Positions 1 through 64,000 of a stretch of DNA of 64,000 nt are shown here, one piece after another; position 1 is the first letter of the stretch, and each line of letters opens with the position of its first letter. Under the pieces are notes generated by a model. It saw only the letters and a program-made list of their open reading frames with translations, was not told the origin of the DNA and did not search any database. The position numbers and the translations under genes are program-made. The DNA comes from Burkholderiales bacterium (GTDB lineage Bacteria > Pseudomonadota > Gammaproteobacteria > Burkholderiales > Burkholderiaceae_C): contig JACRNC010000021.1 in NCBI GenBank assembly GCA_016219375.1, positions 1 to 64,000 on the forward strand, read 5' to 3'.

Positions 1-151
1 CAGTGGCTTTTGCAGGGCAAGAGCATCGATTGAGGCCGTTTCTGAACCCCGTTGAGCTCGTTTTCGATGCGGCCGATGTATTTGTCGATGTCATCACGCC
101 GCCAAGTGCCTCGCAAACGAGTTATTCAGACCATCCCTAGGAGCTAGGAAA
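1..151. other. Leading segment with no confident gene
   Basis: No complete gene is visible. On the + strand a frame open from base 3 to 137 ends in SASQTSYSDHP and a stop, just before an mqsA-like start. The YSDH string recalls the conserved TYSDH/AYADH segment of MqsR toxins, and mqsR normally sits directly upstream of mqsA, so this may be an internally deleted mqsR remnant. The match is very short and could be chance. AGGAGCTAGGAAAATG at 139-154 is a good ribosome-binding site for the next start. Confidence 0.25.
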
Positions 152-954
152 ATGAAATGTCCCGTTTGTGGCGCGCCGAGCTGATTCGGTGCGTCCGCGA
201 CATGACCTTCGAGTACAAGGGGAGGACCACGACGCTGCCCAGCGTTGAGGGCGATCACTGCCCCGTTTGCAAGGAGGCTGTGCCGGACGAGGCAGAAGGG
301 GACCGCGTGGCGGAGTTGGCGGGCCAACTCATCCGCGAGGTTCGGGCCAGTCTCGGCGCTCCAGACCGCCCCCAACTGCTAGACGGGCCGGCCCAAAAAC
401 AAAGCCGGATCGTTGAGTCGGGGAAAGGCCCGACCGATCCGGCTCTGGCCGCTGCAGCGACAGCCACAGACGACACGAATATTTTTCCCGACCCAGCCGC
501 GGCAAGTCAACCACAAAGCACTGGAACGCCCCCTGCTCCAGAGTTCGGTACCCCGAGCGAGGCCAACGATCATGAGGAGGTCGCTCCACGCGCAGCCCTT
601 GCGACTGTAGACACCAAGGGCAGCGATACCAGCGGGATGGACTGTCGCCCGACGGGCGCGTGGCGCAACCGGCTGTCAATCTATGCTTGGCGCCTCATGC
701 GGTCAACCCGTTCGATGCGCATAACCCGCAAGCCAGGCCTGCAGTCGTTGGCCGCGACAGTGGGGTCTTCGACAGCACAAAGGCAACGGGCTCGCAGTGC
801 GAGCCCGGGCCTCTCACTACTTCCGATAGCGGGGGAACAGAATCCTTCCCGCTTAGCCAGTGAGCAACTTGCCGAAATCGTACTAGAAGATTTCAGCGAG
901 GGTCAACACGCCGACAAGCTGCGAAGGATTCGTTGCCGGTGGAAGGCCAAATAG
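152..954 (+). pseudogene. Frameshifted MqsA/YgiT-type zinc-finger antitoxin remnant
   Basis: The ATG at 152 follows a strong ribosome-binding site and reads MKCPVCGAPS, then stops at 182-184. Moving to the frame open from 157 restores the match: ELIRCVRDMTFEYKGRTTT, then CPVCKEAV. This is the N-terminal zinc-binding domain of MqsA (two CxxC motifs and the D-x-TYKG core). One G is missing in GCGCCGAGCTG relative to an intact gene. After about residue 65 the frame continues to 954 with Ala/Pro/Ser-rich sequence and none of the expected C-terminal HTH, so the 3' part is also lost or replaced. MqsA normally neutralises and represses the MqsR RNase; this copy cannot make a full protein. The zinc-finger identification is secure, the nature of the tail is not. 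Confidence 0.55.
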
Positions 955-979
955 GCTTGGTGACTAAGCTTCAGTGCCG

Positions 980-1259
980 TCACGCGGGCGACCAAAGGAT
1001 CTGGCCATCAGCTTCAACGGTCATCCAGCCGCCGTCGAAAAGGGCATCCAAGTGCGGCGTCAGGCCATTGAAGGCATCCAATCGCTCGTCGTCGCTCAAG
1101 CACGCTGCCCAGGGCTTGATGTGAGATGCGCGCAGCAGCTGCGGCACGTCCAGCCCCGTGAGGCGGCAGCTCCAGCGCGCCATCGCGCTCCACGGGCGTC
1201 ATCTCGAAGCCGCAGTAGGTGGCGGCTTTGTCGATGCGCAGCCGTTCGAGGGGGGTCAT
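980..1259 (-). pseudogene. Broken HNH endonuclease remnant
   Basis: Two frames carry parts of one HNH-domain protein. The first, from an ATG at 1259, reads MTPLERLRIDKAATYCGFEM. The second, up to about 1183, contains CRLTGLDVPQLLRASHIKPW and DDERLDAFNG, typical of HNH_2 nucleases that sit in restriction islands. The frames join within the GCGCGATGGCGCGCTGG region, so the gene has both an internal deletion and a frameshift. The core normally reads FNGLLLAPHLD; here it is FNGLTPHLD, so residues are missing there too. It lies just downstream of the defence operon and looks like a decayed former member. No function is expected. Confidence 0.55.
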
Positions 1260-1331
1260 AAGGGGCGGATCTTTACCGGGGTCAGGGGCCTCAAGCCGAC
1301 CCCGAAAATGGCACACGCTCCTGGCTCGACA

Positions 1332-3188
1332 TCACGGCTGGGGCCCTGGCGTGGCCGGCGCTCTTGTACGGGCGATATGGGCGGTCACCACCACGAAGCG
1401 CAGCAGCAGCCACCAAGCGTACAGGAAGTCAGGGCTAAAGAATGCTCCGTCAGGCACCAAACCATGGGCAACCTGGTTGCGCAGGTTGCTGCCCAGCGGC
1501 TCGGCCAGCAGGTCCTGCAGTTGGAACACGCCAGCTGCGCCAAAGGCGTGTCTCGCCTCGGCCGAGTCGAGAAGAGCCGCCAGGGTGCGCTCTTCTTGCG
1601 TGCCGTCGGGTTTGAGCATCGGGCCTGGCCCACCGGCCAGCTCCACCGCCTGGCGGATGACCGCCTCAAGCTGCATGGGCACCATGTGCCCCGCCAACAG
1701 CATGTCGCCATGGAACCCCGCCACCAGAGCCCGGGTGATGCTCTCGTGGTGGCCTTCAGGGATCCACGGGCTGTGGCGGGTCAGGCTCATGACATCGGCA
1801 CGCGCAGGCGCATGCTCATGCAGGATGGCCTTGCGCGCGGGCTCTATCACCACCCCCGCCGTGATGCTGCGAGCCATGCTCGCGCAGTGAAACATGCGCC
1901 ACCGCAGGGCTGGCACTGCCGGGTCTGTCATCCCCCCCTCAAAGCCCGGCACCTTCGTCACCACCCGTCCCTGGGCGTTGACCACCTCCGTGGGCATGAG
2001 GTGGCTCAGCGGGGCTACCCGGGCTTGTTGCTCTACCTGGCTCCTCAGCGCTTCAAGGCTGGGCGGCCGGGTCAGCTTGCAAAACGCCATCACAGCATCA
2101 CTGAAAGGCTTGCTGCTCACCCGGCGCGAGGCCGCTTGGATCTCTGCAGTCACGTCGACGCTGGTAGAAAAGCTCTCAAGCTCCGTCACGGCCTGTTCCT
2201 GCAGATCGATCAGCCGACGGCCCAGCTCATCCGCCCGCTCCTTCCCTCCTGGAGCTTGGCGCATCGCCTGGACGGCGCTGGACAGCATACTGGCCGCCGC
2301 CATCGCTCCGCGCCCTGGCTGGCCCAGCACTGCGTCCGCTTCCTTAACCAGGGACTCAGCAGCCGCGCGCCGGTATGCGCCCTCGTCGTCTGCCAGAGCA
2401 GCTGCGCGACAGCAGTCCGCCGCGAGGCCGAAGTAGTCGCTGGCGCGCCGGAAATTGCTTTCGCCCTCCGCTCCCTGCGCAGCAATAGCGGAGTACTTAG
2501 CCAGCTCGACCGCGTCACCGAAGCGGAACTCCAGCAGGATCTGCGTCAACTGCTTCGTGAGGTAGAGCGGATCCGCTCCACCGTACTGGCGGACGACGCT
2601 CAGGGCTTTGGCCAGCGCCAAGTCCTGCAGTTCCTTGCCTGACCGGCCGAGCGAGGCGGCTATGCGGACGGCGCGCTCCAGCCGATCGGCAAAGTCGGTC
2701 CAGTGTTCGGGGTGGAGCAGGTGCTCCGCGCTGATCAAGTAAGCCGTCACGGCTTCCTTGGCAGCCGGAAATTGCTTGCCGCCTACCCAGATCACGTCCA
2801 AGAAGCGAGCACGCAGCTCGGCATCCTGCAGCGTGGAAGCCCACGGATGAATGTCCACCAGCATCTCTTTCGAGAAGTCCCCTGGCAGGGCGCTCCGCCG
2901 ATCTCCGAACTGAAACATCGGACCGAATGGCTCCGACGGCTCCTCGGGGCGCAATCTCATCTCAGTGACCTGCACCGCGAAGTCCAGGCACGCTGCCTGT
3001 GCCGGCGGCCAGCGATCCGGCTCTCTCCTCAAGCTGATCAGGTGCTGGCAGAAATCGAAGCAGCGCCGCGGCTCCACGTGCTGCAGCAGCTTCTCCAGCT
3101 CCAGGGCCTGGAGAGCGTCCGGTGTAATGAGCATGCAGTCCGGCAGCATGGTGTTGTGCGCTGCTGCGGTTTTCGAGGAGCTTGTCAA
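1332..3188 (-). CDS. DUF4209-type protein with HEPN-like RX4H motif
   Basis: A 618-residue, largely helical soluble protein and the last gene of the minus-strand defence operon, 45 bp after res. The C-terminal block LAEPLGSNLRNQVAHGL followed by YAWWLLLRF is the signature of the DUF4209 C-terminal domain. Within it R570 and H575 form an RX4H motif (RNQVAH), the catalytic pattern of HEPN ribonucleases. The family is poorly characterised; a role as a toxic RNase effector or partner of the adjacent restriction genes is inference. The 5' end is uncertain: TTG at 3188 gives the longest product, while ATGs at 3149 and 3134 are alternatives, none with a clear ribosome-binding site. No signal peptide or membrane segment is seen. 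Confidence 0.7.
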   Translation of the reverse strand: MTSSSKTAAAHNTMLPDCMLITPDALQALELEKLLQHVEPRRCFDFCQHLISLRREPDRWPPAQAACLDFAVQVTEMRLRPEEPSEPFGPMFQFGDRRSALPGDFSKEMLVDIHPWASTLQDAELRARFLDVIWVGGKQFPAAKEAVTAYLISAEHLLHPEHWTDFADRLERAVRIAASLGRSGKELQDLALAKALSVVRQYGGADPLYLTKQLTQILLEFRFGDAVELAKYSAIAAQGAEGESNFRRASDYFGLAADCCRAAALADDEGAYRRAAAESLVKEADAVLGQPGRGAMAAASMLSSAVQAMRQAPGGKERADELGRRLIDLQEQAVTELESFSTSVDVTAEIQAASRRVSSKPFSDAVMAFCKLTRPPSLEALRSQVEQQARVAPLSHLMPTEVVNAQGRVVTKVPGFEGGMTDPAVPALRWRMFHCASMARSITAGVVIEPARKAILHEHAPARADVMSLTRHSPWIPEGHHESITRALVAGFHGDMLLAGHMVPMQLEAVIRQAVELAGGPGPMLKPDGTQEERTLAALLDSAEARHAFGAAGVFQLQDLLAEPLGSNLRNQVAHGLVPDGAFFSPDFLYAWWLLLRFVVVTAHIARTRAPATPGPQP

Positions 3189-3233
3189 GGTAGAACCGAA
3201 GCCGGCAGTAACCCAGCTGGAGAACCTCTTCCC

Positions 3234-6200
3234 TCAGAAATCTGCCGTACTGAGGACGTCCATCAATGACCTTGCGACCACGTACTTTGCAGGATTCTCC
3301 CCAACTGCGAGGGCCCTAAAGTGCGCCTTGCCGCACTCAATCTTGGCGCTCTCCTTGTTGCGCAGGTCGTCGGTGAACAGGCTGCTCTTGGTCTCGACCA
3401 CGAAGTACAGGCGCCGGGTGCCGTCCTTGTTGACCAGCACGGCCCAGTCGGGGTTGTAGCTGCCCAGAGGGGTGGGCACCTTGAACCAGCCGGGCAGCTT
3501 GGCGTACAGCACCACGTCGTCGTCCTTCTCCAGGGCGTCGGCGAAGTCGCGCTCGGTGGCTGAGTCGTAGACCACGTGCTCGTAGATCGAGCGCTTGGTG
3601 TCCCGCAGCATGTTGGTCAGGTAGCCGGTCAGCTCCTCGGTCTCGAACAGCTCCTGGGCCCAGACGGCGTCGTCGCCCAGGCGCTGGTAGCGGATGCCGT
3701 CCACCAGGGCCATGCGCTTGCAGCGGTTGATGATTTCCGCCGCCTGCTCGATGAACTGCTGCGGGTTGCGCTTGAAGTCGTCCAGCCGCTCGCACTCGGT
3801 CAGGATCTTGACCAGCGTGCGCCGCGTCAGCTGCGTGCGGTCCTGCAGGTCGGTCAGCAAGTCGGGCAGCTCGATGTCGGCCTCGTCCAGAACAACGGTC
3901 GCCGCACCTTTCACCTCGGTTGCATCTACGCCGGCCTTGCCGATGCCGATCTCTGCCTTGCGCCACTGCAGCCGGGCGCGGGCGATGTGCAGGTCACGGG
4001 TCAGCGCGGCCGTGCAGTCGCGGATGAGCTTGTCGTTGTCGAACTGCACGCGGTACGTGGTCTTGTGCTTGATGCGGTCCCACAGCGCCTTGAAGTCCTC
4101 GCTCAGCGTCACCGCCTTGCCGTCGGCGCCCTTGCGCAGCGGCACGGTCTCGCGGTCGTCGCGGTTCTTCACCTCGACGCGGCCGGTCACCTTGCGCAGC
4201 AGCTCGGCCACCTGGCCCCGGTAGGGCTCGAAGGCCTGGGGCAAGGCCAGCTTGCCGTCCTTCAAGGCGACCTTCAGCGAGTCCTGCACCTTGCCCTTGG
4301 CGTCGATGTGCCCCGCAGCGCGCAGGTGGTCCCACAGGGCTTTGGACTGGTCCACGCCCAGCGGGGCCACCTTGCCGTCGGGCGTGGTGATGGCGATGGT
4401 GGCGAACTGGTGCTGCTCGACGATGCCGAAGCGGATGCCCGTGTCGGCCTCGATCTCCTTCTGCAGCTGGTCGGCGAACTCCTGGTACGACTCGGTGGCA
4501 ATCACTGTCAGCCGGTTCACGTCGTGCCCGTAGACGCGTTGCCCGTCCTGGTTGACGCACAGGCGCAGGCCCCGGCCCAGGGTCTGGCGGCGCTCGCGCT
4601 CGCTGCCCATCTCGCGCAGGGCGCAAATCTGGAAGACGTTGGGGTTGTCCCAGCCTTCCTTCAGGGCCGAGTGGGAGAAGATGAACTTCAGCGGCGTGCT
4701 GAAGGTGAGCAGCTTCTCCTTCTCCTTCATGATGAGGTTGTAGCCGCGCTCGGCGTCGGCGCGGCTGGTCTCGTTCTTCAGGCCGCCTTCCTTGTCCAGT
4801 TCGGGGTCCGCCCAGCGGCCCTTCTTGTCGATGGAGAAGTAGCCGTCGTGCACGGCGGCGGCTTCCTGCGCCAGGTCCACCTCGCCGAACAGGCTCTGGA
4901 ACGCCGGCAGCTTGGCCGCGCGCCGATACTCTTCCTCGAAGATGCGGGCGTAGTCGCCCTTCACCGGGTTGCCGTCCTTGTCGTACTGGCGGTAGCGCGC
5001 CACCGACTCGATGAAGAACAGCGACAGCACCTTGATGCCCTTGGGCCGCAGCAGCTTCTCCTTTTCCAAGTGCTCCTTGATGGTCCGCCGGATCATCTCG
5101 CGCTGCACGGCCAGGGCATCCACCTCGCCGTGGGCCTGTCCCAGGGCCAGGTAGACCTCGCCGCCTGGGTAGCGCAGCTCCATGAACTCTTCGCCCTTGG
5201 CGGTATTGATCTCGCCGACCCGAAAGTCGGCGTACACCGCCCGCTTGGCCAGCTGCTGCAGGTCGTCGCCGTCGTTGACGGTCAGCACCTGCGGCTTGGC
5301 GCCGGTGGCCGTCTGCACGTGCAGTTCCACCTTGGCCGAGATGCCCTTCTTGTTGCTCACCTCCAGCAGTCGCACGTAGGGCTTGTTGAATGCGTCCTCG
5401 ATGGTGGCCGCTGCCACCTCGATCTGTTTGACCAGCTTGCGCTCATAGGCGTCCACCGCATCCAGCCGGTACACCATGTGGTGCTTGTTGGCGTGGGTGG
5501 CCGAGTAGCGCAGGGTGCACAGCGGGTTCATCGCGTCCAGCGCGGCCCTGCCGGCGCCGCTGAGGCCGCCGTCCACGCTCTGCGGCTCGTCCACGATGAC
5601 GATGGGCCGCGTGGCGCGGATCAGGTCGATGGGCTTTTCGCCGCCCGTCTTCTCGCTGTCCTTGTAGAGGTTGTTCACCTCCTTCTTGTTGATGGCGCCC
5701 ACCGTCACCACCATGATTTGGATCGTGGCGCTGGTGGCGAAGTTGCGCACTTGGCCCAGCTTGCTGGAGTCGTACAGGAAGAAGTCCACCGGCACGCCGG
5801 CATACATGCTCTTGAAGTGCTCCTCGGTGATCTGCAGCGACTTGTAGACGCCTTCCTTGATGGCCACCGACGGCACCACGATGACGAACTTGGTGAAGCC
5901 GTAGCGCTTGTTCAGCTCGAAGATCGTGCGCAGGTAGACGTAGGTCTTGCCGGTGCCGGTCTCCATCTCGACCGTGAAGTCGCCCGATGCCAGCGTGCTG
6001 GACGGCGCCAAGCCATTGCGCAGCTGCACACTGCGCAGATTGTCCAGCAGCTGGTCATCTACCAGAGTCAGGCGGTTGCCCAGGCCCTTGTCGGTGTCTG
6101 CCACGCCCAGTGTCAGCTGCTGGTCTGGCAGCTTCATGGTGACGGTGAACTCGGTGCGGCAGGTCTCCTGGCCTCGGAACAGGTCGCAGACCGACTCGAT

Positions 6201-6245
6201 GGCCTGGAGCTGGTAGTCCAGGTTGGGCTCGAAGTGAAGCTTCAT
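3234..6245 (-). CDS. res: Type III restriction enzyme, Res subunit
   Basis: A 1003-residue translocase and nuclease subunit of a type III restriction-modification system. It would use ATP to move along DNA and cut between two inversely oriented unmodified sites, in complex with Mod. Visible superfamily 2 helicase motifs are Walker A METGTGKT at residues 94-101, the VDEPQ box, YSAT, the motif with SALKEGWDNP, and motif VI GRGLRL. Near the C-terminus PDWAV (about 932) and VETKS (about 951) give a PD-(D/E)XK nuclease core. The start chosen is ATG 6245, 11 bp after the mod stop; the frame runs open further upstream but only through mod. Length and motif order are normal for Res, so it should be active. 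Confidence 0.92.
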   Translation of the reverse strand: MKLHFEPNLDYQLQAIESVCDLFRGQETCRTEFTVTMKLPDQQLTLGVADTDKGLGNRLTLVDDQLLDNLRSVQLRNGLAPSSTLASGDFTVEMETGTGKTYVYLRTIFELNKRYGFTKFVIVVPSVAIKEGVYKSLQITEEHFKSMYAGVPVDFFLYDSSKLGQVRNFATSATIQIMVVTVGAINKKEVNNLYKDSEKTGGEKPIDLIRATRPIVIVDEPQSVDGGLSGAGRAALDAMNPLCTLRYSATHANKHHMVYRLDAVDAYERKLVKQIEVAAATIEDAFNKPYVRLLEVSNKKGISAKVELHVQTATGAKPQVLTVNDGDDLQQLAKRAVYADFRVGEINTAKGEEFMELRYPGGEVYLALGQAHGEVDALAVQREMIRRTIKEHLEKEKLLRPKGIKVLSLFFIESVARYRQYDKDGNPVKGDYARIFEEEYRRAAKLPAFQSLFGEVDLAQEAAAVHDGYFSIDKKGRWADPELDKEGGLKNETSRADAERGYNLIMKEKEKLLTFSTPLKFIFSHSALKEGWDNPNVFQICALREMGSERERRQTLGRGLRLCVNQDGQRVYGHDVNRLTVIATESYQEFADQLQKEIEADTGIRFGIVEQHQFATIAITTPDGKVAPLGVDQSKALWDHLRAAGHIDAKGKVQDSLKVALKDGKLALPQAFEPYRGQVAELLRKVTGRVEVKNRDDRETVPLRKGADGKAVTLSEDFKALWDRIKHKTTYRVQFDNDKLIRDCTAALTRDLHIARARLQWRKAEIGIGKAGVDATEVKGAATVVLDEADIELPDLLTDLQDRTQLTRRTLVKILTECERLDDFKRNPQQFIEQAAEIINRCKRMALVDGIRYQRLGDDAVWAQELFETEELTGYLTNMLRDTKRSIYEHVVYDSATERDFADALEKDDDVVLYAKLPGWFKVPTPLGSYNPDWAVLVNKDGTRRLYFVVETKSSLFTDDLRNKESAKIECGKAHFRALAVGENPAKYVVARSLMDVLSTADF

Positions 6246-6256
6246 CGCATCGGCCC

Positions 6257-8143
6257 TCACAGACTGCGCACGTTGGCGATGCCGTTCTGCTCCAGGATCG
6301 CGGCCATGTTGGTCTTGGCAACGTCGTCGGCGAATGCGCTGTCGCGGAACACGCAGGTGGTGTCGCCGGCTGGCGCCAGCTCCTTGTGCCAGGCAATGAT
6401 GCCCTGGGCGAGGGGCTCGACATCGCTGGCCTGAATCTGTGGATCCAGGCAGGCGATGAGCACGCCCCCAGCAACGCTCCGAAGCTGCTTGCCAGCGACA
6501 GTTCGGGCCTGCATTGGCACGCAAAGGTCGAGACCGAGCTTCAGCAGAAGTTCTGCCAGAACGTCGTCGTCCGTGCGGTCAGGCAGAAGGTGTTCTGCGT
6601 GAGCCAGCAGGGTTTCAGCCATGCCGTCCGCTGCTGCGTTCCAAGCGCGGATGTTGGACGAGTCCAGCTTGAAGACGCGGAAGCCAACGTCGCCGCCGAA
6701 TAGCGGGTTCTCGGCCTTCACCTTCGTGGCAGCGCGACGAATGCGTTCCTTGGTCAGCTCCGCAATGTTGCGTGGCTTCTTCAGCTTGTCGCAGAGGGCG
6801 GCCCCGGCCTTCTGGGCCTTGTCAGACGGATCTAGGGGCTCAGGAAGCTGTACGCAAATGAAGCGACGCGAGTGCGAGTCAAGTGCGTTCTGAGAGATTA
6901 CGGCATGAGCGGTAGTGCCGGATCCCGCGAAGAAGTCAAGTACGCAGTCATCACCAGACGTTGCAGCTCTAACAAGTTGCGAGATTAGCTCTACTGGCTT
7001 CGGATACGAAAATACGTCGGCAAGCTGCAGGCTCTCAAGGTCCTTTTTGCCTTCTTCCGAGAGTACCTTGACGATCGAGTAGAGTTTCGAGCTCGCCTCG
7101 TCAAGTGGGATCCGGCGACAGATGGCGTGCATTCCGTTTTCCCACTGATGGAGGAAGTACTCGCCCGAGGCGAGTTTCTGGTCGATCTCAAGCTTCTTCT
7201 CGACACCCTTATAGCTTTCAAGTTGTTCATAGAAGCAGCGCCTATCGCCATCGCTTTTGTCGTACTTGCCGAACTGCTTGCGCACCACATCGTCATCAAT
7301 CAAGAATTCCTTCCCGTCGATGAACTGAGTGCGGCCCTGCACTACCTTGTCGCGCCTGAGTGGCGCACACTTCTCCGAATCGCGAGCTACGACCAATATG
7401 TAGTCATGTCCCTTGACGATGTGACGCGCTTGACCGCCACCCTTTGCGCGCTGGTGAATGAGCGAACCGATCAGGCATTCCTCTCCAAAAAGTTCGGCAA
7501 GGATTTGCCGGACGTTTGCGAACTCAGTGTCATCAATGCTCAGTAGCAGATAACCATCTGGCCGAAGCAATGTCCGGGCAACGCGCAATCGCGCGTACAT
7601 CATGTTGAGCCAATCGGTGTGGAAACGTCCGCTTGCCTCAGTGTTGCTGCTGATCTTTCGTCCACCTTCAGCTTGCCCCGTTAACTCCAAGTAGTTCCGG
7701 ATGCTGTCCTGAAAGCTGTCGGGATACACAAAGTCTTTGCCCGTGTTGTATGGCGGGTCGATATAGATCAGCTTCACTTTGCCGGCGTAGCTCTTCTGAA
7801 GCAGCTTCAACACTTCAAGGTTATCGCCCTCGATCATCAGATTCTTCGTGGTATCCCAGTCCACGCTTTCGTCCGGGCAGGGGCGCAGCGTGCCAGTGCT
7901 GGGCGTCAAGGCCAGTTGCCGCGCGGCACGCTTGCCGTGCCAGTTCAGGCCGTACTTCTCTTCGGCATCGGTCACCGTCGCGTCGCCCACCAGCGCCTTC
8001 AGCACATCCACATTGACGGCCGGGCCGTTCGGCCCCTCGGTCACCAGCTCAGGGAACAGGGCCTTGAGCTGGGCCACGTTGTTGGCCACCAGGTTGGCGG
8101 ATTGGGCCTCCGGGCTGGCCGCTTCGATTTTCTGCATCGTCAT
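6257..8143 (-). CDS. mod: Type III DNA methyltransferase, Mod subunit
   Basis: An N6-adenine DNA methyltransferase that also provides the recognition domain for the type III complex. DPPYN (motif IV) lies at residues 129-132 and the SAM-binding FAGSGTT motif comes late, near residue 410. This DPPY-first order with a recognition domain between is the beta class typical of Mod. Start choice: ATG 8143 (MTMQKIEAA) has AGGG about 7 bases upstream, whereas the longest frame begins at 8170 directly on the rloB stop with no such site. The gene is 11 bp upstream of res and 27 bp downstream of rloB, consistent with co-transcription. Confidence 0.9.
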   Translation of the reverse strand: MTMQKIEAASPEAQSANLVANNVAQLKALFPELVTEGPNGPAVNVDVLKALVGDATVTDAEEKYGLNWHGKRAARQLALTPSTGTLRPCPDESVDWDTTKNLMIEGDNLEVLKLLQKSYAGKVKLIYIDPPYNTGKDFVYPDSFQDSIRNYLELTGQAEGGRKISSNTEASGRFHTDWLNMMYARLRVARTLLRPDGYLLLSIDDTEFANVRQILAELFGEECLIGSLIHQRAKGGGQARHIVKGHDYILVVARDSEKCAPLRRDKVVQGRTQFIDGKEFLIDDDVVRKQFGKYDKSDGDRRCFYEQLESYKGVEKKLEIDQKLASGEYFLHQWENGMHAICRRIPLDEASSKLYSIVKVLSEEGKKDLESLQLADVFSYPKPVELISQLVRAATSGDDCVLDFFAGSGTTAHAVISQNALDSHSRRFICVQLPEPLDPSDKAQKAGAALCDKLKKPRNIAELTKERIRRAATKVKAENPLFGGDVGFRVFKLDSSNIRAWNAAADGMAETLLAHAEHLLPDRTDDDVLAELLLKLGLDLCVPMQARTVAGKQLRSVAGGVLIACLDPQIQASDVEPLAQGIIAWHKELAPAGDTTCVFRDSAFADDVAKTNMAAILEQNGIANVRSL

Positions 8144-8170
8144 GTGTTTCATCCCTGCAAGCGCAGGCAA

Positions 8171-8848
8171 TCAGTCTTTCAAGTGCACGAGCCGCGAGAC
8201 GAGTTCGTGCATTGCTGTGTACGGTTGGGTGCCATCAAAGGCGTTGGTGAGCTCAGCCAGGCGATTCGCACGCGCCGTGGCATCGTCCAATCGGGCCTGC
8301 GTGGCTTGCCAATGGCCGCCGCCGCCCTTCTCGTAGCCGGGCAGATGAGCTTTCAGCCGCTCCAGCGCCTGGTGCCGGTGCAGCGGCGCCAGCACGTCTT
8401 CGAAGTGCAGCAGCAGCCAGAGCTCGAAGCACGGCACCGAGGCCACGGCCTCCACTGGCACAGCCACCTTGTTGTCATTGCGAAGCTTGCCGCTCTGCGC
8501 TGCAGCTTGGGCCAGTGCGGCGTGGTAGCTCTGGTGCTCGTCGCGGTCGAAGACTACGATGATCCGGTCGAACTCCTTGGCGTGAAGGCCACGGTCCCGG
8601 TCCCCCTGCTTGAAGACGGTCAGGGCGTACTCCAGCACCTGCTGCGGCTCGGTCCCGAACTGGCTGTGAAGCACCTGAACATGGGCCGTTGCCAGTCGGT
8701 AGGCACGCTGAATTTCACACAGGTACTGCGGCTCGGTCTTCTCGCCTTCGCAGACGATCAGCAGCCGCTCATAGGGCTGCCGCACGGCTGCACGCCGCTT
8801 CAGGTCTCGCGCGGCCTGCCGGTGTTTGGGCTGGTTGTCCTTCCCCAT
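8171..8848 (-). CDS. RloB-like TOPRIM-related protein
   Basis: A 225-residue protein of the RloB family. LLIVCEGEKTEPQYL near residue 30 and VVFDRDEH near residue 100 match the conserved glutamate and D-x-D elements of the RloB/TOPRIM-like fold. Members are found beside AAA15 ATPases in restriction loci and correspond to the second gene of AbiL-type abortive infection pairs. Its start is 4 bp after the stop of the ATPase gene, so the two are translationally linked. The expected role is the nucleic-acid-acting effector of the pair; that is family knowledge and inference, since no substrate is evident. Confidence 0.82.
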   Translation of the reverse strand: MGKDNQPKHRQAARDLKRRAAVRQPYERLLIVCEGEKTEPQYLCEIQRAYRLATAHVQVLHSQFGTEPQQVLEYALTVFKQGDRDRGLHAKEFDRIIVVFDRDEHQSYHAALAQAAAQSGKLRNDNKVAVPVEAVASVPCFELWLLLHFEDVLAPLHRHQALERLKAHLPGYEKGGGGHWQATQARLDDATARANRLAELTNAFDGTQPYTAMHELVSRLVHLKD

Positions 8849-8852
8849 CGCT

Positions 8853-10121
8853 TCAATGCACCCCAGCCTTGGCTGGCGCTGGCCAATCGCTGAAGAAGGG
8901 CACGGCGCCGTAGCGGCCGGCCAGGTAGCCGCGCTCCCATGCCTCTTGCTTGCGGGGGCTGAAGTCGGTCAGCGGGTACAGGCGGGTGGCTTGGTCGGCA
9001 TCCTTTTCGGTGAACCAGATTTGGTCGCGCCGGAAGAGGGTGTGGTCCAGCAGCGAGGTGTCGTGGGTGCTGAAGATCAGCTGCGCGCCGTTGGGATTGA
9101 GCTCGGGCGTCTGGAACATGGTGACCAGGCGCCGCACCAGCAGGGTGTGCAGGCTGCTGTCCAGTTCGTCCACCACCAGCACGCGCCCGTCACGCAGGCA
9201 ATCCAACACCGGCGCGATCAGGCCGTACAGGCGCTGCGTGCCTTCGGACTCGTCATGCAACTCGAACTTGGCGGAGCCCTTGGGCGTGCTGTGCTCGAAC
9301 ACCGGCATCAAGAACTCACGCTCTTCCTGGCTGGCTTGCAGGCCACTGGCGCTCATCACCCATTGGGCCTGCACGCCCTTGCGGGGGACCGCCTGAACGT
9401 CGGCGATGGAGATGTCGGCGGCGGACAGGAACTCGCGGATCGAGGCCCGCCCTTGTTCTGTGGCCAGCAGCGCCGTGGTGAAGTCGGGCAACACGGCGGC
9501 GCCGGCGGGCAGGAACGCGATGTTGCGGACGATCCAGTTGAACACCGGGCTGAGCTGCTCGCTGTTGAGCTGGGCGGCCATGGACAAGAAAAGGGCGTTG
9601 GGGCGCGTGCTGTCCTGCCACAGCTTCCGAGGACCGGTGAGGTAGGCGCTGAACTCGTAGTCGTATCCATCACCATCGTTGTGTTGCCGGCTGAAAAGCT
9701 GAGTCGGCTTGCTGCTTCGATAGACCAGCAGCGACTCGCTGACGATGCGCTGTGGCGTCATCGCGAACGCGTACTGGTGCCGCACGCCCGACAGCAGGAA
9801 GGTGATCTCAAACTCGGTGGGCTGGTGGGCTGTGGCCGGGTCCAGCTTGAAGGGCTGCACGTTGTAGGTTTGGCCCGGCTGGATGACCGTGGCCGACTCG
9901 GCCACCACGGCGCGCATGTAGTCCAGCGCGCGCAGCAAGCTGGACTTGCCACTGGCGTTGGGCCCGTAGACCACCACAGTGCGCAAGGCGTGGGGCGCTG
10001 ACTTCAGCCCGGTGGATGCCAGGTGCGTTGCAGCCAGTTCCTTGTCGCCAGACGCGATCAGGTTCAGGGCCTGCTCGTCGCGGATTGAACGGTAGTTCTG
10101 AACCCGGAATTCAAGCAACAT
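8853..10121 (-). CDS. AAA15-family ATPase (RloA/AbiLi-like)
   Basis: A 422-residue SMC/OLD-like ATPase. VYGPNASGKSSLL (Walker A, residues 53-60) follows the usual LLEFRVQNYRSIRDEQ start of AAA15 proteins. VLVVDELDSSLHTLL is the Walker B/D-loop segment and IFSTHD is the later histidine switch. Start ATG 10121 is preceded by GAGGAG with 7 bases spacing, which decides against an ATG ten codons upstream. It is paired with the RloB-like gene, as in RloAB and AbiL systems, where the ATPase is thought to sense phage or control the effector. A 138-bp gap separates it from the DUF4391 gene, so rloAB may have its own promoter. Confidence 0.85.
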   Translation of the reverse strand: MLLEFRVQNYRSIRDEQALNLIASGDKELAATHLASTGLKSAPHALRTVVVYGPNASGKSSLLRALDYMRAVVAESATVIQPGQTYNVQPFKLDPATAHQPTEFEITFLLSGVRHQYAFAMTPQRIVSESLLVYRSSKPTQLFSRQHNDGDGYDYEFSAYLTGPRKLWQDSTRPNALFLSMAAQLNSEQLSPVFNWIVRNIAFLPAGAAVLPDFTTALLATEQGRASIREFLSAADISIADVQAVPRKGVQAQWVMSASGLQASQEEREFLMPVFEHSTPKGSAKFELHDESEGTQRLYGLIAPVLDCLRDGRVLVVDELDSSLHTLLVRRLVTMFQTPELNPNGAQLIFSTHDTSLLDHTLFRRDQIWFTEKDADQATRLYPLTDFSPRKQEAWERGYLAGRYGAVPFFSDWPAPAKAGVH

Positions 10122-10147
10122 GACCCATCTCCTCATGAACAAGGAGT

Positions 10148-10249
10148 TCATTCTTGCAGAAAATGTTCAAGATAGGCATCAATATTCGGTGAAGAATTGC
10201 GGATGTTCCCCCTAGCAACACTACGGGTCCAACCCTGGGTCCGCGCCAT
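10148..10249 (-). CDS. Possible 33-residue small ORF or gene-tail remnant
   Basis: The 138-bp gap between the DUF4391 gene and the ATPase contains an ATG-started frame of 33 codons whose end reads NSSPNIDAYLEHFLQE. The composition is like a real protein C-terminus (helical, no shadow-type Arg/Pro bias). It may be the tail of a gene lost when rloAB was inserted, or a small leader peptide. No family is recognised and no clear ribosome-binding site is seen. Confidence 0.25.
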   Translation of the reverse strand: MARTQGWTRSVARGNIRNSSPNIDAYLEHFLQE

Positions 10250-10259
10250 CGCGGTGCGT

Positions 10260-11084
10260 TCATAGCTGCGCACGGGCCGCTCTCAGGCGGGCATCCAGCC
10301 GTTGTAGTTCCAGATTCAGGTCCACTTGCTTGGCGATCTGTCGTTCCTTGGCGGCCAGGCTACGCAGGCGTGCCGCTTCTTGTTCCAGTCGTTGGCAGGC
10401 TCGCAGCGCGTCACGCTGGGCGGCGGCTGCGGCGGGGCCGCTGGGCAGGCGGAAGTTGCCGGTCAGGCGGGCGGCCTCTGCAGCGGTCAGGCAGTCCATC
10501 CAGCCCTGGTACAGGGCCATCAGGTCTCGATGGGGCTGGCGGTCCAGTGCCAGCGCCTCCAGCAGCGGGGCCACCACGGATGCGGCGGCGCTATCGGTGC
10601 CGAGCAGCTCGGATCGGACCAGCTCACCGTCGAGCACCACCTTGCCCGCTTCGTTTTGGGCAGCGCGCTTGTGCGCGAGGCTGAGGGCGAGCTGGGTCGG
10701 CGGCGTCGGCGTCGAGTCCTCGGACGCTGCTGCGGCGCCCGGCGTCAGCGCTTGGATCAGCAGCACGGGGTAGGGCACTGCCCGGTGCACCAGCTCGGCC
10801 AACCGCAGCCACTGCGATGCCTTGCCATGGGTGGCACGCACCTGCACGCTGAGCACGGCCACTTCCAGGTACTCGCGCCCGTCGGCACGGTGCTCCGGGA
10901 TGGCCACGGTGCCGGGCTTCAGCGCAGCGATCCACTGCAGCTCCTCGATGCCGTCGGTCAGCAGGCGCCGGTCGGCCGCCGTCGGCGCGCCGTGCTCGGC
11001 CAGCATCTTCTTGGGCACGCGCTGGTCCACCCGGCAGGATGCGGGCAGGCGGAGTGCCTCGACCAGCTCGGCAACGCCCAGCAC
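10260..11084 (-). CDS. DUF4391 domain-containing protein
   Basis: A 274-residue protein with the DUF4391 pattern: LPASCRVDQRVPKKMLAEHG near the N-terminus, DGIEELQWIAALKP, then LVHRAVPYPVLLI. The last ~60 residues (LEQEAARLRSLAAKERQ onward) are a charged helical, probably coiled-coil, tail. The GTG at 11084 is chosen because GGAGG ends 6 bases upstream and the protease stop is only 2 bp away. DUF4391 proteins recur beside SNF2-like helicases and type III Mod/Res genes. Their biochemical role is not established; a specificity or bridging subunit is a guess. Confidence 0.8.
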   Translation of the reverse strand: MLGVAELVEALRLPASCRVDQRVPKKMLAEHGAPTAADRRLLTDGIEELQWIAALKPGTVAIPEHRADGREYLEVAVLSVQVRATHGKASQWLRLAELVHRAVPYPVLLIQALTPGAAAASEDSTPTPPTQLALSLAHKRAAQNEAGKVVLDGELVRSELLGTDSAAASVVAPLLEALALDRQPHRDLMALYQGWMDCLTAAEAARLTGNFRLPSGPAAAAAQRDALRACQRLEQEAARLRSLAAKERQIAKQVDLNLELQRLDARLRAARAQL

Positions 11085-11086
11085 GG

Positions 11087-13417
11087 TCAGCCTCCGACGC
11101 GTGCGCGCGCACGCTGCTCGACGCGAGCCCGAAGGAGGGCTTGAATCTGCGCGTACAGACGCGATTGGACGTTGGCCCGGTCGGCAATGCTCACGCAAAG
11201 GGCGTAGGGCTCCAGGTCGTCGTTGACGGTCGACCAGGGGGCGTCTTGGCGGGTCACCACGATGAACAGCTGCCCGCGAGGGCGCTGCTTGAAGGTCCAG
11301 CGAGACACCTGCAGCGTGCCAGCCTGGCGTGCCTCGCCCGACAGCCAGCGGCTGTTGCTGCGTTCGGACATCCCCTCGTCGCGGTTGCGCTGAAAGGCCG
11401 CTGCCACTTCGTCCAGATTGTTGGCCACGACCAGATTGAACTTCAGCTTGGTCATGCGATAGTCCAGCCGCGTGGTTCGCACCACGGGGCTGTAGGCCAG
11501 GGCAACGGTCACCTCCCGAGTGCGTCGCCCGCCTTCCCAGAATTCGTCCGGGATGGGGACCGCGTAGAACTGGCAGCGGTCGTTGCCGATCTGCTCTTCG
11601 CAGATCAGCGACACGACGTTGTCGAGCGACTGCTCCAACGCATGGTCGTTGATGCAACCGTAGCCGACCAGGCGCGTGAGCTTCTCGCGGCCTTCGGCGT
11701 TGTCGTTGGGGTTGAGCAGGGGGACCGATGGGTCAGGCCACTTGGCATGGGCGCCCAGCAGCGCGCGCAGCAAGTTGTGGCTGGCGCCGGGCACGCGGCG
11801 CAGCAGCTTGGCCGCCCGGTGGGCAACCGCTGGCGCGGCGAAGCTGGTGCCGACCTCTTCCCTGAAGGCGTGGCCGCCGGCAAAGCCGCCGTTCGTCGTG
11901 ACGACGCCAAGTCCACGATAGGTGGTGCGGCCGGTCAGCCGAACAACTGCCAGGTTGCCGGCATGCTCCACAAAGTCGGGCTTGATGGCACCGTTGACGG
12001 TCGGGCCCGACCTTGTGAGGGGGAAGGGGTGGCCTGTGCGGGCGATGGGCCTATCCTCGATGAGTTCCGGGCGCTGCTGCTGGCCGCGTGTGGCCTCATG
12101 GCGGGCAAGGCCTCCCACCGTCAAAGCGTTCAGCGCCGTGGCGGGGTCTACCAAGCGCGCCCGGTCCTCCAGCAAGTAGTCGGGGAACGATGCCAGTGGA
12201 TCGGCGGGTAGGCCGTCCAGAGAGAGATTCCCGGTAGACACGACGAACACGACACCCAGCTCCCGCGTAAGGCGGTCCAGCGTGTAGGCCAGTCCTCGCA
12301 CATGCCCACCGGCGTAGACCTTGTTCAAGTCGCCATAGCTGAGATTGAAGACTCGGCAGCCGAAGCCAGCGTGCAGGTCTCGGACCGCGCGCTCGACGGC
12401 GTTCTCGACGAATTCTGTTTGGTCGTCACCGTCATGGTTGAACACCCGCCCGGATACCAGGAAGAGGCTGGGCACGAACTCGCCGCTGGCGATTGCGGCT
12501 TCAATGTCACCGTACAAGGCAAGCCCGGCGACTGAGGTGCCATGCCACGGATCAGCGTCGTCCGGGCTGCGATGCGGCAGCACGTAGCCTTGGGCATGGC
12601 CGACCGCCGGAGCAAGCAGCGGCTGGCCGGTAACGAGCCCGGCATCCAGCACGGCGATCCGGGGTGCCTGAGCGTCGGGCTGCGCGGGAGGCGGAAAGCG
12701 GTTCACGTCCGCAGCAACGGTACCAACGGCCACGCCCCAGCGCGGCGGCAGATCTACTGTCCGCGCATCTCGGTAACGAAGCACTTGTTCCGCTGCTTGA
12801 CGGCTACAGCGCAGGCGCACCATGAGCAACGACGCGGAGAAAACCGTGTCGATGATTTCCGCTCCTAGCTCCCCGGCGAAGGCCGTGAAGGATTCCATCG
12901 TGGACTGCCGGCGAGCCGGCTGCTCCTGCGGCCAGAGCTCGACATCCAACGTGCAGAGGCCGTCTTGCGGCAGGCCCTGTTCGGCGAGTGCCGCGCCAGT
13001 CCTATCTTCGGGTGTCCAGTGCTCGAACGCGTCGATGACGAACAGCAGCTCTTTGCGCGTCACTCGCCCGTCACGTGCCAGCGTCGCAAGCCGCTCTTCG
13101 ACCAGGTTCAGCGCTGCCGCCGTGGCAAACGCGAGAACGACCTCGTGCCCCTCCTGGCTGACAACCTCCAGCCCATCGATAAGGTTGAAGTCGGGAAGCT
13201 GCCGCTCGCCCTCGCGCAGGCGGATCTTCAGCAGCTTGCGGTCGTCAAATCCACCTAGGTCCTCATTTGCTGCGACTTCGCGCACTGCGCGAAAGCTCCG
13301 AAGCAAGGCATTGCCGTGGCCTCTAGGGTCCGCAGGCGCAGGTGCGCCGAAGCCGCGGGGCCGATGCCGTTCGGTGACAGGAGACTCTTTTTCTAGTCGC
13401 AGGTGCTCATATGCCAT
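11087..13417 (-). CDS. Subtilisin-like (S8) serine protease, IetS type
   Basis: A 776-residue S8 peptidase. The triad is visible: Asp258 in AVLDAG, His292 in HGTSVAGLA and Ser525 in GTSFAAPA, with Asn396 in STGN as oxyanion residue. About 250 residues precede the catalytic domain and a ~180-residue C-terminal domain follows. There is no signal peptide, so it acts in the cytoplasm. A protease of this kind directly after an AAA+ ATPase matches IetAS, known from plasmid incompatibility/entry exclusion and later shown to protect against phage. It starts 21 bp after the ATPase stop with GGGAGG 8 bases upstream of ATG 13417. All catalytic residues are present, so activity is likely. Confidence 0.85.
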   Translation of the reverse strand: MAYEHLRLEKESPVTERHRPRGFGAPAPADPRGHGNALLRSFRAVREVAANEDLGGFDDRKLLKIRLREGERQLPDFNLIDGLEVVSQEGHEVVLAFATAAALNLVEERLATLARDGRVTRKELLFVIDAFEHWTPEDRTGAALAEQGLPQDGLCTLDVELWPQEQPARRQSTMESFTAFAGELGAEIIDTVFSASLLMVRLRCSRQAAEQVLRYRDARTVDLPPRWGVAVGTVAADVNRFPPPAQPDAQAPRIAVLDAGLVTGQPLLAPAVGHAQGYVLPHRSPDDADPWHGTSVAGLALYGDIEAAIASGEFVPSLFLVSGRVFNHDGDDQTEFVENAVERAVRDLHAGFGCRVFNLSYGDLNKVYAGGHVRGLAYTLDRLTRELGVVFVVSTGNLSLDGLPADPLASFPDYLLEDRARLVDPATALNALTVGGLARHEATRGQQQRPELIEDRPIARTGHPFPLTRSGPTVNGAIKPDFVEHAGNLAVVRLTGRTTYRGLGVVTTNGGFAGGHAFREEVGTSFAAPAVAHRAAKLLRRVPGASHNLLRALLGAHAKWPDPSVPLLNPNDNAEGREKLTRLVGYGCINDHALEQSLDNVVSLICEEQIGNDRCQFYAVPIPDEFWEGGRRTREVTVALAYSPVVRTTRLDYRMTKLKFNLVVANNLDEVAAAFQRNRDEGMSERSNSRWLSGEARQAGTLQVSRWTFKQRPRGQLFIVVTRQDAPWSTVNDDLEPYALCVSIADRANVQSRLYAQIQALLRARVEQRARARVGG

Positions 13418-13438
13418 CCAGTTGCCTCCCTAGGCCGC

Positions 13439-14425
13439 TCAGTGGGGTTGTTGGTATTCCTTCGCCAGCGCAGCCTCTAGGTGAGCCTTGGCGAGGAACT
13501 CACGATTGGACAGGACCATGTCCTTGACGGCGCGGCGAAGCACGCGCTCGATGTCCGCGTGAGACAGACCTTTGAAGAGCGCGGCGATCTTCGAGTCGTC
13601 GGTCTCGAAGTTCCGGCGCACGCCGGACAGCTTCAGGGCCAGCAGGCGCTTGGCCTGCTCCAGGTTCGGGGGCTCGAAGCGGATGACCTCGTCGAAGCGA
13701 CGCCACACTGCCTTGTCGAGCAGGGTCTCGTAGTTCGTCGTCGCAATCAGGATGCTGGAGCCACGGTACCCGTCCATCATTTGCAGCACGGCGTTGACGG
13801 AGCGCTTCAGCTCGCCGTGGTCATCGCTGGCGCCGCGATCCTTGCTCAGGGCGTCGAACTCGTCGAAGAGCGCTACCACGGGACGCACCGACACGTAGTC
13901 GAAGACCTTGCGCAAGTTGGCTGAGGTCTCGCCCAGTAGCGAGGAGATGACGGAGTCCAGGCGAACGACCACCAGCGGCAATTCGAGCGCGCTGGCGATG
14001 ACCTCGGCGGCGAGCGTCTTGCCGCAGCCAGGTGGGCCGCAGAACAGCAGGCGCTGGGCCGGCTGCAGCCCGTGGGCCAGCAGCACGTCGCCGCGTCGAT
14101 GCTCCATCAGCACCTCGTCCAACGCCGACTGCGCGCCGTCGCCGAGCACGATGTCGCTTTCGTCGCGGACGGCTGGCCGCTCTTCGACCAGGGCCAGGCC
14201 GCTGTCCTTATTGATGGGCAGTTCCTTGGCGGGCAGCAGCCGCAGGTGGCCCCGGCCAGAGTTGGCCCGTTCGCCGTACAGCAGCAGTTCCAGGTCATTG
14301 GCGAGCAAGTGATGCTTCTTCTCGCGTTCTTCACGGATGACGGCCTCCGAGGCAGCCTTGAACCCGTCGGAGTCCCCCTCGATGCCGGCCTTGATCAACT
14401 GCCTGAGTAGCTTTGCGTTGGACAT
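13439..14425 (-). CDS. AAA+ ATPase, IetA type
   Basis: A 328-residue AAA+ ATPase with Walker A GPPGCGKT at 130-137, Walker B ALFDEFDA at about 185-192, a sensor ATTNYE and an arginine-finger region (AVWRRFDEVIRF). About 100 residues precede the ATPase core. In IetAS-type defence the ATPase is the partner and probable activator of the serine protease encoded next. ATG 14425 has AGGTGA just upstream and lies 3 bp after the helicase stop, so the three genes are tightly coupled. Confidence 0.85.
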   Translation of the reverse strand: MSNAKLLRQLIKAGIEGDSDGFKAASEAVIREEREKKHHLLANDLELLLYGERANSGRGHLRLLPAKELPINKDSGLALVEERPAVRDESDIVLGDGAQSALDEVLMEHRRGDVLLAHGLQPAQRLLFCGPPGCGKTLAAEVIASALELPLVVVRLDSVISSLLGETSANLRKVFDYVSVRPVVALFDEFDALSKDRGASDDHGELKRSVNAVLQMMDGYRGSSILIATTNYETLLDKAVWRRFDEVIRFEPPNLEQAKRLLALKLSGVRRNFETDDSKIAALFKGLSHADIERVLRRAVKDMVLSNREFLAKAHLEAALAKEYQQPH

Positions 14426-14428
14426 GCT

Positions 14429-17400
14429 TCACCTGTCCTTGTCTGAGTGTTCGTTCCTTGGGCCCCTGCCCGCGTCAGCAGGCAGGACCACCATGAATGC
14501 CAGTACCTCGAAGTCACCGGCCCCGGCGAACTCGCCCTTCATGGCGTGCGTGCCGCCGGGCGAGAACAAGCTGGCGACGGCGCGCTCTTCGGCCTTTCCG
14601 ACCACTGAAGCCACGGCCGAGGCCAGCAGCTTCTGGGCGTGCCGCATGTCCTCGCCTTGGCGGGTCAGCTTGTCGTGGCGGCTGCTGGCGCCCAGGTCGG
14701 GCAGCTCGCGGCCCAGCGCCAGGCGCTTGAGGCGGTCCAGGATGCGCTTGGCCTGAGGGTAGGCGAGCACCGTGGTGCCGTCGTCGCCCACATGGGCCAG
14801 GTAGATCGGCGCCAGTGGGTAGTCGCCGGATCCGGCGCCGGCTGGGGCCTTGCTTGCGCCAGCGCCCTCGGCCCGCAGGCAGAAGATGATGCCGGGCTCG
14901 ATGTCGGCGTCGATGCTGCTCGTGACGGCGTGCGCGCCCAGCGGCATGCCCTCCAGCACCGCCGGATGGTCGCGAAGGAACTGCGCGAGGTCGATGCGGA
15001 AGTCGGTCAGCGTCAGGTCGGTGATCGAGACCCCGCTGCTCAGGTCTTCCATGTCGATGACGGAGTCCTGCAGCTTCAAGAGCTGCTTGCGGCGGTACTC
15101 CAGGTCGTTCATCGGGTCGCCGGACTGTTGCTCGATGAGGTTCTCCTCACCGGTGGCCGACACGTCCAGCAGCACCATGCGCCCGCTGACGCGCTGCTCC
15201 AGATTGATGTACTCGTCGAGCGCGATGTTCGGCCAGAAGTTGACCAGCTGGATGCTGCGGTTGGGCGAGCCGATTCGGTCGATCCGGCCGAAGCGCTGGA
15301 TGATGCGGACCGGGTTCCAGTGGATGTCGTAGTTGATGAGCCAGTCGCAGTCCTGCAGGTTCTGGCCCTCAGAGATGCAGTCGGTCGCAATCAGCAGGTC
15401 TATCTCGCCTTCACCGGCCATGTCGGCCGGGCGCTCTTTGGCGCGGGGCGCGAAGGCCGACAGCACGCTGCTCATGCTCTTGCGCAGGCCGGGCAGTGTG
15501 GTCTGGATGCCGGCGCTGCCGGTGACCAGGGCGGCGTCGATGCCCAGCGTGGCCTTGGCCCACGGCGCCAGGTTGGCGTAGAGGTACTGGGCGGTGTCCG
15601 AGAACGCCGTGAAGACGATGATCTTGCGGTTGCCGTCGTTGATGGGGTGGCGGCACTTGTCCTCCACCATCTCGCGCAGTTTGGCGAGCTTCGCGTCGCG
15701 CGCGGCATCCACCTGCTGAGCAGCGGCCAACAACGTGTCGAGGCGGTTGCGGTCCTCCACCAGATCCTGCCGCCACCGGATGAGGTCCACGTCGCCCAGC
15801 AGCACCTTCACCTTGCGGCCCACCAGCAGCGCCTCGAAGGCGGGGTCGTCGATGTCCACGTCGGCAATGTCCAGCTCTTCGATGCCGTCGCCGTTAGCGG
15901 CCTGGTCGGCATGCTGCTCGATCTGCGCGAGCACAGCCTCCACGTCGCGGAGTTGCCGTTGCAGCGTCAGCGCGAACGACGACACCGCGCTCTCCATGCG
16001 CTTGAGCACGTTCACCCGCAGCAGGTGGATGAGGCTTTCCTCGCGGTCGGCCTGGCGGAAGAAGCTCTCGCCGCCCCGGATCTCGGTGCTGTACTTGGCG
16101 TCGTAGGCGGCCTGCTTGTGCGGCAGCACGTAGCGCAGCGGAGCGTAGGCGGCCAGGTTCAGGCGCCGGATCTCCAGGTTGATGTCCTTGATGGCGCGGA
16201 ACTGGCCCGCGCGGTCCACGTCGGCCTTGATGTTGATGGGCGGCCGGCGGTCTGGAAAGCGGCCGGTCTCCTGCGTGCCGTAGTACTTCTGGATGTGCCG
16301 GCGTGACCGTGCAATGGTCAGGTGGTCCAGCAGGGTGAAGTAGTCGAAGCCCAGCATCTCCACCAGGCGGCTGGGGGTGCGCTCTGTCTCTTCAAGTCCG
16401 AGCCAGCGGTTGAACTGAATCTGCGCCTTGCGCGTGGTTTGCTGGATGCTTTCGATGCCGTAGTCGGCCAGCGCCGTGTCGTCGCCTTCGGTGGCGAAGG
16501 CGATCTGGTTGCGCAGGTCGGTCAGCCGGTTGTTCACCGGGGTGGCCGACAGCATCAGCACCCGGGTCTTGACCCCTTCCCGGATGATCTTGCGCATCAG
16601 CCGGTCGTAGCGCGTCTCGGTGCCTTGCCGGGGCGACTTCTTGTTGCGGAAGTTGTGGCTCTCGTCGATGACGACCAGGTCGTAATTGCCCCAGTTCACA
16701 TGGGACAGGTCGATGTCGCCCGAATGGCCGCCGTCGCGCGAGAGGTCGGTGTGGTTCAACACGTCGTAGTTGAACCGGTCCGCTGCCAGGATGTTGCGCT
16801 TGTCGTTGGCCTTGTAGAGGGTCCAGTTGTCGCGCAGGCGCTTGGGAGCCAGAACCAGCACCCGGTCGTTGCGCAGCTCGTGGTACTTGATGACGGCAAG
16901 GGCCTCCAAGGTCTTACCCAGCCCCACGCTGTCCGCAATGATGCAGCCGCCAAAGCGCGCCAGCTTGTCGATGGCGCCGACCACGCCATCCCGCTGGAAC
17001 TTGAACAGCTTCTTCCAGACTACCGTGTTGCGGATGCCGGTGGCCGACTTGACGATGCGCTCCTCGTCCAGCGCATCCTCGCGGCCGCCGAACAGGTGGT
17101 TCAACATCAGCGCGTAGATCGCGAGCGGCGCTCGGTGTTCGCCGATGGACTTCAGTTGGTCGAGCAGTGCCTGTCGCGCGGCATCGGCCGACTCAGTGGC
17201 CGACGGCAGCGTCTCCCATTGCTGGTCGAACCATTGGGCCAGCATGGCGGCTTCTGCAGCGCTCTCCGAGGCTTGCGTCAGGCTCAGCGGGTTGCCGGGC
17301 GTCAGACCCAGCCCCTCCGTGCTCATGGCAACCGAGCCCATGACGACTTGCTTGGGTGTGCCCTGCGCGTTGCGCAGCACGGCCGCGCCTTGCGGGATTC

Positions 17401-17704
17401 GGCCGGGTGCGCGCCGCACCTCCACCTCGCCCTGAAGCCATGCGGCGCACTGGTTTGCCAGCCATCGCGACTGCAGCCGGTTGCGGGCTGCGCGGTCGCC
17501 TTCGCCTCCCTGGATCTCCAGGTCTTGGCCTTCGCCCGGCAGGATGAGTTGCGTCCGGTACAGGCGGATCAGCGCGTCGCGCAGCTCGGCATAGGCATAA
17601 AGCGAGAACGTCGGCGTCATCAACGCTAGCGAGTGGCCCGCGCCGAGTTGCGGCTGCAGCAGGTCAATGGTTCGGTCCAAGCCGCGGTTCTGTATCAGCC
17701 TCAA
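14429..17704 (-). CDS. SNF2-like helicase with PLD-like N-terminal region
   Basis: A 1091-residue helicase-related protein and the first gene of the defence operon. The N-terminal ~130 residues end in VVMGSVAMSTEGLGL, resembling the GSxNxT part of a phospholipase-D-like nuclease domain, but no full HxK motif is seen, so it may be inactive. The SNF2/SF2 core follows: ADSVGLGKT (to residue 265), VVIDESH (347-350), MLSATPVNN, then IATDCISEGQNLQ and QRFGRIDRIG in the C-terminal lobe. The start is a TTG at 17704 with GGAGG 9 bases upstream. It is likely a DNA translocase in the restriction complex, inferred from its partners. Confidence 0.82.
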   Translation of the reverse strand: MRLIQNRGLDRTIDLLQPQLGAGHSLALMTPTFSLYAYAELRDALIRLYRTQLILPGEGQDLEIQGGEGDRAARNRLQSRWLANQCAAWLQGEVEVRRAPGRIPQGAAVLRNAQGTPKQVVMGSVAMSTEGLGLTPGNPLSLTQASESAAEAAMLAQWFDQQWETLPSATESADAARQALLDQLKSIGEHRAPLAIYALMLNHLFGGREDALDEERIVKSATGIRNTVVWKKLFKFQRDGVVGAIDKLARFGGCIIADSVGLGKTLEALAVIKYHELRNDRVLVLAPKRLRDNWTLYKANDKRNILAADRFNYDVLNHTDLSRDGGHSGDIDLSHVNWGNYDLVVIDESHNFRNKKSPRQGTETRYDRLMRKIIREGVKTRVLMLSATPVNNRLTDLRNQIAFATEGDDTALADYGIESIQQTTRKAQIQFNRWLGLEETERTPSRLVEMLGFDYFTLLDHLTIARSRRHIQKYYGTQETGRFPDRRPPINIKADVDRAGQFRAIKDINLEIRRLNLAAYAPLRYVLPHKQAAYDAKYSTEIRGGESFFRQADREESLIHLLRVNVLKRMESAVSSFALTLQRQLRDVEAVLAQIEQHADQAANGDGIEELDIADVDIDDPAFEALLVGRKVKVLLGDVDLIRWRQDLVEDRNRLDTLLAAAQQVDAARDAKLAKLREMVEDKCRHPINDGNRKIIVFTAFSDTAQYLYANLAPWAKATLGIDAALVTGSAGIQTTLPGLRKSMSSVLSAFAPRAKERPADMAGEGEIDLLIATDCISEGQNLQDCDWLINYDIHWNPVRIIQRFGRIDRIGSPNRSIQLVNFWPNIALDEYINLEQRVSGRMVLLDVSATGEENLIEQQSGDPMNDLEYRRKQLLKLQDSVIDMEDLSSGVSITDLTLTDFRIDLAQFLRDHPAVLEGMPLGAHAVTSSIDADIEPGIIFCLRAEGAGASKAPAGAGSGDYPLAPIYLAHVGDDGTTVLAYPQAKRILDRLKRLALGRELPDLGASSRHDKLTRQGEDMRHAQKLLASAVASVVGKAEERAVASLFSPGGTHAMKGEFAGAGDFEVLAFMVVLPADAGRGPRNEHSDKDR

Positions 17705-18086
17705 AGAACAATTCCTCCCAAAGGCTCACGCAACTTGGACGGCAGAGCCTCGTCTCCCCAATCAAGACCGCCGTACAGCGCGACTTGACATGTTGGGCAC
17801 TGTGAACGAGTGTAATCACCGCATGTGCGCTCCCTCAAAGCGCTGGCAAGCCCATCCAGGAACGCCCCGCAGCGTTCCGGACGGCGGTTCAATGGCGGAT
17901 TCGAGGGCTGAAATTGCGCAGTAACTCCCGCAGTAACCATGCAGAGCCGAACTTCTCGAAGCCTTGATCCATGAGGCTTCGGCGCAACAGTTCAAGGGAC
18001 GCCGGCACCAATAAAGCTTCCGGATAGGTCCGGAAGCGTCCGAAAGGGCTAAGTGAATCAAGCACTTAGCTCTTTTTCTTGCCCGA
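17705..18086. other. Gap between defence operon and toxin fragment
   Basis: This stretch is where the promoter of the minus-strand defence operon should lie. I see no convincing promoter boxes. A short minus-strand frame (17701-17940) contains CGDYTRSQCPTC and overlaps the helicase start, but I recognise no family and do not call it. A near-perfect hairpin at 18016-18037 is listed separately. Confidence 0.4.
18016..18037. repeat. Perfect 9-bp inverted repeat with 4-base loop
   Basis: GCTTCCGGA, loop TAGG, TCCGGAAGC. Read on the minus strand it is followed by TTTATT, weakly terminator-like, but no minus-strand gene lies upstream to terminate. It could be an operator or a recombination scar at the border between the defence island and the toxin fragment. 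Confidence 0.5.
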
Positions 18087-19790
18087 ATGGGCCAGATAGG
18101 CTATGCGCTGACCAGCGCAGTGACCGCCGAGGCCCTCGCGCTGGGGGGCAATCGCTGGCGCAGCGGGCTCAGTTGCCAGCCAAGCGCCGTTGGCTTGGCC
18201 ACCGGCACCATAGACCGCTTCTCATGGTCCGGTGTGGCAATGGGGGCCATTGGCTCGGCTGCGGGCGTAGCAGCCGGCGGCATGGTGGGCAGGGCTGTCA
18301 CGTTGAGCAACGTGGTGGCGCGTAGTACTCTAGGCAGCGCGCTGACCCAGGGCGCAGCGCTGGCTACCGGCCTGCAGCAGAAGTTCAACTGGCAAGGTGT
18401 GGCGGCAGCGGCCGTGGGCGGCGCCGCGGGCTACGGTATGCAAGCCGGGCTCAGCGACTTGGGAGTGAAGTTCGGCTCAACAACGTTCGCCAACCAAGTG
18501 GGCTACGGCACGGCCGCAGGCTTGGCAAACGGCGTGGTGCAAGCAGCCGTGTTCCAGCAAAGACCGAACTGGTCCGCGATTGCGGTGAACTCGTTTGGCA
18601 GTGCGTTGGGTGAAGCCGTAGTCGGAGAAATCCAGAGAAGAGACGAAATCCTTTCCACGCCGATTGCCAGCGGAGGCGATAACGCCCTTGATCGAGCAAA
18701 TCTTCTGGTCGGTCAGCCTGCTGACCTGCCCCAGCTCCGTCTGAGCGAGGCGGCCTTTGCCCCAACATTCAATGCGGCACCGTCCGAGGACCAACTCGCT
18801 GCGATCAGGGAGCTCAGGGATTCTCTGAACAAGTCGACGCAGCTTGGGGACCCGGTATTGGTTGCGCAGCTCCAGCCGCGGCGGCAACCTAGCGTGATCG
18901 ACGTCGCCAAGAGTGTCGTTGACTCGCCCGAGCTTTACTTCAGTGGGGCGGATTTCAACGGGCTCAAAGGTGTCTTTACTGCGGGGAGGCAGGCGCTCGC
19001 AAGCGCTTGGGAAGGTCTCAAGCCTTTTGACCCTCTTACCATTGCCACTGAACAGCTGCAGGATCTCGTCCGTGCAAAGGGCGACTTGGCAACATTTGCG
19101 GGAGTGCAGCAGCAAAAAGCTGTACTTTGGGCTAGCGGTCTGGAGTCACTCAAAGACGGACTGTTGACGTATCCCAGCCGGTTCGGTGAAGCGGTACAGA
19201 GCGGTAATGAATTCGAGACGGCTCGCTTGACCACCGAGGCAGCGCTGACCGTGGCCAGCCTGGGAGGACTCAGGATCGGCTCGGTTGGGAGGGTTGCAAA
19301 CAGTGCTGGAGTTGCAGATGGTTTGAGGTTGAGCGGAACAGGCCCCACGCGCCTTATTGCACGCGACCCGGTGGAACTTGCGGCGCAGCGACGTCTAAAT
19401 GCGCTAGATGGCGACGTAGGAAAATTTAGGCCAGGTGAGGCTGGTGTCGCCGCAGAGATGGAGAACTATCTGGGTGGAACGCTGAGGCGTGCCCCAGCGG
19501 GAACCAGTGCAGACTTCATCGTCGAAACTGGTCCTTTCGCTGGAGCTCGGATGGATCTTAAGCTCACGCCGGATACGTTTGCTCAGGCTGGCAAACTTAA
19601 TTCATACTTCGACAAGACATTTCCGAAGTTTTCTGAATCCTTCGCTGCCAAACTCGCCAAACCCGATGGCGTTGATCTGATGCCATTTGATACTCGATTC
19701 TTGACGCCTTCGAACTCTCAAAAACTATTCGACTTCGTCGATACGTTGCCTCTTAGTTCTCAGCAAAAAATCATCTACCTGGGGCATTGA
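18087..19790 (+). CDS. 5'-truncated polymorphic/CDI-type toxin, C-terminal part
   Basis: The 567-residue frame looks like the C-terminal end of a large secreted toxin. It is open for a few codons before the ATG but lacks secretion, adhesin and repeat regions. Residues 1-200 contain three hydrophobic repeats (FSWSGVAMGAIG, FNWQGVAAAAVG, PNWSAIAVNSFG), as found just before toxin tips in filamentous haemagglutinin-like proteins. The last ~130 residues start with RPGEAGVAAEMENYLGG and carry D476 (ADFIV) and D490-L-K492, arranged like a PD-(D/E)XK-type nuclease; that fold assignment is inference. The next gene begins 1 bp later and is the likely immunity gene. Without a secretion N-terminus it is an orphan tip, perhaps a recombination reservoir. 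Confidence 0.6.
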   Translation: MGQIGYALTSAVTAEALALGGNRWRSGLSCQPSAVGLATGTIDRFSWSGVAMGAIGSAAGVAAGGMVGRAVTLSNVVARSTLGSALTQGAALATGLQQKFNWQGVAAAAVGGAAGYGMQAGLSDLGVKFGSTTFANQVGYGTAAGLANGVVQAAVFQQRPNWSAIAVNSFGSALGEAVVGEIQRRDEILSTPIASGGDNALDRANLLVGQPADLPQLRLSEAAFAPTFNAAPSEDQLAAIRELRDSLNKSTQLGDPVLVAQLQPRRQPSVIDVAKSVVDSPELYFSGADFNGLKGVFTAGRQALASAWEGLKPFDPLTIATEQLQDLVRAKGDLATFAGVQQQKAVLWASGLESLKDGLLTYPSRFGEAVQSGNEFETARLTTEAALTVASLGGLRIGSVGRVANSAGVADGLRLSGTGPTRLIARDPVELAAQRRLNALDGDVGKFRPGEAGVAAEMENYLGGTLRRAPAGTSADFIVETGPFAGARMDLKLTPDTFAQAGKLNSYFDKTFPKFSESFAAKLAKPDGVDLMPFDTRFLTPSNSQKLFDFVDTLPLSSQQKIIYLGH

Positions 19791-19791
19791 A

Positions 19792-20097
19792 ATGACTGGA
19801 ACAGTAATTGTCGCCAAAGGCAAATCGCTAGATGTGCGAACCGTTGATTTCGAATTGATTGCCAATTTGCTGCGTCAACGTGCAAAAAAATCAGCGGTTG
19901 CAGCAAAGTTACTTCAGTCGACCGACGAATTCGGCATGGATATGATTTGTGCAGACGAGCTAAATGCCATGGAGTTCATGGATTTCTATCAACTGTTTGG
20001 CGAAATTCGTGATGATCTATCCAATTCGCCCGGATTGGTTGGCTTCATCGACCAAGTGCGAGAAATCGCTTTAACGGACGAAAGATTTCATCGCTAG
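19792..20097 (+). CDS. Probable immunity protein for the adjacent toxin tip
   Basis: A 101-residue acidic protein starting 1 bp after the toxin stop. Small size, tight coupling, lower GC than the surroundings and lack of a signal peptide fit a cytoplasmic CdiI-like immunity protein that binds the toxin domain. I recognise no specific family in the sequence (it ends REIALTDERFHR), so the role rests on position. Confidence 0.55.
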   Translation: MTGTVIVAKGKSLDVRTVDFELIANLLRQRAKKSAVAAKLLQSTDEFGMDMICADELNAMEFMDFYQLFGEIRDDLSNSPGLVGFIDQVREIALTDERFHR

Positions 20098-20194
20098 CAG
20101 CAATTAGTCAGGCCCACCACAAATGCGGGCCTGATTTATAAATGTTGCAAACAGTGGGACAGTTCTGGAGCAGGCGGGCCTCTCTAGGCTGGCA

Positions 20195-20620
20195 TTGCCT
20201 CGCACACCTGGGCTTGGCTCGACATCCACTACGGCTGAACTTCTTCAAACAGGTGCATTGCCAGGCCGAGAAGGTGTGGTCTTGGGTCAACGGACTGTGC
20301 CATTTGGTGATGTTTGGAAGTTGTCGGAAAATTCTGGGGTCGAGTTTTTGCTGAGCCGAGAAAACGGCAAATTTGTTTTGCGTAGTGGCTCCGCGACAAG
20401 CGTTCCAATTCCTGGTGGCGTTCGTCCGATTGCGCATACCCACCCAGTAGATGCGGATGGGATTAATAGCCTCTTGCCTTCGAGAGCGGACATTAACGTG
20501 CTTAATGACTATTGGGCTAGGAATCCATCGCTTCAACGCCCAGTGTCTTAGATCATTACCGGTCCTAACCAAACCACTATCTTCCGTGCTACCGGCCTTG
20601 ATCCATGGAGTGCCAAATGA
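20195..20620 (+). pseudogene. Second orphan toxin tip, interrupted by an in-frame stop
   Basis: The frame is open from about 20129 and has a TTG at 20195. It encodes a toxin-tip domain with PIAHTHPVDADG and LPSRADINVLN. The H-x-H...S-x-x-D arrangement resembles the JAMM/JAB metal-binding motif found in some polymorphic toxins. TAG at 20549-20551 stops it, yet the same frame continues for 22 more sensible codons (IITGPNQTTIFRATGLDPW) to TGA at 20618-20620. This indicates a nonsense mutation in a once longer domain. It follows the first immunity gene, as expected for a displaced older tip in a toxin-exchange locus. Confidence 0.6.
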
Positions 20621-20888
20621 ACGATTCTGATGTCTTGAAATATCTGCTCAGTCATACTCCGTTGGATCGGTTTTATTTGTTTACCCCCGTGGAACTGACG
20701 ACACGCTGATGAAGTACTCCGATTCAACAGGGGTGTCTTGGAATTTGATGGAGGATGACGATGAGACTGTTGCGCTTACAGTTGCCTTCTTGAAAAGATC
20801 AGGTGCCAAGTCCTTCGAGGACTATGGGGCGATGTTGGAGTACGAGCAGAGCGAAGGCGCTAGCAGGGATAGTGGAGTGAGGTCTTGA
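20617..20888 (+). pseudogene. Frameshifted immunity gene of the second toxin tip
   Basis: ATG 20617 overlaps the original toxin stop (ATGA) and reads MNDSDVLKYLLSHTPLDRF, then runs into a stop at 20706-20708. Shifting frame at the run of five C in TTTACCCCCGTGG gives RGTDDTLMKYSDSTGVSWN and an open frame to TGA 20886-20888. A single lost C explains both. The joined product would be about 90 residues, small and acidic like an immunity protein. The loss parallels the nonsense mutation in its toxin, so the module appears dead. Confidence 0.55.
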
Positions 20889-20911
20889 CCTCACATAACC
20901 TTTAGCACGAT

Positions 20912-20938
20912 AACCCCCGCTGCATGCGGGCGTTATTG
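20912..20938. terminator. Hairpin terminator between convergent genes
   Basis: AACCCCCGC, loop TGCAT, GCGGGCGTT form a 9-bp stem with one mismatch, followed by ATTGCTT. It lies between the + strand toxin remnants and the convergent PIN toxin gene and could serve both directions. Confidence 0.55.
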
Positions 20939-20940
20939 CT

Positions 20941-21378
20941 TCAAGCCTGCTGAGCGAGCATGAGCGCCCTGGCCACGGTCATGAGCCGCACGCCCTGGTA
21001 CTCATCGACAGTCAGCAAAGGCTGGTCGCCGGTGACGATAGCCCTGGCCTTGGCCGCCAGGGCGGTGCCGATGACCATATCGTCATCGGGATCAGGGGCG
21101 ATGCGCGGGATCGCCACGGGCCCGACCACGGCCGTCAGCGCCGCGTAGCCTTCGACCAGTTGATCGACGGACAGCAGGGACGCCTCGATCTTCGTGGCGA
21201 ACTTGGGGCGGGCGAGGATGTCGCCGAGTTTGGCCCGCATCGGCGGGCTGCTGAAGAGCCGGACGCGTTTCTCGCGCGCTGCCTGCAAGAGGATGCGAGG
21301 CGATCCGCTCCACAACAGCGCCGATGCCACGACATTGGTGTCAAGGACCAGGTGCAAGGGCGTGCGAGCCTGGGCCAT
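20941..21378 (-). CDS. PIN-domain toxin of a toxin-antitoxin pair
   Basis: A 145-residue PIN-domain ribonuclease of the COG1569 type. LVLDTNVVASALL near the N-terminus gives the first acidic residue and start of the fold; DPDDDMVIGTALAAKA and VTGDQPLL give the later Asp cluster. These bind Mg2+/Mn2+ for RNA cleavage. Its ATG overlaps the antitoxin stop by one base (TGATG), a normal coupling for such pairs. All acidic residues are present, so it is probably active. Confidence 0.85.
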   Translation of the reverse strand: MAQARTPLHLVLDTNVVASALLWSGSPRILLQAAREKRVRLFSSPPMRAKLGDILARPKFATKIEASLLSVDQLVEGYAALTAVVGPVAIPRIAPDPDDDMVIGTALAAKARAIVTGDQPLLTVDEYQGVRLMTVARALMLAQQA

Positions 21379-21623
21379 CAGTTGGTGGTCTTGGCGCGGC
21401 GCTCGGCCCGGATGGCGGCCAGCTCGGCCTGCAACTCCGCTGGCGACATCAAGGCGGGTTCATTGACCACGGCCATGCGGTCCATGGCGGCGAACAGTTC
21501 ATCGGTTTGGCGAGCCTGCAGCTGCTCACGCAGCCACTTCTCCAGGCGTTCGGGCGACAGCAGCCCGGCGCGCTGCGCTTCCTGCGCCAGTTTGTCGGGC
21601 AGGTTGATGTGGACGGTGGTCAT
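21378..21623 (-). CDS. Ribbon-helix-helix-like antitoxin
   Basis: An 81-residue partner of the PIN toxin. The start TVHINLPDKLAQEAQRAGLL is typical of short antitoxins with an N-terminal DNA-binding beta strand. The C-terminal half (SPAELQAELAAIRAERRAK) is the helical toxin-binding tail. ATG 21623 is preceded by GGAAG at good distance; longer frames upstream lack one. It should bind the toxin and repress its own promoter. Confidence 0.8.
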   Translation of the reverse strand: MTTVHINLPDKLAQEAQRAGLLSPERLEKWLREQLQARQTDELFAAMDRMAVVNEPALMSPAELQAELAAIRAERRAKTTN

Positions 21624-21660
21624 GGTCGCTTCCTTTAGCCGCCAAAAAAGCCGGCGTGGC

Positions 21661-21819
21661 TGAGGTGCGGTTCTCCGTCTTGCGCTTGAGCTGGCCGCGC
21701 TCCATGAACGCATCGATCAACTGGAGCACCTGGCGCTTGTCGGCGGATCCAGCTTCTCGATGGCGAGCAGCCTGCGGCGCCCGCTTCGATGCCAGAGTGT
21801 CGTTCAGATGCCAAGGCAT
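21661..21819 (-). pseudogene. Possible remnant of a regulator C-terminus
   Basis: In one minus frame ADKRQVLQLIDAFMERGQLKRK resembles the C-terminal helix of small XRE-type regulators, which often ends in VLQLIDAFIERxxL. The rest of the frame is unconvincing and runs into the antitoxin gene out of phase. It may be a scar of a deleted regulator. Weak evidence. Confidence 0.22.
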
Positions 21820-21831
21820 TTGGTGGCTGGC

Positions 21832-22563
21832 TCACCGCCCCCGCACATCCACCACCGCCTCGGTGCCAAAGACCTCCGCCAGCGCATGGGCCACCAGCCG
21901 CTCGGCGGCGTCCTCTGGCGACGTGAGCTGGCCTTGCAGCTTGAGCTGCTCGAAGCGCTCGCGCAGCGGGAAGCGCTCGGTGGGTGTGGTGCGGATCTGG
22001 GCCTGCATGGCGGTGTCCACCACGCCGGGGGCGACGCTGGCGATGAGCAGGCCGGGGATGCGGTCCAGCGCGGTAGCGCGGGCGTGGTGGTCCAGCGCAG
22101 CCTTGGTGGCGCAGTAGACGCTCCAGCCCGGGTAGGGGTTGCGGCCGGCGCCGCTGGAGACGTGGACGATGCGGCGGTCCCGCACGCCGGCCGTGGCCTG
22201 CACGAAGCCCTGGCTGAGCAGCAGCGGCGCGGTGACGTTGAGCGCCACAGCCCGGGCGATGTCGGCCGGCGGCTGCTCACCGGGCGGCCCGATGGGGGCG
22301 AGCTGGCCGGCGTTGTTGATGAGCAGGCTCTGGCGGCTGCCCTGGCAGAAGCTGCGCAGCGCGCCGCTGTTGATCCAGGCGGTCAGGGCCTGCGGGTCGG
22401 ACAGGTCCAGCTGAGTCTGCCGGCGGGTGGCATCGCCGCCTGCCGGCCAGTCCGCGCGCAGCGAGCGGGCCAGGCCCAGGACGATGTAGCCGCGGCGCAG
22501 CAGGGCCTGGGCGATGGCCGCACCCAGACCGTGGGTGTGGCCGGTGACGATGGCGGTTTGCAT
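21832..22563 (-). CDS. Short-chain dehydrogenase/reductase
   Basis: A 243-residue SDR. TGHTHGLGAAIA at residues 8-19 is the TGxxxGxG cofactor loop, LINNAGQLAPIG is the NNAG motif, and the active site shows S (HVSSGAG) with YCATKAALDHH giving Tyr and Lys. This is a complete classical SDR. Substrate cannot be told from sequence; NADP(H) preference is possible but not shown. It stands alone between the toxin-antitoxin pair and the patatin gene. Confidence 0.85.
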   Translation of the reverse strand: MQTAIVTGHTHGLGAAIAQALLRRGYIVLGLARSLRADWPAGGDATRRQTQLDLSDPQALTAWINSGALRSFCQGSRQSLLINNAGQLAPIGPPGEQPPADIARAVALNVTAPLLLSQGFVQATAGVRDRRIVHVSSGAGRNPYPGWSVYCATKAALDHHARATALDRIPGLLIASVAPGVVDTAMQAQIRTTPTERFPLRERFEQLKLQGQLTSPEDAAERLVAHALAEVFGTEAVVDVRGR

Positions 22564-22734
22564 GGTGGCCGATCCTTCAAGGCGATGGTTCAGTGTGCCC
22601 GCTTGCTGCGGCTCACGAAGCCCTGCAGCAGCCCCCCAGCGGCCGGGCGGTGCCGCCGACGCCGCGGCGGCCGCATGTTCGCGGTGTCCCGCCGGGCGGC
22701 TGCGTGGTGGCGCCGTGCCGACCGTGGAGCCGCC

Positions 22735-23676
22735 TCACCGGGTCTTGGCTGCGATGCGCTCCTTCAGCGGGCCCAGCATGCTCCACGCCGCCTCGCGGCC
22801 GGCCAGCACGGCCAGGCGGCGGGAGCTGAAGTCGCCGCTGGCGATGCCGGCCAGCTTGGGCCGCATCACCACGTCGGCGTCGGCCAGCTCATAGCGGCTG
22901 ATGCTGCGGCTCATGATGGCGAATGTCTGCAGCAGCATCTTCATGGCGTCGCTGGTGGGGTTGCCCTCGGTGGACGCGGAGATGTCCACGGCGATGACCA
23001 CGTCCGCACCCATCTGCCGCGCAAAGCGCACCGGCACCGGGGCGACCAGGCCGCCGTCCACGTATTCATGCCCGTTAATACGTACCGGCTCGAAGACGGC
23101 CGGCACGGCGCTGGACGCGCGCACCGCCGCGCCGGGGTCGCCGCGGCGGAAGAGCGCCGGCTCGCCGGTGTTCAGATCGGTGGCGAGGATGCCCAGCGGC
23201 AGCTTCATCTGCTCGATGGCCAGGCCGCCGGTCTGCTGGCGCACGTAGCGGGCCAGCGCCTCGCCGCGCAGCAGCGCGCGGCCGGGGAACATCCAGTCGG
23301 TGATGGCCGACTCGTCCATCGTCTGCGCCAGGCGGGCCATCTCCGCGCCCGATTTGCCGGACGCGTAGAGCGCCGCCACCAGGCTGCCGGCCGAAGTACC
23401 CACCACCAGGTCGGGCCGGATGCCCTGCTCCTCCAGCACCTGGATGACGCCGATATGGGCAAAGCCGCGGGCCGCGCCGCCGCCCAGAGCCAGGCCGATG
23501 CGCGGCGGGCGCGGCGCCGGCCGGGGCGTGGCGGCCACCGGCGCAGCGGGCCGGGGGGTGGCGTCGGGCTGAGGGGTGGTCGCCCCGATCAGGCCGGCAC
23601 AACCGCCGAGGGCCGACAGGCCCAGGGCGCCGCCGGTGGCCAGCCAGGCCCGGCGAGTGGAACACGGTGCAGTCAT
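22735..23676 (-). CDS. Patatin-like phospholipase lipoprotein
   Basis: A 313-residue protein. The N-terminus has a basic RRAWLATGG stretch, a hydrophobic run and LSALGGCAG, a lipobox, so it is probably an envelope lipoprotein. After a Pro/Ala-rich linker the catalytic domain shows LALGGGAARGFAHIGV (oxyanion loop), GTSAGS (nucleophile elbow) and VDGGLVAPVP (catalytic Asp). These define the RssA-like patatin family, which cleaves acyl chains from lipids. No partner gene is evident. Confidence 0.87.
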   Translation of the reverse strand: MTAPCSTRRAWLATGGALGLSALGGCAGLIGATTPQPDATPRPAAPVAATPRPAPRPPRIGLALGGGAARGFAHIGVIQVLEEQGIRPDLVVGTSAGSLVAALYASGKSGAEMARLAQTMDESAITDWMFPGRALLRGEALARYVRQQTGGLAIEQMKLPLGILATDLNTGEPALFRRGDPGAAVRASSAVPAVFEPVRINGHEYVDGGLVAPVPVRFARQMGADVVIAVDISASTEGNPTSDAMKMLLQTFAIMSRSISRYELADADVVMRPKLAGIASGDFSSRRLAVLAGREAAWSMLGPLKERIAAKTR

Positions 23677-23794
23677 CGGTCGATTCTAGGAAGCGGCTCG
23701 CAGGGGAGCCGGCCGGCGCCTGGCGTTGGGCGAGTGCGGGCATGGTTCGCCGGCACCGCCGGCTGCCGCCGCCCGCCCGTCTTCATTCCTGCCG

Positions 23795-23850
23795 CATATA
23801 AACAAAACAAAAAAATATGGTTCCCAAACATATAACGACTCTCTAGAGTC
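23795..23850 (+). promoter_or_regulatory. AT-rich control region before the sulfur-assimilation genes
   Basis: An island of A/T in GC-rich DNA runs from CATATAAAC through AAAAAAATATGG and AAACATATAACG. Such stretches with TTCCCAAA-like elements precede CysB/Cbl-regulated cys operons in related bacteria. TATAAC near 23829 may be a -10 box. CysB control is inferred from position. Confidence 0.45.
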
Positions 23851-23937
23851 CAGCCTCCGCCGCTTTTCGCACCGCTTCCCGCGCCTGGCTGCGCTGCGGC
23901 GCCCTAGCGCTCATCTGCCGCCCGTCGCGGCTTCTTC

Positions 23938-24705
23938 ATGGACCCTTACGCCATCCTCAGCGGCCTGCTCGTGGGCCTCATCGTCGGCCTGACCGGCGTC
24001 GGCGGCGGCTCGCTGATGACCCCCCTGCTGATCACGGTGTTCAAGCTCAACCCGGCAGTGGCCATCGGCACCGACCTGTGGTTTGCGGCGGCCACCAAGA
24101 CCTCCGGCTCCGTCGCCCACCACCGCGCCGGGCATGTGCACTACCGCGTCATGGCGCTGCTGCTGGCCGGCAGCATCCCCGCCTCGCTGGGCATGGTGGC
24201 GCTGATGCATGCCACCGGCATCACCAAGGGCTGGGCCTCGGCCCTGACCTTCTCGCTGGGTATCGCGCTGCTGCTGACGGCCGTCACCGTGGCCTATCGC
24301 CGCGCTTGGCTGTCCATCGGGCTGAAGCTGGAAGCCTGGATCCCGGACAATCGCAAGCCCGCGCTCACCGTGGCCGCCGGCGCCCTGCTGGGCGTGCTGG
24401 TGTCGCTGAGCTCCATCGGCGCCGGTGCCATCGGCGCGACGCTGATCCTGCTGCTCTACCCGCGCATGCCGGCCCGCCAGCTGGTGGGCACCGACATCGC
24501 CCACGCGGTGCCGCTGACCCTGGTGGCCGGCATCGGCCACGCGACGCTGGGCCACGTGGACTGGTCGCTGCTGGCGGCGCTGCTGATGGGCTCCATCCCC
24601 GGCATCTGGCTGGGCGCGCACCTGACCACCCGCATGCCCGACGCCCTGGTGCGCGCGCTGCTGTGCGTGTCGCTGGTGACGGCCGGGCTCAAGGTGATCC
24701 GCTGA
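23938..24705 (+). CDS. TauE/SafE-family sulfite exporter-like membrane protein
   Basis: A 255-residue inner-membrane protein with about eight hydrophobic segments. GLTGVGGGSLMTPLL near the N-terminus and SSIGAGAIGATLILLLYP in the second half are the paired TauE/SafE signatures. The family moves small sulfur compounds or organic anions. Its place at the head of the cys genes suggests export of sulfite or uptake of a sulfur source; the direction is not visible from sequence. Confidence 0.85.
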   Translation: MDPYAILSGLLVGLIVGLTGVGGGSLMTPLLITVFKLNPAVAIGTDLWFAAATKTSGSVAHHRAGHVHYRVMALLLAGSIPASLGMVALMHATGITKGWASALTFSLGIALLLTAVTVAYRRAWLSIGLKLEAWIPDNRKPALTVAAGALLGVLVSLSSIGAGAIGATLILLLYPRMPARQLVGTDIAHAVPLTLVAGIGHATLGHVDWSLLAALLMGSIPGIWLGAHLTTRMPDALVRALLCVSLVTAGLKVIR

Positions 24706-24810
24706 CCCTGGCTGCCTGCCATTGCCCGCCATCCCGCGCCGCTGCCCGCACACAACCGACCACCTAAGACCTCGCCCCGCCTGGCCCGCCAGATCACGAG
24801 GAGACCTGCC

Positions 24811-26508
24811 ATGTACCAGTACACCGATTTCGACAAGCAGTTCGTGCGCCAGCGCGCGGCCCAGTTCCGCGACCAGCTCACGCGCAACCTCAACGGAGAG
24901 CTGGGCGACGAGGAGTTCCGCCCGCTGCGCCTGCAAAACGGCTGGTACATCCAGCGCCATGCTCCGATGGCCCGCATCGCCGTGCCGTATGGCGAGCTGT
25001 CCAGCCGGCAGCTGCGCATGCTGGCCCGCATCGCGCGCGAGTTCGACCGCGGCTATGCCCACTTCACCACGCGGCAGAACTGCCAGTTCAACTGGATCCC
25101 GCTGCCGCAGGCGGCCGATGTGATGGACCTGCTGGCCGAGGTGGACATGCACGGCATCCAGACCAGCGGCAACTGCATCCGCAACATCACCAGCGACGCG
25201 CTGGTGGGCATCGCGCCCGATGAGATCGTCGATGCGCGGCCCTATTGCGAAATCATGCGCCAGTGGTCCACGCTGCACCCGGAGTTCGCCTTCCTGCCGC
25301 GCAAGTTCAAGATCGCCGTCAGCGGCGCGCGCGAGGACCGCGCGGCCATCGCCTGGCATGACATCGGCCTGCAGCTTTTGAAGGACGACGCCGGCGAGGT
25401 GGGCTTCAAGGTGCTGGTGGGCGGCGGCATGGGCCGCACGCCGGTCGTCGGCACGGTGATCCGCGACTTCCTGCCCTGGCAGCAGATCCTGGTCTACCTG
25501 GAGGCCATCGTGCGGGTCTACAACCGCTATGGCCGGCGCGACAACATGTACAAGGCGCGCATCAAGATCCTGGTCAAGGCCGAGGGCCCGCAGTTCGCCA
25601 AGGACGTCGAGGAAGAGTTCCAGAAGATCCTCGGCGAAGACGCCGGTGGCGCCGGCCACATCATTCCGCAGGCCGAGTTCGACCGCGTGGCCGCCTGCTT
25701 CGTGCGCCCGGCGGGCGTGGCGCCCGTCGCAGGCCCCGCCTGGACGCCGCCGGCCGATGCACCGGTGGCCTTTGCCAAATGGCTGGAGCGCAACACCCAT
25801 GCGCACCAGCTGCCGGGCTACCGCGCGGTGACGCTGTCGCTCAAGCGCGTGGGCCAGGCTCCGGGCGACATCACCGATGCGCAGATGGAGGCCGCGGCTG
25901 ATCTGGCCGACCGCTACAGCCACGGCGAGCTGCGCGTCACGCACGACCAGAACCTGCTGCTGCCCTGGGTGCGCGAGGCTGACCTGCCTGCCCTGTGGCA
26001 GGCCGCGCGCGAGGCGTCGTTTGCCACGCCCAACATCGGCCTGATCAGCGACATGATCGCCTGCCCGGGCGGCGACTTCTGCGCCCTGGCCAACGCCCGC
26101 TCCATCCCGATCGCCAACCAGCTCATCGAGCGCTACCAGGACCTGGACGAGCTCTACGACATCGGCGACATCGACCTGCACATCAGCGGCTGCATCAACT
26201 CCTGCGGCCACCACCACAGCGGGCACATCGGCATCCTGGGCGTCGACAAGGACGGCAGCGAGTGGTACCAGCTCACGCTGGGCGGCTCGGACGGCTCCTC
26301 CCTCGCCCCGGCGACCGCCATCGGCAAGGTCATCGGCCCGTCGTTCGCGGCCGACGAGATCACCGACGCGGTGGAGGCCGTGATCGAGACCTACCGCGAG
26401 GTGCGCGCGGCCAACGAGCGCTTCATCGACACGGTGCAGCGCGTCGGCCTGGACCCGTTCAAGGCCGCGGCCAACGCCGTGCGCCGCAGCACGGCCAAGG
26501 CGGCCTGA
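24811..26508 (+). CDS. cysI: Sulfite reductase, haemoprotein (nitrite/sulfite reductase family)
   Basis: A 565-residue enzyme reducing sulfite to sulfide with six electrons. The duplicated ferredoxin-like/siroheme fold is seen, with FTTRQNCQFNW in the first half. Cys418, Cys424, Cys461 and Cys465 (CPGGDFC and GCINSCGHHH) bind the coupled siroheme and [4Fe-4S] cluster. GAGGAG precedes ATG 24811. It is followed at 14 bp by DUF934 and then cysH, D, N and a siroheme-pathway methyltransferase, so it serves assimilatory sulfate reduction. Nitrite reductases share this fold, but the context favours sulfite. Confidence 0.92.
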   Translation: MYQYTDFDKQFVRQRAAQFRDQLTRNLNGELGDEEFRPLRLQNGWYIQRHAPMARIAVPYGELSSRQLRMLARIAREFDRGYAHFTTRQNCQFNWIPLPQAADVMDLLAEVDMHGIQTSGNCIRNITSDALVGIAPDEIVDARPYCEIMRQWSTLHPEFAFLPRKFKIAVSGAREDRAAIAWHDIGLQLLKDDAGEVGFKVLVGGGMGRTPVVGTVIRDFLPWQQILVYLEAIVRVYNRYGRRDNMYKARIKILVKAEGPQFAKDVEEEFQKILGEDAGGAGHIIPQAEFDRVAACFVRPAGVAPVAGPAWTPPADAPVAFAKWLERNTHAHQLPGYRAVTLSLKRVGQAPGDITDAQMEAAADLADRYSHGELRVTHDQNLLLPWVREADLPALWQAAREASFATPNIGLISDMIACPGGDFCALANARSIPIANQLIERYQDLDELYDIGDIDLHISGCINSCGHHHSGHIGILGVDKDGSEWYQLTLGGSDGSSLAPATAIGKVIGPSFAADEITDAVEAVIETYREVRAANERFIDTVQRVGLDPFKAAANAVRRSTAKAA

Positions 26509-26522
26509 ACCCGGAGATCACC

Positions 26523-27044
26523 ATGTCGCAGACCCACACGACGCTCCCCCGCCTGCAGTTCATCGACGCCCGCAAGGACACCTGGCACACGCTGGGCGGC
26601 GAGGACGGCCCCATCTCCCATCCCACCCCGGCGCCCAACCTGCTGCTGTCCCTGGCCCAGTGGCACGCCGTGCGCGACACCTGGCCGCAGGGGCTGGCCG
26701 TGGGCGTGCAGTTCCCCAACGATGCCGACATCGAGACGCTGGCCGCAGACCTGCCGCGCCTGGCCCTGGTGGCGCTGGCCTTCCCCAAGTGGACCGACGG
26801 CCGCGCCTACAGCCAGGCGCACCTGCTGCGCACGCGCTGGCGCTATGGCGGCGCGGTGCGCGCCACCGGCGAGGTGCTGGTGGACATGGTGCCGCTGATG
26901 GCCCGCACCGGCTTCAGCGAAGCCGTGCTGCGCGCCGACCAGAGCCGTGAGGCCGCCGAGCGCGCGCTGGGCTTCTTCCCCGGCTTCTACCAGGGCGACG
27001 TGCAGAGCGCGCCCTGGTTCGTGCGCAACCGCAGCGCGGCCTGA
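26523..27044 (+). CDS. DUF934 protein associated with sulfite reduction
   Basis: A 173-residue soluble protein of the DUF934 family (LPRLQFIDARKDTWHTL, then LVALAFPKWTDGRAYSQA and LLRTRWRYGGAVRATGEV). These genes nearly always sit between cysI and cysH in betaproteobacteria, and an accessory role in electron supply to sulfite reductase is assumed in the literature. ATG 26523 has GGAG 7 bases upstream. No redox motif is visible, so the mechanism is unknown. Confidence 0.85.
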   Translation: MSQTHTTLPRLQFIDARKDTWHTLGGEDGPISHPTPAPNLLLSLAQWHAVRDTWPQGLAVGVQFPNDADIETLAADLPRLALVALAFPKWTDGRAYSQAHLLRTRWRYGGAVRATGEVLVDMVPLMARTGFSEAVLRADQSREAAERALGFFPGFYQGDVQSAPWFVRNRSAA

Positions 27045-27060
27045 CCGCGGGAGAGCCCAC

Positions 27061-27993
27061 ATGAGCGCCATCGAGCTGTACGCCCACCCCAGCGCGGACT
27101 TCCCCGAGAAGGTCGACCGCACGGTCGCCCGCCTGCGCGCCGCGGCCGATGCCCACCCGGGCCGGATCGTTCAGGCCACCAGTCTGGGCGTGGAGGACAT
27201 GGTCCTCACGCACCTGATCGCCGGCCATGCCATCCCCATTGCGATCGGCACGCTGGAGACCGGCATGCTGCATCCCGAGACGGTCGCGCTGATCGGCCGC
27301 ATCGAGGACCGCTACGGCCTGGAGGTGGAGGTCTACCGCCCGCAGGCCGAGGCCGTGGTCCAGTTCGTCGGCCGGCATGGCGAGCGCGCCATGTACCAGA
27401 GCATTGACCTGCGCAAGCAGTGCTGCGGCATCCGCAAGATCGAGCCGCTGTCGCGCATGTTGGACGGCCGCAGCGCCTGGGTGACCGGCCTGCGCCGCGA
27501 GCAGTCCAACAACCGCGGCGACGTGCCGCTGGAAGACCGCGACGACAAGGGCCGCGCCAAGTTCAACCCGCTGGCCGACTGGACCTGGGGCGACGTGTGG
27601 CACTTCGTCTCGCTGCACCTGGTGCCCTACAACCCGCTGCACGACGCCTTCATGCCCAGCATCGGCTGCGCGCCGTGCACCCGCGCCATCGCCGTGGGCG
27701 AGGACTTCCGCGCCGGCCGCTGGTGGTGGGAGAGCGAGGACGCCAAGGAGTGCGGCTTGCATGTCAAGCCGCACGACGACGCACCAGCGTCGGCCGTGTC
27801 GAGCATCGACACGGCGGGCAGCCTCGCGCCGGCGCAGGCTCATGTCGCCGCAGGCGACGTGAAGGCCGCGCAAGCGCCCGGCCGCAGCCAGAGCGAGGAC
27901 GCCAAAGAGTGCGGCTTGCATGTTCATCAATCCGCCGAGCCCGTGGCCGAAGAACTGCCGCCGCTGGTCTCCAGCCTCGAATCCCGCCCTTGA
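27061..27993 (+). CDS. cysH: Adenylylsulfate (APS/PAPS) reductase with duplicated catalytic tail
   Basis: A 310-residue reductase converting activated sulfate to sulfite with thioredoxin. Cys121-Cys122 and Cys203-x2-Cys206 bind a [4Fe-4S] cluster, the mark of APS-type enzymes. The catalytic C-terminal ECGLH motif occurs twice: Cys231 and again Cys284, separated by 53 residues of Ala/Asp-rich sequence. Normal enzymes end soon after one copy, so about 50-60 residues are extra. The duplication lies in a 34-base direct repeat (see repeat entry). Whether one or both cysteines work is not known from sequence. GGGAG precedes the start. Confidence 0.92.
   Translation: MSAIELYAHPSADFPEKVDRTVARLRAAADAHPGRIVQATSLGVEDMVLTHLIAGHAIPIAIGTLETGMLHPETVALIGRIEDRYGLEVEVYRPQAEAVVQFVGRHGERAMYQSIDLRKQCCGIRKIEPLSRMLDGRSAWVTGLRREQSNNRGDVPLEDRDDKGRAKFNPLADWTWGDVWHFVSLHLVPYNPLHDAFMPSIGCAPCTRAIAVGEDFRAGRWWWESEDAKECGLHVKPHDDAPASAVSSIDTAGSLAPAQAHVAAGDVKAAQAPGRSQSEDAKECGLHVHQSAEPVAEELPPLVSSLESRP
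27731..27923 (+). repeat. 34-base direct repeat and small palindromes inside cysH
   Basis: Bases 27731-27764 and 27890-27923 are identical except for one base and are 159 bases (53 codons) apart, preserving frame. Between them lie a perfect 10-bp inverted repeat with GCA loop (27793-27802 and 27806-27815) and a 6-bp one, also with a GCA loop (27844-27849 and 27853-27858). This pattern suggests insertion of a small palindromic element with duplication of the target segment, or slippage. Confidence 0.7.
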
Positions 27994-28015
27994 GATCCAC
28001 GCCGAGATCCACGCC

Positions 28016-28972
28016 ATGAACGCCCCTACCGCCCAACACCTGCTGGCCGAGGTCGACCACCGCCACCTGGACGCGCTGGAAGAAGAGGCCATCTTCATCC
28101 TGCGCGAGGTGGCCGCCGCCTTCGAGCGCCCTGCCCTGCTGTTCTCCAGCGGCAAGGATTCCTGCGTCGTGCTGCACCTGGCCGAGAAGGCCTTCAAGAT
28201 GAAGAAGGCGGGCGGAGGCTTCGAGGGCCGCCTGCCCTTCCCGCTGCTGCACGTGGACACCGGCCACAACTTCCCCGAGGTGATCGAGTTCCGCGACCGC
28301 CGCATCGCCGAGATGGGCGAGCGCCTGGTCGTCGGCCATCTTGAGGACTCGATCAAGCGCGGCACCGTGCGCCTGGCGCACCCGCTGGAGTCGCGCAACG
28401 GCCACCAGACGGTGACGCTGCTGGAGGCCATCGAGGACAACCGCTTTGACTGCCTGATCGGCGGCGCGCGGCGCGACGAGGAGAAGGCGCGGGCCAAGGA
28501 GCGCATCTTCAGCCACCGCGACAGCTTCGGCCAGTGGCAGCCCAAGGAGCAGCGCCCGGAGCTGTGGAGCCTGTTCAACACCCGCATCAAACCGGGCGAG
28601 CACTTCCGCGCCTTCCCGATCAGCAACTGGACCGAGCTGGACGTGTGGCTCTACATCGCCCGCGAGTCCATCCCGCTGCCGCACATCTACTACACCCACC
28701 CGCGCCAGGTGATGCGCCGCAAGGGCCTGCTGGTGCCGCTGACGGAGGTGACGCCGCCGCTGGACGGCGAGGCCATCGAGACCGTGGACGTGCGCTTCCG
28801 CACCGTCGGCGACATGACCTGCACCTGCCCGGTGGAGAGCACCGCCAGCAGCGCCGCCGACATCGTGGCCGAGACGCTGCAGGTGACGGTGAGCGAGCGC
28901 GGCGCCACGCGCATGGACGACCGCACCTCCGACGCCTCGATGGAGCGTCGCAAGAAGGAAGGCTATTTCTGA
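28016..28972 (+). CDS. cysD: Sulfate adenylyltransferase subunit 2
   Basis: A 318-residue PP-loop ATP pyrophosphatase subunit. LLFSSGKDSCVVLHLAEK near residue 45 is the pyrophosphate loop and LLHVDTGHNFPEV the following conserved stretch. LDVWLYIARESIPLPHIYY and the end RRKKEGYF are typical CysD. With CysN it makes APS from sulfate and ATP. The start is ATG 28016, after two 12-base repeats of GAGATCCACGCC. It overlaps cysN by one base (TGATG). Confidence 0.93.
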   Translation: MNAPTAQHLLAEVDHRHLDALEEEAIFILREVAAAFERPALLFSSGKDSCVVLHLAEKAFKMKKAGGGFEGRLPFPLLHVDTGHNFPEVIEFRDRRIAEMGERLVVGHLEDSIKRGTVRLAHPLESRNGHQTVTLLEAIEDNRFDCLIGGARRDEEKARAKERIFSHRDSFGQWQPKEQRPELWSLFNTRIKPGEHFRAFPISNWTELDVWLYIARESIPLPHIYYTHPRQVMRRKGLLVPLTEVTPPLDGEAIETVDVRFRTVGDMTCTCPVESTASSAADIVAETLQVTVSERGATRMDDRTSDASMERRKKEGYF

Positions 28973-30312
28973 TGAACGCCCCGATGACTTCCAACGTGAC
29001 GCACAACGAAGCCACGCAAGAGCTGGCGCCTCACTGCGATGCGCAAGGCGAGCTCGCGCACAAGGCCCTGCGCTTCCTCACCGCCGGCAGCGTCGACGAC
29101 GGCAAGAGCACGCTGATCGGCCGCCTGCTGTTCGACAGCCGCGCCATCCTGGCCGACCAGCTCGACGCGCTGGAAAAGCGCGCCGCCGGCGCCCCGATCG
29201 ACCTGTCGCTGCTGACCGATGGCCTGGAGGCCGAGCGCGAGCAGGGCATCACCATCGACGTGGCCTACCGCTACTTCGCCACCAGGACGCGCAAGTTCAT
29301 CATTGCCGACGCGCCCGGCCATGAGCAGTACACGCGCAACATGGTGACGGCCGCCGCCGGCAGCGATGCCGCCGTGGTGCTGGTGGACATCACCAAGATC
29401 GACTGGCGCGCGGCCACGGTTGAGCTGCTGCCGCAGACCAAGCGCCACAGCCTGCTGGCGCGGCTGCTGCGCGTGCCCAGCATCGTCTTCGCCGTCAACA
29501 AGCTCGACGCCGTCGAGGCCGACACGCAGGCCGCGTTCGAGGCCGTGCGCAACGCGCTGCTGGGCTTTGCCGAGCAGGCCGGCATCACCGTCAAGGGCGT
29601 GATCCCGGTCTCTGCCCTGCGTGGCGACAACGTCACCACGCCCAGCGCCAACTGGCCCTGGTACGCCGGCCCCACGCTGCTGCAGCTGCTGGAGACGCTG
29701 CCGGTGACCGACGAGCGCCACGACGGCGCGCTGCTGCATCCGGTGCAGTACGTGACCCGCGAAGGTGAAGGCACCGGCCACCAGCCGCGCACCTTCTGGG
29801 GCCGCATCGCCCACGGCGGCGTGCAGGCCGGCGACGCCGTGCAGGTCTTCCCCAGCGGCGAGACAGCCACCGTGGCCGAGGTACGCCATGCCGGCGAGGT
29901 GGTGGACCGCTGCGAGGCGGGGCAGTCCGCCGGCATCGTGCTCGACCGGCAGGTGGACATCTCGCGCGGCGACTGGATCGCCACGCCGGGCAGCCTCACG
30001 CCGCGCGACCAGTTCAGCGCCACGCTGGCCTGGCTGGACACCGAGGCCGCCCAGGTCGGCCGCAAGTACTGGGTGCGCCACGGCAACCGCTGGGTGCAGG
30101 CGCGCATCACCGCCATCGACAGCCGGCTGGACATCCACACCCTGCAGGACACCGACGCGCATGAGCTGGCCGTCAACGAGATCGGCCGCGTGCAGATCCA
30201 GACGCAGCAGCCGCTGCCGGTGGAGCCCTATGCCGACAACCGCGTCGGCGGTGCGCTGATCGTGGTGGATGCGACCACCAACCGCACCAGCGGCGCGCTG
30301 CTGGTGGCCTGA
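28972..30312 (+). CDS. cysN: Sulfate adenylyltransferase subunit 1 (GTPase)
   Basis: A 446-residue EF-Tu-like GTPase that drives APS synthesis by CysD. GSVDDGKSTLIGRLL is G1, DAPGHEQYTRNM is G3 and NKLDAV is G4; two beta-barrel domains follow. No CysC kinase domain is fused at the end, in line with an APS-reductase-type CysH that needs no PAPS. It is translationally coupled to cysD. Confidence 0.93.
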   Translation: MNAPMTSNVTHNEATQELAPHCDAQGELAHKALRFLTAGSVDDGKSTLIGRLLFDSRAILADQLDALEKRAAGAPIDLSLLTDGLEAEREQGITIDVAYRYFATRTRKFIIADAPGHEQYTRNMVTAAAGSDAAVVLVDITKIDWRAATVELLPQTKRHSLLARLLRVPSIVFAVNKLDAVEADTQAAFEAVRNALLGFAEQAGITVKGVIPVSALRGDNVTTPSANWPWYAGPTLLQLLETLPVTDERHDGALLHPVQYVTREGEGTGHQPRTFWGRIAHGGVQAGDAVQVFPSGETATVAEVRHAGEVVDRCEAGQSAGIVLDRQVDISRGDWIATPGSLTPRDQFSATLAWLDTEAAQVGRKYWVRHGNRWVQARITAIDSRLDIHTLQDTDAHELAVNEIGRVQIQTQQPLPVEPYADNRVGGALIVVDATTNRTSGALLVA

Positions 30313-30383
30313 GAAGCTGTGACTAAGAAGGTGTGAACGAGCCCCGCCCCGGCGACCCGATCGCGCACGGCACACTGCGGCCC

Positions 30384-31172
30384 ATGCCCATCGTCTACTT
30401 CATCGGCGCCGGCCCCGGCTCGGCCGACCTGATCACCGTGCGCGGGGCCCGGCTGCTGGGCCAGGCGCAGGTGGTGCTCTTCGACGCCCTGGCCGACCCG
30501 GCCCTGCGCGACCTGGCGCCGCAGGCGCAGTGGGTGGACGTGGGCAAGCGCGGCTATACCGACGGCAGCGCGCTGCAGGCCAACATCAATGAACTGATCC
30601 TGCAGCATGCGGCCCAGGCTGACGTGGTCGTGCGCCTGAAGGGTGGGGACCCGAGCATCTTCGGCCGGCTGGACGAGGAGCTGCAGGCGGTGATCGGCGC
30701 CGGCATCGCCTGCGAAGTGGTGCCCGGCGTGACCGCTGCGGTGGCGGCGGCCGCCGGCACGCTGCGGCCGCTGACCCGCCGCGGCAGCGGCCGCAGCGTC
30801 AGCCTGGCTACCGCCATGACGCGCACCGGCGACCTGCATGCCACGCGCACGGCCGACACCGAGATCTACTACATGGCCGGCAAGCGGCTGGGCGAGCTGG
30901 CCCAGCGCCTGATCGCCGCCGGCTGGCCGGGCAGCACGCCGGCCAGTGCCGTCTCCCGCGCCGGCTGGCCCGACCAGCAGCACAGCGAGCACACGCTGCA
31001 CACGCTGGGCGAGGCCAGCGCCATCCATGCCGGCCGGCCGACGGTGGTGGTGGTGGGCGTGGGCGCCTCGGCAGTGACGCCGCCTTCCGCTGCATCGCCT
31101 TGCGCCGCATCGATCCCGCCCGACGCCCGCCCCTGCGGGGATGCGCCGGCCAGCACGCCGCCCGCCGTTTGA
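30384..31172 (+). CDS. cobA: Uroporphyrinogen-III C-methyltransferase (siroheme pathway)
   Basis: A SAM-dependent methylase that makes precorrin-2, the precursor of the siroheme used by the sulfite reductase of this operon. IVYFIGAGPGSADLIT near the start, VVVRLKGGDPSIFGR and VVPGVTAAVAAAA are the three SUMT signatures. Start 30384 (MPIVYFIGAG) fits family N-termini; a GTG at 30333 would add 17 residues but its only purine-rich site is too close. The last ~30 residues are Ala/Pro-rich and nonconserved. No CysG oxidase/chelatase domain is fused. Confidence 0.88.
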   Translation: MPIVYFIGAGPGSADLITVRGARLLGQAQVVLFDALADPALRDLAPQAQWVDVGKRGYTDGSALQANINELILQHAAQADVVVRLKGGDPSIFGRLDEELQAVIGAGIACEVVPGVTAAVAAAAGTLRPLTRRGSGRSVSLATAMTRTGDLHATRTADTEIYYMAGKRLGELAQRLIAAGWPGSTPASAVSRAGWPDQQHSEHTLHTLGEASAIHAGRPTVVVVGVGASAVTPPSAASPCAASIPPDARPCGDAPASTPPAV

Positions 31173-31365
31173 TCCCGCGCAAGCCCGCACCGTTTCCAAG
31201 CTGATTCCGCGTCCATTCCCCCTGCCTGCGCCGCTGGCGCCGGCCGACCGACCCACCCCCGCCACCTAAAATCACGCGTTTGCCCGAGCCGCAGCCCGCG
31301 GCCGGCTCCCGCCCCGCCGGCTTCTTCCTGCCCGCCGTGCGGGCCTTGACTGCTCCGAGCCCACC

Positions 31366-31689
31366 ATGACCCACGTCGTCACCGAAGCCTGTATCCGCTG
31401 CAAGTACACCGATTGCGTGGATGTGTGCCCCGTGGACTGCTTCCGCGAAGGCCCCAACTTCCTCGTCATCGACCCGGACGAGTGCATCGACTGCGCGGTC
31501 TGCATCCCCGAGTGCCCGGTCAACGCCATCCTGCCGGAGGAGGACGTGCCCTCCAGCCAGTCGGTCTTCATCCAGATCAACGCCGACCTGGCCAAGAAGT
31601 GGCCCAGCATCACCAAGCGTAAGGCCGCGCTGCCCGATGCCGAGGAATGGAAGGACAAGACCGGCAAGCTGGACCAGCTGATCCGCTGA
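31366..31689 (+). CDS. fdxA: Seven-iron ferredoxin FdxA
   Basis: A 107-residue ferredoxin. The N-terminal [18 protein letters not shown] and [16 protein letters not shown] motifs bind one [3Fe-4S] and one [4Fe-4S] cluster. The helical C-terminal half ([20 protein letters not shown]) is typical of FdxA. A ferredoxin-NADP reductase gene follows 19 bp later, so this is a probable electron pair for assimilatory reactions. Confidence 0.93.
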
Positions 31690-31708
31690 AGCGGGCAGCC
31701 CCTCAGCC

Positions 31709-32881
31709 GTGCCCGCCCCGGCCGCCCCTGCCGCGTCCACCGAGCCTGTCCAGACCGACGCGCTGGTCATCGGCGCCGGGCCGGCCGGCCTCTTCGCGGT
31801 CTTCCAGCTCGGCCTGCTGGAGCTGCATGCCGAGCTCGTCGATGTGCTGCCCGCCCCGGGCGGCCAGTGCGCCGAGCTCTATGCCGACAAGCCCCTCTAT
31901 GACATCCCGGGCCTGGTCGAGACGACCGGGGCCGACCTGACCGAGCGGCTGCTGCGGCAGATCGAGCCCTTCAAGCCGGGCCTGCACCTGGGCCAGCTCG
32001 TCACCGATCTGCGCTGGGACGAGAAGCGTCGGCGCTTCGACGTCACCACCGATGGCGGCCGGCGCTTCGCCGCGCGCTGCGTCTTCATCGCCGCCGGCGT
32101 GGGCGCCTTCCTGCCGCGCGCCATCAAGCTCGACGGGCTGGAGCGCCACCTGGGCCGCCAGGCCTTTCATCACCTGTCGCAGGCGCGCGAGCACCCCGGG
32201 GCTCTCGCCGGGCGGCAAGTGGTCATCCTGGGCGGCGAAGAGCCCGCCGTGGCCGCAGCGCTGGCGCTGATCGACGGTGTCGATGCGCCGGCCAGCGTCA
32301 CGCTCATCCACCGCCGCGATGACTTCCGCGCGCCGGCCCCTCTGCTGCAACGGCTGGCGCAGGCGCGGGCCGCGGGCCGGCTGCACGTGGCCATCGGCCA
32401 GCCGCAGGCCTTGCTGGATGCGGCGCCGCCGTGCGACGACGTCCCGGCCCTCGCGCCACTGTCCGCCCCCGACGAGGCATCCCCCAGCCAGCCAGACGCG
32501 GCCCCCAGGCTGCGCGCCCTGCGGCTCGACCCGCCGGACGGCGGCCCCATCGAGCTGCCTTGCGACACCCTGCTGATCCTGCAGGGCCTGAGCCCGCGCC
32601 TGGGCCCGATCGCCGACTGGGGCCTGGAGCTGGAGCGCAAGCAGCTGGCCGTGGACGCGGCCACCTTTGCCACCAGCCAGCCCGGCGTCCATGCCGTGGG
32701 CGACATCGTCCACTACCCGGGCAAGAAGAAGCTGATCCTCAGCGCCTTCCACGAGGCGACGCTGGCCGCCCATGCCGCGGCGCAGTGGCTGGACCCATCG
32801 CGGCCCACGCATCTGGAATACACGACCTCCAGCCCGCGCCTGCAGCGCCTGCTGGGCCGCAGCGGCCAGGCACAAGGCTGA
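31709..32881 (+). CDS. Ferredoxin-NADP reductase, thioredoxin-reductase-like type
   Basis: A 390-residue flavoprotein. ALVIGAGPAGLFAVFQLG is the FAD-binding GxGxxG, VVILGGEEPAVAAAL the NAD(P)-binding site, and HAVGDIVHYPGKKKLILS the C-terminal FAD motif. It lacks the CxxC of thioredoxin reductase, as expected for this ferredoxin-NADP reductase group. It starts at a GTG (31709) and probably supplies reduced FdxA. A 40-residue Ala/Pro/Asp-rich insert lies near residue 250. Confidence 0.86.
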   Translation: MPAPAAPAASTEPVQTDALVIGAGPAGLFAVFQLGLLELHAELVDVLPAPGGQCAELYADKPLYDIPGLVETTGADLTERLLRQIEPFKPGLHLGQLVTDLRWDEKRRRFDVTTDGGRRFAARCVFIAAGVGAFLPRAIKLDGLERHLGRQAFHHLSQAREHPGALAGRQVVILGGEEPAVAAALALIDGVDAPASVTLIHRRDDFRAPAPLLQRLAQARAAGRLHVAIGQPQALLDAAPPCDDVPALAPLSAPDEASPSQPDAAPRLRALRLDPPDGGPIELPCDTLLILQGLSPRLGPIADWGLELERKQLAVDAATFATSQPGVHAVGDIVHYPGKKKLILSAFHEATLAAHAAAQWLDPSRPTHLEYTTSSPRLQRLLGRSGQAQG

Positions 32882-33119
32882 AGGCGGCGGCCCGCGGACA
32901 CGGTTCTCAGACCGCGCGGCACGCTTCTTCCCCCACGAGCAGGCCTCGTACCGCGCCGGTGCGGGCCCCGCACCGCCCGTCACGGCCGCCCTGTGCCTGG
33001 GCCGACCCGCTCGCCAGCCGTGCCGGCCACCGGCACACTGCACGCATCCCGCCAGCCCGCGGCCGCCGGGGCACACCGCTTGCCTCGCCGCAGCCATCAC
33101 GCCCACAGGAGATGCGCGC

Positions 33120-34988
33120 ATGCCCCCGACGCCCGAGAACGAGCGTCCCCACTCGCCAGGCGTTTCAGCAGACGTGCCGCCGGACGCCAGCGGCTTCGGC
33201 CCGCCGGCGGCGCCGTCCCTGGCGCTGGGCGTGGTCGGCAACGGCGCCTACAACGCACTGATCGACAAGCTCGGCCGCGTGGTCTGGTGCTGCTGGCCGC
33301 GCTTCGATGCCGACCCGGTCTTCAACGCCCTGCTCGACGACCGGCCCGACTCGGCGGCCTTTGCCATCGAGATCGAGAACCTGGCCCATGTGGAGCAGTG
33401 CTACGAGGCCAACACCGCCATCCTGCGCACGCGGCTGCATGACCGCGACGGCCAAGCGCTGGAGATCGTCGACTTCGCGCCGCGCTTCTTCACCCGCGGG
33501 CGCATGTTCCACCCCGTCATGCTGGTGCGCCGCGTGCGCCCGCTGCAGGGCACGCCGCGGGTGCGGGTGCGCGTCACGCCGCGCTTCGACTGGAGCCGCA
33601 GCGCGCCGCAGGTCACCAGCGGCAGCAACCACGTGCGCTACATCGGCCCGGACCAGACGCTGCGGCTGAACACCGATGCCCCGCTGAGCTACGTGCTGCC
33701 GGGCCGGGCCTTCGTGCTGGATCGGCCGATGAACTTCCTGCTCGGCCAGGACGAGACCCTGGCCGGCGGCATCGAAGACACCGCGCGCGAGTTCGAGGAC
33801 GCCACGCGCGACTACTGGCGGCAGTGGTCCCGCCGCCTGGCCGTGCCGCTGGAATGGCAGGAGGCCGTCATCCGCGCGGCCATCACGCTCAAGCTGTCGG
33901 TCTATGAGGACACGGGCGCCATCATCGCGGCGATGACCACCAGCATCCCGGAGGCGCCCGGCACCTCGCGCAACTGGGACTACCGCTACTGCTGGCTGCG
34001 CGATGCCTTCTTCGTCGTGCGCGCGCTCAACAGCCTGTCCGAAGTGGGCACGATGGAGAGCTACCTGCGCTGGCTGACCAATGTGGTCATCGAGTCGCAT
34101 GGCGGCCACATCCAGCCGCTCTACGGCATCGCCCGCGAGCAGGAGCTGCACGAGCACCTGCTGGAGCACCTGAGCGGCTACCGCGGCCACCAGCCGGTGC
34201 GGGTGGGCAACCAGGCGCACGAGCACTTCCAGCACGACGTCTACGGCAACATCGTCCTCGGCGCGGCCCAGGCCTTCCACGACCATCGGCTGCTCAAGCG
34301 CGCCGGCGCGGCCGAGTTCCGCCACATGGAGATCGTCGGCCAGCAGGCGCTGCGCGTGTTCGACCAGCCCGATGCCGGCATGTGGGAGCTGCGCACCCGC
34401 GCGCGTGTGCACACCTCATCTGCCCTGATGAGCTGGGCCGCCTGCGACCGCCTGGCCAAGATCGCCCGCGTGCTCAACCTGCCGGAGCGGCATGCCTTCT
34501 GGTCGGGCCACGCGCTGCGCATGCGCGAGACCATCCTGAAAGAGTCCTGGTCCGACACCCGCCAGGCCTTTGCCGAGAGCTTCGGCGGCCGCGACCTGGA
34601 TGCCAGCGTGCTGCTGATGGCCGAGGTCGGCCTGATCGACCCGCGCGATCCGCGCTTCATCTCCACCGTGGACGCGCTGGAGCGCCACCTGTGCGACGGC
34701 CCCTACATGCGCCGCTACGAGGCGCCCGACGACTTCGGCCTGCCCGAGACCTCGTTCAACATCTGCGCCTTCTGGCGCATCGACGCGCTGGCGCGCATCG
34801 GCCGGCGCGAGCAGGCGCGCGAGATCTTCGAGACCCTGCTCGCCACGCGCAACCACCTGGGCCTGCTGTCCGAGGACACGCACCCGGTCACCGGCGAGAT
34901 GTGGGGCAATTTCCCGCAGACGTATTCGATGGTCGGCATCATCAACGGCGCGGTGCGGCTGTCGGCGCCCTGGGATTCGGTGATCTGA
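33120..34988 (+). CDS. Glycoside hydrolase family 15 (glucoamylase/trehalase-like)
   Basis: A 622-residue GH15 enzyme. It opens with LGVVGNGAYNALIDKLGRVVW, and the family's core motif RNWDYRYCWLRDAFFVVRA lies near residue 290. TYSMVGIINGAVRLS closes the (alpha/alpha)6 barrel. There is no signal peptide, so it acts inside the cell on maltodextrin, glycogen fragments or trehalose. ATG 33120 follows AGGAG by 8 bases. The next gene, 2 bp on, is glucokinase, so released glucose would be phosphorylated at once. Confidence 0.88.
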   Translation: MPPTPENERPHSPGVSADVPPDASGFGPPAAPSLALGVVGNGAYNALIDKLGRVVWCCWPRFDADPVFNALLDDRPDSAAFAIEIENLAHVEQCYEANTAILRTRLHDRDGQALEIVDFAPRFFTRGRMFHPVMLVRRVRPLQGTPRVRVRVTPRFDWSRSAPQVTSGSNHVRYIGPDQTLRLNTDAPLSYVLPGRAFVLDRPMNFLLGQDETLAGGIEDTAREFEDATRDYWRQWSRRLAVPLEWQEAVIRAAITLKLSVYEDTGAIIAAMTTSIPEAPGTSRNWDYRYCWLRDAFFVVRALNSLSEVGTMESYLRWLTNVVIESHGGHIQPLYGIAREQELHEHLLEHLSGYRGHQPVRVGNQAHEHFQHDVYGNIVLGAAQAFHDHRLLKRAGAAEFRHMEIVGQQALRVFDQPDAGMWELRTRARVHTSSALMSWAACDRLAKIARVLNLPERHAFWSGHALRMRETILKESWSDTRQAFAESFGGRDLDASVLLMAEVGLIDPRDPRFISTVDALERHLCDGPYMRRYEAPDDFGLPETSFNICAFWRIDALARIGRREQAREIFETLLATRNHLGLLSEDTHPVTGEMWGNFPQTYSMVGIINGAVRLSAPWDSVI

Positions 34989-34990
34989 CG

Positions 34991-35974
34991 ATGGCCGCAG
35001 AAACCTGGCTGTGCGCCGACATCGGCGGCACCAAGACCCTGCTGGGCCTGGCCCGGCGCGACGGCACGCAGCTGCGCATCACCCGCTGCGACACCTTCAT
35101 TGCGGCCGAGCTGAGCGGCTTCTACGAGGCCCTGGATCGCTTCCTCGGCCGTTGCGGCCACCCGCCGGTCACCGCCGCCTGCCTGGGCGTGGCCGGCCCG
35201 GTGGACGGCGACCATGTGCGCATGACCAACCTGTCGTGGGACATCCATGCCCGCGACGTCAGCGCGCGGCTCGGCGGCGCGCCCACGCGGCTGGCCAACG
35301 ACCTGGAGGCCACGGCCGCCGGCATCGACGCGGTCACGCCGGGTCAGCTCACCGCGCTGCAGGACGGCCGGCGCGTGGAGCATGCCCCGCAGCTGGTCGT
35401 GGCCGCCGGCACCGGCCTGGGCATCGCCAGCCGCATCTGGAACGGCCGCCACTACCAGGTCGTGCCCGGCGAATGCGGCCACATGAACTGGGCGCCGCCC
35501 ACGGCCGCGTTCGATGCCCTGCTGCCGCATCTGCGCCGGGCTGCGGGCGGTGAGCGACTGACCAACGAGCATGTGGTCTCGGGCATCGGGCTGCCCCATC
35601 TGTATGCCGCGGTCGCCGCCGACATGGGGCAGGCCGTGCCATCCCAGCCCGTGCACGGGCCGGAGCTCGCGGAGCGAGCCAGGGCCGGCGAGGCGGTGGC
35701 ACAGCGCGTGGTGGCTCTGTTCCTTGCTGCCTACGGCAGCCTGGCCGGCGACCATGCCCTGGCGGTGCTGGCCCGCGGCGGCGTCTTCATTGCCGGCGGC
35801 ATCGCGCAGAAATGGGTCACCGCCATGCAGGACGGCCGCTTCATCGAGGCCTTCCGCGCCAAGCCACCCTATGCGCACATCGCGGCCAGCCTGCCGGTCC
35901 ACGTCGTTACCGAACCGGCCCTGCCGCTGATCGGCGCGGCCGTGCTGGCCGAGCGGCTGACGCAGGCGGCCTGA
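34991..35974 (+). CDS. glk: Glucokinase
   Basis: A 327-residue ROK/Glk-type sugar kinase. ADIGGTKTLLGLARR is the phosphate loop, LGVAGPVDGDHVRMTNLSWDI and NDLEATAAGI carry the glucose contacts, and GECGHMNW aligns with the conserved GHMDF-type segment. It starts 2 bp after the GH15 stop, forming a two-gene glucan-use operon. Confidence 0.9.
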   Translation: MAAETWLCADIGGTKTLLGLARRDGTQLRITRCDTFIAAELSGFYEALDRFLGRCGHPPVTAACLGVAGPVDGDHVRMTNLSWDIHARDVSARLGGAPTRLANDLEATAAGIDAVTPGQLTALQDGRRVEHAPQLVVAAGTGLGIASRIWNGRHYQVVPGECGHMNWAPPTAAFDALLPHLRRAAGGERLTNEHVVSGIGLPHLYAAVAADMGQAVPSQPVHGPELAERARAGEAVAQRVVALFLAAYGSLAGDHALAVLARGGVFIAGGIAQKWVTAMQDGRFIEAFRAKPPYAHIAASLPVHVVTEPALPLIGAAVLAERLTQAA

Positions 35975-35991
35975 GCCGGCCGCTCCACAAC

Positions 35992-36013
35992 TGCAAAAAG
36001 CCTGTGCTATAGT
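35992..36013 (+). promoter_or_regulatory. Probable promoter of tRNA-Asn
   Basis: TATAGT at 36008-36013 is a good -10 box 26 bases before the mature tRNA. The region ACTGCAAAA about 17 bases upstream is a weak -35. It lies right after the glk stop. Confidence 0.5.
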
Positions 36014-36038
36014 CGCAGGCTTTCGAGCACACCTCGAT

Positions 36039-36114
36039 TCCCCGATAGCTCAGTCGGTAGAGCGACGGACTGTTAATCCGCAGGTCCCTGGTTCGAGTCC
36101 AGGTCGGGGAGCCA
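36039..36114 (+). tRNA. tRNA-Asn (anticodon GTT)
   Basis: Seventy-six bases fold as a tRNA. The acceptor stem TCCCCGA pairs with TCGGGGA, the D arm contains AGCTCAGTCGGTAGAGC, the anticodon loop is CTGTTAA with GTT, the T arm is CTGGTTCGAGTCCAG, and CCA is encoded. GTT reads Asn codons AAC/AAU. Confidence 0.97.
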
Positions 36115-36180
36115 GAATAAAGGCTTAAGCATCAATGACTTAAGCCCGCAAGAGCGCAAAAGAGCACACACGAGCACGCA

Positions 36181-36210
36181 AAAGGGATCCTTCGGGATCC
36201 CTTTGTTTTT
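36181..36210 (+). terminator. Rho-independent terminator after tRNA-Asn
   Basis: AAAGGGATCC, loop TTCG, GGATCCCTTT, then GTTTTT: a perfect 10-bp stem with the very stable TTCG tetraloop and a T tract. It ends the tRNA transcript about 65 bases after the tRNA. A second inverted repeat (GGCTTAAG/CTTAAGCC, near 36122-36147) lies between. Confidence 0.9.
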
Positions 36211-36427
36211 GGCGCTGTGCCAGCCTTGTGCCAGCGGCGGCGCCGTTATCGCCAGGCCGATGAGGTCGCTTCTCATTGCGCCATCTCGTCGCGCCAGCTA
36301 TCAGAACTGCCAGCTATCAGGACTGAACTGGCCGCCAGCATGCTCGTCGCCCGTGTCCAGCGGGATGAGCGCGGCCACGCCGCACACACGATCGCTCGGG
36401 CCGGCGGCCCTACGCATCTGTCGTGTT

Positions 36428-36443
36428 TGTCGGCATCAAGACA
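36428..36443 (+). promoter_or_regulatory. NifA upstream activator site for nifB
   Basis: TGT-CGGCATCAAG-ACA is an exact TGT-N10-ACA NifA-binding site. It lies about 70 bases upstream of the -24/-12 promoter and 134 bases before the nifB start, in the usual range for looping activation. The rest of 36211-36576 shows no gene. Confidence 0.8.
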
Positions 36444-36510
36444 GCCGACGGCATACGCACCGTCGGCCGCAAGCCCTTGATTCACAAGGCTTTGCGCTGA
36501 TCGGGCGGGC

Positions 36511-36526
36511 TGGCATGGCTCTCGCA
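36511..36526 (+). promoter_or_regulatory. Sigma54 (-24/-12) promoter of nifB
   Basis: TGGCATGGCTCTCGCA has GG and GC exactly 10 bases apart, as sigma54 needs, with CGC instead of TGC at -12. A second near-match, TGGCAAGGCGCGTTGC at 36536-36551, has better boxes but an 11-base spacing, so the first is preferred. Confidence 0.7.
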
Positions 36527-36576
36527 ATCGAGGGCTGGCAAGGCGCGTTGCGCCGCCAGATCCCAGCGAGGCCCAC

Positions 36577-38181
36577 ATGTCCGCGTCTGCCTATATCGCC
36601 GTTGGCGACCTGCTCCGGTCGCGCCATGCCGTCAGCGCGGTGCAGCCGCTGCCGGACAGCGGGGGCGGCTGCTCCACGCAGGGCGGTGAGGGCAAGGCCA
36701 GCTGCGGCTCGTCGGGTGGGCCGCAGGACATGCCGGCCGAGATCTGGGAGAAGGTGAAGAACCATCCCTGCTACTCGGAGGAGGCCCACCACCACTACGC
36801 GCGCATGCATGTGGCGGTGGCGCCGGCCTGCAACATCCAGTGCAACTACTGCAATCGCAAGTACGACTGCAGCAACGAATCGCGGCCGGGTGTGGTGAGC
36901 CAGAAGCTCACGCCCGAGCAGGCGGTGAAGAAGGTGCTGGCCGTGGCCAGCGAGATCCCGCAGATGACGGTGCTGGGCATCGCGGGGCCGGGCGATTCGC
37001 TGGCCAATCCGAAGAAGACCTTCGAGACCTTTCGCCGCCTGCAGCAGGAGGCGCCGGACATCAAGCTGTGCATGTCCACCAACGGGCTGGCTCTGCCGCA
37101 GTACGTGGACGAGATCTGCCAGTACAACATCGACCACGTCACCATCACCATCAACATGGTGGACCCGGAGATCGGGGCCAGGATCTACCCGTGGATCTTC
37201 TGGGACCACCGGCGCGTGACCGGCGTGGAGGCCGCCCGCATCCTGCATGAGCAGCAGATGCTGGGCCTGGAGATGCTGACCGCGCGCGGGGTGCTGACCA
37301 AGATCAACTCGGTGCTGATTCCGGGGATCAACGACGAGCATCTGATCGAGGTGAACCGCGAGGTGAAGAAGCGCGGCGCCTTCCTGCACAACATCATGCC
37401 GCTGATCTCCGAGGCGGAGCACGGCACGCACTTCGGCCTGACCGGCCAGCGCGGGCCGACGGCGCAGGAGCTCAAGGCCGTGCAGGACGCCTGCTCGGGC
37501 GGGGCCAACCTGATGCGGCATTGCCGCCAGTGCCGCGCCGACGCGGTGGGCCTGCTGGGCGAGGACCGCAGCGACGAGTTCACGCTGGACAAGATCGAGC
37601 AGATGGAGGTGGTCTACGACCTGGACCGCCGCCGCAGCTACCAGGAGCAGGTGGAGGCCGAACGCCAGGCCCAGCATGCAGCCAAGCAGGATGCGCTGAC
37701 GCAGGCCGGGGCCGACGCGGCGCGGGACATCCGCGTGCTGGTGGCCGTGGCCACCGAGGGCCAGGGCCGCGTGAACCAGCACTTCGGCCATGCCACCGAG
37801 TTCCAGATCTACGAAGTGGGCTGGAGCGACGGTGAAGCCGGCCGCACGCTGGGCGCCACCTTCGTCGGCCATCGGCGCGTGGACCTGTACTGCCAGGGCG
37901 GCTGGGGCGAGGACGAGCAGCTGCCGTCCATCGTCAACGCCATCAACGACTGCCATGCGGTGCTGGTGTCCAAGATCGGCGCCTGCCCGCGCGACGAGCT
38001 GCAGGCCGCCGGCATCGAGCCGGTGGATGCCTATGCGCACGAGTTCATCGAGAAGGCGGCCCTGCAGTGGTTCGCCGACTACTGCGCCCGCGTGGCTGCC
38101 GGCACGTGCGTGCACGCGCCGCGCGGCGACGCGCGCATCCGCCAAGGCGCCTACACGGGCAACGCCGAGGCCGCCGCCTGA
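36577..38181 (+). CDS. nifB: FeMo-cofactor biosynthesis protein NifB
   Basis: A 534-residue radical SAM enzyme that fuses [4Fe-4S] clusters into NifB-co, the 8Fe core of the FeMo cofactor. [14 protein letters not shown] carries the SAM-binding CxxxCxx[14 protein letters not shown] and the [16 protein letters not shown] segment hold further conserved residues. Residues ~385-520 form a NifX/NafY-like domain ([17 protein letters not shown]). This two-domain build is standard in proteobacteria. It leads a cluster of at least twelve accessory genes. Confidence 0.97.
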
Positions 38182-38207
38182 CCCACGCCCGCCCCACGGA
38201 GAACGAC

Positions 38208-38402
38208 ATGGCACTGAAGATCATTGCCTCGACCTGCACCGGCTGCTCGGCCTGTGAGCCCGAATGCCCCAACGTCGCCATCAGCGACAAGGGCGGCATC
38301 TTCAAGATCGACCCCAAGAAATGCACCGAGTGCGAGGGCCAGTTCGACACGCCGCAGTGCCAGGCCGTCTGCCCGGTGGACGGCTGCATCGTCAAGGCCT
38401 GA
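38208..38402 (+). CDS. fdxN: Bacterial-type ferredoxin of the nifB operon
   Basis: A 64-residue ferredoxin with [16 protein letters not shown] and [22 protein letters not shown]. These eight or nine cysteines hold two [4Fe-4S] clusters; the second motif has the long insertion seen in FdxN-type proteins. It starts 26 bp after nifB and probably donates electrons for NifB or nitrogenase. CACGGAGAACGAC provides the ribosome-binding site. Confidence 0.9.
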
Positions 38403-38427
38403 GGCCTGAGCCGCAGGAGGACACCCC

Positions 38428-38826
38428 ATGCTCATGCCCAACATGACCCTGACGCCGGCCGCGCTGAAGTTCATCGCGCGCATGGTGCGCTTTTCCACCC
38501 ACCCCACGGGCGGCCTGCGGCTGACGGTGACGCCCGGCGGCTGCTCGGGCTACAGCTCGCAGTTGGCCGTGGAGGCCCAGCCGCGCGAAGGCGACGCCGA
38601 CCTGCGGCTGGACAACGGCGCGCGGCTGTTCCTGCCGGCGGAAAGCCGCCTGGTGCTCGACGGGCTGGTGGTGGACTTTGCCGAGACGCCCACCTCGGCC
38701 GGCCTGACCTTCACCAACCCCAATGCGGCGCCGTGCGCGTGCTCCTCGTCCGGCGCGGGGGCCGGTGCGGCGCCCGGCGTGGGCGTGACCAGCGTGCCGC
38801 TGACCGCGCTGGCGCGGCGCCACTGA
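38428..38826 (+). CDS. HesB/IscA-like Fe-S protein
   Basis: A 132-residue A-type scaffold-like protein. TVTPGGCSGYSSQL holds the first conserved cysteine and NPNAAPCACSSS the C-terminal pair, matching the C-x(n)-C-x-C pattern of IscA/HesB. An extra Gly/Ala/Thr-rich tail of about 25 residues follows. It is preceded by AGGAGG and sits between fdxN and a repeat protein. It probably carries iron or clusters to NifB or nitrogenase. Confidence 0.82.
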   Translation: MLMPNMTLTPAALKFIARMVRFSTHPTGGLRLTVTPGGCSGYSSQLAVEAQPREGDADLRLDNGARLFLPAESRLVLDGLVVDFAETPTSAGLTFTNPNAAPCACSSSGAGAGAAPGVGVTSVPLTALARRH

Positions 38827-38855
38827 TCGCGGCCCGGCTGCCCGAGGACGCCGCC

Positions 38856-39479
38856 ATGCCCACCGTGCTTGACGCCGACCCGCAAGCGGGCTTCGACGAT
38901 GCGGTGCTGGGCCGCGGCCTGCCGGCCGAGGCCGAGGCCGCGCTGCGCGAGGCCGGCCTGCACCGCAGCGACGCCCCGCGCGCGATGGCCGCGCTGATGC
39001 GCGCGCAGCGCCTGGCCGCAGACCACCCGGCGGTGCTGATCGCGCTGTACCGGCATCACTTCTACGGCCACCGGCTGGCGCCCGCGCGGGCGGTGGCGCG
39101 CCGTGCACTGCTGGTGGCCGCGCGTGCGCTGGGGCTGCCGGCCAACTGGCGCCACGTGCCGCCGCGGCCGCTGGCCGGTGCGCAGGGCGATGCCCAGGTG
39201 CGCTTCTATCTCTTCGTGCTCAAGGGCTATGCCTATCTGAGCCTGCGCCTGGGCGACGAGGCCGAGGCGCGCGATGCGCTGGCCCTGCTGCGCATGCTGG
39301 ACCCGGCCGACCGCGTGGGCGCGGCGCTGCTGGAGCAGGTACGGCTGCGGCACCGGCAGGATGAGGCAGAGGCGCAGGACGAAGCCGAGGCCGACGATGC
39401 GCCGGGCGATGACCCGCATGCGTTGGGCGCGGCGGCCTGGGCACGGGCCGATCGCCTGGCCGGCCAGGCCCTGGCCTGA
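38856..39479 (+). CDS. Nif-cluster protein with helical (TPR-like) repeats
   Basis: A 207-residue protein of helical pairs: AALMRAQRLAADHPAVLIAL and FVLKGYAYLSLRLGDEAEAR have the spacing of tetratricopeptide repeats. The C-terminus is acidic (DEAEAQDEAEADD). I recognise no named nif gene. Its position among nifB accessory genes suggests a protein-binding assembly role. Confidence 0.65.
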   Translation: MPTVLDADPQAGFDDAVLGRGLPAEAEAALREAGLHRSDAPRAMAALMRAQRLAADHPAVLIALYRHHFYGHRLAPARAVARRALLVAARALGLPANWRHVPPRPLAGAQGDAQVRFYLFVLKGYAYLSLRLGDEAEARDALALLRMLDPADRVGAALLEQVRLRHRQDEAEAQDEAEADDAPGDDPHALGAAAWARADRLAGQALA

Positions 39480-39500
39480 CAGCCGGCTGCGGAGCAGACC

Positions 39501-40433
39501 ATGCCCGGCATCCCGCCCACCACCGCTGCAGCTGAAGCTGCAGCCGAAGCTGCAGCCGCGACGGCCCGGGCGTGCGGTGCGTCCGCGGCCGCGCGGCTGG
39601 CCATCGACCGCGCCCCCTCACCCGCGCACGACGACGACGGCATCCCGCTGCTCGACTGGCGCGGCCGGGCGCTGGACTGCGCCGCCTGCGCCCAGGCCGA
39701 TCTGCACGCGACCGGCCGCTGCCGCCCGGGCCATGCCTGCGTGGAGGACCGCTACGCACGGCGCATCGACCGCTTCTTCCAGTGGAACCCGCAGCAGGCC
39801 AACGCCTCGCTGGGCCACCCCTACTTCGAGCGCCGAGCCATCGCGGCGCGGCGGGCCGATCTCTTTCGCCTGCCGGCGCTGGTGGACGACCCGGACGAGA
39901 CGGTGCGACTGCAGGTGGCCCTGCGCCTGCCGCCGCAGCAGCTCCTGCGGCTGCGCGCCGATGCACACCGCGAGGTGCGCATCCGCGTGGCCTGGCGGCT
40001 GCCGGCCAAGGCGCTGCCGTCGATGGTGGACGACGAGGACTACCACGTGCGCCAGATCGTCGCCCGGCGCATCGCCCTGCCCTGGCTGCCGCGCCTGGCC
40101 CGCGATGCCGACAGCGAAGTGCGGCTGGAGGTGGCCCGCCGCATCGGCACCGCGGGGCTGCTGACGCTGCGGCGCGACCCAGCCGACGCGGTGCGCCGCG
40201 AGGTCGCGCGCCGGCTGCCTGCCGGGCTGCTGCACCTGCTGCTGGATGACGCCGACTGGCTAGTGCGCTGGGAGACCGCGCAGCGCGCGCCGCACGACCT
40301 GCTGCGCCGGCTGCTGCACGACGCCGAGGCCGAGGTGCGCCAGGCCGCGCTGCAGCGGCTGATGCAGCCCCTGCCCGGCGCAGCGGCGGCCGACATGGGC
40401 GCGGAGGACGACGATGGCCGACATCAACCGTGA
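39501..40433 (+). CDS. LRV protein: leucine-rich-repeat variant with 4Fe-4S cluster
   Basis: A 310-residue protein like the Azotobacter vinelandii LRV protein. Cys60-x2-Cys63-x10-Cys74-x5-Cys80 in an N-terminal domain should bind a [4Fe-4S] cluster. About eight repeats of 23-24 residues follow (LPALVDDPDETVRLQVALRL and relatives), giving the right-handed alpha/3-10 superhelix known for LRV. The first 25 residues come from a 12-base tandem repeat (GCTGCAGCTGAA type) and are Ala/Glu only. It overlaps nifZ by 20 bases. Function is unknown, though it is common in nif clusters. Confidence 0.85.
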   Translation: MPGIPPTTAAAEAAAEAAAATARACGASAAARLAIDRAPSPAHDDDGIPLLDWRGRALDCAACAQADLHATGRCRPGHACVEDRYARRIDRFFQWNPQQANASLGHPYFERRAIAARRADLFRLPALVDDPDETVRLQVALRLPPQQLLRLRADAHREVRIRVAWRLPAKALPSMVDDEDYHVRQIVARRIALPWLPRLARDADSEVRLEVARRIGTAGLLTLRRDPADAVRREVARRLPAGLLHLLLDDADWLVRWETAQRAPHDLLRRLLHDAEAEVRQAALQRLMQPLPGAAAADMGAEDDDGRHQP

Positions 40434-40752
40434 CGACACGCTGGTGGAGCTGGCCGAGCCGCCGCGCTTTGAGTTCGGCGAGCGCGTGGTGGCCCGCAGC
40501 GTGGTGCGCAACGACGGCACCTTCGACGGCCGCGACATCGGCGAGGTGCTGGTGCAGCGCGGCGACGTGGGCTATGTGCGCTCCATCGGCACCTTCCTGC
40601 AGCAGTACTACATCTATGCGGTCGAGTTCGTCGAGCGCGGCTACCAGGTGGGCATGCGCGCCAAGGAGCTGATGACCCTGGACAAGCTGCCGCCCGAGGT
40701 GCTGGAGCAGCTCGGCCCGGACAAGGCCCGCGCGCTGCAGCGCCTGCGCTGA
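40414..40752 (+). CDS. nifZ: NifZ
   Basis: A 112-residue NifZ. FEFGERVVARSVVRNDGTF and GDVGYVRSIGTFLQQYYIY are the family's SH3-like core, with YAVEFVERGYQVGMRAKEL following. NifZ acts as a chaperone in maturing the second P-cluster pair of the MoFe protein. It overlaps the LRV gene end, showing translational coupling. Confidence 0.93.
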   Translation: MADINRDDTLVELAEPPRFEFGERVVARSVVRNDGTFDGRDIGEVLVQRGDVGYVRSIGTFLQQYYIYAVEFVERGYQVGMRAKELMTLDKLPPEVLEQLGPDKARALQRLR

Positions 40753-40829
40753 AGCGGCCGCCCGCAACGACAAGAGAGACCGGAGCACCGGCCCTGCTCA
40801 GGACCACGCGAACCCCAAGGATGCCTGCC

Positions 40830-41219
40830 ATGTCGATCACGCCCCCGGCCACCGTCGATCCTTCCGCCGTGCCGTCACTGGCCGGCCTGAGCGCCGGCCC
40901 GCGCGAGCCGCGCTATGCCTGGGGCCAGGCCGTCGTGGCGCTGGACGACCTGCGGGACGACGGCAGCCATCCGGACGGCGCGGTCGGCGCCGCCGCCAGC
41001 GGCGTGCTGGTGGAGCAGGGCTCGCCCGGCGAAGTGGTGCAGGTGGGCCACCATGCCGACAGCGACCAGCCGGTGTACGTGGTGGAGTTCGCCACTGCCG
41101 GCGGCCCGCGCGTGGTGGGCTGTCTGGAAGAAGAGATCATGCTGGCCAGCGAGCTGGCCGACCTGGCGGCGCAGGCGCGGGCCGAGCCCTGCACGCCGCA
41201 TGGCGGAGGCGCGCGATGA
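40830..41219 (+). CDS. Second NifZ-domain protein
   Basis: A 129-residue paralogue of NifZ. YAWGQAVVALDDLRDDGS, GEVVQVGHHADSDQPVYVVEF and VVGCLEEEIMLA match the NifZ fold but with low identity to the neighbour. The start ATG 40830 has AAGG 9 bases upstream; an earlier ATG at 40821 abuts that site. It overlaps the next gene by ATGA. Two NifZ proteins may serve different maturation steps. Confidence 0.78.
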   Translation: MSITPPATVDPSAVPSLAGLSAGPREPRYAWGQAVVALDDLRDDGSHPDGAVGAAASGVLVEQGSPGEVVQVGHHADSDQPVYVVEFATAGGPRVVGCLEEEIMLASELADLAAQARAEPCTPHGGGAR

Positions 41220-41632
41220 GCCGGCCGGGGCCGTCCACGCCGACGCAGCGTGGCGGAGCGCGGCCTGCCGCGCCGGCCAGCCTGCACAGCCTGGACCGCG
41301 CCCGCATCGAGCGGGCGCTGCGCCGCCGACAGCGCTACCGCTACGTGCGGCCGCAGGTGCGCCCGGACGGCCGCGGCTTTCGCATCGTCAGCCCCTGCTG
41401 CTCGCGCAACGTGGACCCGGACGGCGGGCTCATCGACATCGCCCGGCTGCTGCCGCGCGGCACCGCGTCGAAGGGCGTCTCGCCAAACATGCCGCTGCCC
41501 GCGCAGCCGACGTGGCAGCTGCTGCGGCGCGACCACGAGCACGGCCGCTGGGTGCTGCACAGCCAGGCCGACCGCCTGGAGCCGCTGCTGCAGCAGCTCT
41601 GCCTGGACCCGCAGCGGGTCTTCTGGCCCTGA
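41216..41632 (+). CDS. Conserved small protein of the nif cluster
   Basis: A 138-residue basic protein. The core RRQRYRYVRPQVRPDGRGF, then IVSPCCSRNVDPDGGLIDIA, looks conserved and has a Cys pair; a C-terminal helix follows. The first 30 residues are Pro/Arg-rich. I do not recognise a named family. It overlaps the second NifZ gene by 4 bases and precedes a cysteine desulfurase, so a part in cluster assembly is plausible. Confidence 0.6.
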   Translation: MSRPGPSTPTQRGGARPAAPASLHSLDRARIERALRRRQRYRYVRPQVRPDGRGFRIVSPCCSRNVDPDGGLIDIARLLPRGTASKGVSPNMPLPAQPTWQLLRRDHEHGRWVLHSQADRLEPLLQQLCLDPQRVFWP

Positions 41633-41664
41633 AGCCCGGCTCTGCACGCCACGCCCGCCGCGCC

Positions 41665-42858
41665 ATGCCGATCTACCTGGACCACAACGCCACCACGCCG
41701 CCTGCGCCCGCCGTGGTGGAGGCGGTGCTGCAGGCGCTGCGCGTGGACTGGGCCAACCCCTCCTCCGCGCATGCCGCCGGCCAGGACGCGCGCCGCCGGC
41801 TGGCCCAGGCGCGCGCCCAGGTGGCCGCGGCCCTGGGCTGCAAGCCGGCCGAGGTGGTCTTCACCAGCGGAGCGACCGAAGCCACGCAGATGGCGCTGCG
41901 CGGGGCGCTGATGGCGCGGGCCGCGGCCGATGGGCACGCGGTGCCGCTGCGCCTGGCGATCAGCACGGCCGAGCATGCCGCCGCGCGCAGGCTGGCCCTG
42001 TCGCTGCAGCCCGGCCTGCAGGCCGCCGGCGGCGACGTGGACTGGCTGCCGCTGCGCCCGGCGGGTGACCTGGACCTGGACGCCGCGCTGGCCCGCATCG
42101 GCCCGCGCACGGCCGTCGTGTCGCTGATGGCGGCCAACAACGAGACCGGCGCGCTGATGCCGCTGCAGGCCGTGGCTGAGCACTGCCGCGCGGCCGGCGC
42201 CTGGCTGCACGTGGATGCCACGCAGTGGATCGGCCGGCTGCCCTTCAGCCTGGCGGACAGCGGCGCGGACCTGGTGTCGCTGTCGGCGCACAAGTTCAAC
42301 GGCCCCAAGGGCGTGGGCGCGCTGCTGGTGCGCCAGGGGCTGGCGCTGCCGGCGCTGCAGCCGGGCGCGCAGGAGCGCGGCCGGCGCGGCGGCACCGAGA
42401 ACCTGCCGGGCATCGCCGGCATGGCCGCGGCGCTGCAGGCCCTGCAGGCGCTGGACCTGCCCGCGCGCGGGCGCATCGTGGCCGCGCTGCGCGACCGCCT
42501 GCAGGCCGGCCTGTGCGCCGCGCTGCCGGGCACGGTGGTGTTTGCCGCCGGCGTGCCGCGCCTGCCCAACACGCTGCTGCTGCGCTTCGCCGGCCTGCAT
42601 GCCGATGCCGTGCTCGGCAGTCTGCAGGCCGCGGGCGTGATGGCGTCCTCCGGCGCAGCCTGCTCGGCCGGCGGCAGCGAGCCCTCGCACGTGCTCACCG
42701 CGATGGGCGTGCCGCGCGAGCAGGCGCTGGGCGCCGTGCGGCTGTCGCTGGGCATGGATGCCACCGCCGGCGACATCGACGAAGCGCTGCTGCGCATCAC
42801 CACCGCGTTGCGCCCGCTGCTGCCCTGCCCCCTGCCAACCGCCCTGGAGCCCGCATGA
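41665..42858 (+). CDS. NifS-like cysteine desulfurase
   Basis: A 397-residue PLP enzyme that takes sulfur from cysteine for Fe-S synthesis. [20 protein letters not shown] opens it, [12 protein letters not shown] holds the PLP lysine, GGTENLPGI follows, and [17 protein letters not shown] has the catalytic cysteine. It is the first of two desulfurases in the window; it is less like IscS than the one at 60676 and nearer NifS in loop length. It overlaps nifT by ATGA. Confidence 0.9.
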
Positions 42859-43067
42859 AAGTCATGATCCGCAAGACCGCCGGCGGCGGCCTGTCCCTCT
42901 ACGTGCCCAAGAAGGATCTGGAGGAGCCCATCGTGGCGATGGAGCGCCCGGAGATGTGGGGCGGCACGGTCACGCTGGGCAACGGCTGGCAGATGGCGCT
43001 GCCCGAGATGGCCGCGGGCACCACGCTGCCGATCACGGTGGAGGCCCGCCGCTTGTCCGGCGACTGA
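42855..43067 (+). CDS. nifT: NifT/FixU
   Basis: A 70-residue protein: [20 protein letters not shown], then MWGGTVTLGNGWQMALPEM. This is the whole NifT domain. Its role in nitrogen fixation is undefined; mutants elsewhere have little effect. Start ATG 42855 overlaps the desulfurase stop. Confidence 0.93.
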   Translation: MKVMIRKTAGGGLSLYVPKKDLEEPIVAMERPEMWGGTVTLGNGWQMALPEMAAGTTLPITVEARRLSGD

Positions 43068-43079
43068 GGGGAGCATGCC

Positions 43080-43340
43080 GTGAGCCTGTCTGCCGAGCAG
43101 CTCGACCGCGCCGCCGCCCTGCTGGCCGCCGAGCCCGACCTGCGCGCCGCAGCGGCCCGCGTGCGCGCGCTGCTGGCCCCGCTGCGCGCCACCGTGGCCG
43201 ATGCCGCCGACCTGCGCGGCGAGACGCCGGTGCGCCGCAGCGCCGGCCGCTCGCTCTACCTGATGCACACCGACGGCCATTGCTGGTCCGTCACCACCGA
43301 CCCGGCCCACGCCGGCGCGGTGCTGCTGGCGCAGGACTGA
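43080..43340 (+). CDS. Small uncharacterised nif-cluster protein
   Basis: An 86-residue protein from a GTG at 43080, chosen because GGGGAG lies 6 bases upstream. It is helical at first (EQLDRAAALLAAEPDLRAA) and ends with a beta-like segment RSLYLMHTDGHCWSVTTDP. No family is recognised. It lies 12 bp after nifT and 11 bp before the DegT-like gene, clearly in the same operon. Confidence 0.6.
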   Translation: MSLSAEQLDRAAALLAAEPDLRAAAARVRALLAPLRATVADAADLRGETPVRRSAGRSLYLMHTDGHCWSVTTDPAHAGAVLLAQD

Positions 43341-43351
43341 AGGACAGCACG

Positions 43352-44584
43352 ATGAGCGACGCGCCCACTCCCCCGCACGGCCTGCATGGCGCGCACGGCC
43401 CGCTGCCCGCCGGCCATGACGACGACGGCCCGGACAGCGACGCCCCGGACATCCTGCTGTCCGACCCGGACCTGAGCGGCCTGGAGCTGGAGCAGGTGCT
43501 GGGCGCGCTGCGTGCCAGCCGGCTGTCGCAGGGGCCGCTGGTGCAGCAGTTCGAGTCCGCCTTCGCCGCCCGCCTGGGCCGCCGCCATGCGGTGGCCACG
43601 TCCAGCGGCACGCTGGGCGCCTGGCTGGCGCTGCGCGCGCTGGGCATCGGCCCGGGCGACGAGGTGATCGCCTCCACCCACGCCTGGCACCAGGTGGCCC
43701 ATGCGATCGCGCTGGCCGGCGCCACGCCGGTGTTCGCCGACATCGACTACTGGTCCGGCTGCCTGGACGCACGCGCCGCGGCGCAGCACGTGGGGCCGCG
43801 CACCCGCGCCATCCTGGCCGGCAACACCAACGGCCATCCCGCCGACTGGCCCGCGCTGCGCGAGCTGGCCACGGCCCACGGCCTGGCCCTGGTGGAGGAC
43901 AGCAGCGAGGCCATCGGCTCGCGCCTGTACGGCCGGCCGGTGGGCAGCTTCGGCGACCTGTCGGTGTTCGACTTCTCGCAGCCCGGCGCGCTGTGCTGCG
44001 GCGAGGGCGGCATGGTGCTGACCGATGACGACCGCCTGGCCGCCGCGCTGCGCCAGGGCCGGCTGCACGGCCTGCGCGACCGGCGCTCGGTGTCCATCGG
44101 CCAGCACGTGCCGCTGCAGGCGCCGCTGTCGGAGCTGGCCGCCGCGCTGGGCCTGGCACAGCTGCAGCGGCTGGACGACCTGCTGGCGCGGCGCAAGCAG
44201 GTGGAGGTGGCCTATGCGCGCGAGATGCAGAGCTTCGAGGGCATCAAGCCGCCCTACATCGGCGACGGCGTCGACGAGATCCACTGGATGGTCTACGTGG
44301 TGCACCTGGGCAAGCGCTTCACGCGCAGCGCGCGCAACCAGATCGTCGACGACCTGCTGACCCACGGCATCGAGGCCGCGCCCTACAGCCAGCCGCTGCA
44401 CGAGCAGTACCACTACCGCCGGCTCGGCCACCGCCGCGGCCACCTGCCGCAGGCCGAGCGCATCGCCGACCGCGCGCTGGCCCTGCCCTTCCACGCCCAC
44501 CTGGGCGCCGACGAAGTGCGCTTCGTCGTGCAGTCGCTCAAGGAGGCGTCGGTCAACATCGGCGCCGGCGTGCCCATCTACTGA
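43352..44584 (+). CDS. DegT/DnrJ/EryC1-fold protein lacking the PLP lysine
   Basis: A 410-residue protein with the fold of sugar aminotransferases: LSQGPLVQQFESAFAARLGR, ATSSGTLGAWLALRALGIGPGDEV and VEDSSEAIGSRLYGRPVGSFG are all standard. In active members a Lys precedes GEGG by five residues (SFHATK-type). Here the segment is FDFSQPGALCCGEGG with Gly212 at that place, so no internal aldimine can form. It is therefore unlikely to be an ordinary aminotransferase; a PLP-independent, dehydratase-like or structural role is open. It sits in the nifB operon between a small protein and a SIR2-like gene. Confidence 0.82.
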   Translation: MSDAPTPPHGLHGAHGPLPAGHDDDGPDSDAPDILLSDPDLSGLELEQVLGALRASRLSQGPLVQQFESAFAARLGRRHAVATSSGTLGAWLALRALGIGPGDEVIASTHAWHQVAHAIALAGATPVFADIDYWSGCLDARAAAQHVGPRTRAILAGNTNGHPADWPALRELATAHGLALVEDSSEAIGSRLYGRPVGSFGDLSVFDFSQPGALCCGEGGMVLTDDDRLAAALRQGRLHGLRDRRSVSIGQHVPLQAPLSELAAALGLAQLQRLDDLLARRKQVEVAYAREMQSFEGIKPPYIGDGVDEIHWMVYVVHLGKRFTRSARNQIVDDLLTHGIEAAPYSQPLHEQYHYRRLGHRRGHLPQAERIADRALALPFHAHLGADEVRFVVQSLKEASVNIGAGVPIY

Positions 44585-44611
44585 CTCCGCACTCACCCCG
44601 GAAGGCCCGCC

Positions 44612-45514
44612 ATGTCCGCGTCCCCACCCCTTGCCCATGCCGTCGAGACCGCCGTGCCGGCCGATGCGGCCGACGTCGCGGACCTGGCGGACGAGCTGGC
44701 CCGCGGCCTGCGCCAGCAGCGCGTGCTGCCCTATGTGGGCCCCGGCGCGCTGGCGCTGTGCGGCGGCCCCGCCGTGCCGGCCGACCCCGCCGCGCTGGCG
44801 GCCTTCATCACCGCGCGCGTGACCGTGCCGCACAAGATCCGCGGCCGGCTCACGCAGGCCGCGCAGTTCATCGAGAACTTCAAGCACCGCAAGAGCCTGG
44901 TGGCGCTGATGAACGAGGCCTTTGCCGCCACGCCCGAGCCCTCGGCCCTGCACCGCGCGCTGGCCGCTGCGGCGCCGCCGATGATCGTCTCGGCCTGGTG
45001 GGACGACACCCTGGCCGCCGCACTGCGCGGGCACGGCCCCACGCCCTGGGGCTGCGTGCAGGGGCTGAGCCAGACGGAGCACTTCGGCCGCTGGACGGGC
45101 GCCTTCGACGCCGCGGGCCAGCCGGTCCAGACCATCCCCGCCGACTGGCGCACCCTGCTCTACCAGCCCTGGGGCGCGCATGCGCCGGCAGGCAACTACC
45201 TGATCTCCGACACCGACTTCGTCGAGGTGCTCACCGAGATCGACATCCAGACGCCCATCCCGCTGGAGGTGCAGGCCCTGCGCCGCGACCGCGGCTTCCT
45301 CTTCCTGGGCATGCGCTTCGACGACCAGCTCACCCGCGGCTTCGCCCGCCAGGTGATGAAGCGATCGTGCGACCGCCACTGGGCCGTGCTGCCCGACGAG
45401 CCCACGCGCATGGAGCGCCGCTTCCTGCAGGAGCAGAACATCCAGCGCATCGCCTGCCCGCTGGCCCACTTCGCGCCGCTGCTGGAGCAGGCGCTGCAGC
45501 GGCAGCCGGTTTGA
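44612..45514 (+). CDS. SIR2-like protein of the nif cluster, degenerate active site
   Basis: A 300-residue protein with SIR2-fold landmarks: VLPYVGPGALAL (nucleotide loop), VSAWWDDTLAAAL where SIR2 proteins have a TxNYD segment, YQPWGAHAP where a KxHG is expected, and FLFLGMRFDDQL near the end. The catalytic Asn and His of sirtuins or NADase SIR2 domains thus appear replaced. It may bind NAD or ADP-ribose without cleaving it. Position at the end of the nifB operon suggests a regulatory or protective role, which is inference. Confidence 0.65.
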   Translation: MSASPPLAHAVETAVPADAADVADLADELARGLRQQRVLPYVGPGALALCGGPAVPADPAALAAFITARVTVPHKIRGRLTQAAQFIENFKHRKSLVALMNEAFAATPEPSALHRALAAAAPPMIVSAWWDDTLAAALRGHGPTPWGCVQGLSQTEHFGRWTGAFDAAGQPVQTIPADWRTLLYQPWGAHAPAGNYLISDTDFVEVLTEIDIQTPIPLEVQALRRDRGFLFLGMRFDDQLTRGFARQVMKRSCDRHWAVLPDEPTRMERRFLQEQNIQRIACPLAHFAPLLEQALQRQPV

Positions 45515-45516
45515 GG

Positions 45517-45542
45517 CGGGCGGCCGGCCACGCGGCCGCCCG
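45517..45542. terminator. GC-rich hairpin between convergent genes
   Basis: CGGGCGGCCG, loop GCCACG, CGGCCGCCCG is a perfect 10-bp stem right after the SIR2-like stop and before the convergent gene at 45587. There is no T tract, so it may be a pause or Rho-assisted site. Confidence 0.5.
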
Positions 45543-45586
45543 GCGGGATGCCGAGCGGCCGCGCCGTGCCGGCCCGCCCTCAGGCC

Positions 45587-46198
45587 TCAGACCGGCCTGT
45601 TCTCGTTGGGGTTGCGCACCGGGCCCATGAGGGCCAGGCCCTCGTCGTAGGTCAGCAGGTCGAAGGTGACGTCGAACTTCATCGCCGCATCGGCCACGGC
45701 GTCGGTCTTGCCGGCGGTGTCCAGGCGCTTGAGGTCGCCCTTGTCCAGGTAGAGCAGCTCCAGCAGCTCGTTGTAGACCGTGGCCTCGTCGATGGGCAGC
45801 ACATAGAACATGGCGCCGCGCAGCGGCACCTGCCAGCGCCGGCTCAGGTCCATGTTGTTGCAGAAGAGGAAGTACTTGCCCCCGGCGCTGAGCGCATCGC
45901 CCAGCACCTCGGCCACGTCCTTGAGGTGCTCGAAGCTCAGCAGGTAGCCGGCGAAGAACGGCAGCGTGGGGCTGCCGGCCTGGGCCACGGCGATGACCTG
46001 GTCGCAGGTCAGCTCGGGCGGGCGGGCCTCGTCGGCCAGCTGCTCGGAAAAGCGCAGCGCCAGCTCGCCGCGGAAGCCGAAGCGGCCGGGGCGGTGGGTG
46101 GGCGCCTTGAGCACCGGGTTGACGAGTCGGTGCTCGCGCTCCAGCCGCGCAAAGGCGGTCTGCTCGATCAGGGGCGGGTCAGCCAGGACGGTGCTCAT
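45587..46198 (-). CDS. Uncharacterised protein, co-transcribed with truncated haemoglobin
   Basis: A 203-residue soluble protein of mixed fold; distinctive segments are LALRFSEQLADEARPPELTC and FLFCNNMDLSRRWQVPLRG. I recognise no family. ATG 46198 follows AAGGA by 8 bases and lies 20 bases inside the end of the haemoglobin gene, so the two are coupled. The operon starts at a sigma54/NifA promoter shared with nifH, which puts this protein in the nitrogen-fixation regulon. Confidence 0.65.
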   Translation of the reverse strand: MSTVLADPPLIEQTAFARLEREHRLVNPVLKAPTHRPGRFGFRGELALRFSEQLADEARPPELTCDQVIAVAQAGSPTLPFFAGYLLSFEHLKDVAEVLGDALSAGGKYFLFCNNMDLSRRWQVPLRGAMFYVLPIDEATVYNELLELLYLDKGDLKRLDTAGKTDAVADAAMKFDVTFDLLTYDEGLALMGPVRNPNENRPV

Positions 46199-46607
46199 GA
46201 GGGCTTCCTTCGGTGTTGCGCAGGTGGTCTGCGATCTGGGTGAACGCCTGCAGCAGCTGCCGGCGCAGGTGGGCATCGGGCACGACCTCGTCCAGCGCGC
46301 CCTGCATGCAGGCCAGCCAGGCGTCGCGCTCGGCCGTGCCGATGGCGAAGGCCGCATGCCGCCGCCGCAGGCGCGGCGGGCCGCGGCGGGCGGAGTAATC
46401 GCGCGGGCCGCCCATCCATTCGCACAGGTAGTCGTGCAGCACGCGGCGCGTGGGGCCCAGGTCGGCCTCGTGCATCGCGCGGATGCCGGCGGCCTGGGGC
46501 AGCGTGTCCATGCGGCGGTAGAAGGCCGTGACCAGCCGCTCGATGGCCGGCGCACCGCCGATCTGGCGGAAGTGCGGGTTGGCCTCGGCGGCGACGGGCG
46601 GCTTCAT
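46179..46607 (-). CDS. Truncated haemoglobin (group II-like)
   Basis: About 142 residues. GGAPAIERLVTAFYRRMDTL, LCEWMGGPRDYSARRGPPRL and ERDAWLACMQGAL follow the 2-on-2 truncated globin fold; the W-M-G-G-P stretch is typical of group II. In the usual GHP-type segment this protein has GPP, so the residue after Gly is Pro rather than His; the haem ligand is expected elsewhere in that helix and should be checked. Start: ATGs at 46631, 46619 and 46607 come from a 12-base repeat. The promoter at 46643-46658 would begin transcription near 46632, so 46607 is favoured. It could bind O2 or NO to shield nitrogenase. Confidence 0.75.
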   Translation of the reverse strand: MKPPVAAEANPHFRQIGGAPAIERLVTAFYRRMDTLPQAAGIRAMHEADLGPTRRVLHDYLCEWMGGPRDYSARRGPPRLRRRHAAFAIGTAERDAWLACMQGALDEVVPDAHLRRQLLQAFTQIADHLRNTEGSPHEHRPG

Positions 46608-46642
46608 GCCATTGGTCATGCCATCGGTCATGCCGCTGGTTC
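46607..46642. repeat. Three 12-base repeats supplying three in-frame starts
   Basis: Three imperfect copies of CATGCCATTGGT lie between the minus-strand promoter and the haemoglobin gene. Each gives an in-phase ATG (46631, 46619, 46607). Their number may alter leader length or start use. Confidence 0.6.
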
Positions 46643-46658
46643 TGCAACGTCCGTACCA
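46643..46658 (-). promoter_or_regulatory. Sigma54 promoter of the haemoglobin operon
   Basis: On the minus strand TGGTACGGACGTTGCA matches TGGCACG-N4-TTGCA with one change, GG and GC 10 bases apart. It points away from nifH and shares the NifA site at 46805-46820. Confidence 0.75.
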
Positions 46659-46804
46659 CGCGGCGCGCGGCACGCGCTGCAGCCGGCGGCACCAGGCCCG
46701 TTGCGCCCTGAGCCGCGGTGCCTTCTCGGTGCTGCCTCACGCCGCGCCGGGCCTGCCCATGCGGCCGCTGCAGGTGGTGGGCTTGCCGACGCGGCTGCGG
46801 CTTT

Positions 46805-46820
46805 TGTCGGGTTCCGCACA
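46805..46820. promoter_or_regulatory. NifA upstream activator site between divergent promoters
   Basis: TGT-CGGGTTCCGC-ACA is an exact TGT-N10-ACA site. It lies about 130 bases upstream of the nifH -24 box and about 147 upstream of the haemoglobin -24 box. The motif is symmetric, so one NifA site can serve both. No gene is seen in the rest of 46659-47098. Confidence 0.8.
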
Positions 46821-46950
46821 AGGCCGCGGGCATCGGTGGACGGGCCCGCAGCAGGCCGCCGACCGGCCGCGTCCATGCGGCGGCCTACAGAGGAAAAACC
46901 GCTGCCCCTGGCCCTGCCCACGCAGGCTGCGATGAGGGCAGGCCGGCGCG

Positions 46951-46966
46951 TGGCACGGGCTTTGCG
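46951..46966 (+). promoter_or_regulatory. Sigma54 promoter of nifHDK
   Basis: TGGCACGGGCTTTGCG matches TGGCACG-N4-TTGC fully. It is 132 bases before nifH, leaving a leader of about 120 bases. Confidence 0.9.
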
Positions 46967-47077
46967 GTAACAGGCCGGCGCGGACCATGTCTTGCCGAAG
47001 CGTGGCTGAAGACGAAGACCCATAAAGGCACACCAGGCTGCATCCAGGCGCTCCAGCTGAACCTCAATCCACCTTGA

Positions 47078-47983
<906 letters not shown>

Positions 47984-48070
47984 TACCTGCGCGGCGCGCC
48001 CCCGGCATGCGCAGGGCCCGCCCTGCCGTGCCGGTGGCCCGCACCAGCCGCCCCACGACAGGAGCACACC

Positions 48071-49525
48071 ATGAGCATCACGGTTGAAGAGCACAAGGCC
48101 GCCAACAAGGCGCTGATCGACGAGGTCCTGAAGGCCTATCCCGAGAAGATGGCCAAGAAGCGGGCCAAGCACCTGGGCAGCTACGAGTCGGGCAAGCCCG
48201 ACTGCGGCGTCAAGTCCAACATCAAGTCGCTGCCGGGCGTGATGACCATCCGCGGCTGTGCCTATGCCGGCTCCAAGGGCGTGGTCTGGGGCCCCATCAA
48301 GGACATGATCCACATCAGCCACGGCCCGGTGGGCTGCGGCCAGTACTCCTGGGCGGCGCGGCGCAACTACTACATCGGCGTCACCGGCGTGGACACCTTC
48401 GTGACCATGCAGTTCACGTCGGACTTCCAGGAGAAGGACATCGTCTTCGGCGGCGACAAGAAGCTCGACAAGATCATCGACGAGATCCAGGAGCTCTTCC
48501 CGCTGAACAAGGGCATCTCCATCCAGAGCGAGTGCCCCATCGGCCTGATCGGCGACGACATCGAGGCCGTGAGCAAGAAGAAGAGCAAGGAGCACGGCAA
48601 CCACACCATCATACCGGTGCGCTGCGAGGGCTTCCGCGGCGTGAGCCAGTCGCTGGGCCACCACATCGCCAACGACGCCATCCGCGACTGGGTGTTCGAG
48701 GGCAAGACGGCCAAGCCGCGCGAGTTCGAGGCCACGCCCTACGACGTGGCCATCATCGGCGACTACAACATCGGCGGCGACGCCTGGTCCAGCCGCATCC
48801 TGCTGGAGGAGATGGGCCTGCGCGTGGTGGCGCAGTGGTCGGGCGACGGCACCATCGCCGAGCTGGAGAACACGCCCAAGGCCAAGCTCAACGTCCTGCA
48901 CTGCTACCGGTCGATGAACTACATCAGCCGGCACATGGAGGAGAAGTACGGCATCCCCTGGGTGGAATACAACTTCTTCGGCCCCACGCAGATCGAGAAG
49001 TCGCTGCGCGAGATCGCGGCCCACTTCGACGAGACCATCCAGGCCAAGGCCGAGGAGGTCATCGCAAAGTACAAGCCGCTGATGCAGGCGGTGATCGACA
49101 AGTACAAGCCGCGCCTGCAGGGCAAGAAGGTGATGCTCTTCGTCGGCGGCCTGCGCCCGCGCCACGTCATCGGCGCCTACGAGGACCTGGGCATGGAGGT
49201 GGTGGGCACCGGCTACGAGTTCGGCCACAACGACGACTACCAGCGCACCACCCACTACATCAAGGACGGCACGCTGATCTACGACGACGTGACCGGCTAC
49301 GAGTTCGAGAAGTTCGTCGAGAAGGTGCAGCCCGACCTGATCGGCTCGGGCATCAAGGAGAAGTACGTCTTCCAGAAGATGGGCGTGCCCTTCCGCCAGA
49401 TGCACAGCTGGGACTACTCCGGCCCCTATCACGGCTACGACGGCTTTGCCATCTTCGCGCGCGACATGGACATGGCCATCAGCAGCCCGATCTGGGGCCT
49501 GACCAAGGCGCCCTGGAAGAACTGA
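48071..49525 (+). CDS. nifD: Nitrogenase MoFe protein alpha chain
   Basis: A 484-residue subunit holding the FeMo cofactor and half the P-cluster. [17 protein letters not shown] and [18 protein letters not shown] hold P-cluster cysteines; [20 protein letters not shown] is near the cofactor; [20 protein letters not shown] has the histidine ligand region. All are of the Mo type, not V or Fe-only. It starts 87 bp after nifH with AGGAG. Confidence 0.98.
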
Positions 49526-49603
49526 CCACCCGATCCCGCAGGCCCCGCGGGCACCGCCCCGGGGCCGGCTTCGACCCGCACCCCGATCCGCTAGGAGATC
49601 ACC

Positions 49604-51160
49604 ATGCCGCAAAGCGCCGAGAAGGTCCTGGACCACGAGCACCTGTTCCGCGAGCCGGAGTACCGCTCCATGCTCGAAGCCAAGAAGGCCTTCGAGTTCA
49701 ACCATGACGACGAACGCATCCGCGAGATCGCCCAGTGGACGCGCACGCCGCAGTACAAGGAAAAGAACTTCGCCCGCGAGGCGCTGACGGTCAACCCGGC
49801 CAAGGCCTGCCAGCCGCTGGGCGCGGTCTTCGTGGCCAACGGCTTTGCCAGGACGATGAGCTTCGTGCACGGCTCGCAGGGCTGCGTGGCCTACTACCGC
49901 TCGCACTTCAGCCGGCACTTCAAGGAGCCGACATCCTGCGTGTCGTCGTCGATGACCGAGGACGCGGCCGTGTTCGGCGGCCTCAACAACATGATCGACG
50001 GGCTGGCCAACACCTACAGCCTCTATCAGCCCGAGATGATCGCGGTGTCCACCACCTGCATGGCCGAGGTGATCGGCGACGACCTGGACGCCTTCATCAA
50101 GAACGCCAAGCAGAAGGGCTCGGTGCCGGCGGACTTCGACGTGCCGTTCGCGCACACGCCGGCCTTCGTGGGCAGCCACGTCACCGGCTACGACAACGCG
50201 CTGCTGGGCATCCTCAAGCACTTCTGGGACGGCAAGTCCGGCACGGCCGAGCCGCTGACCCGCGTGCCCGATGAGAGCATCAACTTCATCGGCGGCTTCG
50301 ACGGCTTCGTCGTCGGCAACATGAAGGAGATCCGCCGCATCTTCGGCCTGTTCGGCATCGAGCACACGGTGCTGTGCGACCCGTCGGGCGTGTGGGACAC
50401 GCCCACCGACGGCACCTTCCGCATGTACGAGGGCGGCACGACCAAGGCGGAGGTGGAGCGCGCGCTGCATGCCAAGGCCACCATCGTCTTCCAGGAGTTC
50501 TGCTGCGAGAAGACCGCCAAGTACCTGCGCGAGAAGGGCCAGGAGGTGGTGGTGCTCAACTGCCCGGTGGGCGTGGCCGGCACCGACGAGTTCGTCATGG
50601 CCCTCTCCCGCCTGAGCGGCAAGCCGGTGCCCGCGCAGCTGGAGAAGGAGCGCGGCCAGCTGGTCGATGCGATGGCCGACAGCCAGGCCCACCTGCACGG
50701 CAAGCGCTACGCGCTCTACGGCGACCCGGACCAGATGCTGGGCCTGGCGAAGTTCCTGCTGGAGCTGGGCGCCGAGCCGGCCCACGTGCTGTCCACCAAC
50801 GGCGGCGACGAATGGGCGCAGCGGCTGCAGGCGGCCTTCGACGCCTCGCCCTACGGCGCGGGCTGCAAGGCCTATCCCAAGCGCGACCTGTGGCACCTGC
50901 GCTCGCTGCTGCACACCGAGCCGGTGGACTTCCTGATCGGCAACACCTATGGCAAGTACCTGGAGCGCGACACCGGCACGCCGCTGATCCGCATGGTGTT
51001 CCCGATCTTCGACCGCCACCACTACCACCGCTGGCCCACCTGGGGCTACGAGGGCGGGCTGCGCACGCTGGTGATGCTGCTCGACGAGTACTTCGAGACG
51101 CTGGACGCCAACACCATCGTGCCCGGCAAGACCGACTACTCCTACGACATCATCCGCTGA
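49604..51160 (+). CDS. nifK: Nitrogenase MoFe protein beta chain
   Basis: A 518-residue beta subunit. [20 protein letters not shown] and [20 protein letters not shown] carry its P-cluster cysteines, and [13 protein letters not shown] the third. The N-terminal extension (about 60 residues before the first motif) is of normal group I length. AGGAG precedes ATG 49604. It forms the alpha2beta2 tetramer with NifD. Confidence 0.98.
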
Positions 51161-51225
51161 CAGCGGCCCGGCACCGGCGGCCTGCACGGGCTGCCGGCGC
51201 CCCACCCAGCCCCGAGGCGCCCACC

Positions 51226-52821
51226 ATGTCGGCATCGCTGCAGAGCAGGATCGCGCAGGTCTTCGACGAGCCGGGTTGCGAGCACAACCAGGCCAAGTCC
51301 GACAAGGCGCGCAAGAAGGGCTGCACCAGGCAGCTCACGCCCGGCGCGGCGGCCGGCGGCTGCGCCTTCGACGGCGCCAAGATCGCGCTGCAGCCCATCG
51401 TGGACGTGGCCCACCTGGTGCACGGCCCCATCGCCTGCGAAGGCAACTCCTGGGACAACCGGCACAGCGCCTCATCGGGGCCGCAGCTCTACCGCACCGG
51501 CCTGACCACCGACATCGGCGAGCTCGACGTGATCCACGGCGGCGAGAAGCGGCTGCTGCGCGCCATCCGCCAGGTGATCGAGCAGCACGACCCGCCGGCG
51601 GTCTTCGTCTACCAGACCTGCGTCACCGCGCTGATCGGCGACGACATCGAGGCCGTGTGCAGGCGCGCCGCCGAGAAGTTCGGCAAGCCGGTCATCCCGA
51701 TCAACAGCCCGGGCTTCGCCGGCCCCAAGAACCTGGGCAACAAGCTGGGCGGCGAGGCGCTGCTGGAGCACGTGATCGGCACGCAGGAGCCCGAGCTGAC
51801 CACGCCGACCGACATCAACATCATCGGCGAGTACAACCTGTCGGGCGAGCTGTGGCAGGTGCGCCCGCTGCTGGACGCGATGGGCGTGCGCGTGCTGTCG
51901 TGCATCTCGGGCGACGGCCGCTATGCCGAGGTGGCGGCCAGCCACCGGGCGCGCGTGAACATGATGGTGTGCTCCAAGTCGATGATCAACATCGCCACGC
52001 GCATGCAGCAGCGCTGGGGCATCCCGTACTTCGAAGGCTCGTTCTACGGCATCGAGGACATGAACGACACGCTGCGCACCATCGCCCGCATGCTGGTGGA
52101 GCGCGGGGCCGATGCCGCGCTGATCGAGCGCACCGAGCGGCTGGTGCAGGCCGAGTCCGCCCGCGCCTGGGCGCGCATCGCCGGCTATCGCCAGCGCCTG
52201 CAGGGCCGGCGGGTGCTGCTGATCACCGGCGGCGTCAAGTCGTGGTCGGTGGTCGCGGCGCTGCAGGAGGCGGGGCTGGAGGTGGTGGGCACCAGCGTGA
52301 AGAAGTCCACCCGCGAGGACAAGGAGCGCATCAAGGAGATCATGGGCCTGCAGTCCGACGACAGCGCGCACATGATCGACGACATGACCCCGCGCGAGAT
52401 GTACGCCATGCTGCGCGACGCGCGGGCCGACATCATGCTCAGCGGCGGGCGCTCGCAGTTCGTCGCGCTCAAGGCGCGCATGCCCTGGCTGGACATCAAC
52501 CAGGAGCGCCACCACGCCTATGCCGGCTACGAGGGCATGGTGCGGCTGGTGGAGGAAATCGACCGCGCACTGTCCAACCCGGTGTGGCAGCAGGTGCGCC
52601 TGCCCGCACCGTGGGATGCGGCGGCACTGCCGCAGACGGCGGACACCCCAGCGGCCGACACTCCTGAGGCCGACATCCCTGCAGCCCACGCACGGCCGGC
52701 CCACACGCCGCTTGCCGATCCCCGCCAGCCCGCCTTCCAGGCCCTGGCCACGGCCACCGTCAAGGCGCTGGCCCTGGATGCCGAGCTGGTGGCGGACGAG
52801 CCCGCCGCCGAGCCGGCCTGA
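51226..52821 (+). CDS. nifE: FeMo-cofactor scaffold subunit NifE
   Basis: A 531-residue NifD homologue that with NifN matures NifB-co into FeMo cofactor. The N-terminus has CTRQLTPGAAAGGCAFDGA; HGPIACEGNSWDNR and NIIGEYNLSGELWQVRPL are family motifs. The core ends near residue 460. The last ~70 residues are an Ala/Pro/Asp/Thr-rich tail containing ADTPAADTPEADIPAAHA, longer than usual for NifE and probably disordered. It starts 65 bp after nifK. Confidence 0.96.
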   Translation: MSASLQSRIAQVFDEPGCEHNQAKSDKARKKGCTRQLTPGAAAGGCAFDGAKIALQPIVDVAHLVHGPIACEGNSWDNRHSASSGPQLYRTGLTTDIGELDVIHGGEKRLLRAIRQVIEQHDPPAVFVYQTCVTALIGDDIEAVCRRAAEKFGKPVIPINSPGFAGPKNLGNKLGGEALLEHVIGTQEPELTTPTDINIIGEYNLSGELWQVRPLLDAMGVRVLSCISGDGRYAEVAASHRARVNMMVCSKSMINIATRMQQRWGIPYFEGSFYGIEDMNDTLRTIARMLVERGADAALIERTERLVQAESARAWARIAGYRQRLQGRRVLLITGGVKSWSVVAALQEAGLEVVGTSVKKSTREDKERIKEIMGLQSDDSAHMIDDMTPREMYAMLRDARADIMLSGGRSQFVALKARMPWLDINQERHHAYAGYEGMVRLVEEIDRALSNPVWQQVRLPAPWDAAALPQTADTPAADTPEADIPAAHARPAHTPLADPRQPAFQALATATVKALALDAELVADEPAAEPA

Positions 52822-52848
52822 CCGCCGCCGGCACCCGGAGCACGCACC

Positions 52849-54252
52849 GTGGCCACCGTCGTCGAATCGCGCAAGGCCTGCGCCGTCAACCCGCTGCGCA
52901 TGAGCGCACCGCTGGGCGCCAGCCTGGCCTTCATGGGGCTGGACGCCACCATGCCGGTGATGCACGGCTCGCAGGGCTGCACGTCGTTTGCGCTGGTGCT
53001 CATGGTGCGCCACTTCAAGGAGGCCATCCCGCTGCAGACCACGGCGATGAACGAGGTCACCACCATCCTGGGCGGCACCGAGAACCTGGAGCAGGCGCTG
53101 CTCAACATCCGCAAGCGCGCCCAGCCGCGGCTGATCGCCATCTGCTCCACCGGCCTGACCGAGACCAAGGGCGACGACGTCGAGGGCGACCTGCGGCTGA
53201 TCCGCCAGCGCCACCCGGAGCTGGCCGACACCGCCGTGCTCTACGTGTCCACGCCCGACTACGTCGGCGGCCTCGAAGACGGCTGGGCGCTGGCCGCGCG
53301 GGCCGTCGTCGAGCAGCTGGCCGGCGTCGATGGGCCGCCCCAGGCCGACCAGATCACCGTGCTGCCCGGCTGCCACCTGACGCCCGGCGACATCGACGAG
53401 CTGCGCGAGCTGATCGAGGCCTTCGGCCTGCGGCCGGTGTTCGTGCCGGACCTCTCGCGCTCGCTGGACGGCCACATCCCCCCGGACTGGCGCGGCACCA
53501 CGCTGGGCGGCACCACGCTCGACGAGCTGCGCGGCTGCGGGCGCTCGGCGCTGACCCTGGCCATCGGCGAGCACATGCGCCCGGCCGCGCAGGCGCTGCA
53601 CGCGCGCGGCGGCCCGCCGGTGGAGGTGCTGGACCGGCTCACCGGCCTGGCGCCCTGCGACCGGCTGATGCAGATCCTCTGCGGCGTCAGCGGCCGGCCG
53701 GTGCCCGAGCGGCTGCGCCGCCAGCGCAGCCGGCTGCTGGACGCCATGCTGGATGCGCACTTCCACACCGGCGGCCGGCGCCTGGCCCTGGCAGCCGAGC
53801 CCGACCTGCTGCTGGCCGTGGGCGCCACCCTGGCCGAGGTGGGCGCGCAGCTGGCCTGCGTGATCGCACCGCAGGCCTCGCCCGCGCTGGAGCGCATCCC
53901 GGCCGAGCGCGTGCTCATCGGCGACCTGGGCGACCTGGAGGCCGGCGCGGCCGGCTGCGACCTGCTGCTGACCCACTCGCATGGCCGGCAGGCGGCCGAG
54001 CGCCTGGGCAAGCCGCTGCTGCGCATCGGCTTTCCGCTGTTCGACCGCATCGGCAACGCGCACCGCGTGAGCGTGGGCTACCGCGGCACGCGCAACCTGA
54101 TCGTGGAGGTGGCCAACCTGATGATCGACGCCCTCCCCCACGCCGGCCCCGGGGACTGGCCGCTGCCGCCCTCCACGCTGGACGCCCTGGGCCTGCCCGC
54201 CGGGCCCGCACCCGCCGCGCAAGCGGCCCCCACCGCAGGAGTGCCGACATGA
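52849..54252 (+). CDS. nifN: FeMo-cofactor scaffold subunit NifN
   Basis: A 467-residue NifK homologue, partner of NifE. Start GTG 52849 follows CGGAG. KACAVNPLRMSAPLGASLAF and MHGSQGCTSFALVLMVRHFK match NifN, and STGLTETKGDDVEGDL the next conserved block. It overlaps nifX by ATGA. Confidence 0.96.
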   Translation: MATVVESRKACAVNPLRMSAPLGASLAFMGLDATMPVMHGSQGCTSFALVLMVRHFKEAIPLQTTAMNEVTTILGGTENLEQALLNIRKRAQPRLIAICSTGLTETKGDDVEGDLRLIRQRHPELADTAVLYVSTPDYVGGLEDGWALAARAVVEQLAGVDGPPQADQITVLPGCHLTPGDIDELRELIEAFGLRPVFVPDLSRSLDGHIPPDWRGTTLGGTTLDELRGCGRSALTLAIGEHMRPAAQALHARGGPPVEVLDRLTGLAPCDRLMQILCGVSGRPVPERLRRQRSRLLDAMLDAHFHTGGRRLALAAEPDLLLAVGATLAEVGAQLACVIAPQASPALERIPAERVLIGDLGDLEAGAAGCDLLLTHSHGRQAAERLGKPLLRIGFPLFDRIGNAHRVSVGYRGTRNLIVEVANLMIDALPHAGPGDWPLPPSTLDALGLPAGPAPAAQAAPTAGVPT

Positions 54253-54668
54253 AGGTCGCCTTCGCCACCCAGGACCGCCAGCGCATCGACGCGCACTTCG
54301 GCTGGGCCCGCAACCTCGCCATCTACGACGTGCGGCCCGACGGCTACGAGTTCGTCGCCAACGTGGAGTTCGGCGGCAAGCTCGAAGAAGACGGCGACGA
54401 GGACAAGCTCGCGCCCAAGCTGGAAGCCATCGCCGACTGCGCCATCCTGTACGTGGCGGCCATCGGCGGCTCGGGCGCGGCGCGCGTGGTGGCGCAGAAG
54501 ATCCACCCGATCAAGGTGCCCCAGCCCGAGCCCATCCTGGACGTGCTCGACAAGCTGCAGGCCGTGCTGCGCGGCACGCCGCCGCCGTGGCTGCGCAAGG
54601 CGCTGGCCAAGGGCCGGCACGCCGATCCCCACCGTTTCGAGGACGAAGACGAGGCCACCCATGACTGA
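54249..54668 (+). CDS. nifX: NifX
   Basis: A 139-residue cofactor-carrier protein. [20 protein letters not shown], then [20 protein letters not shown] match the NifX/NafY domain, also seen fused in NifB. It binds NifB-co or VK cluster between NifB and NifEN. It overlaps both its neighbours. Confidence 0.95.
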
Positions 54669-55155
54669 GACCGCCATCCCGGCACAGGACACGGCCGCGT
54701 CCGCCGACGAGGCCGCCCTGGCCACCCCCTTTGTGCGCGAGCTCGTCAAGATGCTGCGCGCCCAGGACACGCACGGCCAGTGGGACGGCAAGCCCGATGC
54801 CGCCCTGCTCAAGCCCTATGTGCTCACGCCCGAGGAGCGCCGGGCCATCCCCATCATCGGCGACCCCGACCCGGAGACGCTGTGGCGGCTGGAGCTCTTC
54901 TACAACGCCGTGGGCGTGGCCGTGGAGCGGGCCACCGGCAACATGGTCACGCCCATGTCCCGCATGAGCCACGAGGGCTTCGGCCGCACGGTGCTGATCG
55001 CCGGCCGGCTGATCGTGGTCAACAAGCAGCTGCGCGACGTGCACCGCTTCGGCTTCGCCTCGCTGGCCAGGCTGGCCGAGGCCGGCGGCAAGCTGGTGGA
55101 CGACGCCATCGCCATGATCCGCAGCTGGCCCGAGGTGGCCAACTACGGTGCCTGA
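54661..55155 (+). CDS. NifX-associated protein (DUF269)
   Basis: A 164-residue protein. [30 protein letters not shown]-type helix and [20 protein letters not shown] match the DUF269 family found right after nifX in most Mo-diazotrophs. A role in FeMo-co handling is assumed. It overlaps nifX by 8 bases. Confidence 0.93.
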
Positions 55156-55168
55156 GCAGGAGCACGCC

Positions 55169-55378
55169 ATGAGCGACACCGCCCTGTCACCCGACGAGCT
55201 GAAGGCGCGGCTGAAGAAGCTGAGCGCCGCGGCCACGCAGGCCAAGATGGACCTGCACGACCTGTCCGAGGAGCTGCCCAAGGACTGGGAGCGCATCCCC
55301 GAGGTCGCGCAGCGCGCCTTCGAGGCCCACCGCGCGCTGATGCAGGCGCGCCAGGCCGCGGCCGCCACCGGCTGCTGA
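55169..55378 (+). CDS. CCE_0567-family small metalloprotein
   Basis: A 69-residue helical hairpin protein: LSPDELKARLKKLSAAATQA then MDLHDLSEELPKDWERIP. This matches the CCE_0567 family, a nif-linked protein with a known helical structure and metal-binding residues. ATG 55169 is picked because AGGAG lies 6 bases upstream; an earlier ATG at 55148 overlaps the previous gene. Confidence 0.88.
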   Translation: MSDTALSPDELKARLKKLSAAATQAKMDLHDLSEELPKDWERIPEVAQRAFEAHRALMQARQAAAATGC

Positions 55379-55403
55379 GCCGCGCACCCGCCGGAGCCCG
55401 CCC

Positions 55404-55715
55404 ATGACCACCTACTGCGTCACCCTGCCCAGCGGCCAGAGCTGGACGCCGAACTTCGTGCAGGCCATCGACGAGCGCACCTGCATCGGCTGCGGGCGCT
55501 GCTTCAAGGTCTGCCCGCGCGGCGTGCTGGAGCTCGTCGGCCTCGACGAAGACGGCCGGCGCGTGGCGATCGACCCCGACGACGATGACGACGACGCGGA
55601 GGTCGAGCGCAAGGTCATGACCATCGCCCACCGCGAGCTGTGCATCGGCTGCACCGCCTGCTCGCGCATCTGCCCCAAGAAGTGCTACACCCACGCCCCG
55701 GCCGAAGCGGCCTGA
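55404..55715 (+). CDS. fdxB: Nif-specific ferredoxin III
   Basis: A 103-residue ferredoxin. CIGCGRCFKVCPRGVL and CIGCTACSRICPKKC bind two [4Fe-4S] clusters, separated by an acidic loop with six consecutive Asp. This long loop is the mark of ferredoxin III, nif-specific. It probably gives electrons to cofactor synthesis or nitrogenase. Confidence 0.95.
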   Translation: MTTYCVTLPSGQSWTPNFVQAIDERTCIGCGRCFKVCPRGVLELVGLDEDGRRVAIDPDDDDDDAEVERKVMTIAHRELCIGCTACSRICPKKCYTHAPAEAA

Positions 55716-55795
55716 CGCCGCAGGCCGCGCACCCGGCGCCGGCAGCGGCCCCGCTGCGCCGGCTGCCGCCGGCCACCGCGCGCTGGGCCGACCTG

Positions 55796-56392
55796 ATGGC
55801 CTGCGCCTGCGACACGCGCGACGCCGTCACCCTGGCCCTGGCCGGCACGCTCAGCCGCGCCTGGGCCCGCCACGGCGAGCACCTGCTGCCGCTGGTCGGG
55901 CTGGACCTGCAGGACACCGCCGCGCTGCTGCAGGCGCACTTCCCCGGCGTGCTGTGGGCGGGCTCGCCGGCCGCCGCACCGCTGGCCGGCCGGGCCGCCG
56001 TGGCTTCGGGCCGGCATGCGCCGCCGCAGCCGCGCAGCGAGCCCCGCGCCGACGAAGTCGAGGACCTGGTCGCCCTGCTGATGGACCATGCGCCCCGCGC
56101 CCACGCCGGCCGCCGCGCGCAGGACGACGCGCGCTGGGCCGCCCATGCCGTGGCCACGGCCAGCCTGGGCGACGACCACCTGTGGCAGGACCTGGGCCTG
56201 CCCTCGCGCGCGGTGCTGGGCGAGCTGATGCAGCGCTGCTTCCCCACGCTGGCCGCGCGCAACACGCGCGACATGAAGTGGAAGAAGTTCCTCTACAAGC
56301 AGCTCTGCGAGCGCGAGGGCCTCTTCATCTGCAAGGCGCCCAGCTGCCAGGCCTGCAGCGACCAGCCGCTGTGCTTCGGGCCGGAGGCCTGA
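55796..56392 (+). CDS. nifQ: NifQ, molybdenum donor for FeMo-co
   Basis: NifQ carries a Mo-Fe-S cluster that supplies Mo to NifEN. The C-terminal CKAPSCQACSDQPLCFG gives Cys179, 184, 187 and 193, the C-x4-C-x2-C-x5-C motif of the family. WQDLGLPSRAVLGELM and LAARNTRDMKWKKFLYKQLC are also typical. The frame is open back into fdxB; ATG 55796 gives 198 residues, the usual length, though without a clear ribosome-binding site, so the real start may be nearer 55716. Confidence 0.9.
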   Translation: MACACDTRDAVTLALAGTLSRAWARHGEHLLPLVGLDLQDTAALLQAHFPGVLWAGSPAAAPLAGRAAVASGRHAPPQPRSEPRADEVEDLVALLMDHAPRAHAGRRAQDDARWAAHAVATASLGDDHLWQDLGLPSRAVLGELMQRCFPTLAARNTRDMKWKKFLYKQLCEREGLFICKAPSCQACSDQPLCFGPEA

Positions 56393-56496
56393 GCCGGTGA
56401 AGCCGCGGCCTTGCGGCGTGCTCCCCTGAGCGCCTTGAGTGCCTTTGGCCACGTCAGCGCCCCTCCGCTGCCCGCCGCTGATCCTCCGCTGGCAAC

Positions 56497-56512
56497 TGGC
56501 ACGCCGGTTGCG
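56497..56512 (+). promoter_or_regulatory. Sigma54 promoter before modE
   Basis: TGGCACGCCGGTTGCG matches TGGCACG-N4-TTGC exactly. It lies 113 bases before modE and touches a ModE-like box at its -12 end. I find no TGT-N10-ACA site in the 100 bases upstream. Confidence 0.72.
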
Positions 56513-56534
56513 TTATATATCTCGGCATACAGCC
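56511..56534 (+). promoter_or_regulatory. ModE-like operator 1
   Basis: CGTTATATATCTCGGCATAC resembles half-sites of the ModE box (ATCGnTATATA-N6-TATATAACGAT). The left half is strong, the right half degenerate. It overlaps the -12 element, so Mo-bound ModE could block this promoter. Confidence 0.5.
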
Positions 56535-56590
56535 AATGCCGCGCGCACGCGGCCCCGCATCGCCCAATGCCGACATCCTTGTCCGCTTTG

Positions 56591-56615
56591 TCGCGATATC
56601 GCCAGATATACAACG
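56591..56615 (+). promoter_or_regulatory. ModE-like operator 2
   Basis: TCGCGATAT, six bases, ATATACAACG form an imperfect ModE-type palindrome 10 bases before the modE start. It may allow autoregulation. Confidence 0.5.
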
Positions 56616-56624
56616 CACCAGACG

Positions 56625-57551
56625 ATGGCTTCCACACCCTCTTCCCCCAGGCGGCGGCGCGCCGGCCCTTCTTCTGCCGCTGCGCCTGCCGCGCCGCGCC
56701 TGGTCGGGCGGCTGGAGGTCAACACCGCCCTGGGCAGCTTCCTGGGCGACACCCGCGTGCGCCTGCTGGAGGCCATCGACGCGCACGGCTCCATCACGCA
56801 GGCGGCGCGGCACGTGCCGCTGTCGTACAAGGCCGCGTGGGACGCGGTGGACGCGATGAACAACCTGGCCGAGGAGCCGCTGGTGGACCGCAGTACCGGC
56901 GGGCGGCGCGGCGGCGGCACGCGGCTGACGCCCTACGGCCGGCGCATGGTGGCGCTCTACCGCGCGGTGGAGGCCGAGTACCAGGCCGCGCTGGAGCGGC
57001 TGGCCTCGCGGATCAACGAGGGGCTGGATGAGGCCGATGCGGCCGATGCCTGCACCGGCGCCAGCGCCGCGCAGGCCGACGGTGCCGGCAGCATCCGCGC
57101 CTTCCAGCGCCTGCTGCGCCGCATGGCCCTGCGCACCAGCGCGCGCAACCAGCTGGCCTGCACGGTGGTGGGCCTGCGCGAGGGCGAGGTGGAGGTCGAG
57201 GTCTTCCTGCGCCTGGACGCGCATAACGAGCTGGTGGCCGTGGTCACGCGCGAGTCGGTGCGCGCGCTGGGGCTGGGCATCGGCAGCGAGGTGTTCGTGC
57301 TGGTCAAGTCCTCCTCGGTGCTGCTGCTGACCGACGAGGTGCTCACCAGCGCGCGCAACCAGCTCTGGGGCCGCGTGCTGCGCCTGGTGCGCGGGCCGGT
57401 CAATGCCGAGGTGACGCTGGACATCGGCGGCGGCAAGACCGTGACCGCCGTCATCACCCACGACTCGGTCTGCGCCCTGGGCCTGGCCGAGGGCAGCCGC
57501 GCCTGCGCGGTGTTCCCGGCCTCCAGCGTGATCCTGTCGGTCGTCGATTGA
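56625..57551 (+). CDS. modE: Molybdate-responsive regulator ModE
   Basis: A 308-residue protein. A winged HTH (LLEAIDAHGSITQAARHVPL, SYKAAWDAVDAMNNL) is followed by two Mop domains, each starting near TSARNQL (residues ~160 and ~245), which bind molybdate in the dimer. ModE bound to Mo represses molybdate uptake and may affect Mo enzymes. It is the first gene of mod; ATG 56625 starts just after the second operator. Confidence 0.93.
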   Translation: MASTPSSPRRRRAGPSSAAAPAAPRLVGRLEVNTALGSFLGDTRVRLLEAIDAHGSITQAARHVPLSYKAAWDAVDAMNNLAEEPLVDRSTGGRRGGGTRLTPYGRRMVALYRAVEAEYQAALERLASRINEGLDEADAADACTGASAAQADGAGSIRAFQRLLRRMALRTSARNQLACTVVGLREGEVEVEVFLRLDAHNELVAVVTRESVRALGLGIGSEVFVLVKSSSVLLLTDEVLTSARNQLWGRVLRLVRGPVNAEVTLDIGGGKTVTAVITHDSVCALGLAEGSRACAVFPASSVILSVVD

Positions 57552-57603
57552 CCTGCGCCGGACCCGGCCTGCCTTCCCTGCCCCAACCGAAAGGAGCTGC
57601 CCC

Positions 57604-58377
57604 ATGCCCGTCTTCTCCATGAAGCTGCCCGGCCGCGTGGCCGGCATGCTGGCCGCGGCGCTGGCCCTGGCCCAGCCGGCGCAGGCCGACACCGTGCAGG
57701 TGGCCGTGGCCGCCAACTTCACCGGGCCGATGAAGCAGATCGCCGCGGCCTTCCAGCAGGCCACGGGGCACGAGGCGGTGCTGCTCTTCGGCGCCACCGG
57801 CAAGTTCGCCGCGCAGATCGCCAACGGCGCGCCCTTCGAGGTGCTGCTGGCCGCCGACGACGAGACGCCGCGCAGGCTGGAGCAGCAGGGCCTGGCCGTG
57901 CCCGGCAGCCGCAGCACCTATGCCGTGGGCCGCCTGGTGCTCTACAGCGCCCAGCCGGGCAAGGTGGATGCGCGCGGCGAGGTGCTGCGGGCCGACCGCC
58001 AGGCCCGCGTGGCCATCGCCAACCCGCGCGTGGCGCCCTATGGCGAGGCCGCGCTGCAGACGCTGCAGGCCCTGGGCGTGCGGGCCGACGTCGAGCCGCG
58101 GCTGGTGACGGGCGAGTCCATCACCCAGGCCTTCCAGTACGTCGCCAGCGGCAATGCCGAGCTGGGCTTCGTCGCCCTGTCGCAGGTGGCGGCGCCCGGG
58201 CAGCCGGCCGCCGGCTCGTGGTGGGTGGTGCCCGAGTCGCTGCACGCGCCCATCCGCCAGGACGCCGTGCTGCTGCTGCCCGGGCGCGACAAGCCCGCCG
58301 CCCGCGCCCTGCTGGACTACCTGAAGAGCGAGCCGGCCCGCGCGGTGATCCGCGCCTGGGGCTACGGCCTGCAATGA
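57604..58377 (+). CDS. modA: Molybdate-binding periplasmic protein
   Basis: A 257-residue solute-binding protein. A signal peptide ends at about AQPAQA-DTVQ (residue 29). VAVAANFTGPMKQIAAAFQQ and LFGATGKFAAQIANGAPFEV contain ligand-binding residues, and GNAELGFVALSQV is a further family motif. It binds molybdate for ModBC. AAAGGAG precedes ATG 57604. Confidence 0.93.
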   Translation: MPVFSMKLPGRVAGMLAAALALAQPAQADTVQVAVAANFTGPMKQIAAAFQQATGHEAVLLFGATGKFAAQIANGAPFEVLLAADDETPRRLEQQGLAVPGSRSTYAVGRLVLYSAQPGKVDARGEVLRADRQARVAIANPRVAPYGEAALQTLQALGVRADVEPRLVTGESITQAFQYVASGNAELGFVALSQVAAPGQPAAGSWWVVPESLHAPIRQDAVLLLPGRDKPAARALLDYLKSEPARAVIRAWGYGLQ

Positions 58378-58462
58378 ACAGTGACGACAAAGCCGCAGCC
58401 ATGAACACACCCTGCCGCCCCCCATCACTGCGCGCGCGACTTGCCGCATGGAGGCCCGCCCC

Positions 58463-59161
58463 ATGAGCATGCTGCTGTCGCCGCAGGACCTGCAGGCGCT
58501 GCTGCTGACGCTGCGGCTGGCCGCCATCGTCACGGCCATCCTGCTGGTGGTGGGCACGCCCATCGCGTGGTGGCTGGCGCGCACGCGCTCGCGGCTCAAG
58601 GGCCCGGTGGGCGCGGTGGTGGCGCTGCCGCTGGTGCTGCCGCCTTCGGTGCTGGGCTTCTACCTGCTGCTGGCGATGGGGCCGCACGGGCCCATCGGCC
58701 AGCTCACGCAGGCCCTGGGCTGGGGCCGGCTGCCCTTCACCTTCAGCGGGCTGGTGGTGGCCTCGGTGTTCTATTCGCTGCCCTTCATGGTGCAGCCGCT
58801 GCAGACCGCCTTCGAGGCCATCGGCGACGGCCCGCTGGAGGCCGCAGCCACGCTGCGCGCCTCGCCGCTGGATGCCTTCTTCAGCGTGGCCGTGCCGCTG
58901 GCGGCACCGGGCTTCCTGACGGCGTCGGTGCTGAGCTTCGCGCACACGGTGGGCGAGTTCGGCGTGGTGCTGATGATCGGCGGCAACATCCCCGGCGTCA
59001 GCCGCGTGGCCTCGGTGCAGATCTACGACCACGTGGAGGCGATGGACTATGCCGACGCCCACCGCCTGGCCGCGGTGCTGCTGGTCTTCTCGTTCGCGGT
59101 GCTGCTGGCCGTCTACGCGTGGCGCCCGCTGCGCGGCATGGGGGTGGGCCGTGGTGGATGA
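58463..59161 (+). CDS. modB: Molybdate ABC transporter permease
   Basis: A 232-residue inner-membrane permease with five or six spans. LVLPPSVLGFYLLLAMG and the EAAATLRASPLDAFFSVAVP loop (coupling helix with EAA motif) are typical ModB. ATG 58463 has GGAGG 8 bases upstream; an earlier ATG at 58448 abuts it. It overlaps modC. Confidence 0.92.
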   Translation: MSMLLSPQDLQALLLTLRLAAIVTAILLVVGTPIAWWLARTRSRLKGPVGAVVALPLVLPPSVLGFYLLLAMGPHGPIGQLTQALGWGRLPFTFSGLVVASVFYSLPFMVQPLQTAFEAIGDGPLEAAATLRASPLDAFFSVAVPLAAPGFLTASVLSFAHTVGEFGVVLMIGGNIPGVSRVASVQIYDHVEAMDYADAHRLAAVLLVFSFAVLLAVYAWRPLRGMGVGRGG

Positions 59162-60395
59162 CACGGTGCGGGCCGCCGAGATCGTCGCGGCCTTCCAGCG
59201 CACGCCGGCTGCCGCGGACGACGGCCTGGCCCTGCGGCTGCGTCTGAGCCGCGCGGCCTTCACGCTGGACGTGGACCTGCAGCTGCCCGGGCAGGGCGTC
59301 ACCGGGCTGCTGGGGCCGTCGGGCTGCGGCAAGACCACCGTGCTGCGCTGCCTGGCCGGGCTGGAGCGCGCCGCGCAGGGCCGGCTGGTGGTGCAGGGCC
59401 AGGTGTGGCAGGACGCTCGCACCTGGGTGCCGCCGCACCGCCGCGCGGTGGGCTGCGTCTTCCAGGACGCCCATCTCTTTGCCCACCTGAGCGTGCGCCG
59501 CAACCTGGCCTACGGCCAGCGGCGCATCGCCGCCGGCGAGCGGCCGGTGGTGACGCTGGAGCAGGCGGTGGCGCTGCTGGGCATCGGCCCCCTGCTGGAC
59601 CGCCTGCCCGCCGGCCTGTCCGGCGGCGAGCGCCAGCGCGTGGCCATCGCCCGCGCCCTGCTGGCCGCGCCGCGGCTGCTGCTGCTCGACGGGCCGCTGT
59701 CCGCGCTGGATGCGCCGCGCAAGGCCGAGGTGCTGCCCTACCTGGAGCGGCTGCAGGCCGAGCTGCGCCTGCCCATCGTCTACGTCAGCCATGCGGTGGA
59801 CGAGGTCGCCCGCCTGGCCGACCACGTGGTGGTGATGGAGGCCGGCCGCGTGCGCGCCCAGGGGCCGGTGGCGGCCACGCTGTCGCGCATCGACCTGGGG
59901 CCGCTGTGGTCCGACGACATCGGCGCCGTCATCCCCGCCACCGTGGCCGAGCACGACACGGCCTACGGCCTGACGCGGCTGGCCTTTGCCGGCGGCTCGC
60001 TGTGGGTGGGCCGCAGCCCGCATGCGCCGGGCAGCGCCGTGCGCGCCCGCGTGCTGGCCCGCGACGTCAGCCTGGCCCTGCAGCCGCCGGGGGCCACCAG
60101 CATCCTCAACGTGCTGCCCGCTCGCGTGCAGGCGCTGCAGGCCGACGGGCCGGACACGGTGCTCGTGCGCCTGCTGCCCGGGCCGCACGATGCGGGCCAC
60201 GGCAGCGGGCACGCCGATGCCGCCGATCACGCGACCCAAGACACCGCCGGCAACACCGCCCGCAACACCGCCGACGACACCCGCCACACCCCCGCCCTGC
60301 TGGCGCGCATCACCCGCCGCTCCTGCGAGCAGCTGGCCCTGGCGCCGGGCATGGCCGTGCATGCCCAGGTCAAGGCCGCTGCGCTGATGCGCTGA
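59154..60395 (+). CDS. modC: Molybdate ABC transporter ATPase
   Basis: A 413-residue ATP-binding protein. LLGPSGCGKTTVLRC is Walker A, LSGGERQRVAIARAL the ABC signature, LLLLDGPLSALD Walker B, and YVSHAVDEVARL the switch His. A Mop domain follows (LARDVSLALQPPGATSILNV) but is split by a Asp/His/Thr/Asn-rich insert of about 35 residues (AGNTARNTADDTRHTP). The start is a GTG at 59154, or 59151, overlapping modB. Confidence 0.92.
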   Translation: MDDTVRAAEIVAAFQRTPAAADDGLALRLRLSRAAFTLDVDLQLPGQGVTGLLGPSGCGKTTVLRCLAGLERAAQGRLVVQGQVWQDARTWVPPHRRAVGCVFQDAHLFAHLSVRRNLAYGQRRIAAGERPVVTLEQAVALLGIGPLLDRLPAGLSGGERQRVAIARALLAAPRLLLLDGPLSALDAPRKAEVLPYLERLQAELRLPIVYVSHAVDEVARLADHVVVMEAGRVRAQGPVAATLSRIDLGPLWSDDIGAVIPATVAEHDTAYGLTRLAFAGGSLWVGRSPHAPGSAVRARVLARDVSLALQPPGATSILNVLPARVQALQADGPDTVLVRLLPGPHDAGHGSGHADAADHATQDTAGNTARNTADDTRHTPALLARITRRSCEQLALAPGMAVHAQVKAAALMR

Positions 60396-60477
60396 TGCGC
60401 TGAATGGCGCCTGCAAGGCCGGCCGCAGGCGGCACCGATGAAGGCCCGGGCCGCCTGCTGCGGCGGCTGGTCGCGCT

Positions 60478-60493
60478 TGCGACAAACCCGACA
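60478..60493 (+). promoter_or_regulatory. Degenerate NifA site before the isc-like operon
   Basis: TGC-GACAAACCCG-ACA differs by one base from TGT-N10-ACA. It lies about 115 bases upstream of the -24 box, the usual distance. Confidence 0.4.
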
Positions 60494-60578
60494 CGGCCGC
60501 CGCGTCGCAAGCCGCACGCGCCGGCCCGCCGGCACCGCGCGACGGCGCCCGTGAAGCGCGCGGCTTCATAGGAGAGAA

Positions 60579-60602
60579 GGCCGCGCGGCCCCCTGCGCGG
60601 CC
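60579..60602 (+). terminator. Hairpin after the mod operon
   Basis: GGCCGCGC, 8-base loop, GCGCGGCC. It lies between modC and the next promoter and has no T run, so it is a weak terminator candidate. Confidence 0.4.
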
Positions 60603-60606
60603 GGCT

Positions 60607-60622
60607 TGGCATGGCCTTTGCG
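60607..60622 (+). promoter_or_regulatory. Sigma54 promoter of the nif-linked isc operon
   Basis: TGGCATGGCCTTTGCG differs by one base from TGGCACG-N4-TTGC, with the right 10-base spacing. It is 54 bases before the desulfurase start. Confidence 0.75.
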
Positions 60623-60675
60623 CTTGAGCCCTCGTCACCCACCGGCCCACGGGCCGCAACGACGAGGCAACGAGC

Positions 60676-61887
60676 ATGGACGGCCGACCGATCTACCTGG
60701 ACTACGCCGCGACCACGCCGGTCGACCCCCGAGTGGCCGCGGCCATGCTGCCCTACCTGTACGAGCAGTTCGGCAACCCCGCCTCGCGCAGCCATGCCTA
60801 CGGCTGGGCCGCGGAAGAGGCGGTGGAGATCGCCCGCGAGTACGTGGCCCAGCTCATCGGCGCCGACCCGCGCGAGATCGTCTGGACCTCCGGCGCGACC
60901 GAGTCCAACAACCTAGCCATCAAGGGCGCCGCGCAGTTCTACGGCTCGCGCGGGCGGCACATCGTCACCGTCAAGACCGAGCACAAGGCCGTGCTCGACA
61001 CCTGCCGCGAGCTCGAACGCCACGGCTGGTCGGTGACCTTCCTCGACGTGCAGCCCGACGGCCTGCTCGACCTGGACGTGCTGCGCGGCGCCCTGCGGCC
61101 GGACACCGTGCTGGTGTCGGTGATGCTGGTCAACAACGAGATCGGCGTGGTGCAGGACGTGGCCGCCATCGGCGCGCTGTGCCGCGAGCGCGGCATCGTC
61201 TTCCACGTCGACGCCGCGCAGGCCACGGGCAAGGTGGAGATCGACCTGCACACGCTGCCGGTGGACCTGATGTCGCTGTCGGCGCACAAGACCTACGGCC
61301 CCAAGGGCATCGGCGCGCTCTACGTGCGGCGCAAGCCGCGCGTGCGGCTGGAGGCACAGATCCACGGCGGCGGCCATGAGCGCGGCATGCGCTCGGGCAC
61401 GCTGGCCACGCACCAGATCGTCGGCATGGGCGAGGCCTACCGCCTGGCCCACCAGGACATGGCCGCCGAGAACGCCCGCATCCGCCGCCTGCGCGACCGG
61501 CTGCTGGCCGGGCTGCAGGCCATCCCGCAGACCCGCGTCAACGGCAGCCTGGCGCAGCGCGTGCCGCACAACCTCAACGTGAGCTTCCAGTTCGTCGAGG
61601 GCGAGTCGCTGCTGATGGGCATGCGCGGCATCGCCGTGTCCTCCGGCTCGGCCTGCACCTCGGCCAGCCTGGAGCCCAGCTACGTGCTGCGCGCCCTGGG
61701 CCTGGAGGACGAGCTGGCCCACAGCTCCATCCGCTTCTCGCTGGGCCGCTTCACCACCGAGGCCGACGTGGACGCCGCCGTGCGCGAGGTGCGCCAGGCC
61801 GTGGAGCGCCTGCGCGCGCTCAGCCCGCTGTGGGACCTGCACCTGGCCGGCGTGGACCTGTCCGCCGTGCAGTGGGCTGCCCACTGA
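60676..61887 (+). CDS. Cysteine desulfurase, IscS/NifS type
   Basis: A 403-residue PLP enzyme giving sulfur to the IscU scaffold. [38 protein letters not shown] (Lys) and [20 protein letters not shown] (catalytic Cys on a long loop) match IscS closely. In this context it could be named nifS or iscS; the sequence is IscS-like but the promoter is nif-type. It heads a set of four assembly genes. Confidence 0.93.
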
Positions 61888-61944
61888 CCCCATCGCCCTC
61901 ATCGGCCGCGCCACCCGCTGCCCCACGAACCCACGGAGCCCCTC

Positions 61945-62454
61945 ATGGCCTACAGCGACAAAGTCATCGACCACTACGAGAACCCGCGCAATGCCGGCGG
62001 CTTTGCGCCCGGCGACGAGGGCGTGGGCACCGGCATGGTGGGCGCGCCCGCCTGCGGCGACGTGATGAAGCTGCAGATCAAGGTGGACCCGGCCACCGGC
62101 GTGATCCAGGACGCGCGCTTCAAGACCTATGGCTGCGGCTCGGCCATCGCGTCGTCCTCGCTGGTCACCGAATGGGTCAAGGGCAAGACGCTGGACCAGG
62201 CCCTGGCCATCAAGAACACCGAGATCGCCGAGGAGCTGGCCCTGCCGCCGGTCAAGGTGCACTGCTCCATCCTGGCCGAGGACGCCATCAGGGCCGCGGT
62301 GGCCGACTACCGCAGCCGCCTGGGCTCGCCCGACGCCGCCACCGGCGAGGCGCCGGTCTGCGCGCCTGTCCCCGCCAACGCCACCGCCACCGTCCCCGCC
62401 AACGCCACCGCCGCGCCCGCGGCCGGCGCGCAGCCCGCCACGCTGGCCGCCTGA
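61945..62454 (+). CDS. iscU: Fe-S scaffold IscU
   Basis: A 169-residue scaffold. Ligands are Cys in [26 protein letters not shown] and [16 protein letters not shown], where LPPVKVHC is the HscA-binding motif. Residues ~1-128 match IscU. The last ~40 residues ([19 protein letters not shown]) come from a 24-base repeat and are not part of the fold. It lacks the NifU C-terminal domains. Confidence 0.93.
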
Positions 62455-62513
62455 CCTCAAGACCGCGCGACCACCCGACCACCCTTTCCTCAACCGTCCC
62501 GGAGCACGCCCCC

Positions 62514-62888
62514 ATGACCACCGCCGCCCTTGCCGAGGTGACCGTCGCCGACCCGGCCCCGCCGCTGCTCAACGTGTCCGACGCCGCCGTCGGCAAGGTC
62601 GCCGAGATGCTGGCCGAGGAAGGCCAGCCCGGGCTGCGCCTGCGCATCTACGTGACCGGCGGCGGCTGCTCGGGCTTCCAGTACGGCTTCGCCTTCGACG
62701 ACGCGGTGGCCGAGGACGACACCGTGGTCGAGCGCGGCGGCATCGGCATCGCCGTGGACGCGATGAGCCTGCAGTACCTCAGCGGCGCGGAGATCGACTA
62801 CGAGGACGACCTGCAGGGCGCGCGCTTCGTCATCCGCAATCCCAACGCGACGACGACCTGCGGCTGCGGCAGCTCGTTCTCCGTCTGA
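62514..62888 (+). CDS. A-type Fe-S carrier, ErpA-like
   Basis: A 124-residue protein. [17 protein letters not shown] and [16 protein letters not shown] contain the three conserved cysteines of A-type carriers. The FAFDD stretch and length are closer to ErpA than IscA. It is one of two adjacent carriers. Confidence 0.9.
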
Positions 62889-62907
62889 TCCCGCACCGGA
62901 GCCGATC

Positions 62908-63231
62908 ATGGGCATCACCGTCACCGAGGCCGCGGCCCGCCAGATCCGCCGCGCGCTGGACAAGCGCGGCAGCGGCGTGGGCCTGCGCCTGGCCGTCAAG
63001 ACCAGCGGCTGCTCGGGCTACGCCTATGCGATGGAGTTCGCCGACGAGCTGCAGCCCGAGGACACGCGCTTCGACAGCGCCGGCGTCAGCCTGATCGTCG
63101 ATGCGATGAGCCTGCCGCTGCTGGACGGCACGCAGCTGGACTTCGTGCGCGAAGGGCTCAACGAGGGCTTCAAGTTCCTCAACCCCAATGCCACGGCCTC
63201 CTGCGGCTGCGGCGAGAGCTTCGCGGTCTGA
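62908..63231 (+). CDS. iscA: A-type Fe-S carrier IscA
   Basis: A 107-residue Isc[21 protein letters not shown] opens it, [17 protein letters not shown] has the first Cys, and [16 protein letters not shown] the CGC. It moves clusters from IscU to client proteins. It starts 20 bp after the ErpA-like gene. Confidence 0.92.
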
Positions 63232-63252
63232 GCGGCCGCCTGCGAGCACGCG

Positions 63253-64000
<748 letters not shown>

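Follow-up and report, generated by a model that had tools for sequence, protein, structure and literature searches.

A nine-gene operon on the minus strand

The window, the full 64,000-nucleotide stretch of Burkholderiales DNA analyzed here, contained nine minus-strand genes in the order SNF2-type helicase, IetA, IetS, DUF4391, RloA, RloB, type III Mod, type III Res, and DUF4209/PDC-S39. All nine open reading frames were found where the first-pass annotation had placed them (1332-17704), and the families it had named were reproduced by Pfam and PADLOC taken together; eight of the nine proteins matched both libraries and DUF4391 matched Pfam only. Junction 1 lies between helicase and DUF4391, junction 2 between DUF4391 and Mod, and junction 3, which was empty in this operon, between Mod and Res.

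1332-17704, minus strand: whole operon, nine genes (ORF list)
14429..17704, minus strand: core gene 1, SNF2/RapA-type helicase, 1091 aa (Pfam, PADLOC, motifs, AF2/Foldseek)
13439..14425, minus strand: junction-1 insert, IetA, AAA ATPase (PADLOC IetA 4.5e-99)
11087..13417, minus strand: junction-1 insert, IetS, S8 (subtilase) protease (PADLOC IetS 4.3e-297; Pfam Peptidase_S8 5.5e-32)
10260..11084, minus strand: core gene 2, DUF4391 protein, 274 aa (Pfam PF14335 1.3e-61)
10122..10259, minus strand: 138-nt spacer before rloA, the sole sizeable gap in the operon
8853..10121, minus strand: junction-2 insert, RloA/AbiLi, ABC-type ATPase (PADLOC AbiLi 5e-99; Pfam AAA_21 1.2e-39)
8171..8848, minus strand: junction-2 insert, RloB/AbiLii (Pfam RloB 6.1e-39; PADLOC AbiLii 1e-27)
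6257..8152, minus strand: core gene 3, type III Mod, beta-class DNA methyltransferase (PADLOC MTase_III 3.7e-200)
6778..7590, minus strand: middle of Mod, presumed target-recognition region (blastn against locus L022)
3234..6245, minus strand: core gene 4, type III Res, SF2 ATPase and PD-(D/E)XK endonuclease (PADLOC REase_III, E 0)
1332..3188, minus strand: downstream accessory gene, DUF7380 and DUF4209, PADLOC candidate PDC-S39 (Pfam, PADLOC)

Gap lengths were computed from preferred start codons (ATG at 10121 for RloA, 8152 for Mod, and 6245 for Res; GTG at 11084, with GGAGG upstream, for DUF4391) and agreed with the earlier figure of 2-45 bp except for 138 bp before rloA: 3 bp for helicase-IetA, 21 for IetA-IetS, 2 for IetS-DUF4391, 138 for DUF4391-RloA, 4 for RloA-RloB, 18 for RloB-Mod, 11 for Mod-Res, and 45 for Res-PDC-S39. 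A consensus scan of the 138-nt spacer detected no sigma-70-like site.

Mod and Res were homologous to the subunits of the type III enzyme EcoP15I (Mod2Res1), with which they shared a beta-class methyltransferase, an SF2 ATPase, and a PD-(D/E)XK nuclease. Mod matched the structures PDB 6K0W (1.1e-57) and EcoP15I 4ZCF_A (1.9e-56), and its motif order, DPPY at 138 and then FAGSG at 414 (motif positions follow the longest ORF forms), was that of a beta-class aminomethyltransferase. Res matched Pfam RE_endonuc (2.3e-36) and EcoP15I Res 4ZCF_C (2.1e-65), and contained GTGKT at 100, DEPQ, and SAT motifs of an SF2 ATPase as well as the C-terminal nuclease motifs PD at 935 and ETK at 954. Unlike EcoP15I, the locus had genes for a 1091-aa SNF2 helicase and DUF4391 preceding Mod-Res, as well as inserted modules. 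The helicase matched Pfam Helicase_C (2.9e-13) and SNF2-rel (2.6e-10) and PADLOC C3a139 'HKD+Snf2' (3.9e-106); its N-terminal region resembled a degenerate PLD (HKD) domain, its motifs were GLGKT at 261, DESH at 347, SAT at 386, and QRFGRIDR at 803, and its AF2 model (pLDDT 80) had RapA as the top Foldseek match (E 7.8e-15). The AF2 model of DUF4391 scored a pLDDT of 94.6 and a pTM of 0.91; the present analysis recognized no fold in it, and the PADLOC scan assigned the protein no family.

Two other kinds of system were rejected for this operon. PADLOC models of BrxH matched the helicase in part, but Pfam found no PglZ in the nine proteins, and neither PglZ nor BrxC was among the PADLOC matches listed, at most 25 for each of three of the proteins, setting the locus apart from BREX. 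Matches of the helicase to DrmD/DrmA models were partial and under the NCBIfam cut-off, and the DUF1998 domain of DrmB, expected beside the helicase in DISARM, was not found by Pfam in the nine proteins.

Each inserted pair matched its PADLOC family. An IetA-family AAA ATPase gene (motif GPPGCGKT; NCBIfam IteA_antiphage 2.3e-74, under the equivalog cut-off) was followed by an IetS-family S8 protease gene (motif residues D258, H292, and S525; the NCBIfam IteS equivalog cut-off was not reached), the arrangement of IetAS. An AbiLi/RloA ATPase gene (motifs GPNASGKS and VLVVDE) was followed by a gene for an RloB-family protein, the arrangement of RloAB/AbiL by both Pfam and PADLOC. Both modules were nested in a restriction operon here, whereas IetAS stood alone in locus L140 and RloAB in locus L141, RloAB being found alone even on a 4.3-kb plasmid. 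RloA and RloB also occur in Campylobacter hsd loci.

Recurrence of the four-gene core

The proposal that helicase, DUF4391, Mod, and Res form one core was upheld by a scan of many bacterial phyla seeded with the helicase only, in which 61 of 80 loci (a count that takes in broken gene copies) carried the four genes in that order; rather than seldom occurring together elsewhere, the core genes were usually complete. Of the remaining 19 loci, 18 ended no more than 2.3 kb from their last core gene, and one, L054, kept helicase-DUF4391-Mod but had no Res in 6.9 kb despite room. Because the same order recurred in 77 of the 100 loci examined, window included, recurrence of the core is more than chance. 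Plasmids gave a similar picture: 37 helicase records, among 40 of 101 listed, were also among 60 of 131 Res records listed (many being near-identical plasmids), and the first eight read of 12 plasmid matches to DUF4391 all carried helicase-DUF4391-Mod, with Res truncated in Desulforapulum and interrupted by an IS in Acetobacter. The core was also found on an archaeal plasmid.

Several loci departed from this pattern. L116 had Mod-Res without helicase or DUF4391, as did L115, whose mod is itself disrupted by an IS. In L117, L118, and L147, DUF4391 was missing and Mod-Res was accompanied by an unrelated SNF2 protein, the two SNF2 families that accompany Mod-Res being barely related (58 bits between them). 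These exceptions mean that the four genes are not strictly obligate partners and make Mod-Res the probable ancestral unit. In L137, an apparent Tn3-type transposase ORF came after helicase-DUF4391, and the 4.7 kb from DUF4391 to the contig end contained no Mod; in Listeria the DUF4391 position held a protein scoring only 26 bits against the DUF4391 model.

Turnover of the inserted modules

The first-pass annotation had placed exchangeable genes at two junctions, and comparison of many genomes found different genes at both; its count of two fell short, however, since a third junction, Mod-Res, was the busiest insertion point elsewhere. Junction 1 held other genes in L039, L058, and L136 (GmrSD_N), a gene 77% identical to that of L136 in L022, and a CBASS cyclase with a 4TM effector in L090. 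GmrSD, YhcG, AbiH-like, or RloC-like genes occupied junction 2, including, in L097, a RloC/PrrC-kind AAA_13 protein (PDC-S06 7e-217; PrrC 7.3e-9), and junction 3 of Aeromonas media held a pair of AAA ATPase and DUF4276 genes. Single families used several junctions, GmrSD_N all three and the YhcG-like and PLD-like clusters each junctions 2 and 3. Inserts are dispensable, as 43 of the 77 loci placed on the helicase tree had none of 200 aa. At 1e-8, PADLOC matched 19 of 30 scanned inserts, chosen non-randomly to represent clusters and long ORFs (one match was weak, via a helicase model). Of 10 other window ORFs, taken as ORFs irrespective of gene status, it matched 1. Some inserts were not evidently defensive (AIG2, DUF4062, KilA-N, ORF6N, D12 methyltransferase, and several without any match). 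For the PDC-S39 gene, blastp (E 1e-8) found no relative in loci L016-L124 and L135-L139.

That inserts can be swapped, as had been claimed, was seen in L022, which was 94% identical to the window over Res together with the 3' part of Mod and 89% identical in DUF4391 yet had other contents at junctions 1 and 2 and downstream of Res and a different central part of Mod. The Mod segment 6778..7590 had no blastn match to L022 between flanks that were 88-94% identical, and is presumably the target-recognition region. On the helicase tree, occupancy changed 14 times at junction 2 and 21 times at junction 3, compared to means of 13.9 and 21.4 with shuffled labels. Module placement turns over fast, with no trace of core phylogeny at the sampled depth.

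Defense genes cluster in general, and unrelated genes might have become neighbors by chance in this one genome. We consider such an accidental island highly improbable, as three observations contradict it. First, the core order recurs, as described above. Second, insert ORFs of at least 200 aa outside the window numbered 49 on the core strand and 0 on the opposite strand. Third, the breaks between L022 and the window fell at or close to gene borders.

Models for core and inserts

We regard the locus as probably an expanded type III restriction-modification operon, with a helicase-DUF4391-Mod-Res core and anti-phage modules inserted in the same direction. By homology, Mod would methylate self DNA at its recognition site and bring Res to unmethylated sites, where Res would slide with ATP and cut, like EcoP15I; in type III systems such ATP-dependent cutting is governed by two unmethylated sites in inverse orientation. 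The conserved pair of RapA/SNF2-like helicase and DUF4391 may assist Mod-Res, most likely by translocating on or remodeling incoming DNA, with DUF4391 serving as an adaptor, and the four proteins might act as one enzyme. In a related helicase-Mod-Res system, the extra helicase went undetected in the active enzyme preparation, according to the available text of PMC8259958. The self-contained modules between core genes and after Res, here IetAS (AAA ATPase and protease), RloAB (ABC ATPase and RloB), and PDC-S39, are presumably co-transcribed with the core and, by analogy to PrrC-EcoprrI and PARIS, would probably provide a second layer when a phage blocks restriction or restriction fails.

Two models describe how inserts relate to the core. 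The inserts could be independent systems that share only operon transcription, selection favoring co-directional placement for expression and joint transfer; we judge the chances of this to be about even. IetAS and RloAB exist alone, insert families are very diverse and without fixed partners, and junction occupancy appears random along the helicase tree. Against full independence, wired-in modules have been published for restriction loci: PrrC belongs to the EcoprrI locus, so coupling of core and insert is possible. Alternatively, the core may keep a module latent, or the module may sense anti-restriction proteins, with release when a phage disables restriction, as for PrrC with EcoprrI or PARIS with Ocr. 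We view this second model as possible but doubtful. RloA matched AriA of PARIS (PADLOC 1.4e-39), and the RloC/PrrC-kind protein of L097 and the ATPase-DUF4276 pair of Aeromonas media fit too, but AbiLi was a far better match for RloA, PADLOC found no AriB match for RloB, and IetAS and RloAB also stand alone. GmrSD and CBASS, moreover, are thought to carry their own triggers. Published precedents for guarding, as far as the accessible parts of these papers go, do exist (PMC2610378, PMC3506569, PMC3710099, PMC11455837, PMC12839542). A bolder and rather unlikely extension is that DUF4391-helicase provides the type III enzyme with a general platform for docking, which detects when restriction is stalled or inhibited and sets off the module that happens to be plugged in; the locus would then be an immune receptor of modular design whose outputs can be exchanged (IetAS as a proteolytic one, RloAB or RloC-like nucleases, CBASS, DarTG, SoFic, and others).

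Parts of this architecture are already published, as far as the available texts go: an additional helicase gene 5' of Mod-Res, type I/III operons that contain toxin genes, and BREX loci with backup modules. Eco86II and BspHIV likewise have an extra SF2 helicase-like ATPase gene 5' of Mod-Res, an arrangement that the authors counted in more than 500 genomes (PMC8259958, available text); the string DUF is absent from that text, and in BspHIV the ~140 bp between helicase and mod are too few for an intervening DUF4391 gene. The Eco86II/BspHIV ATPase may belong to either SNF2 family that accompanies Mod-Res. In other restriction operons, toxin/Abi genes (PrrC of EcoprrI, RloC, HEPN, RhuM, Fic/Doc) also sit between restriction genes and displace one another, and type III loci are named as carriers in the accessible parts of those reports (PMC2610378, PMC3506569, PMC3710099), but the core differs from the DUF4391-type core with three sockets seen here. 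BREX loci similarly nest second-layer nucleases, including PARIS-like modules, as backup effectors, proposed in the available text as a countermeasure to anti-restriction (PMC12839542). We found no description of DUF4391 as a core gene, or of its three sockets, in the open-licence papers searched. The present comparison suggests that DUF4391 is a core component of restriction. New defense genes could be sought in the sockets, as 11 of the 30 scanned inserts had no PADLOC match at 1e-8, and the swaps found in nature offer a way to ask whether abortive defense is wired to restriction. The result is a defined, recurrent architecture in which a restriction core of four genes has fixed sockets that hold a changing set of modules, most of them anti-phage, spread over many bacterial phyla, plasmids, and an archaeal plasmid.

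The operon in the window and its flanks

Nine ORFs lay on the minus strand where the first-pass annotation had placed them, and its family assignments for all nine agreed with our Pfam and PADLOC searches.

Genes in transcription order; start codons were chosen by us from the sequence
17704-14429, minus, helicase (Hel)
14425-13439, minus, IetA
13417-11087, minus, IetS
11084-10260, minus, DUF4391 (PF14335)
10121-8853, minus, RloA
8848-8171, minus, RloB
8152-6257, minus, Mod
6245-3234, minus, Res
3188-1332, minus, PDC-S39 (DUF7380 + DUF4209)

The catalytic motifs sought in Mod, Res, helicase, and RloA were present, and Walker A in IetA and Asp/His/Ser in IetS were also found. The helicase N-terminus kept a GSxxxSxxGLG stretch that resembles half a PLD motif, without an HxK there, and may be a degenerate PLD domain, a reading in line with the PADLOC 'HKD+Snf2' model. 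Directly upstream of the operon and divergent from it, an ORF at 18087-19790 (plus strand) carried a CdiA C-terminal tRNase domain (PF18664, 2.1e-42). A 265-aa ORF at 157-954 (plus strand), with an N-terminal domain like MqsA-type zinc-finger/HTH antitoxins, was convergent with the last gene.

Recurrence of the four-gene core

Within the class, 15 of 369 genomes carried DUF4391 (13 scoring over the cut-off); within the order, 21 of 399 carried the helicase. Both counts include the window's own genome, and the helicase was in none of 11 other listed genomes of the family. The operon is thus sporadic and presumably mobile.

The proposal that Hel, DUF4391, Mod, and Res belong together was supported by genome comparison. 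A helicase alignment was searched against genomes limited to one per species. Of the relatives, at least 584, we kept the 80 best, a sample biased toward helicases with two conserved peptide patterns, and identified the core genes with one HMM per core protein. In 61 of these 80 helicase-seeded loci, all four genes followed one another as Hel>DUF4391>Mod>Res, broken copies counted; in 18 of the other 19, at most 2.3 kb of sequence remained past the final core gene, and locus L054 lacked Res despite 6.9 kb of room. Among 100 loci (the window plus L016-L114, of which L016-L034 came via DUF4391), 77 had this order, 22 lacked at least one core gene, and one, L023, was permuted (Mod>Res>Hel>DUF4391). 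In five more loci of the order, all four genes were present in L136 and L139, contig ends cut L135 and L138, and in L137 the ORF behind DUF4391 resembled by eye a Tn3-type transposase, with no Mod in the remaining 4.7 kb. The eight of 12 DUF4391 plasmid records read first, from Paraburkholderia to the archaeon Methanomethylovorans, all had Hel, DUF4391, and Mod together; Res was cut short in the Desulforapulum record and split by an IS in that of Acetobacter. At E 1e-60, 101 plasmid records had the helicase and 131 had Res, and 37 of the 40 listed helicase records were also among the 60 listed Res records, many being near-identical plasmids; one listed plasmid carried the two genes on opposite strands.

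Other loci departed from the core. Mod-Res stood without helicase or DUF4391 in Thiodictyon (RhuM between Mod and Res) and Aeromonas (mod interrupted by an IS). In Cupriavidus, Rhizobium (DUF262 at the Mod-Res junction), and Salmonella (IS and Abi gene before Mod), Mod-Res accompanied a different SNF2 gene of about 950 aa without DUF4391; the window helicase aligned with the Rhizobium protein in the helicase motifs alone (58 bits). The invariant part is therefore the type III pair, which can come with at least two kinds of helicase-bearing front end, helicase-DUF4391 among them. In Listeria, the protein in the DUF4391 position scored 26 bits and is annotated as hypothetical.

The second, barely related SNF2 family (~950 aa) preceded Mod-Res at L117 9044-16991, L118 7838-16976, and L147 6232-16247, also with inserts (DUF262, Abi) and without DUF4391; for its E. 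coli homologues, RefSeq records an HTH feature by the name mads1. At L144 6871-12980 (Enterococcus faecalis), nearly identical flanks enclosed part of a mod gene, next to a transposase-like ORF, and then a different, second mod ORF, a layout that resembles allele exchange. In L023 (G356:C4), an ORF6N-domain gene lay between Mod and Res of the permuted core.

Inserts at three junctions and their exchange

Between core genes outside the window, 35 loci held 49 same-strand ORFs of at least 200 aa, filling 26 Mod-Res (J3), 16 DUF4391-Mod (J2), and 2 Hel-DUF4391 (J1) junctions, with two or three junctions filled in 8 loci; among the ORFs of that length selected from the gaps, none ran on the opposite strand. 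Beyond that count, GmrSD-type genes stood at J1 in L136 and in contig-cut L058 and L022. We scanned 30 of 63 insert ORFs (61 of at least 120 aa plus L058 and L022), picked as cluster representatives and long ORFs. At 1e-8, 19 had a PADLOC match (18 if a weak helicase match in L045 is dropped), as did 1 of 10 other window ORFs, unvetted as genes.

Insert types by junction (loci in brackets)
J1: GmrSD_N (L039, L058); CBASS cyclase + 4TM effector (L090)
J2: GmrSD (L061, L078); YhcG (L048); AbiH/DUF4917-like (L019); AAA + PDDEXK_9 (L083); AAA_13, RloC/PrrC kind (L097); AAA_15 (L113); PDC-M32A (L107); DUF4062 (L044)
J3: RhuM (L016; BLAST cluster of 5); Schlafen AlbA_2 (L114, L136; BLAST cluster of 5, some links weak); SoFic (L037); DarT + DarG (L057); AbiD/Abi_2 (L111); HipA_C (L107); Bro-N (L042); PLD (L035); GmrSD (L021); AIG2 (L043); UvrD-like (L045)

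Thus J1 (GmrSD_N, CBASS) and J2 (many types), the two junctions for which the first-pass annotation had proposed swappable genes, both vary. Among the 30 scanned, no match in PADLOC or Pfam was found for L022 (a fragment truncated by its contig), L038, L072, or L090:6545-8638. Five further insert ORFs were compared with Pfam alone, giving KilA-N (L026), ORF6N (L023), and a D12-class methyltransferase (L113), with no match for two. Annotated plasmid inserts included an ATP-dependent endonuclease + DUF2130 at J2 (Citrobacter) and AAA + DUF4276 at J3 (Aeromonas media). On the Citrobacter plasmid (L124 11096-24413), a WYL-domain gene directly preceded the helicase gene with a 1-nt overlap.

Single families occupied several junctions: GmrSD_N was found at J1, J2, and J3, and a YhcG-like and a PLD-like cluster each at J2 as well as J3. 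In a FastTree phylogeny of 77 helicases, filled/empty states required 4 changes at J1 (4 filled), 14 at J2 (15 filled), and 21 at J3 (25 filled), the same as shuffled-label means (4.0, 13.9, and 21.4), in a count that treats gain and loss alike. The best single swap case was L022, from another family of the same class, which matched the window across DUF4391 from 11065 to its stop at 10260 (89% identical), the first part of Mod at 8152-7590 (88%), and 6778 through Res to 3274 (94%). Homology broke no more than 20 nt from the DUF4391 start, with IetAS in the window versus a gene 77% identical to the L136 GmrSD_N gene; between the DUF4391 stop and Mod start, with RloAB and a 138-nt spacer versus about 31 nt; and mid-Mod (6778-7590), presumably the recognition region. 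It ended 40 nt before the Res end, and the L022 helicase was unseen because the contig begins inside the J1 gene. Modules are thus swapped at gene boundaries or close to them. RloAB also occurred alone on a 4,340-bp plasmid beside three other annotated genes, and IetAS alone on a Vibrio plasmid; they are separable units.

Precedents and a proposed mechanism

Passages in earlier papers describe toxin-like genes repeatedly displaced in type I and type III loci (PMC3506569), Abi2/AbiD, PrrC/RloC, RhuM, and Fic/Doc genes in R-M operons, for which multi-level defence was proposed (PMC3710099), and 8 of 72 RloC genes at loci of type I or III (PMC2610378). Also described, in over 500 genomes, is a further helicase-like ATPase encoded 5' of mod, which was dispensable for methylation and undetected in an active Eco86II preparation (PMC8259958). 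Neither DUF4391 as a core restriction gene nor a three-socket architecture on such a core was found in the open-licence literature; priority for both is uncertain because our search covered open-licence papers only.

Mod and Res are homologous to EcoP15I in sequence and would methylate and restrict. The helicase, which resembles RapA/SWI2-SNF2 proteins in sequence and fold (with low TM-scores over the whole model), may with DUF4391 assist Mod-Res. The DUF4391 model was confident (pLDDT 94.6, pTM 0.91) and had no significant Foldseek match in full. The most conserved DUF4391 residues were P14, K25, P104, P106, R140, and Y192; no nuclease motif was recognised.

The inserts would form a second defence layer, which may be wired to the core as a guard or may simply be carried with it. 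By analogy, a guard could resemble published models: PrrC, described as kept latent by EcoprrI and freed by the T4 Stp peptide (PMC2610378; PMC3506569); PARIS, reportedly triggered by Ocr to cut tRNA-Lys (PMC11455837); and PARIS-like modules noted in BREX loci (PMC12839542). RloA of the window matched the PARIS protein AriA (1.4e-39) but AbiLi much better.
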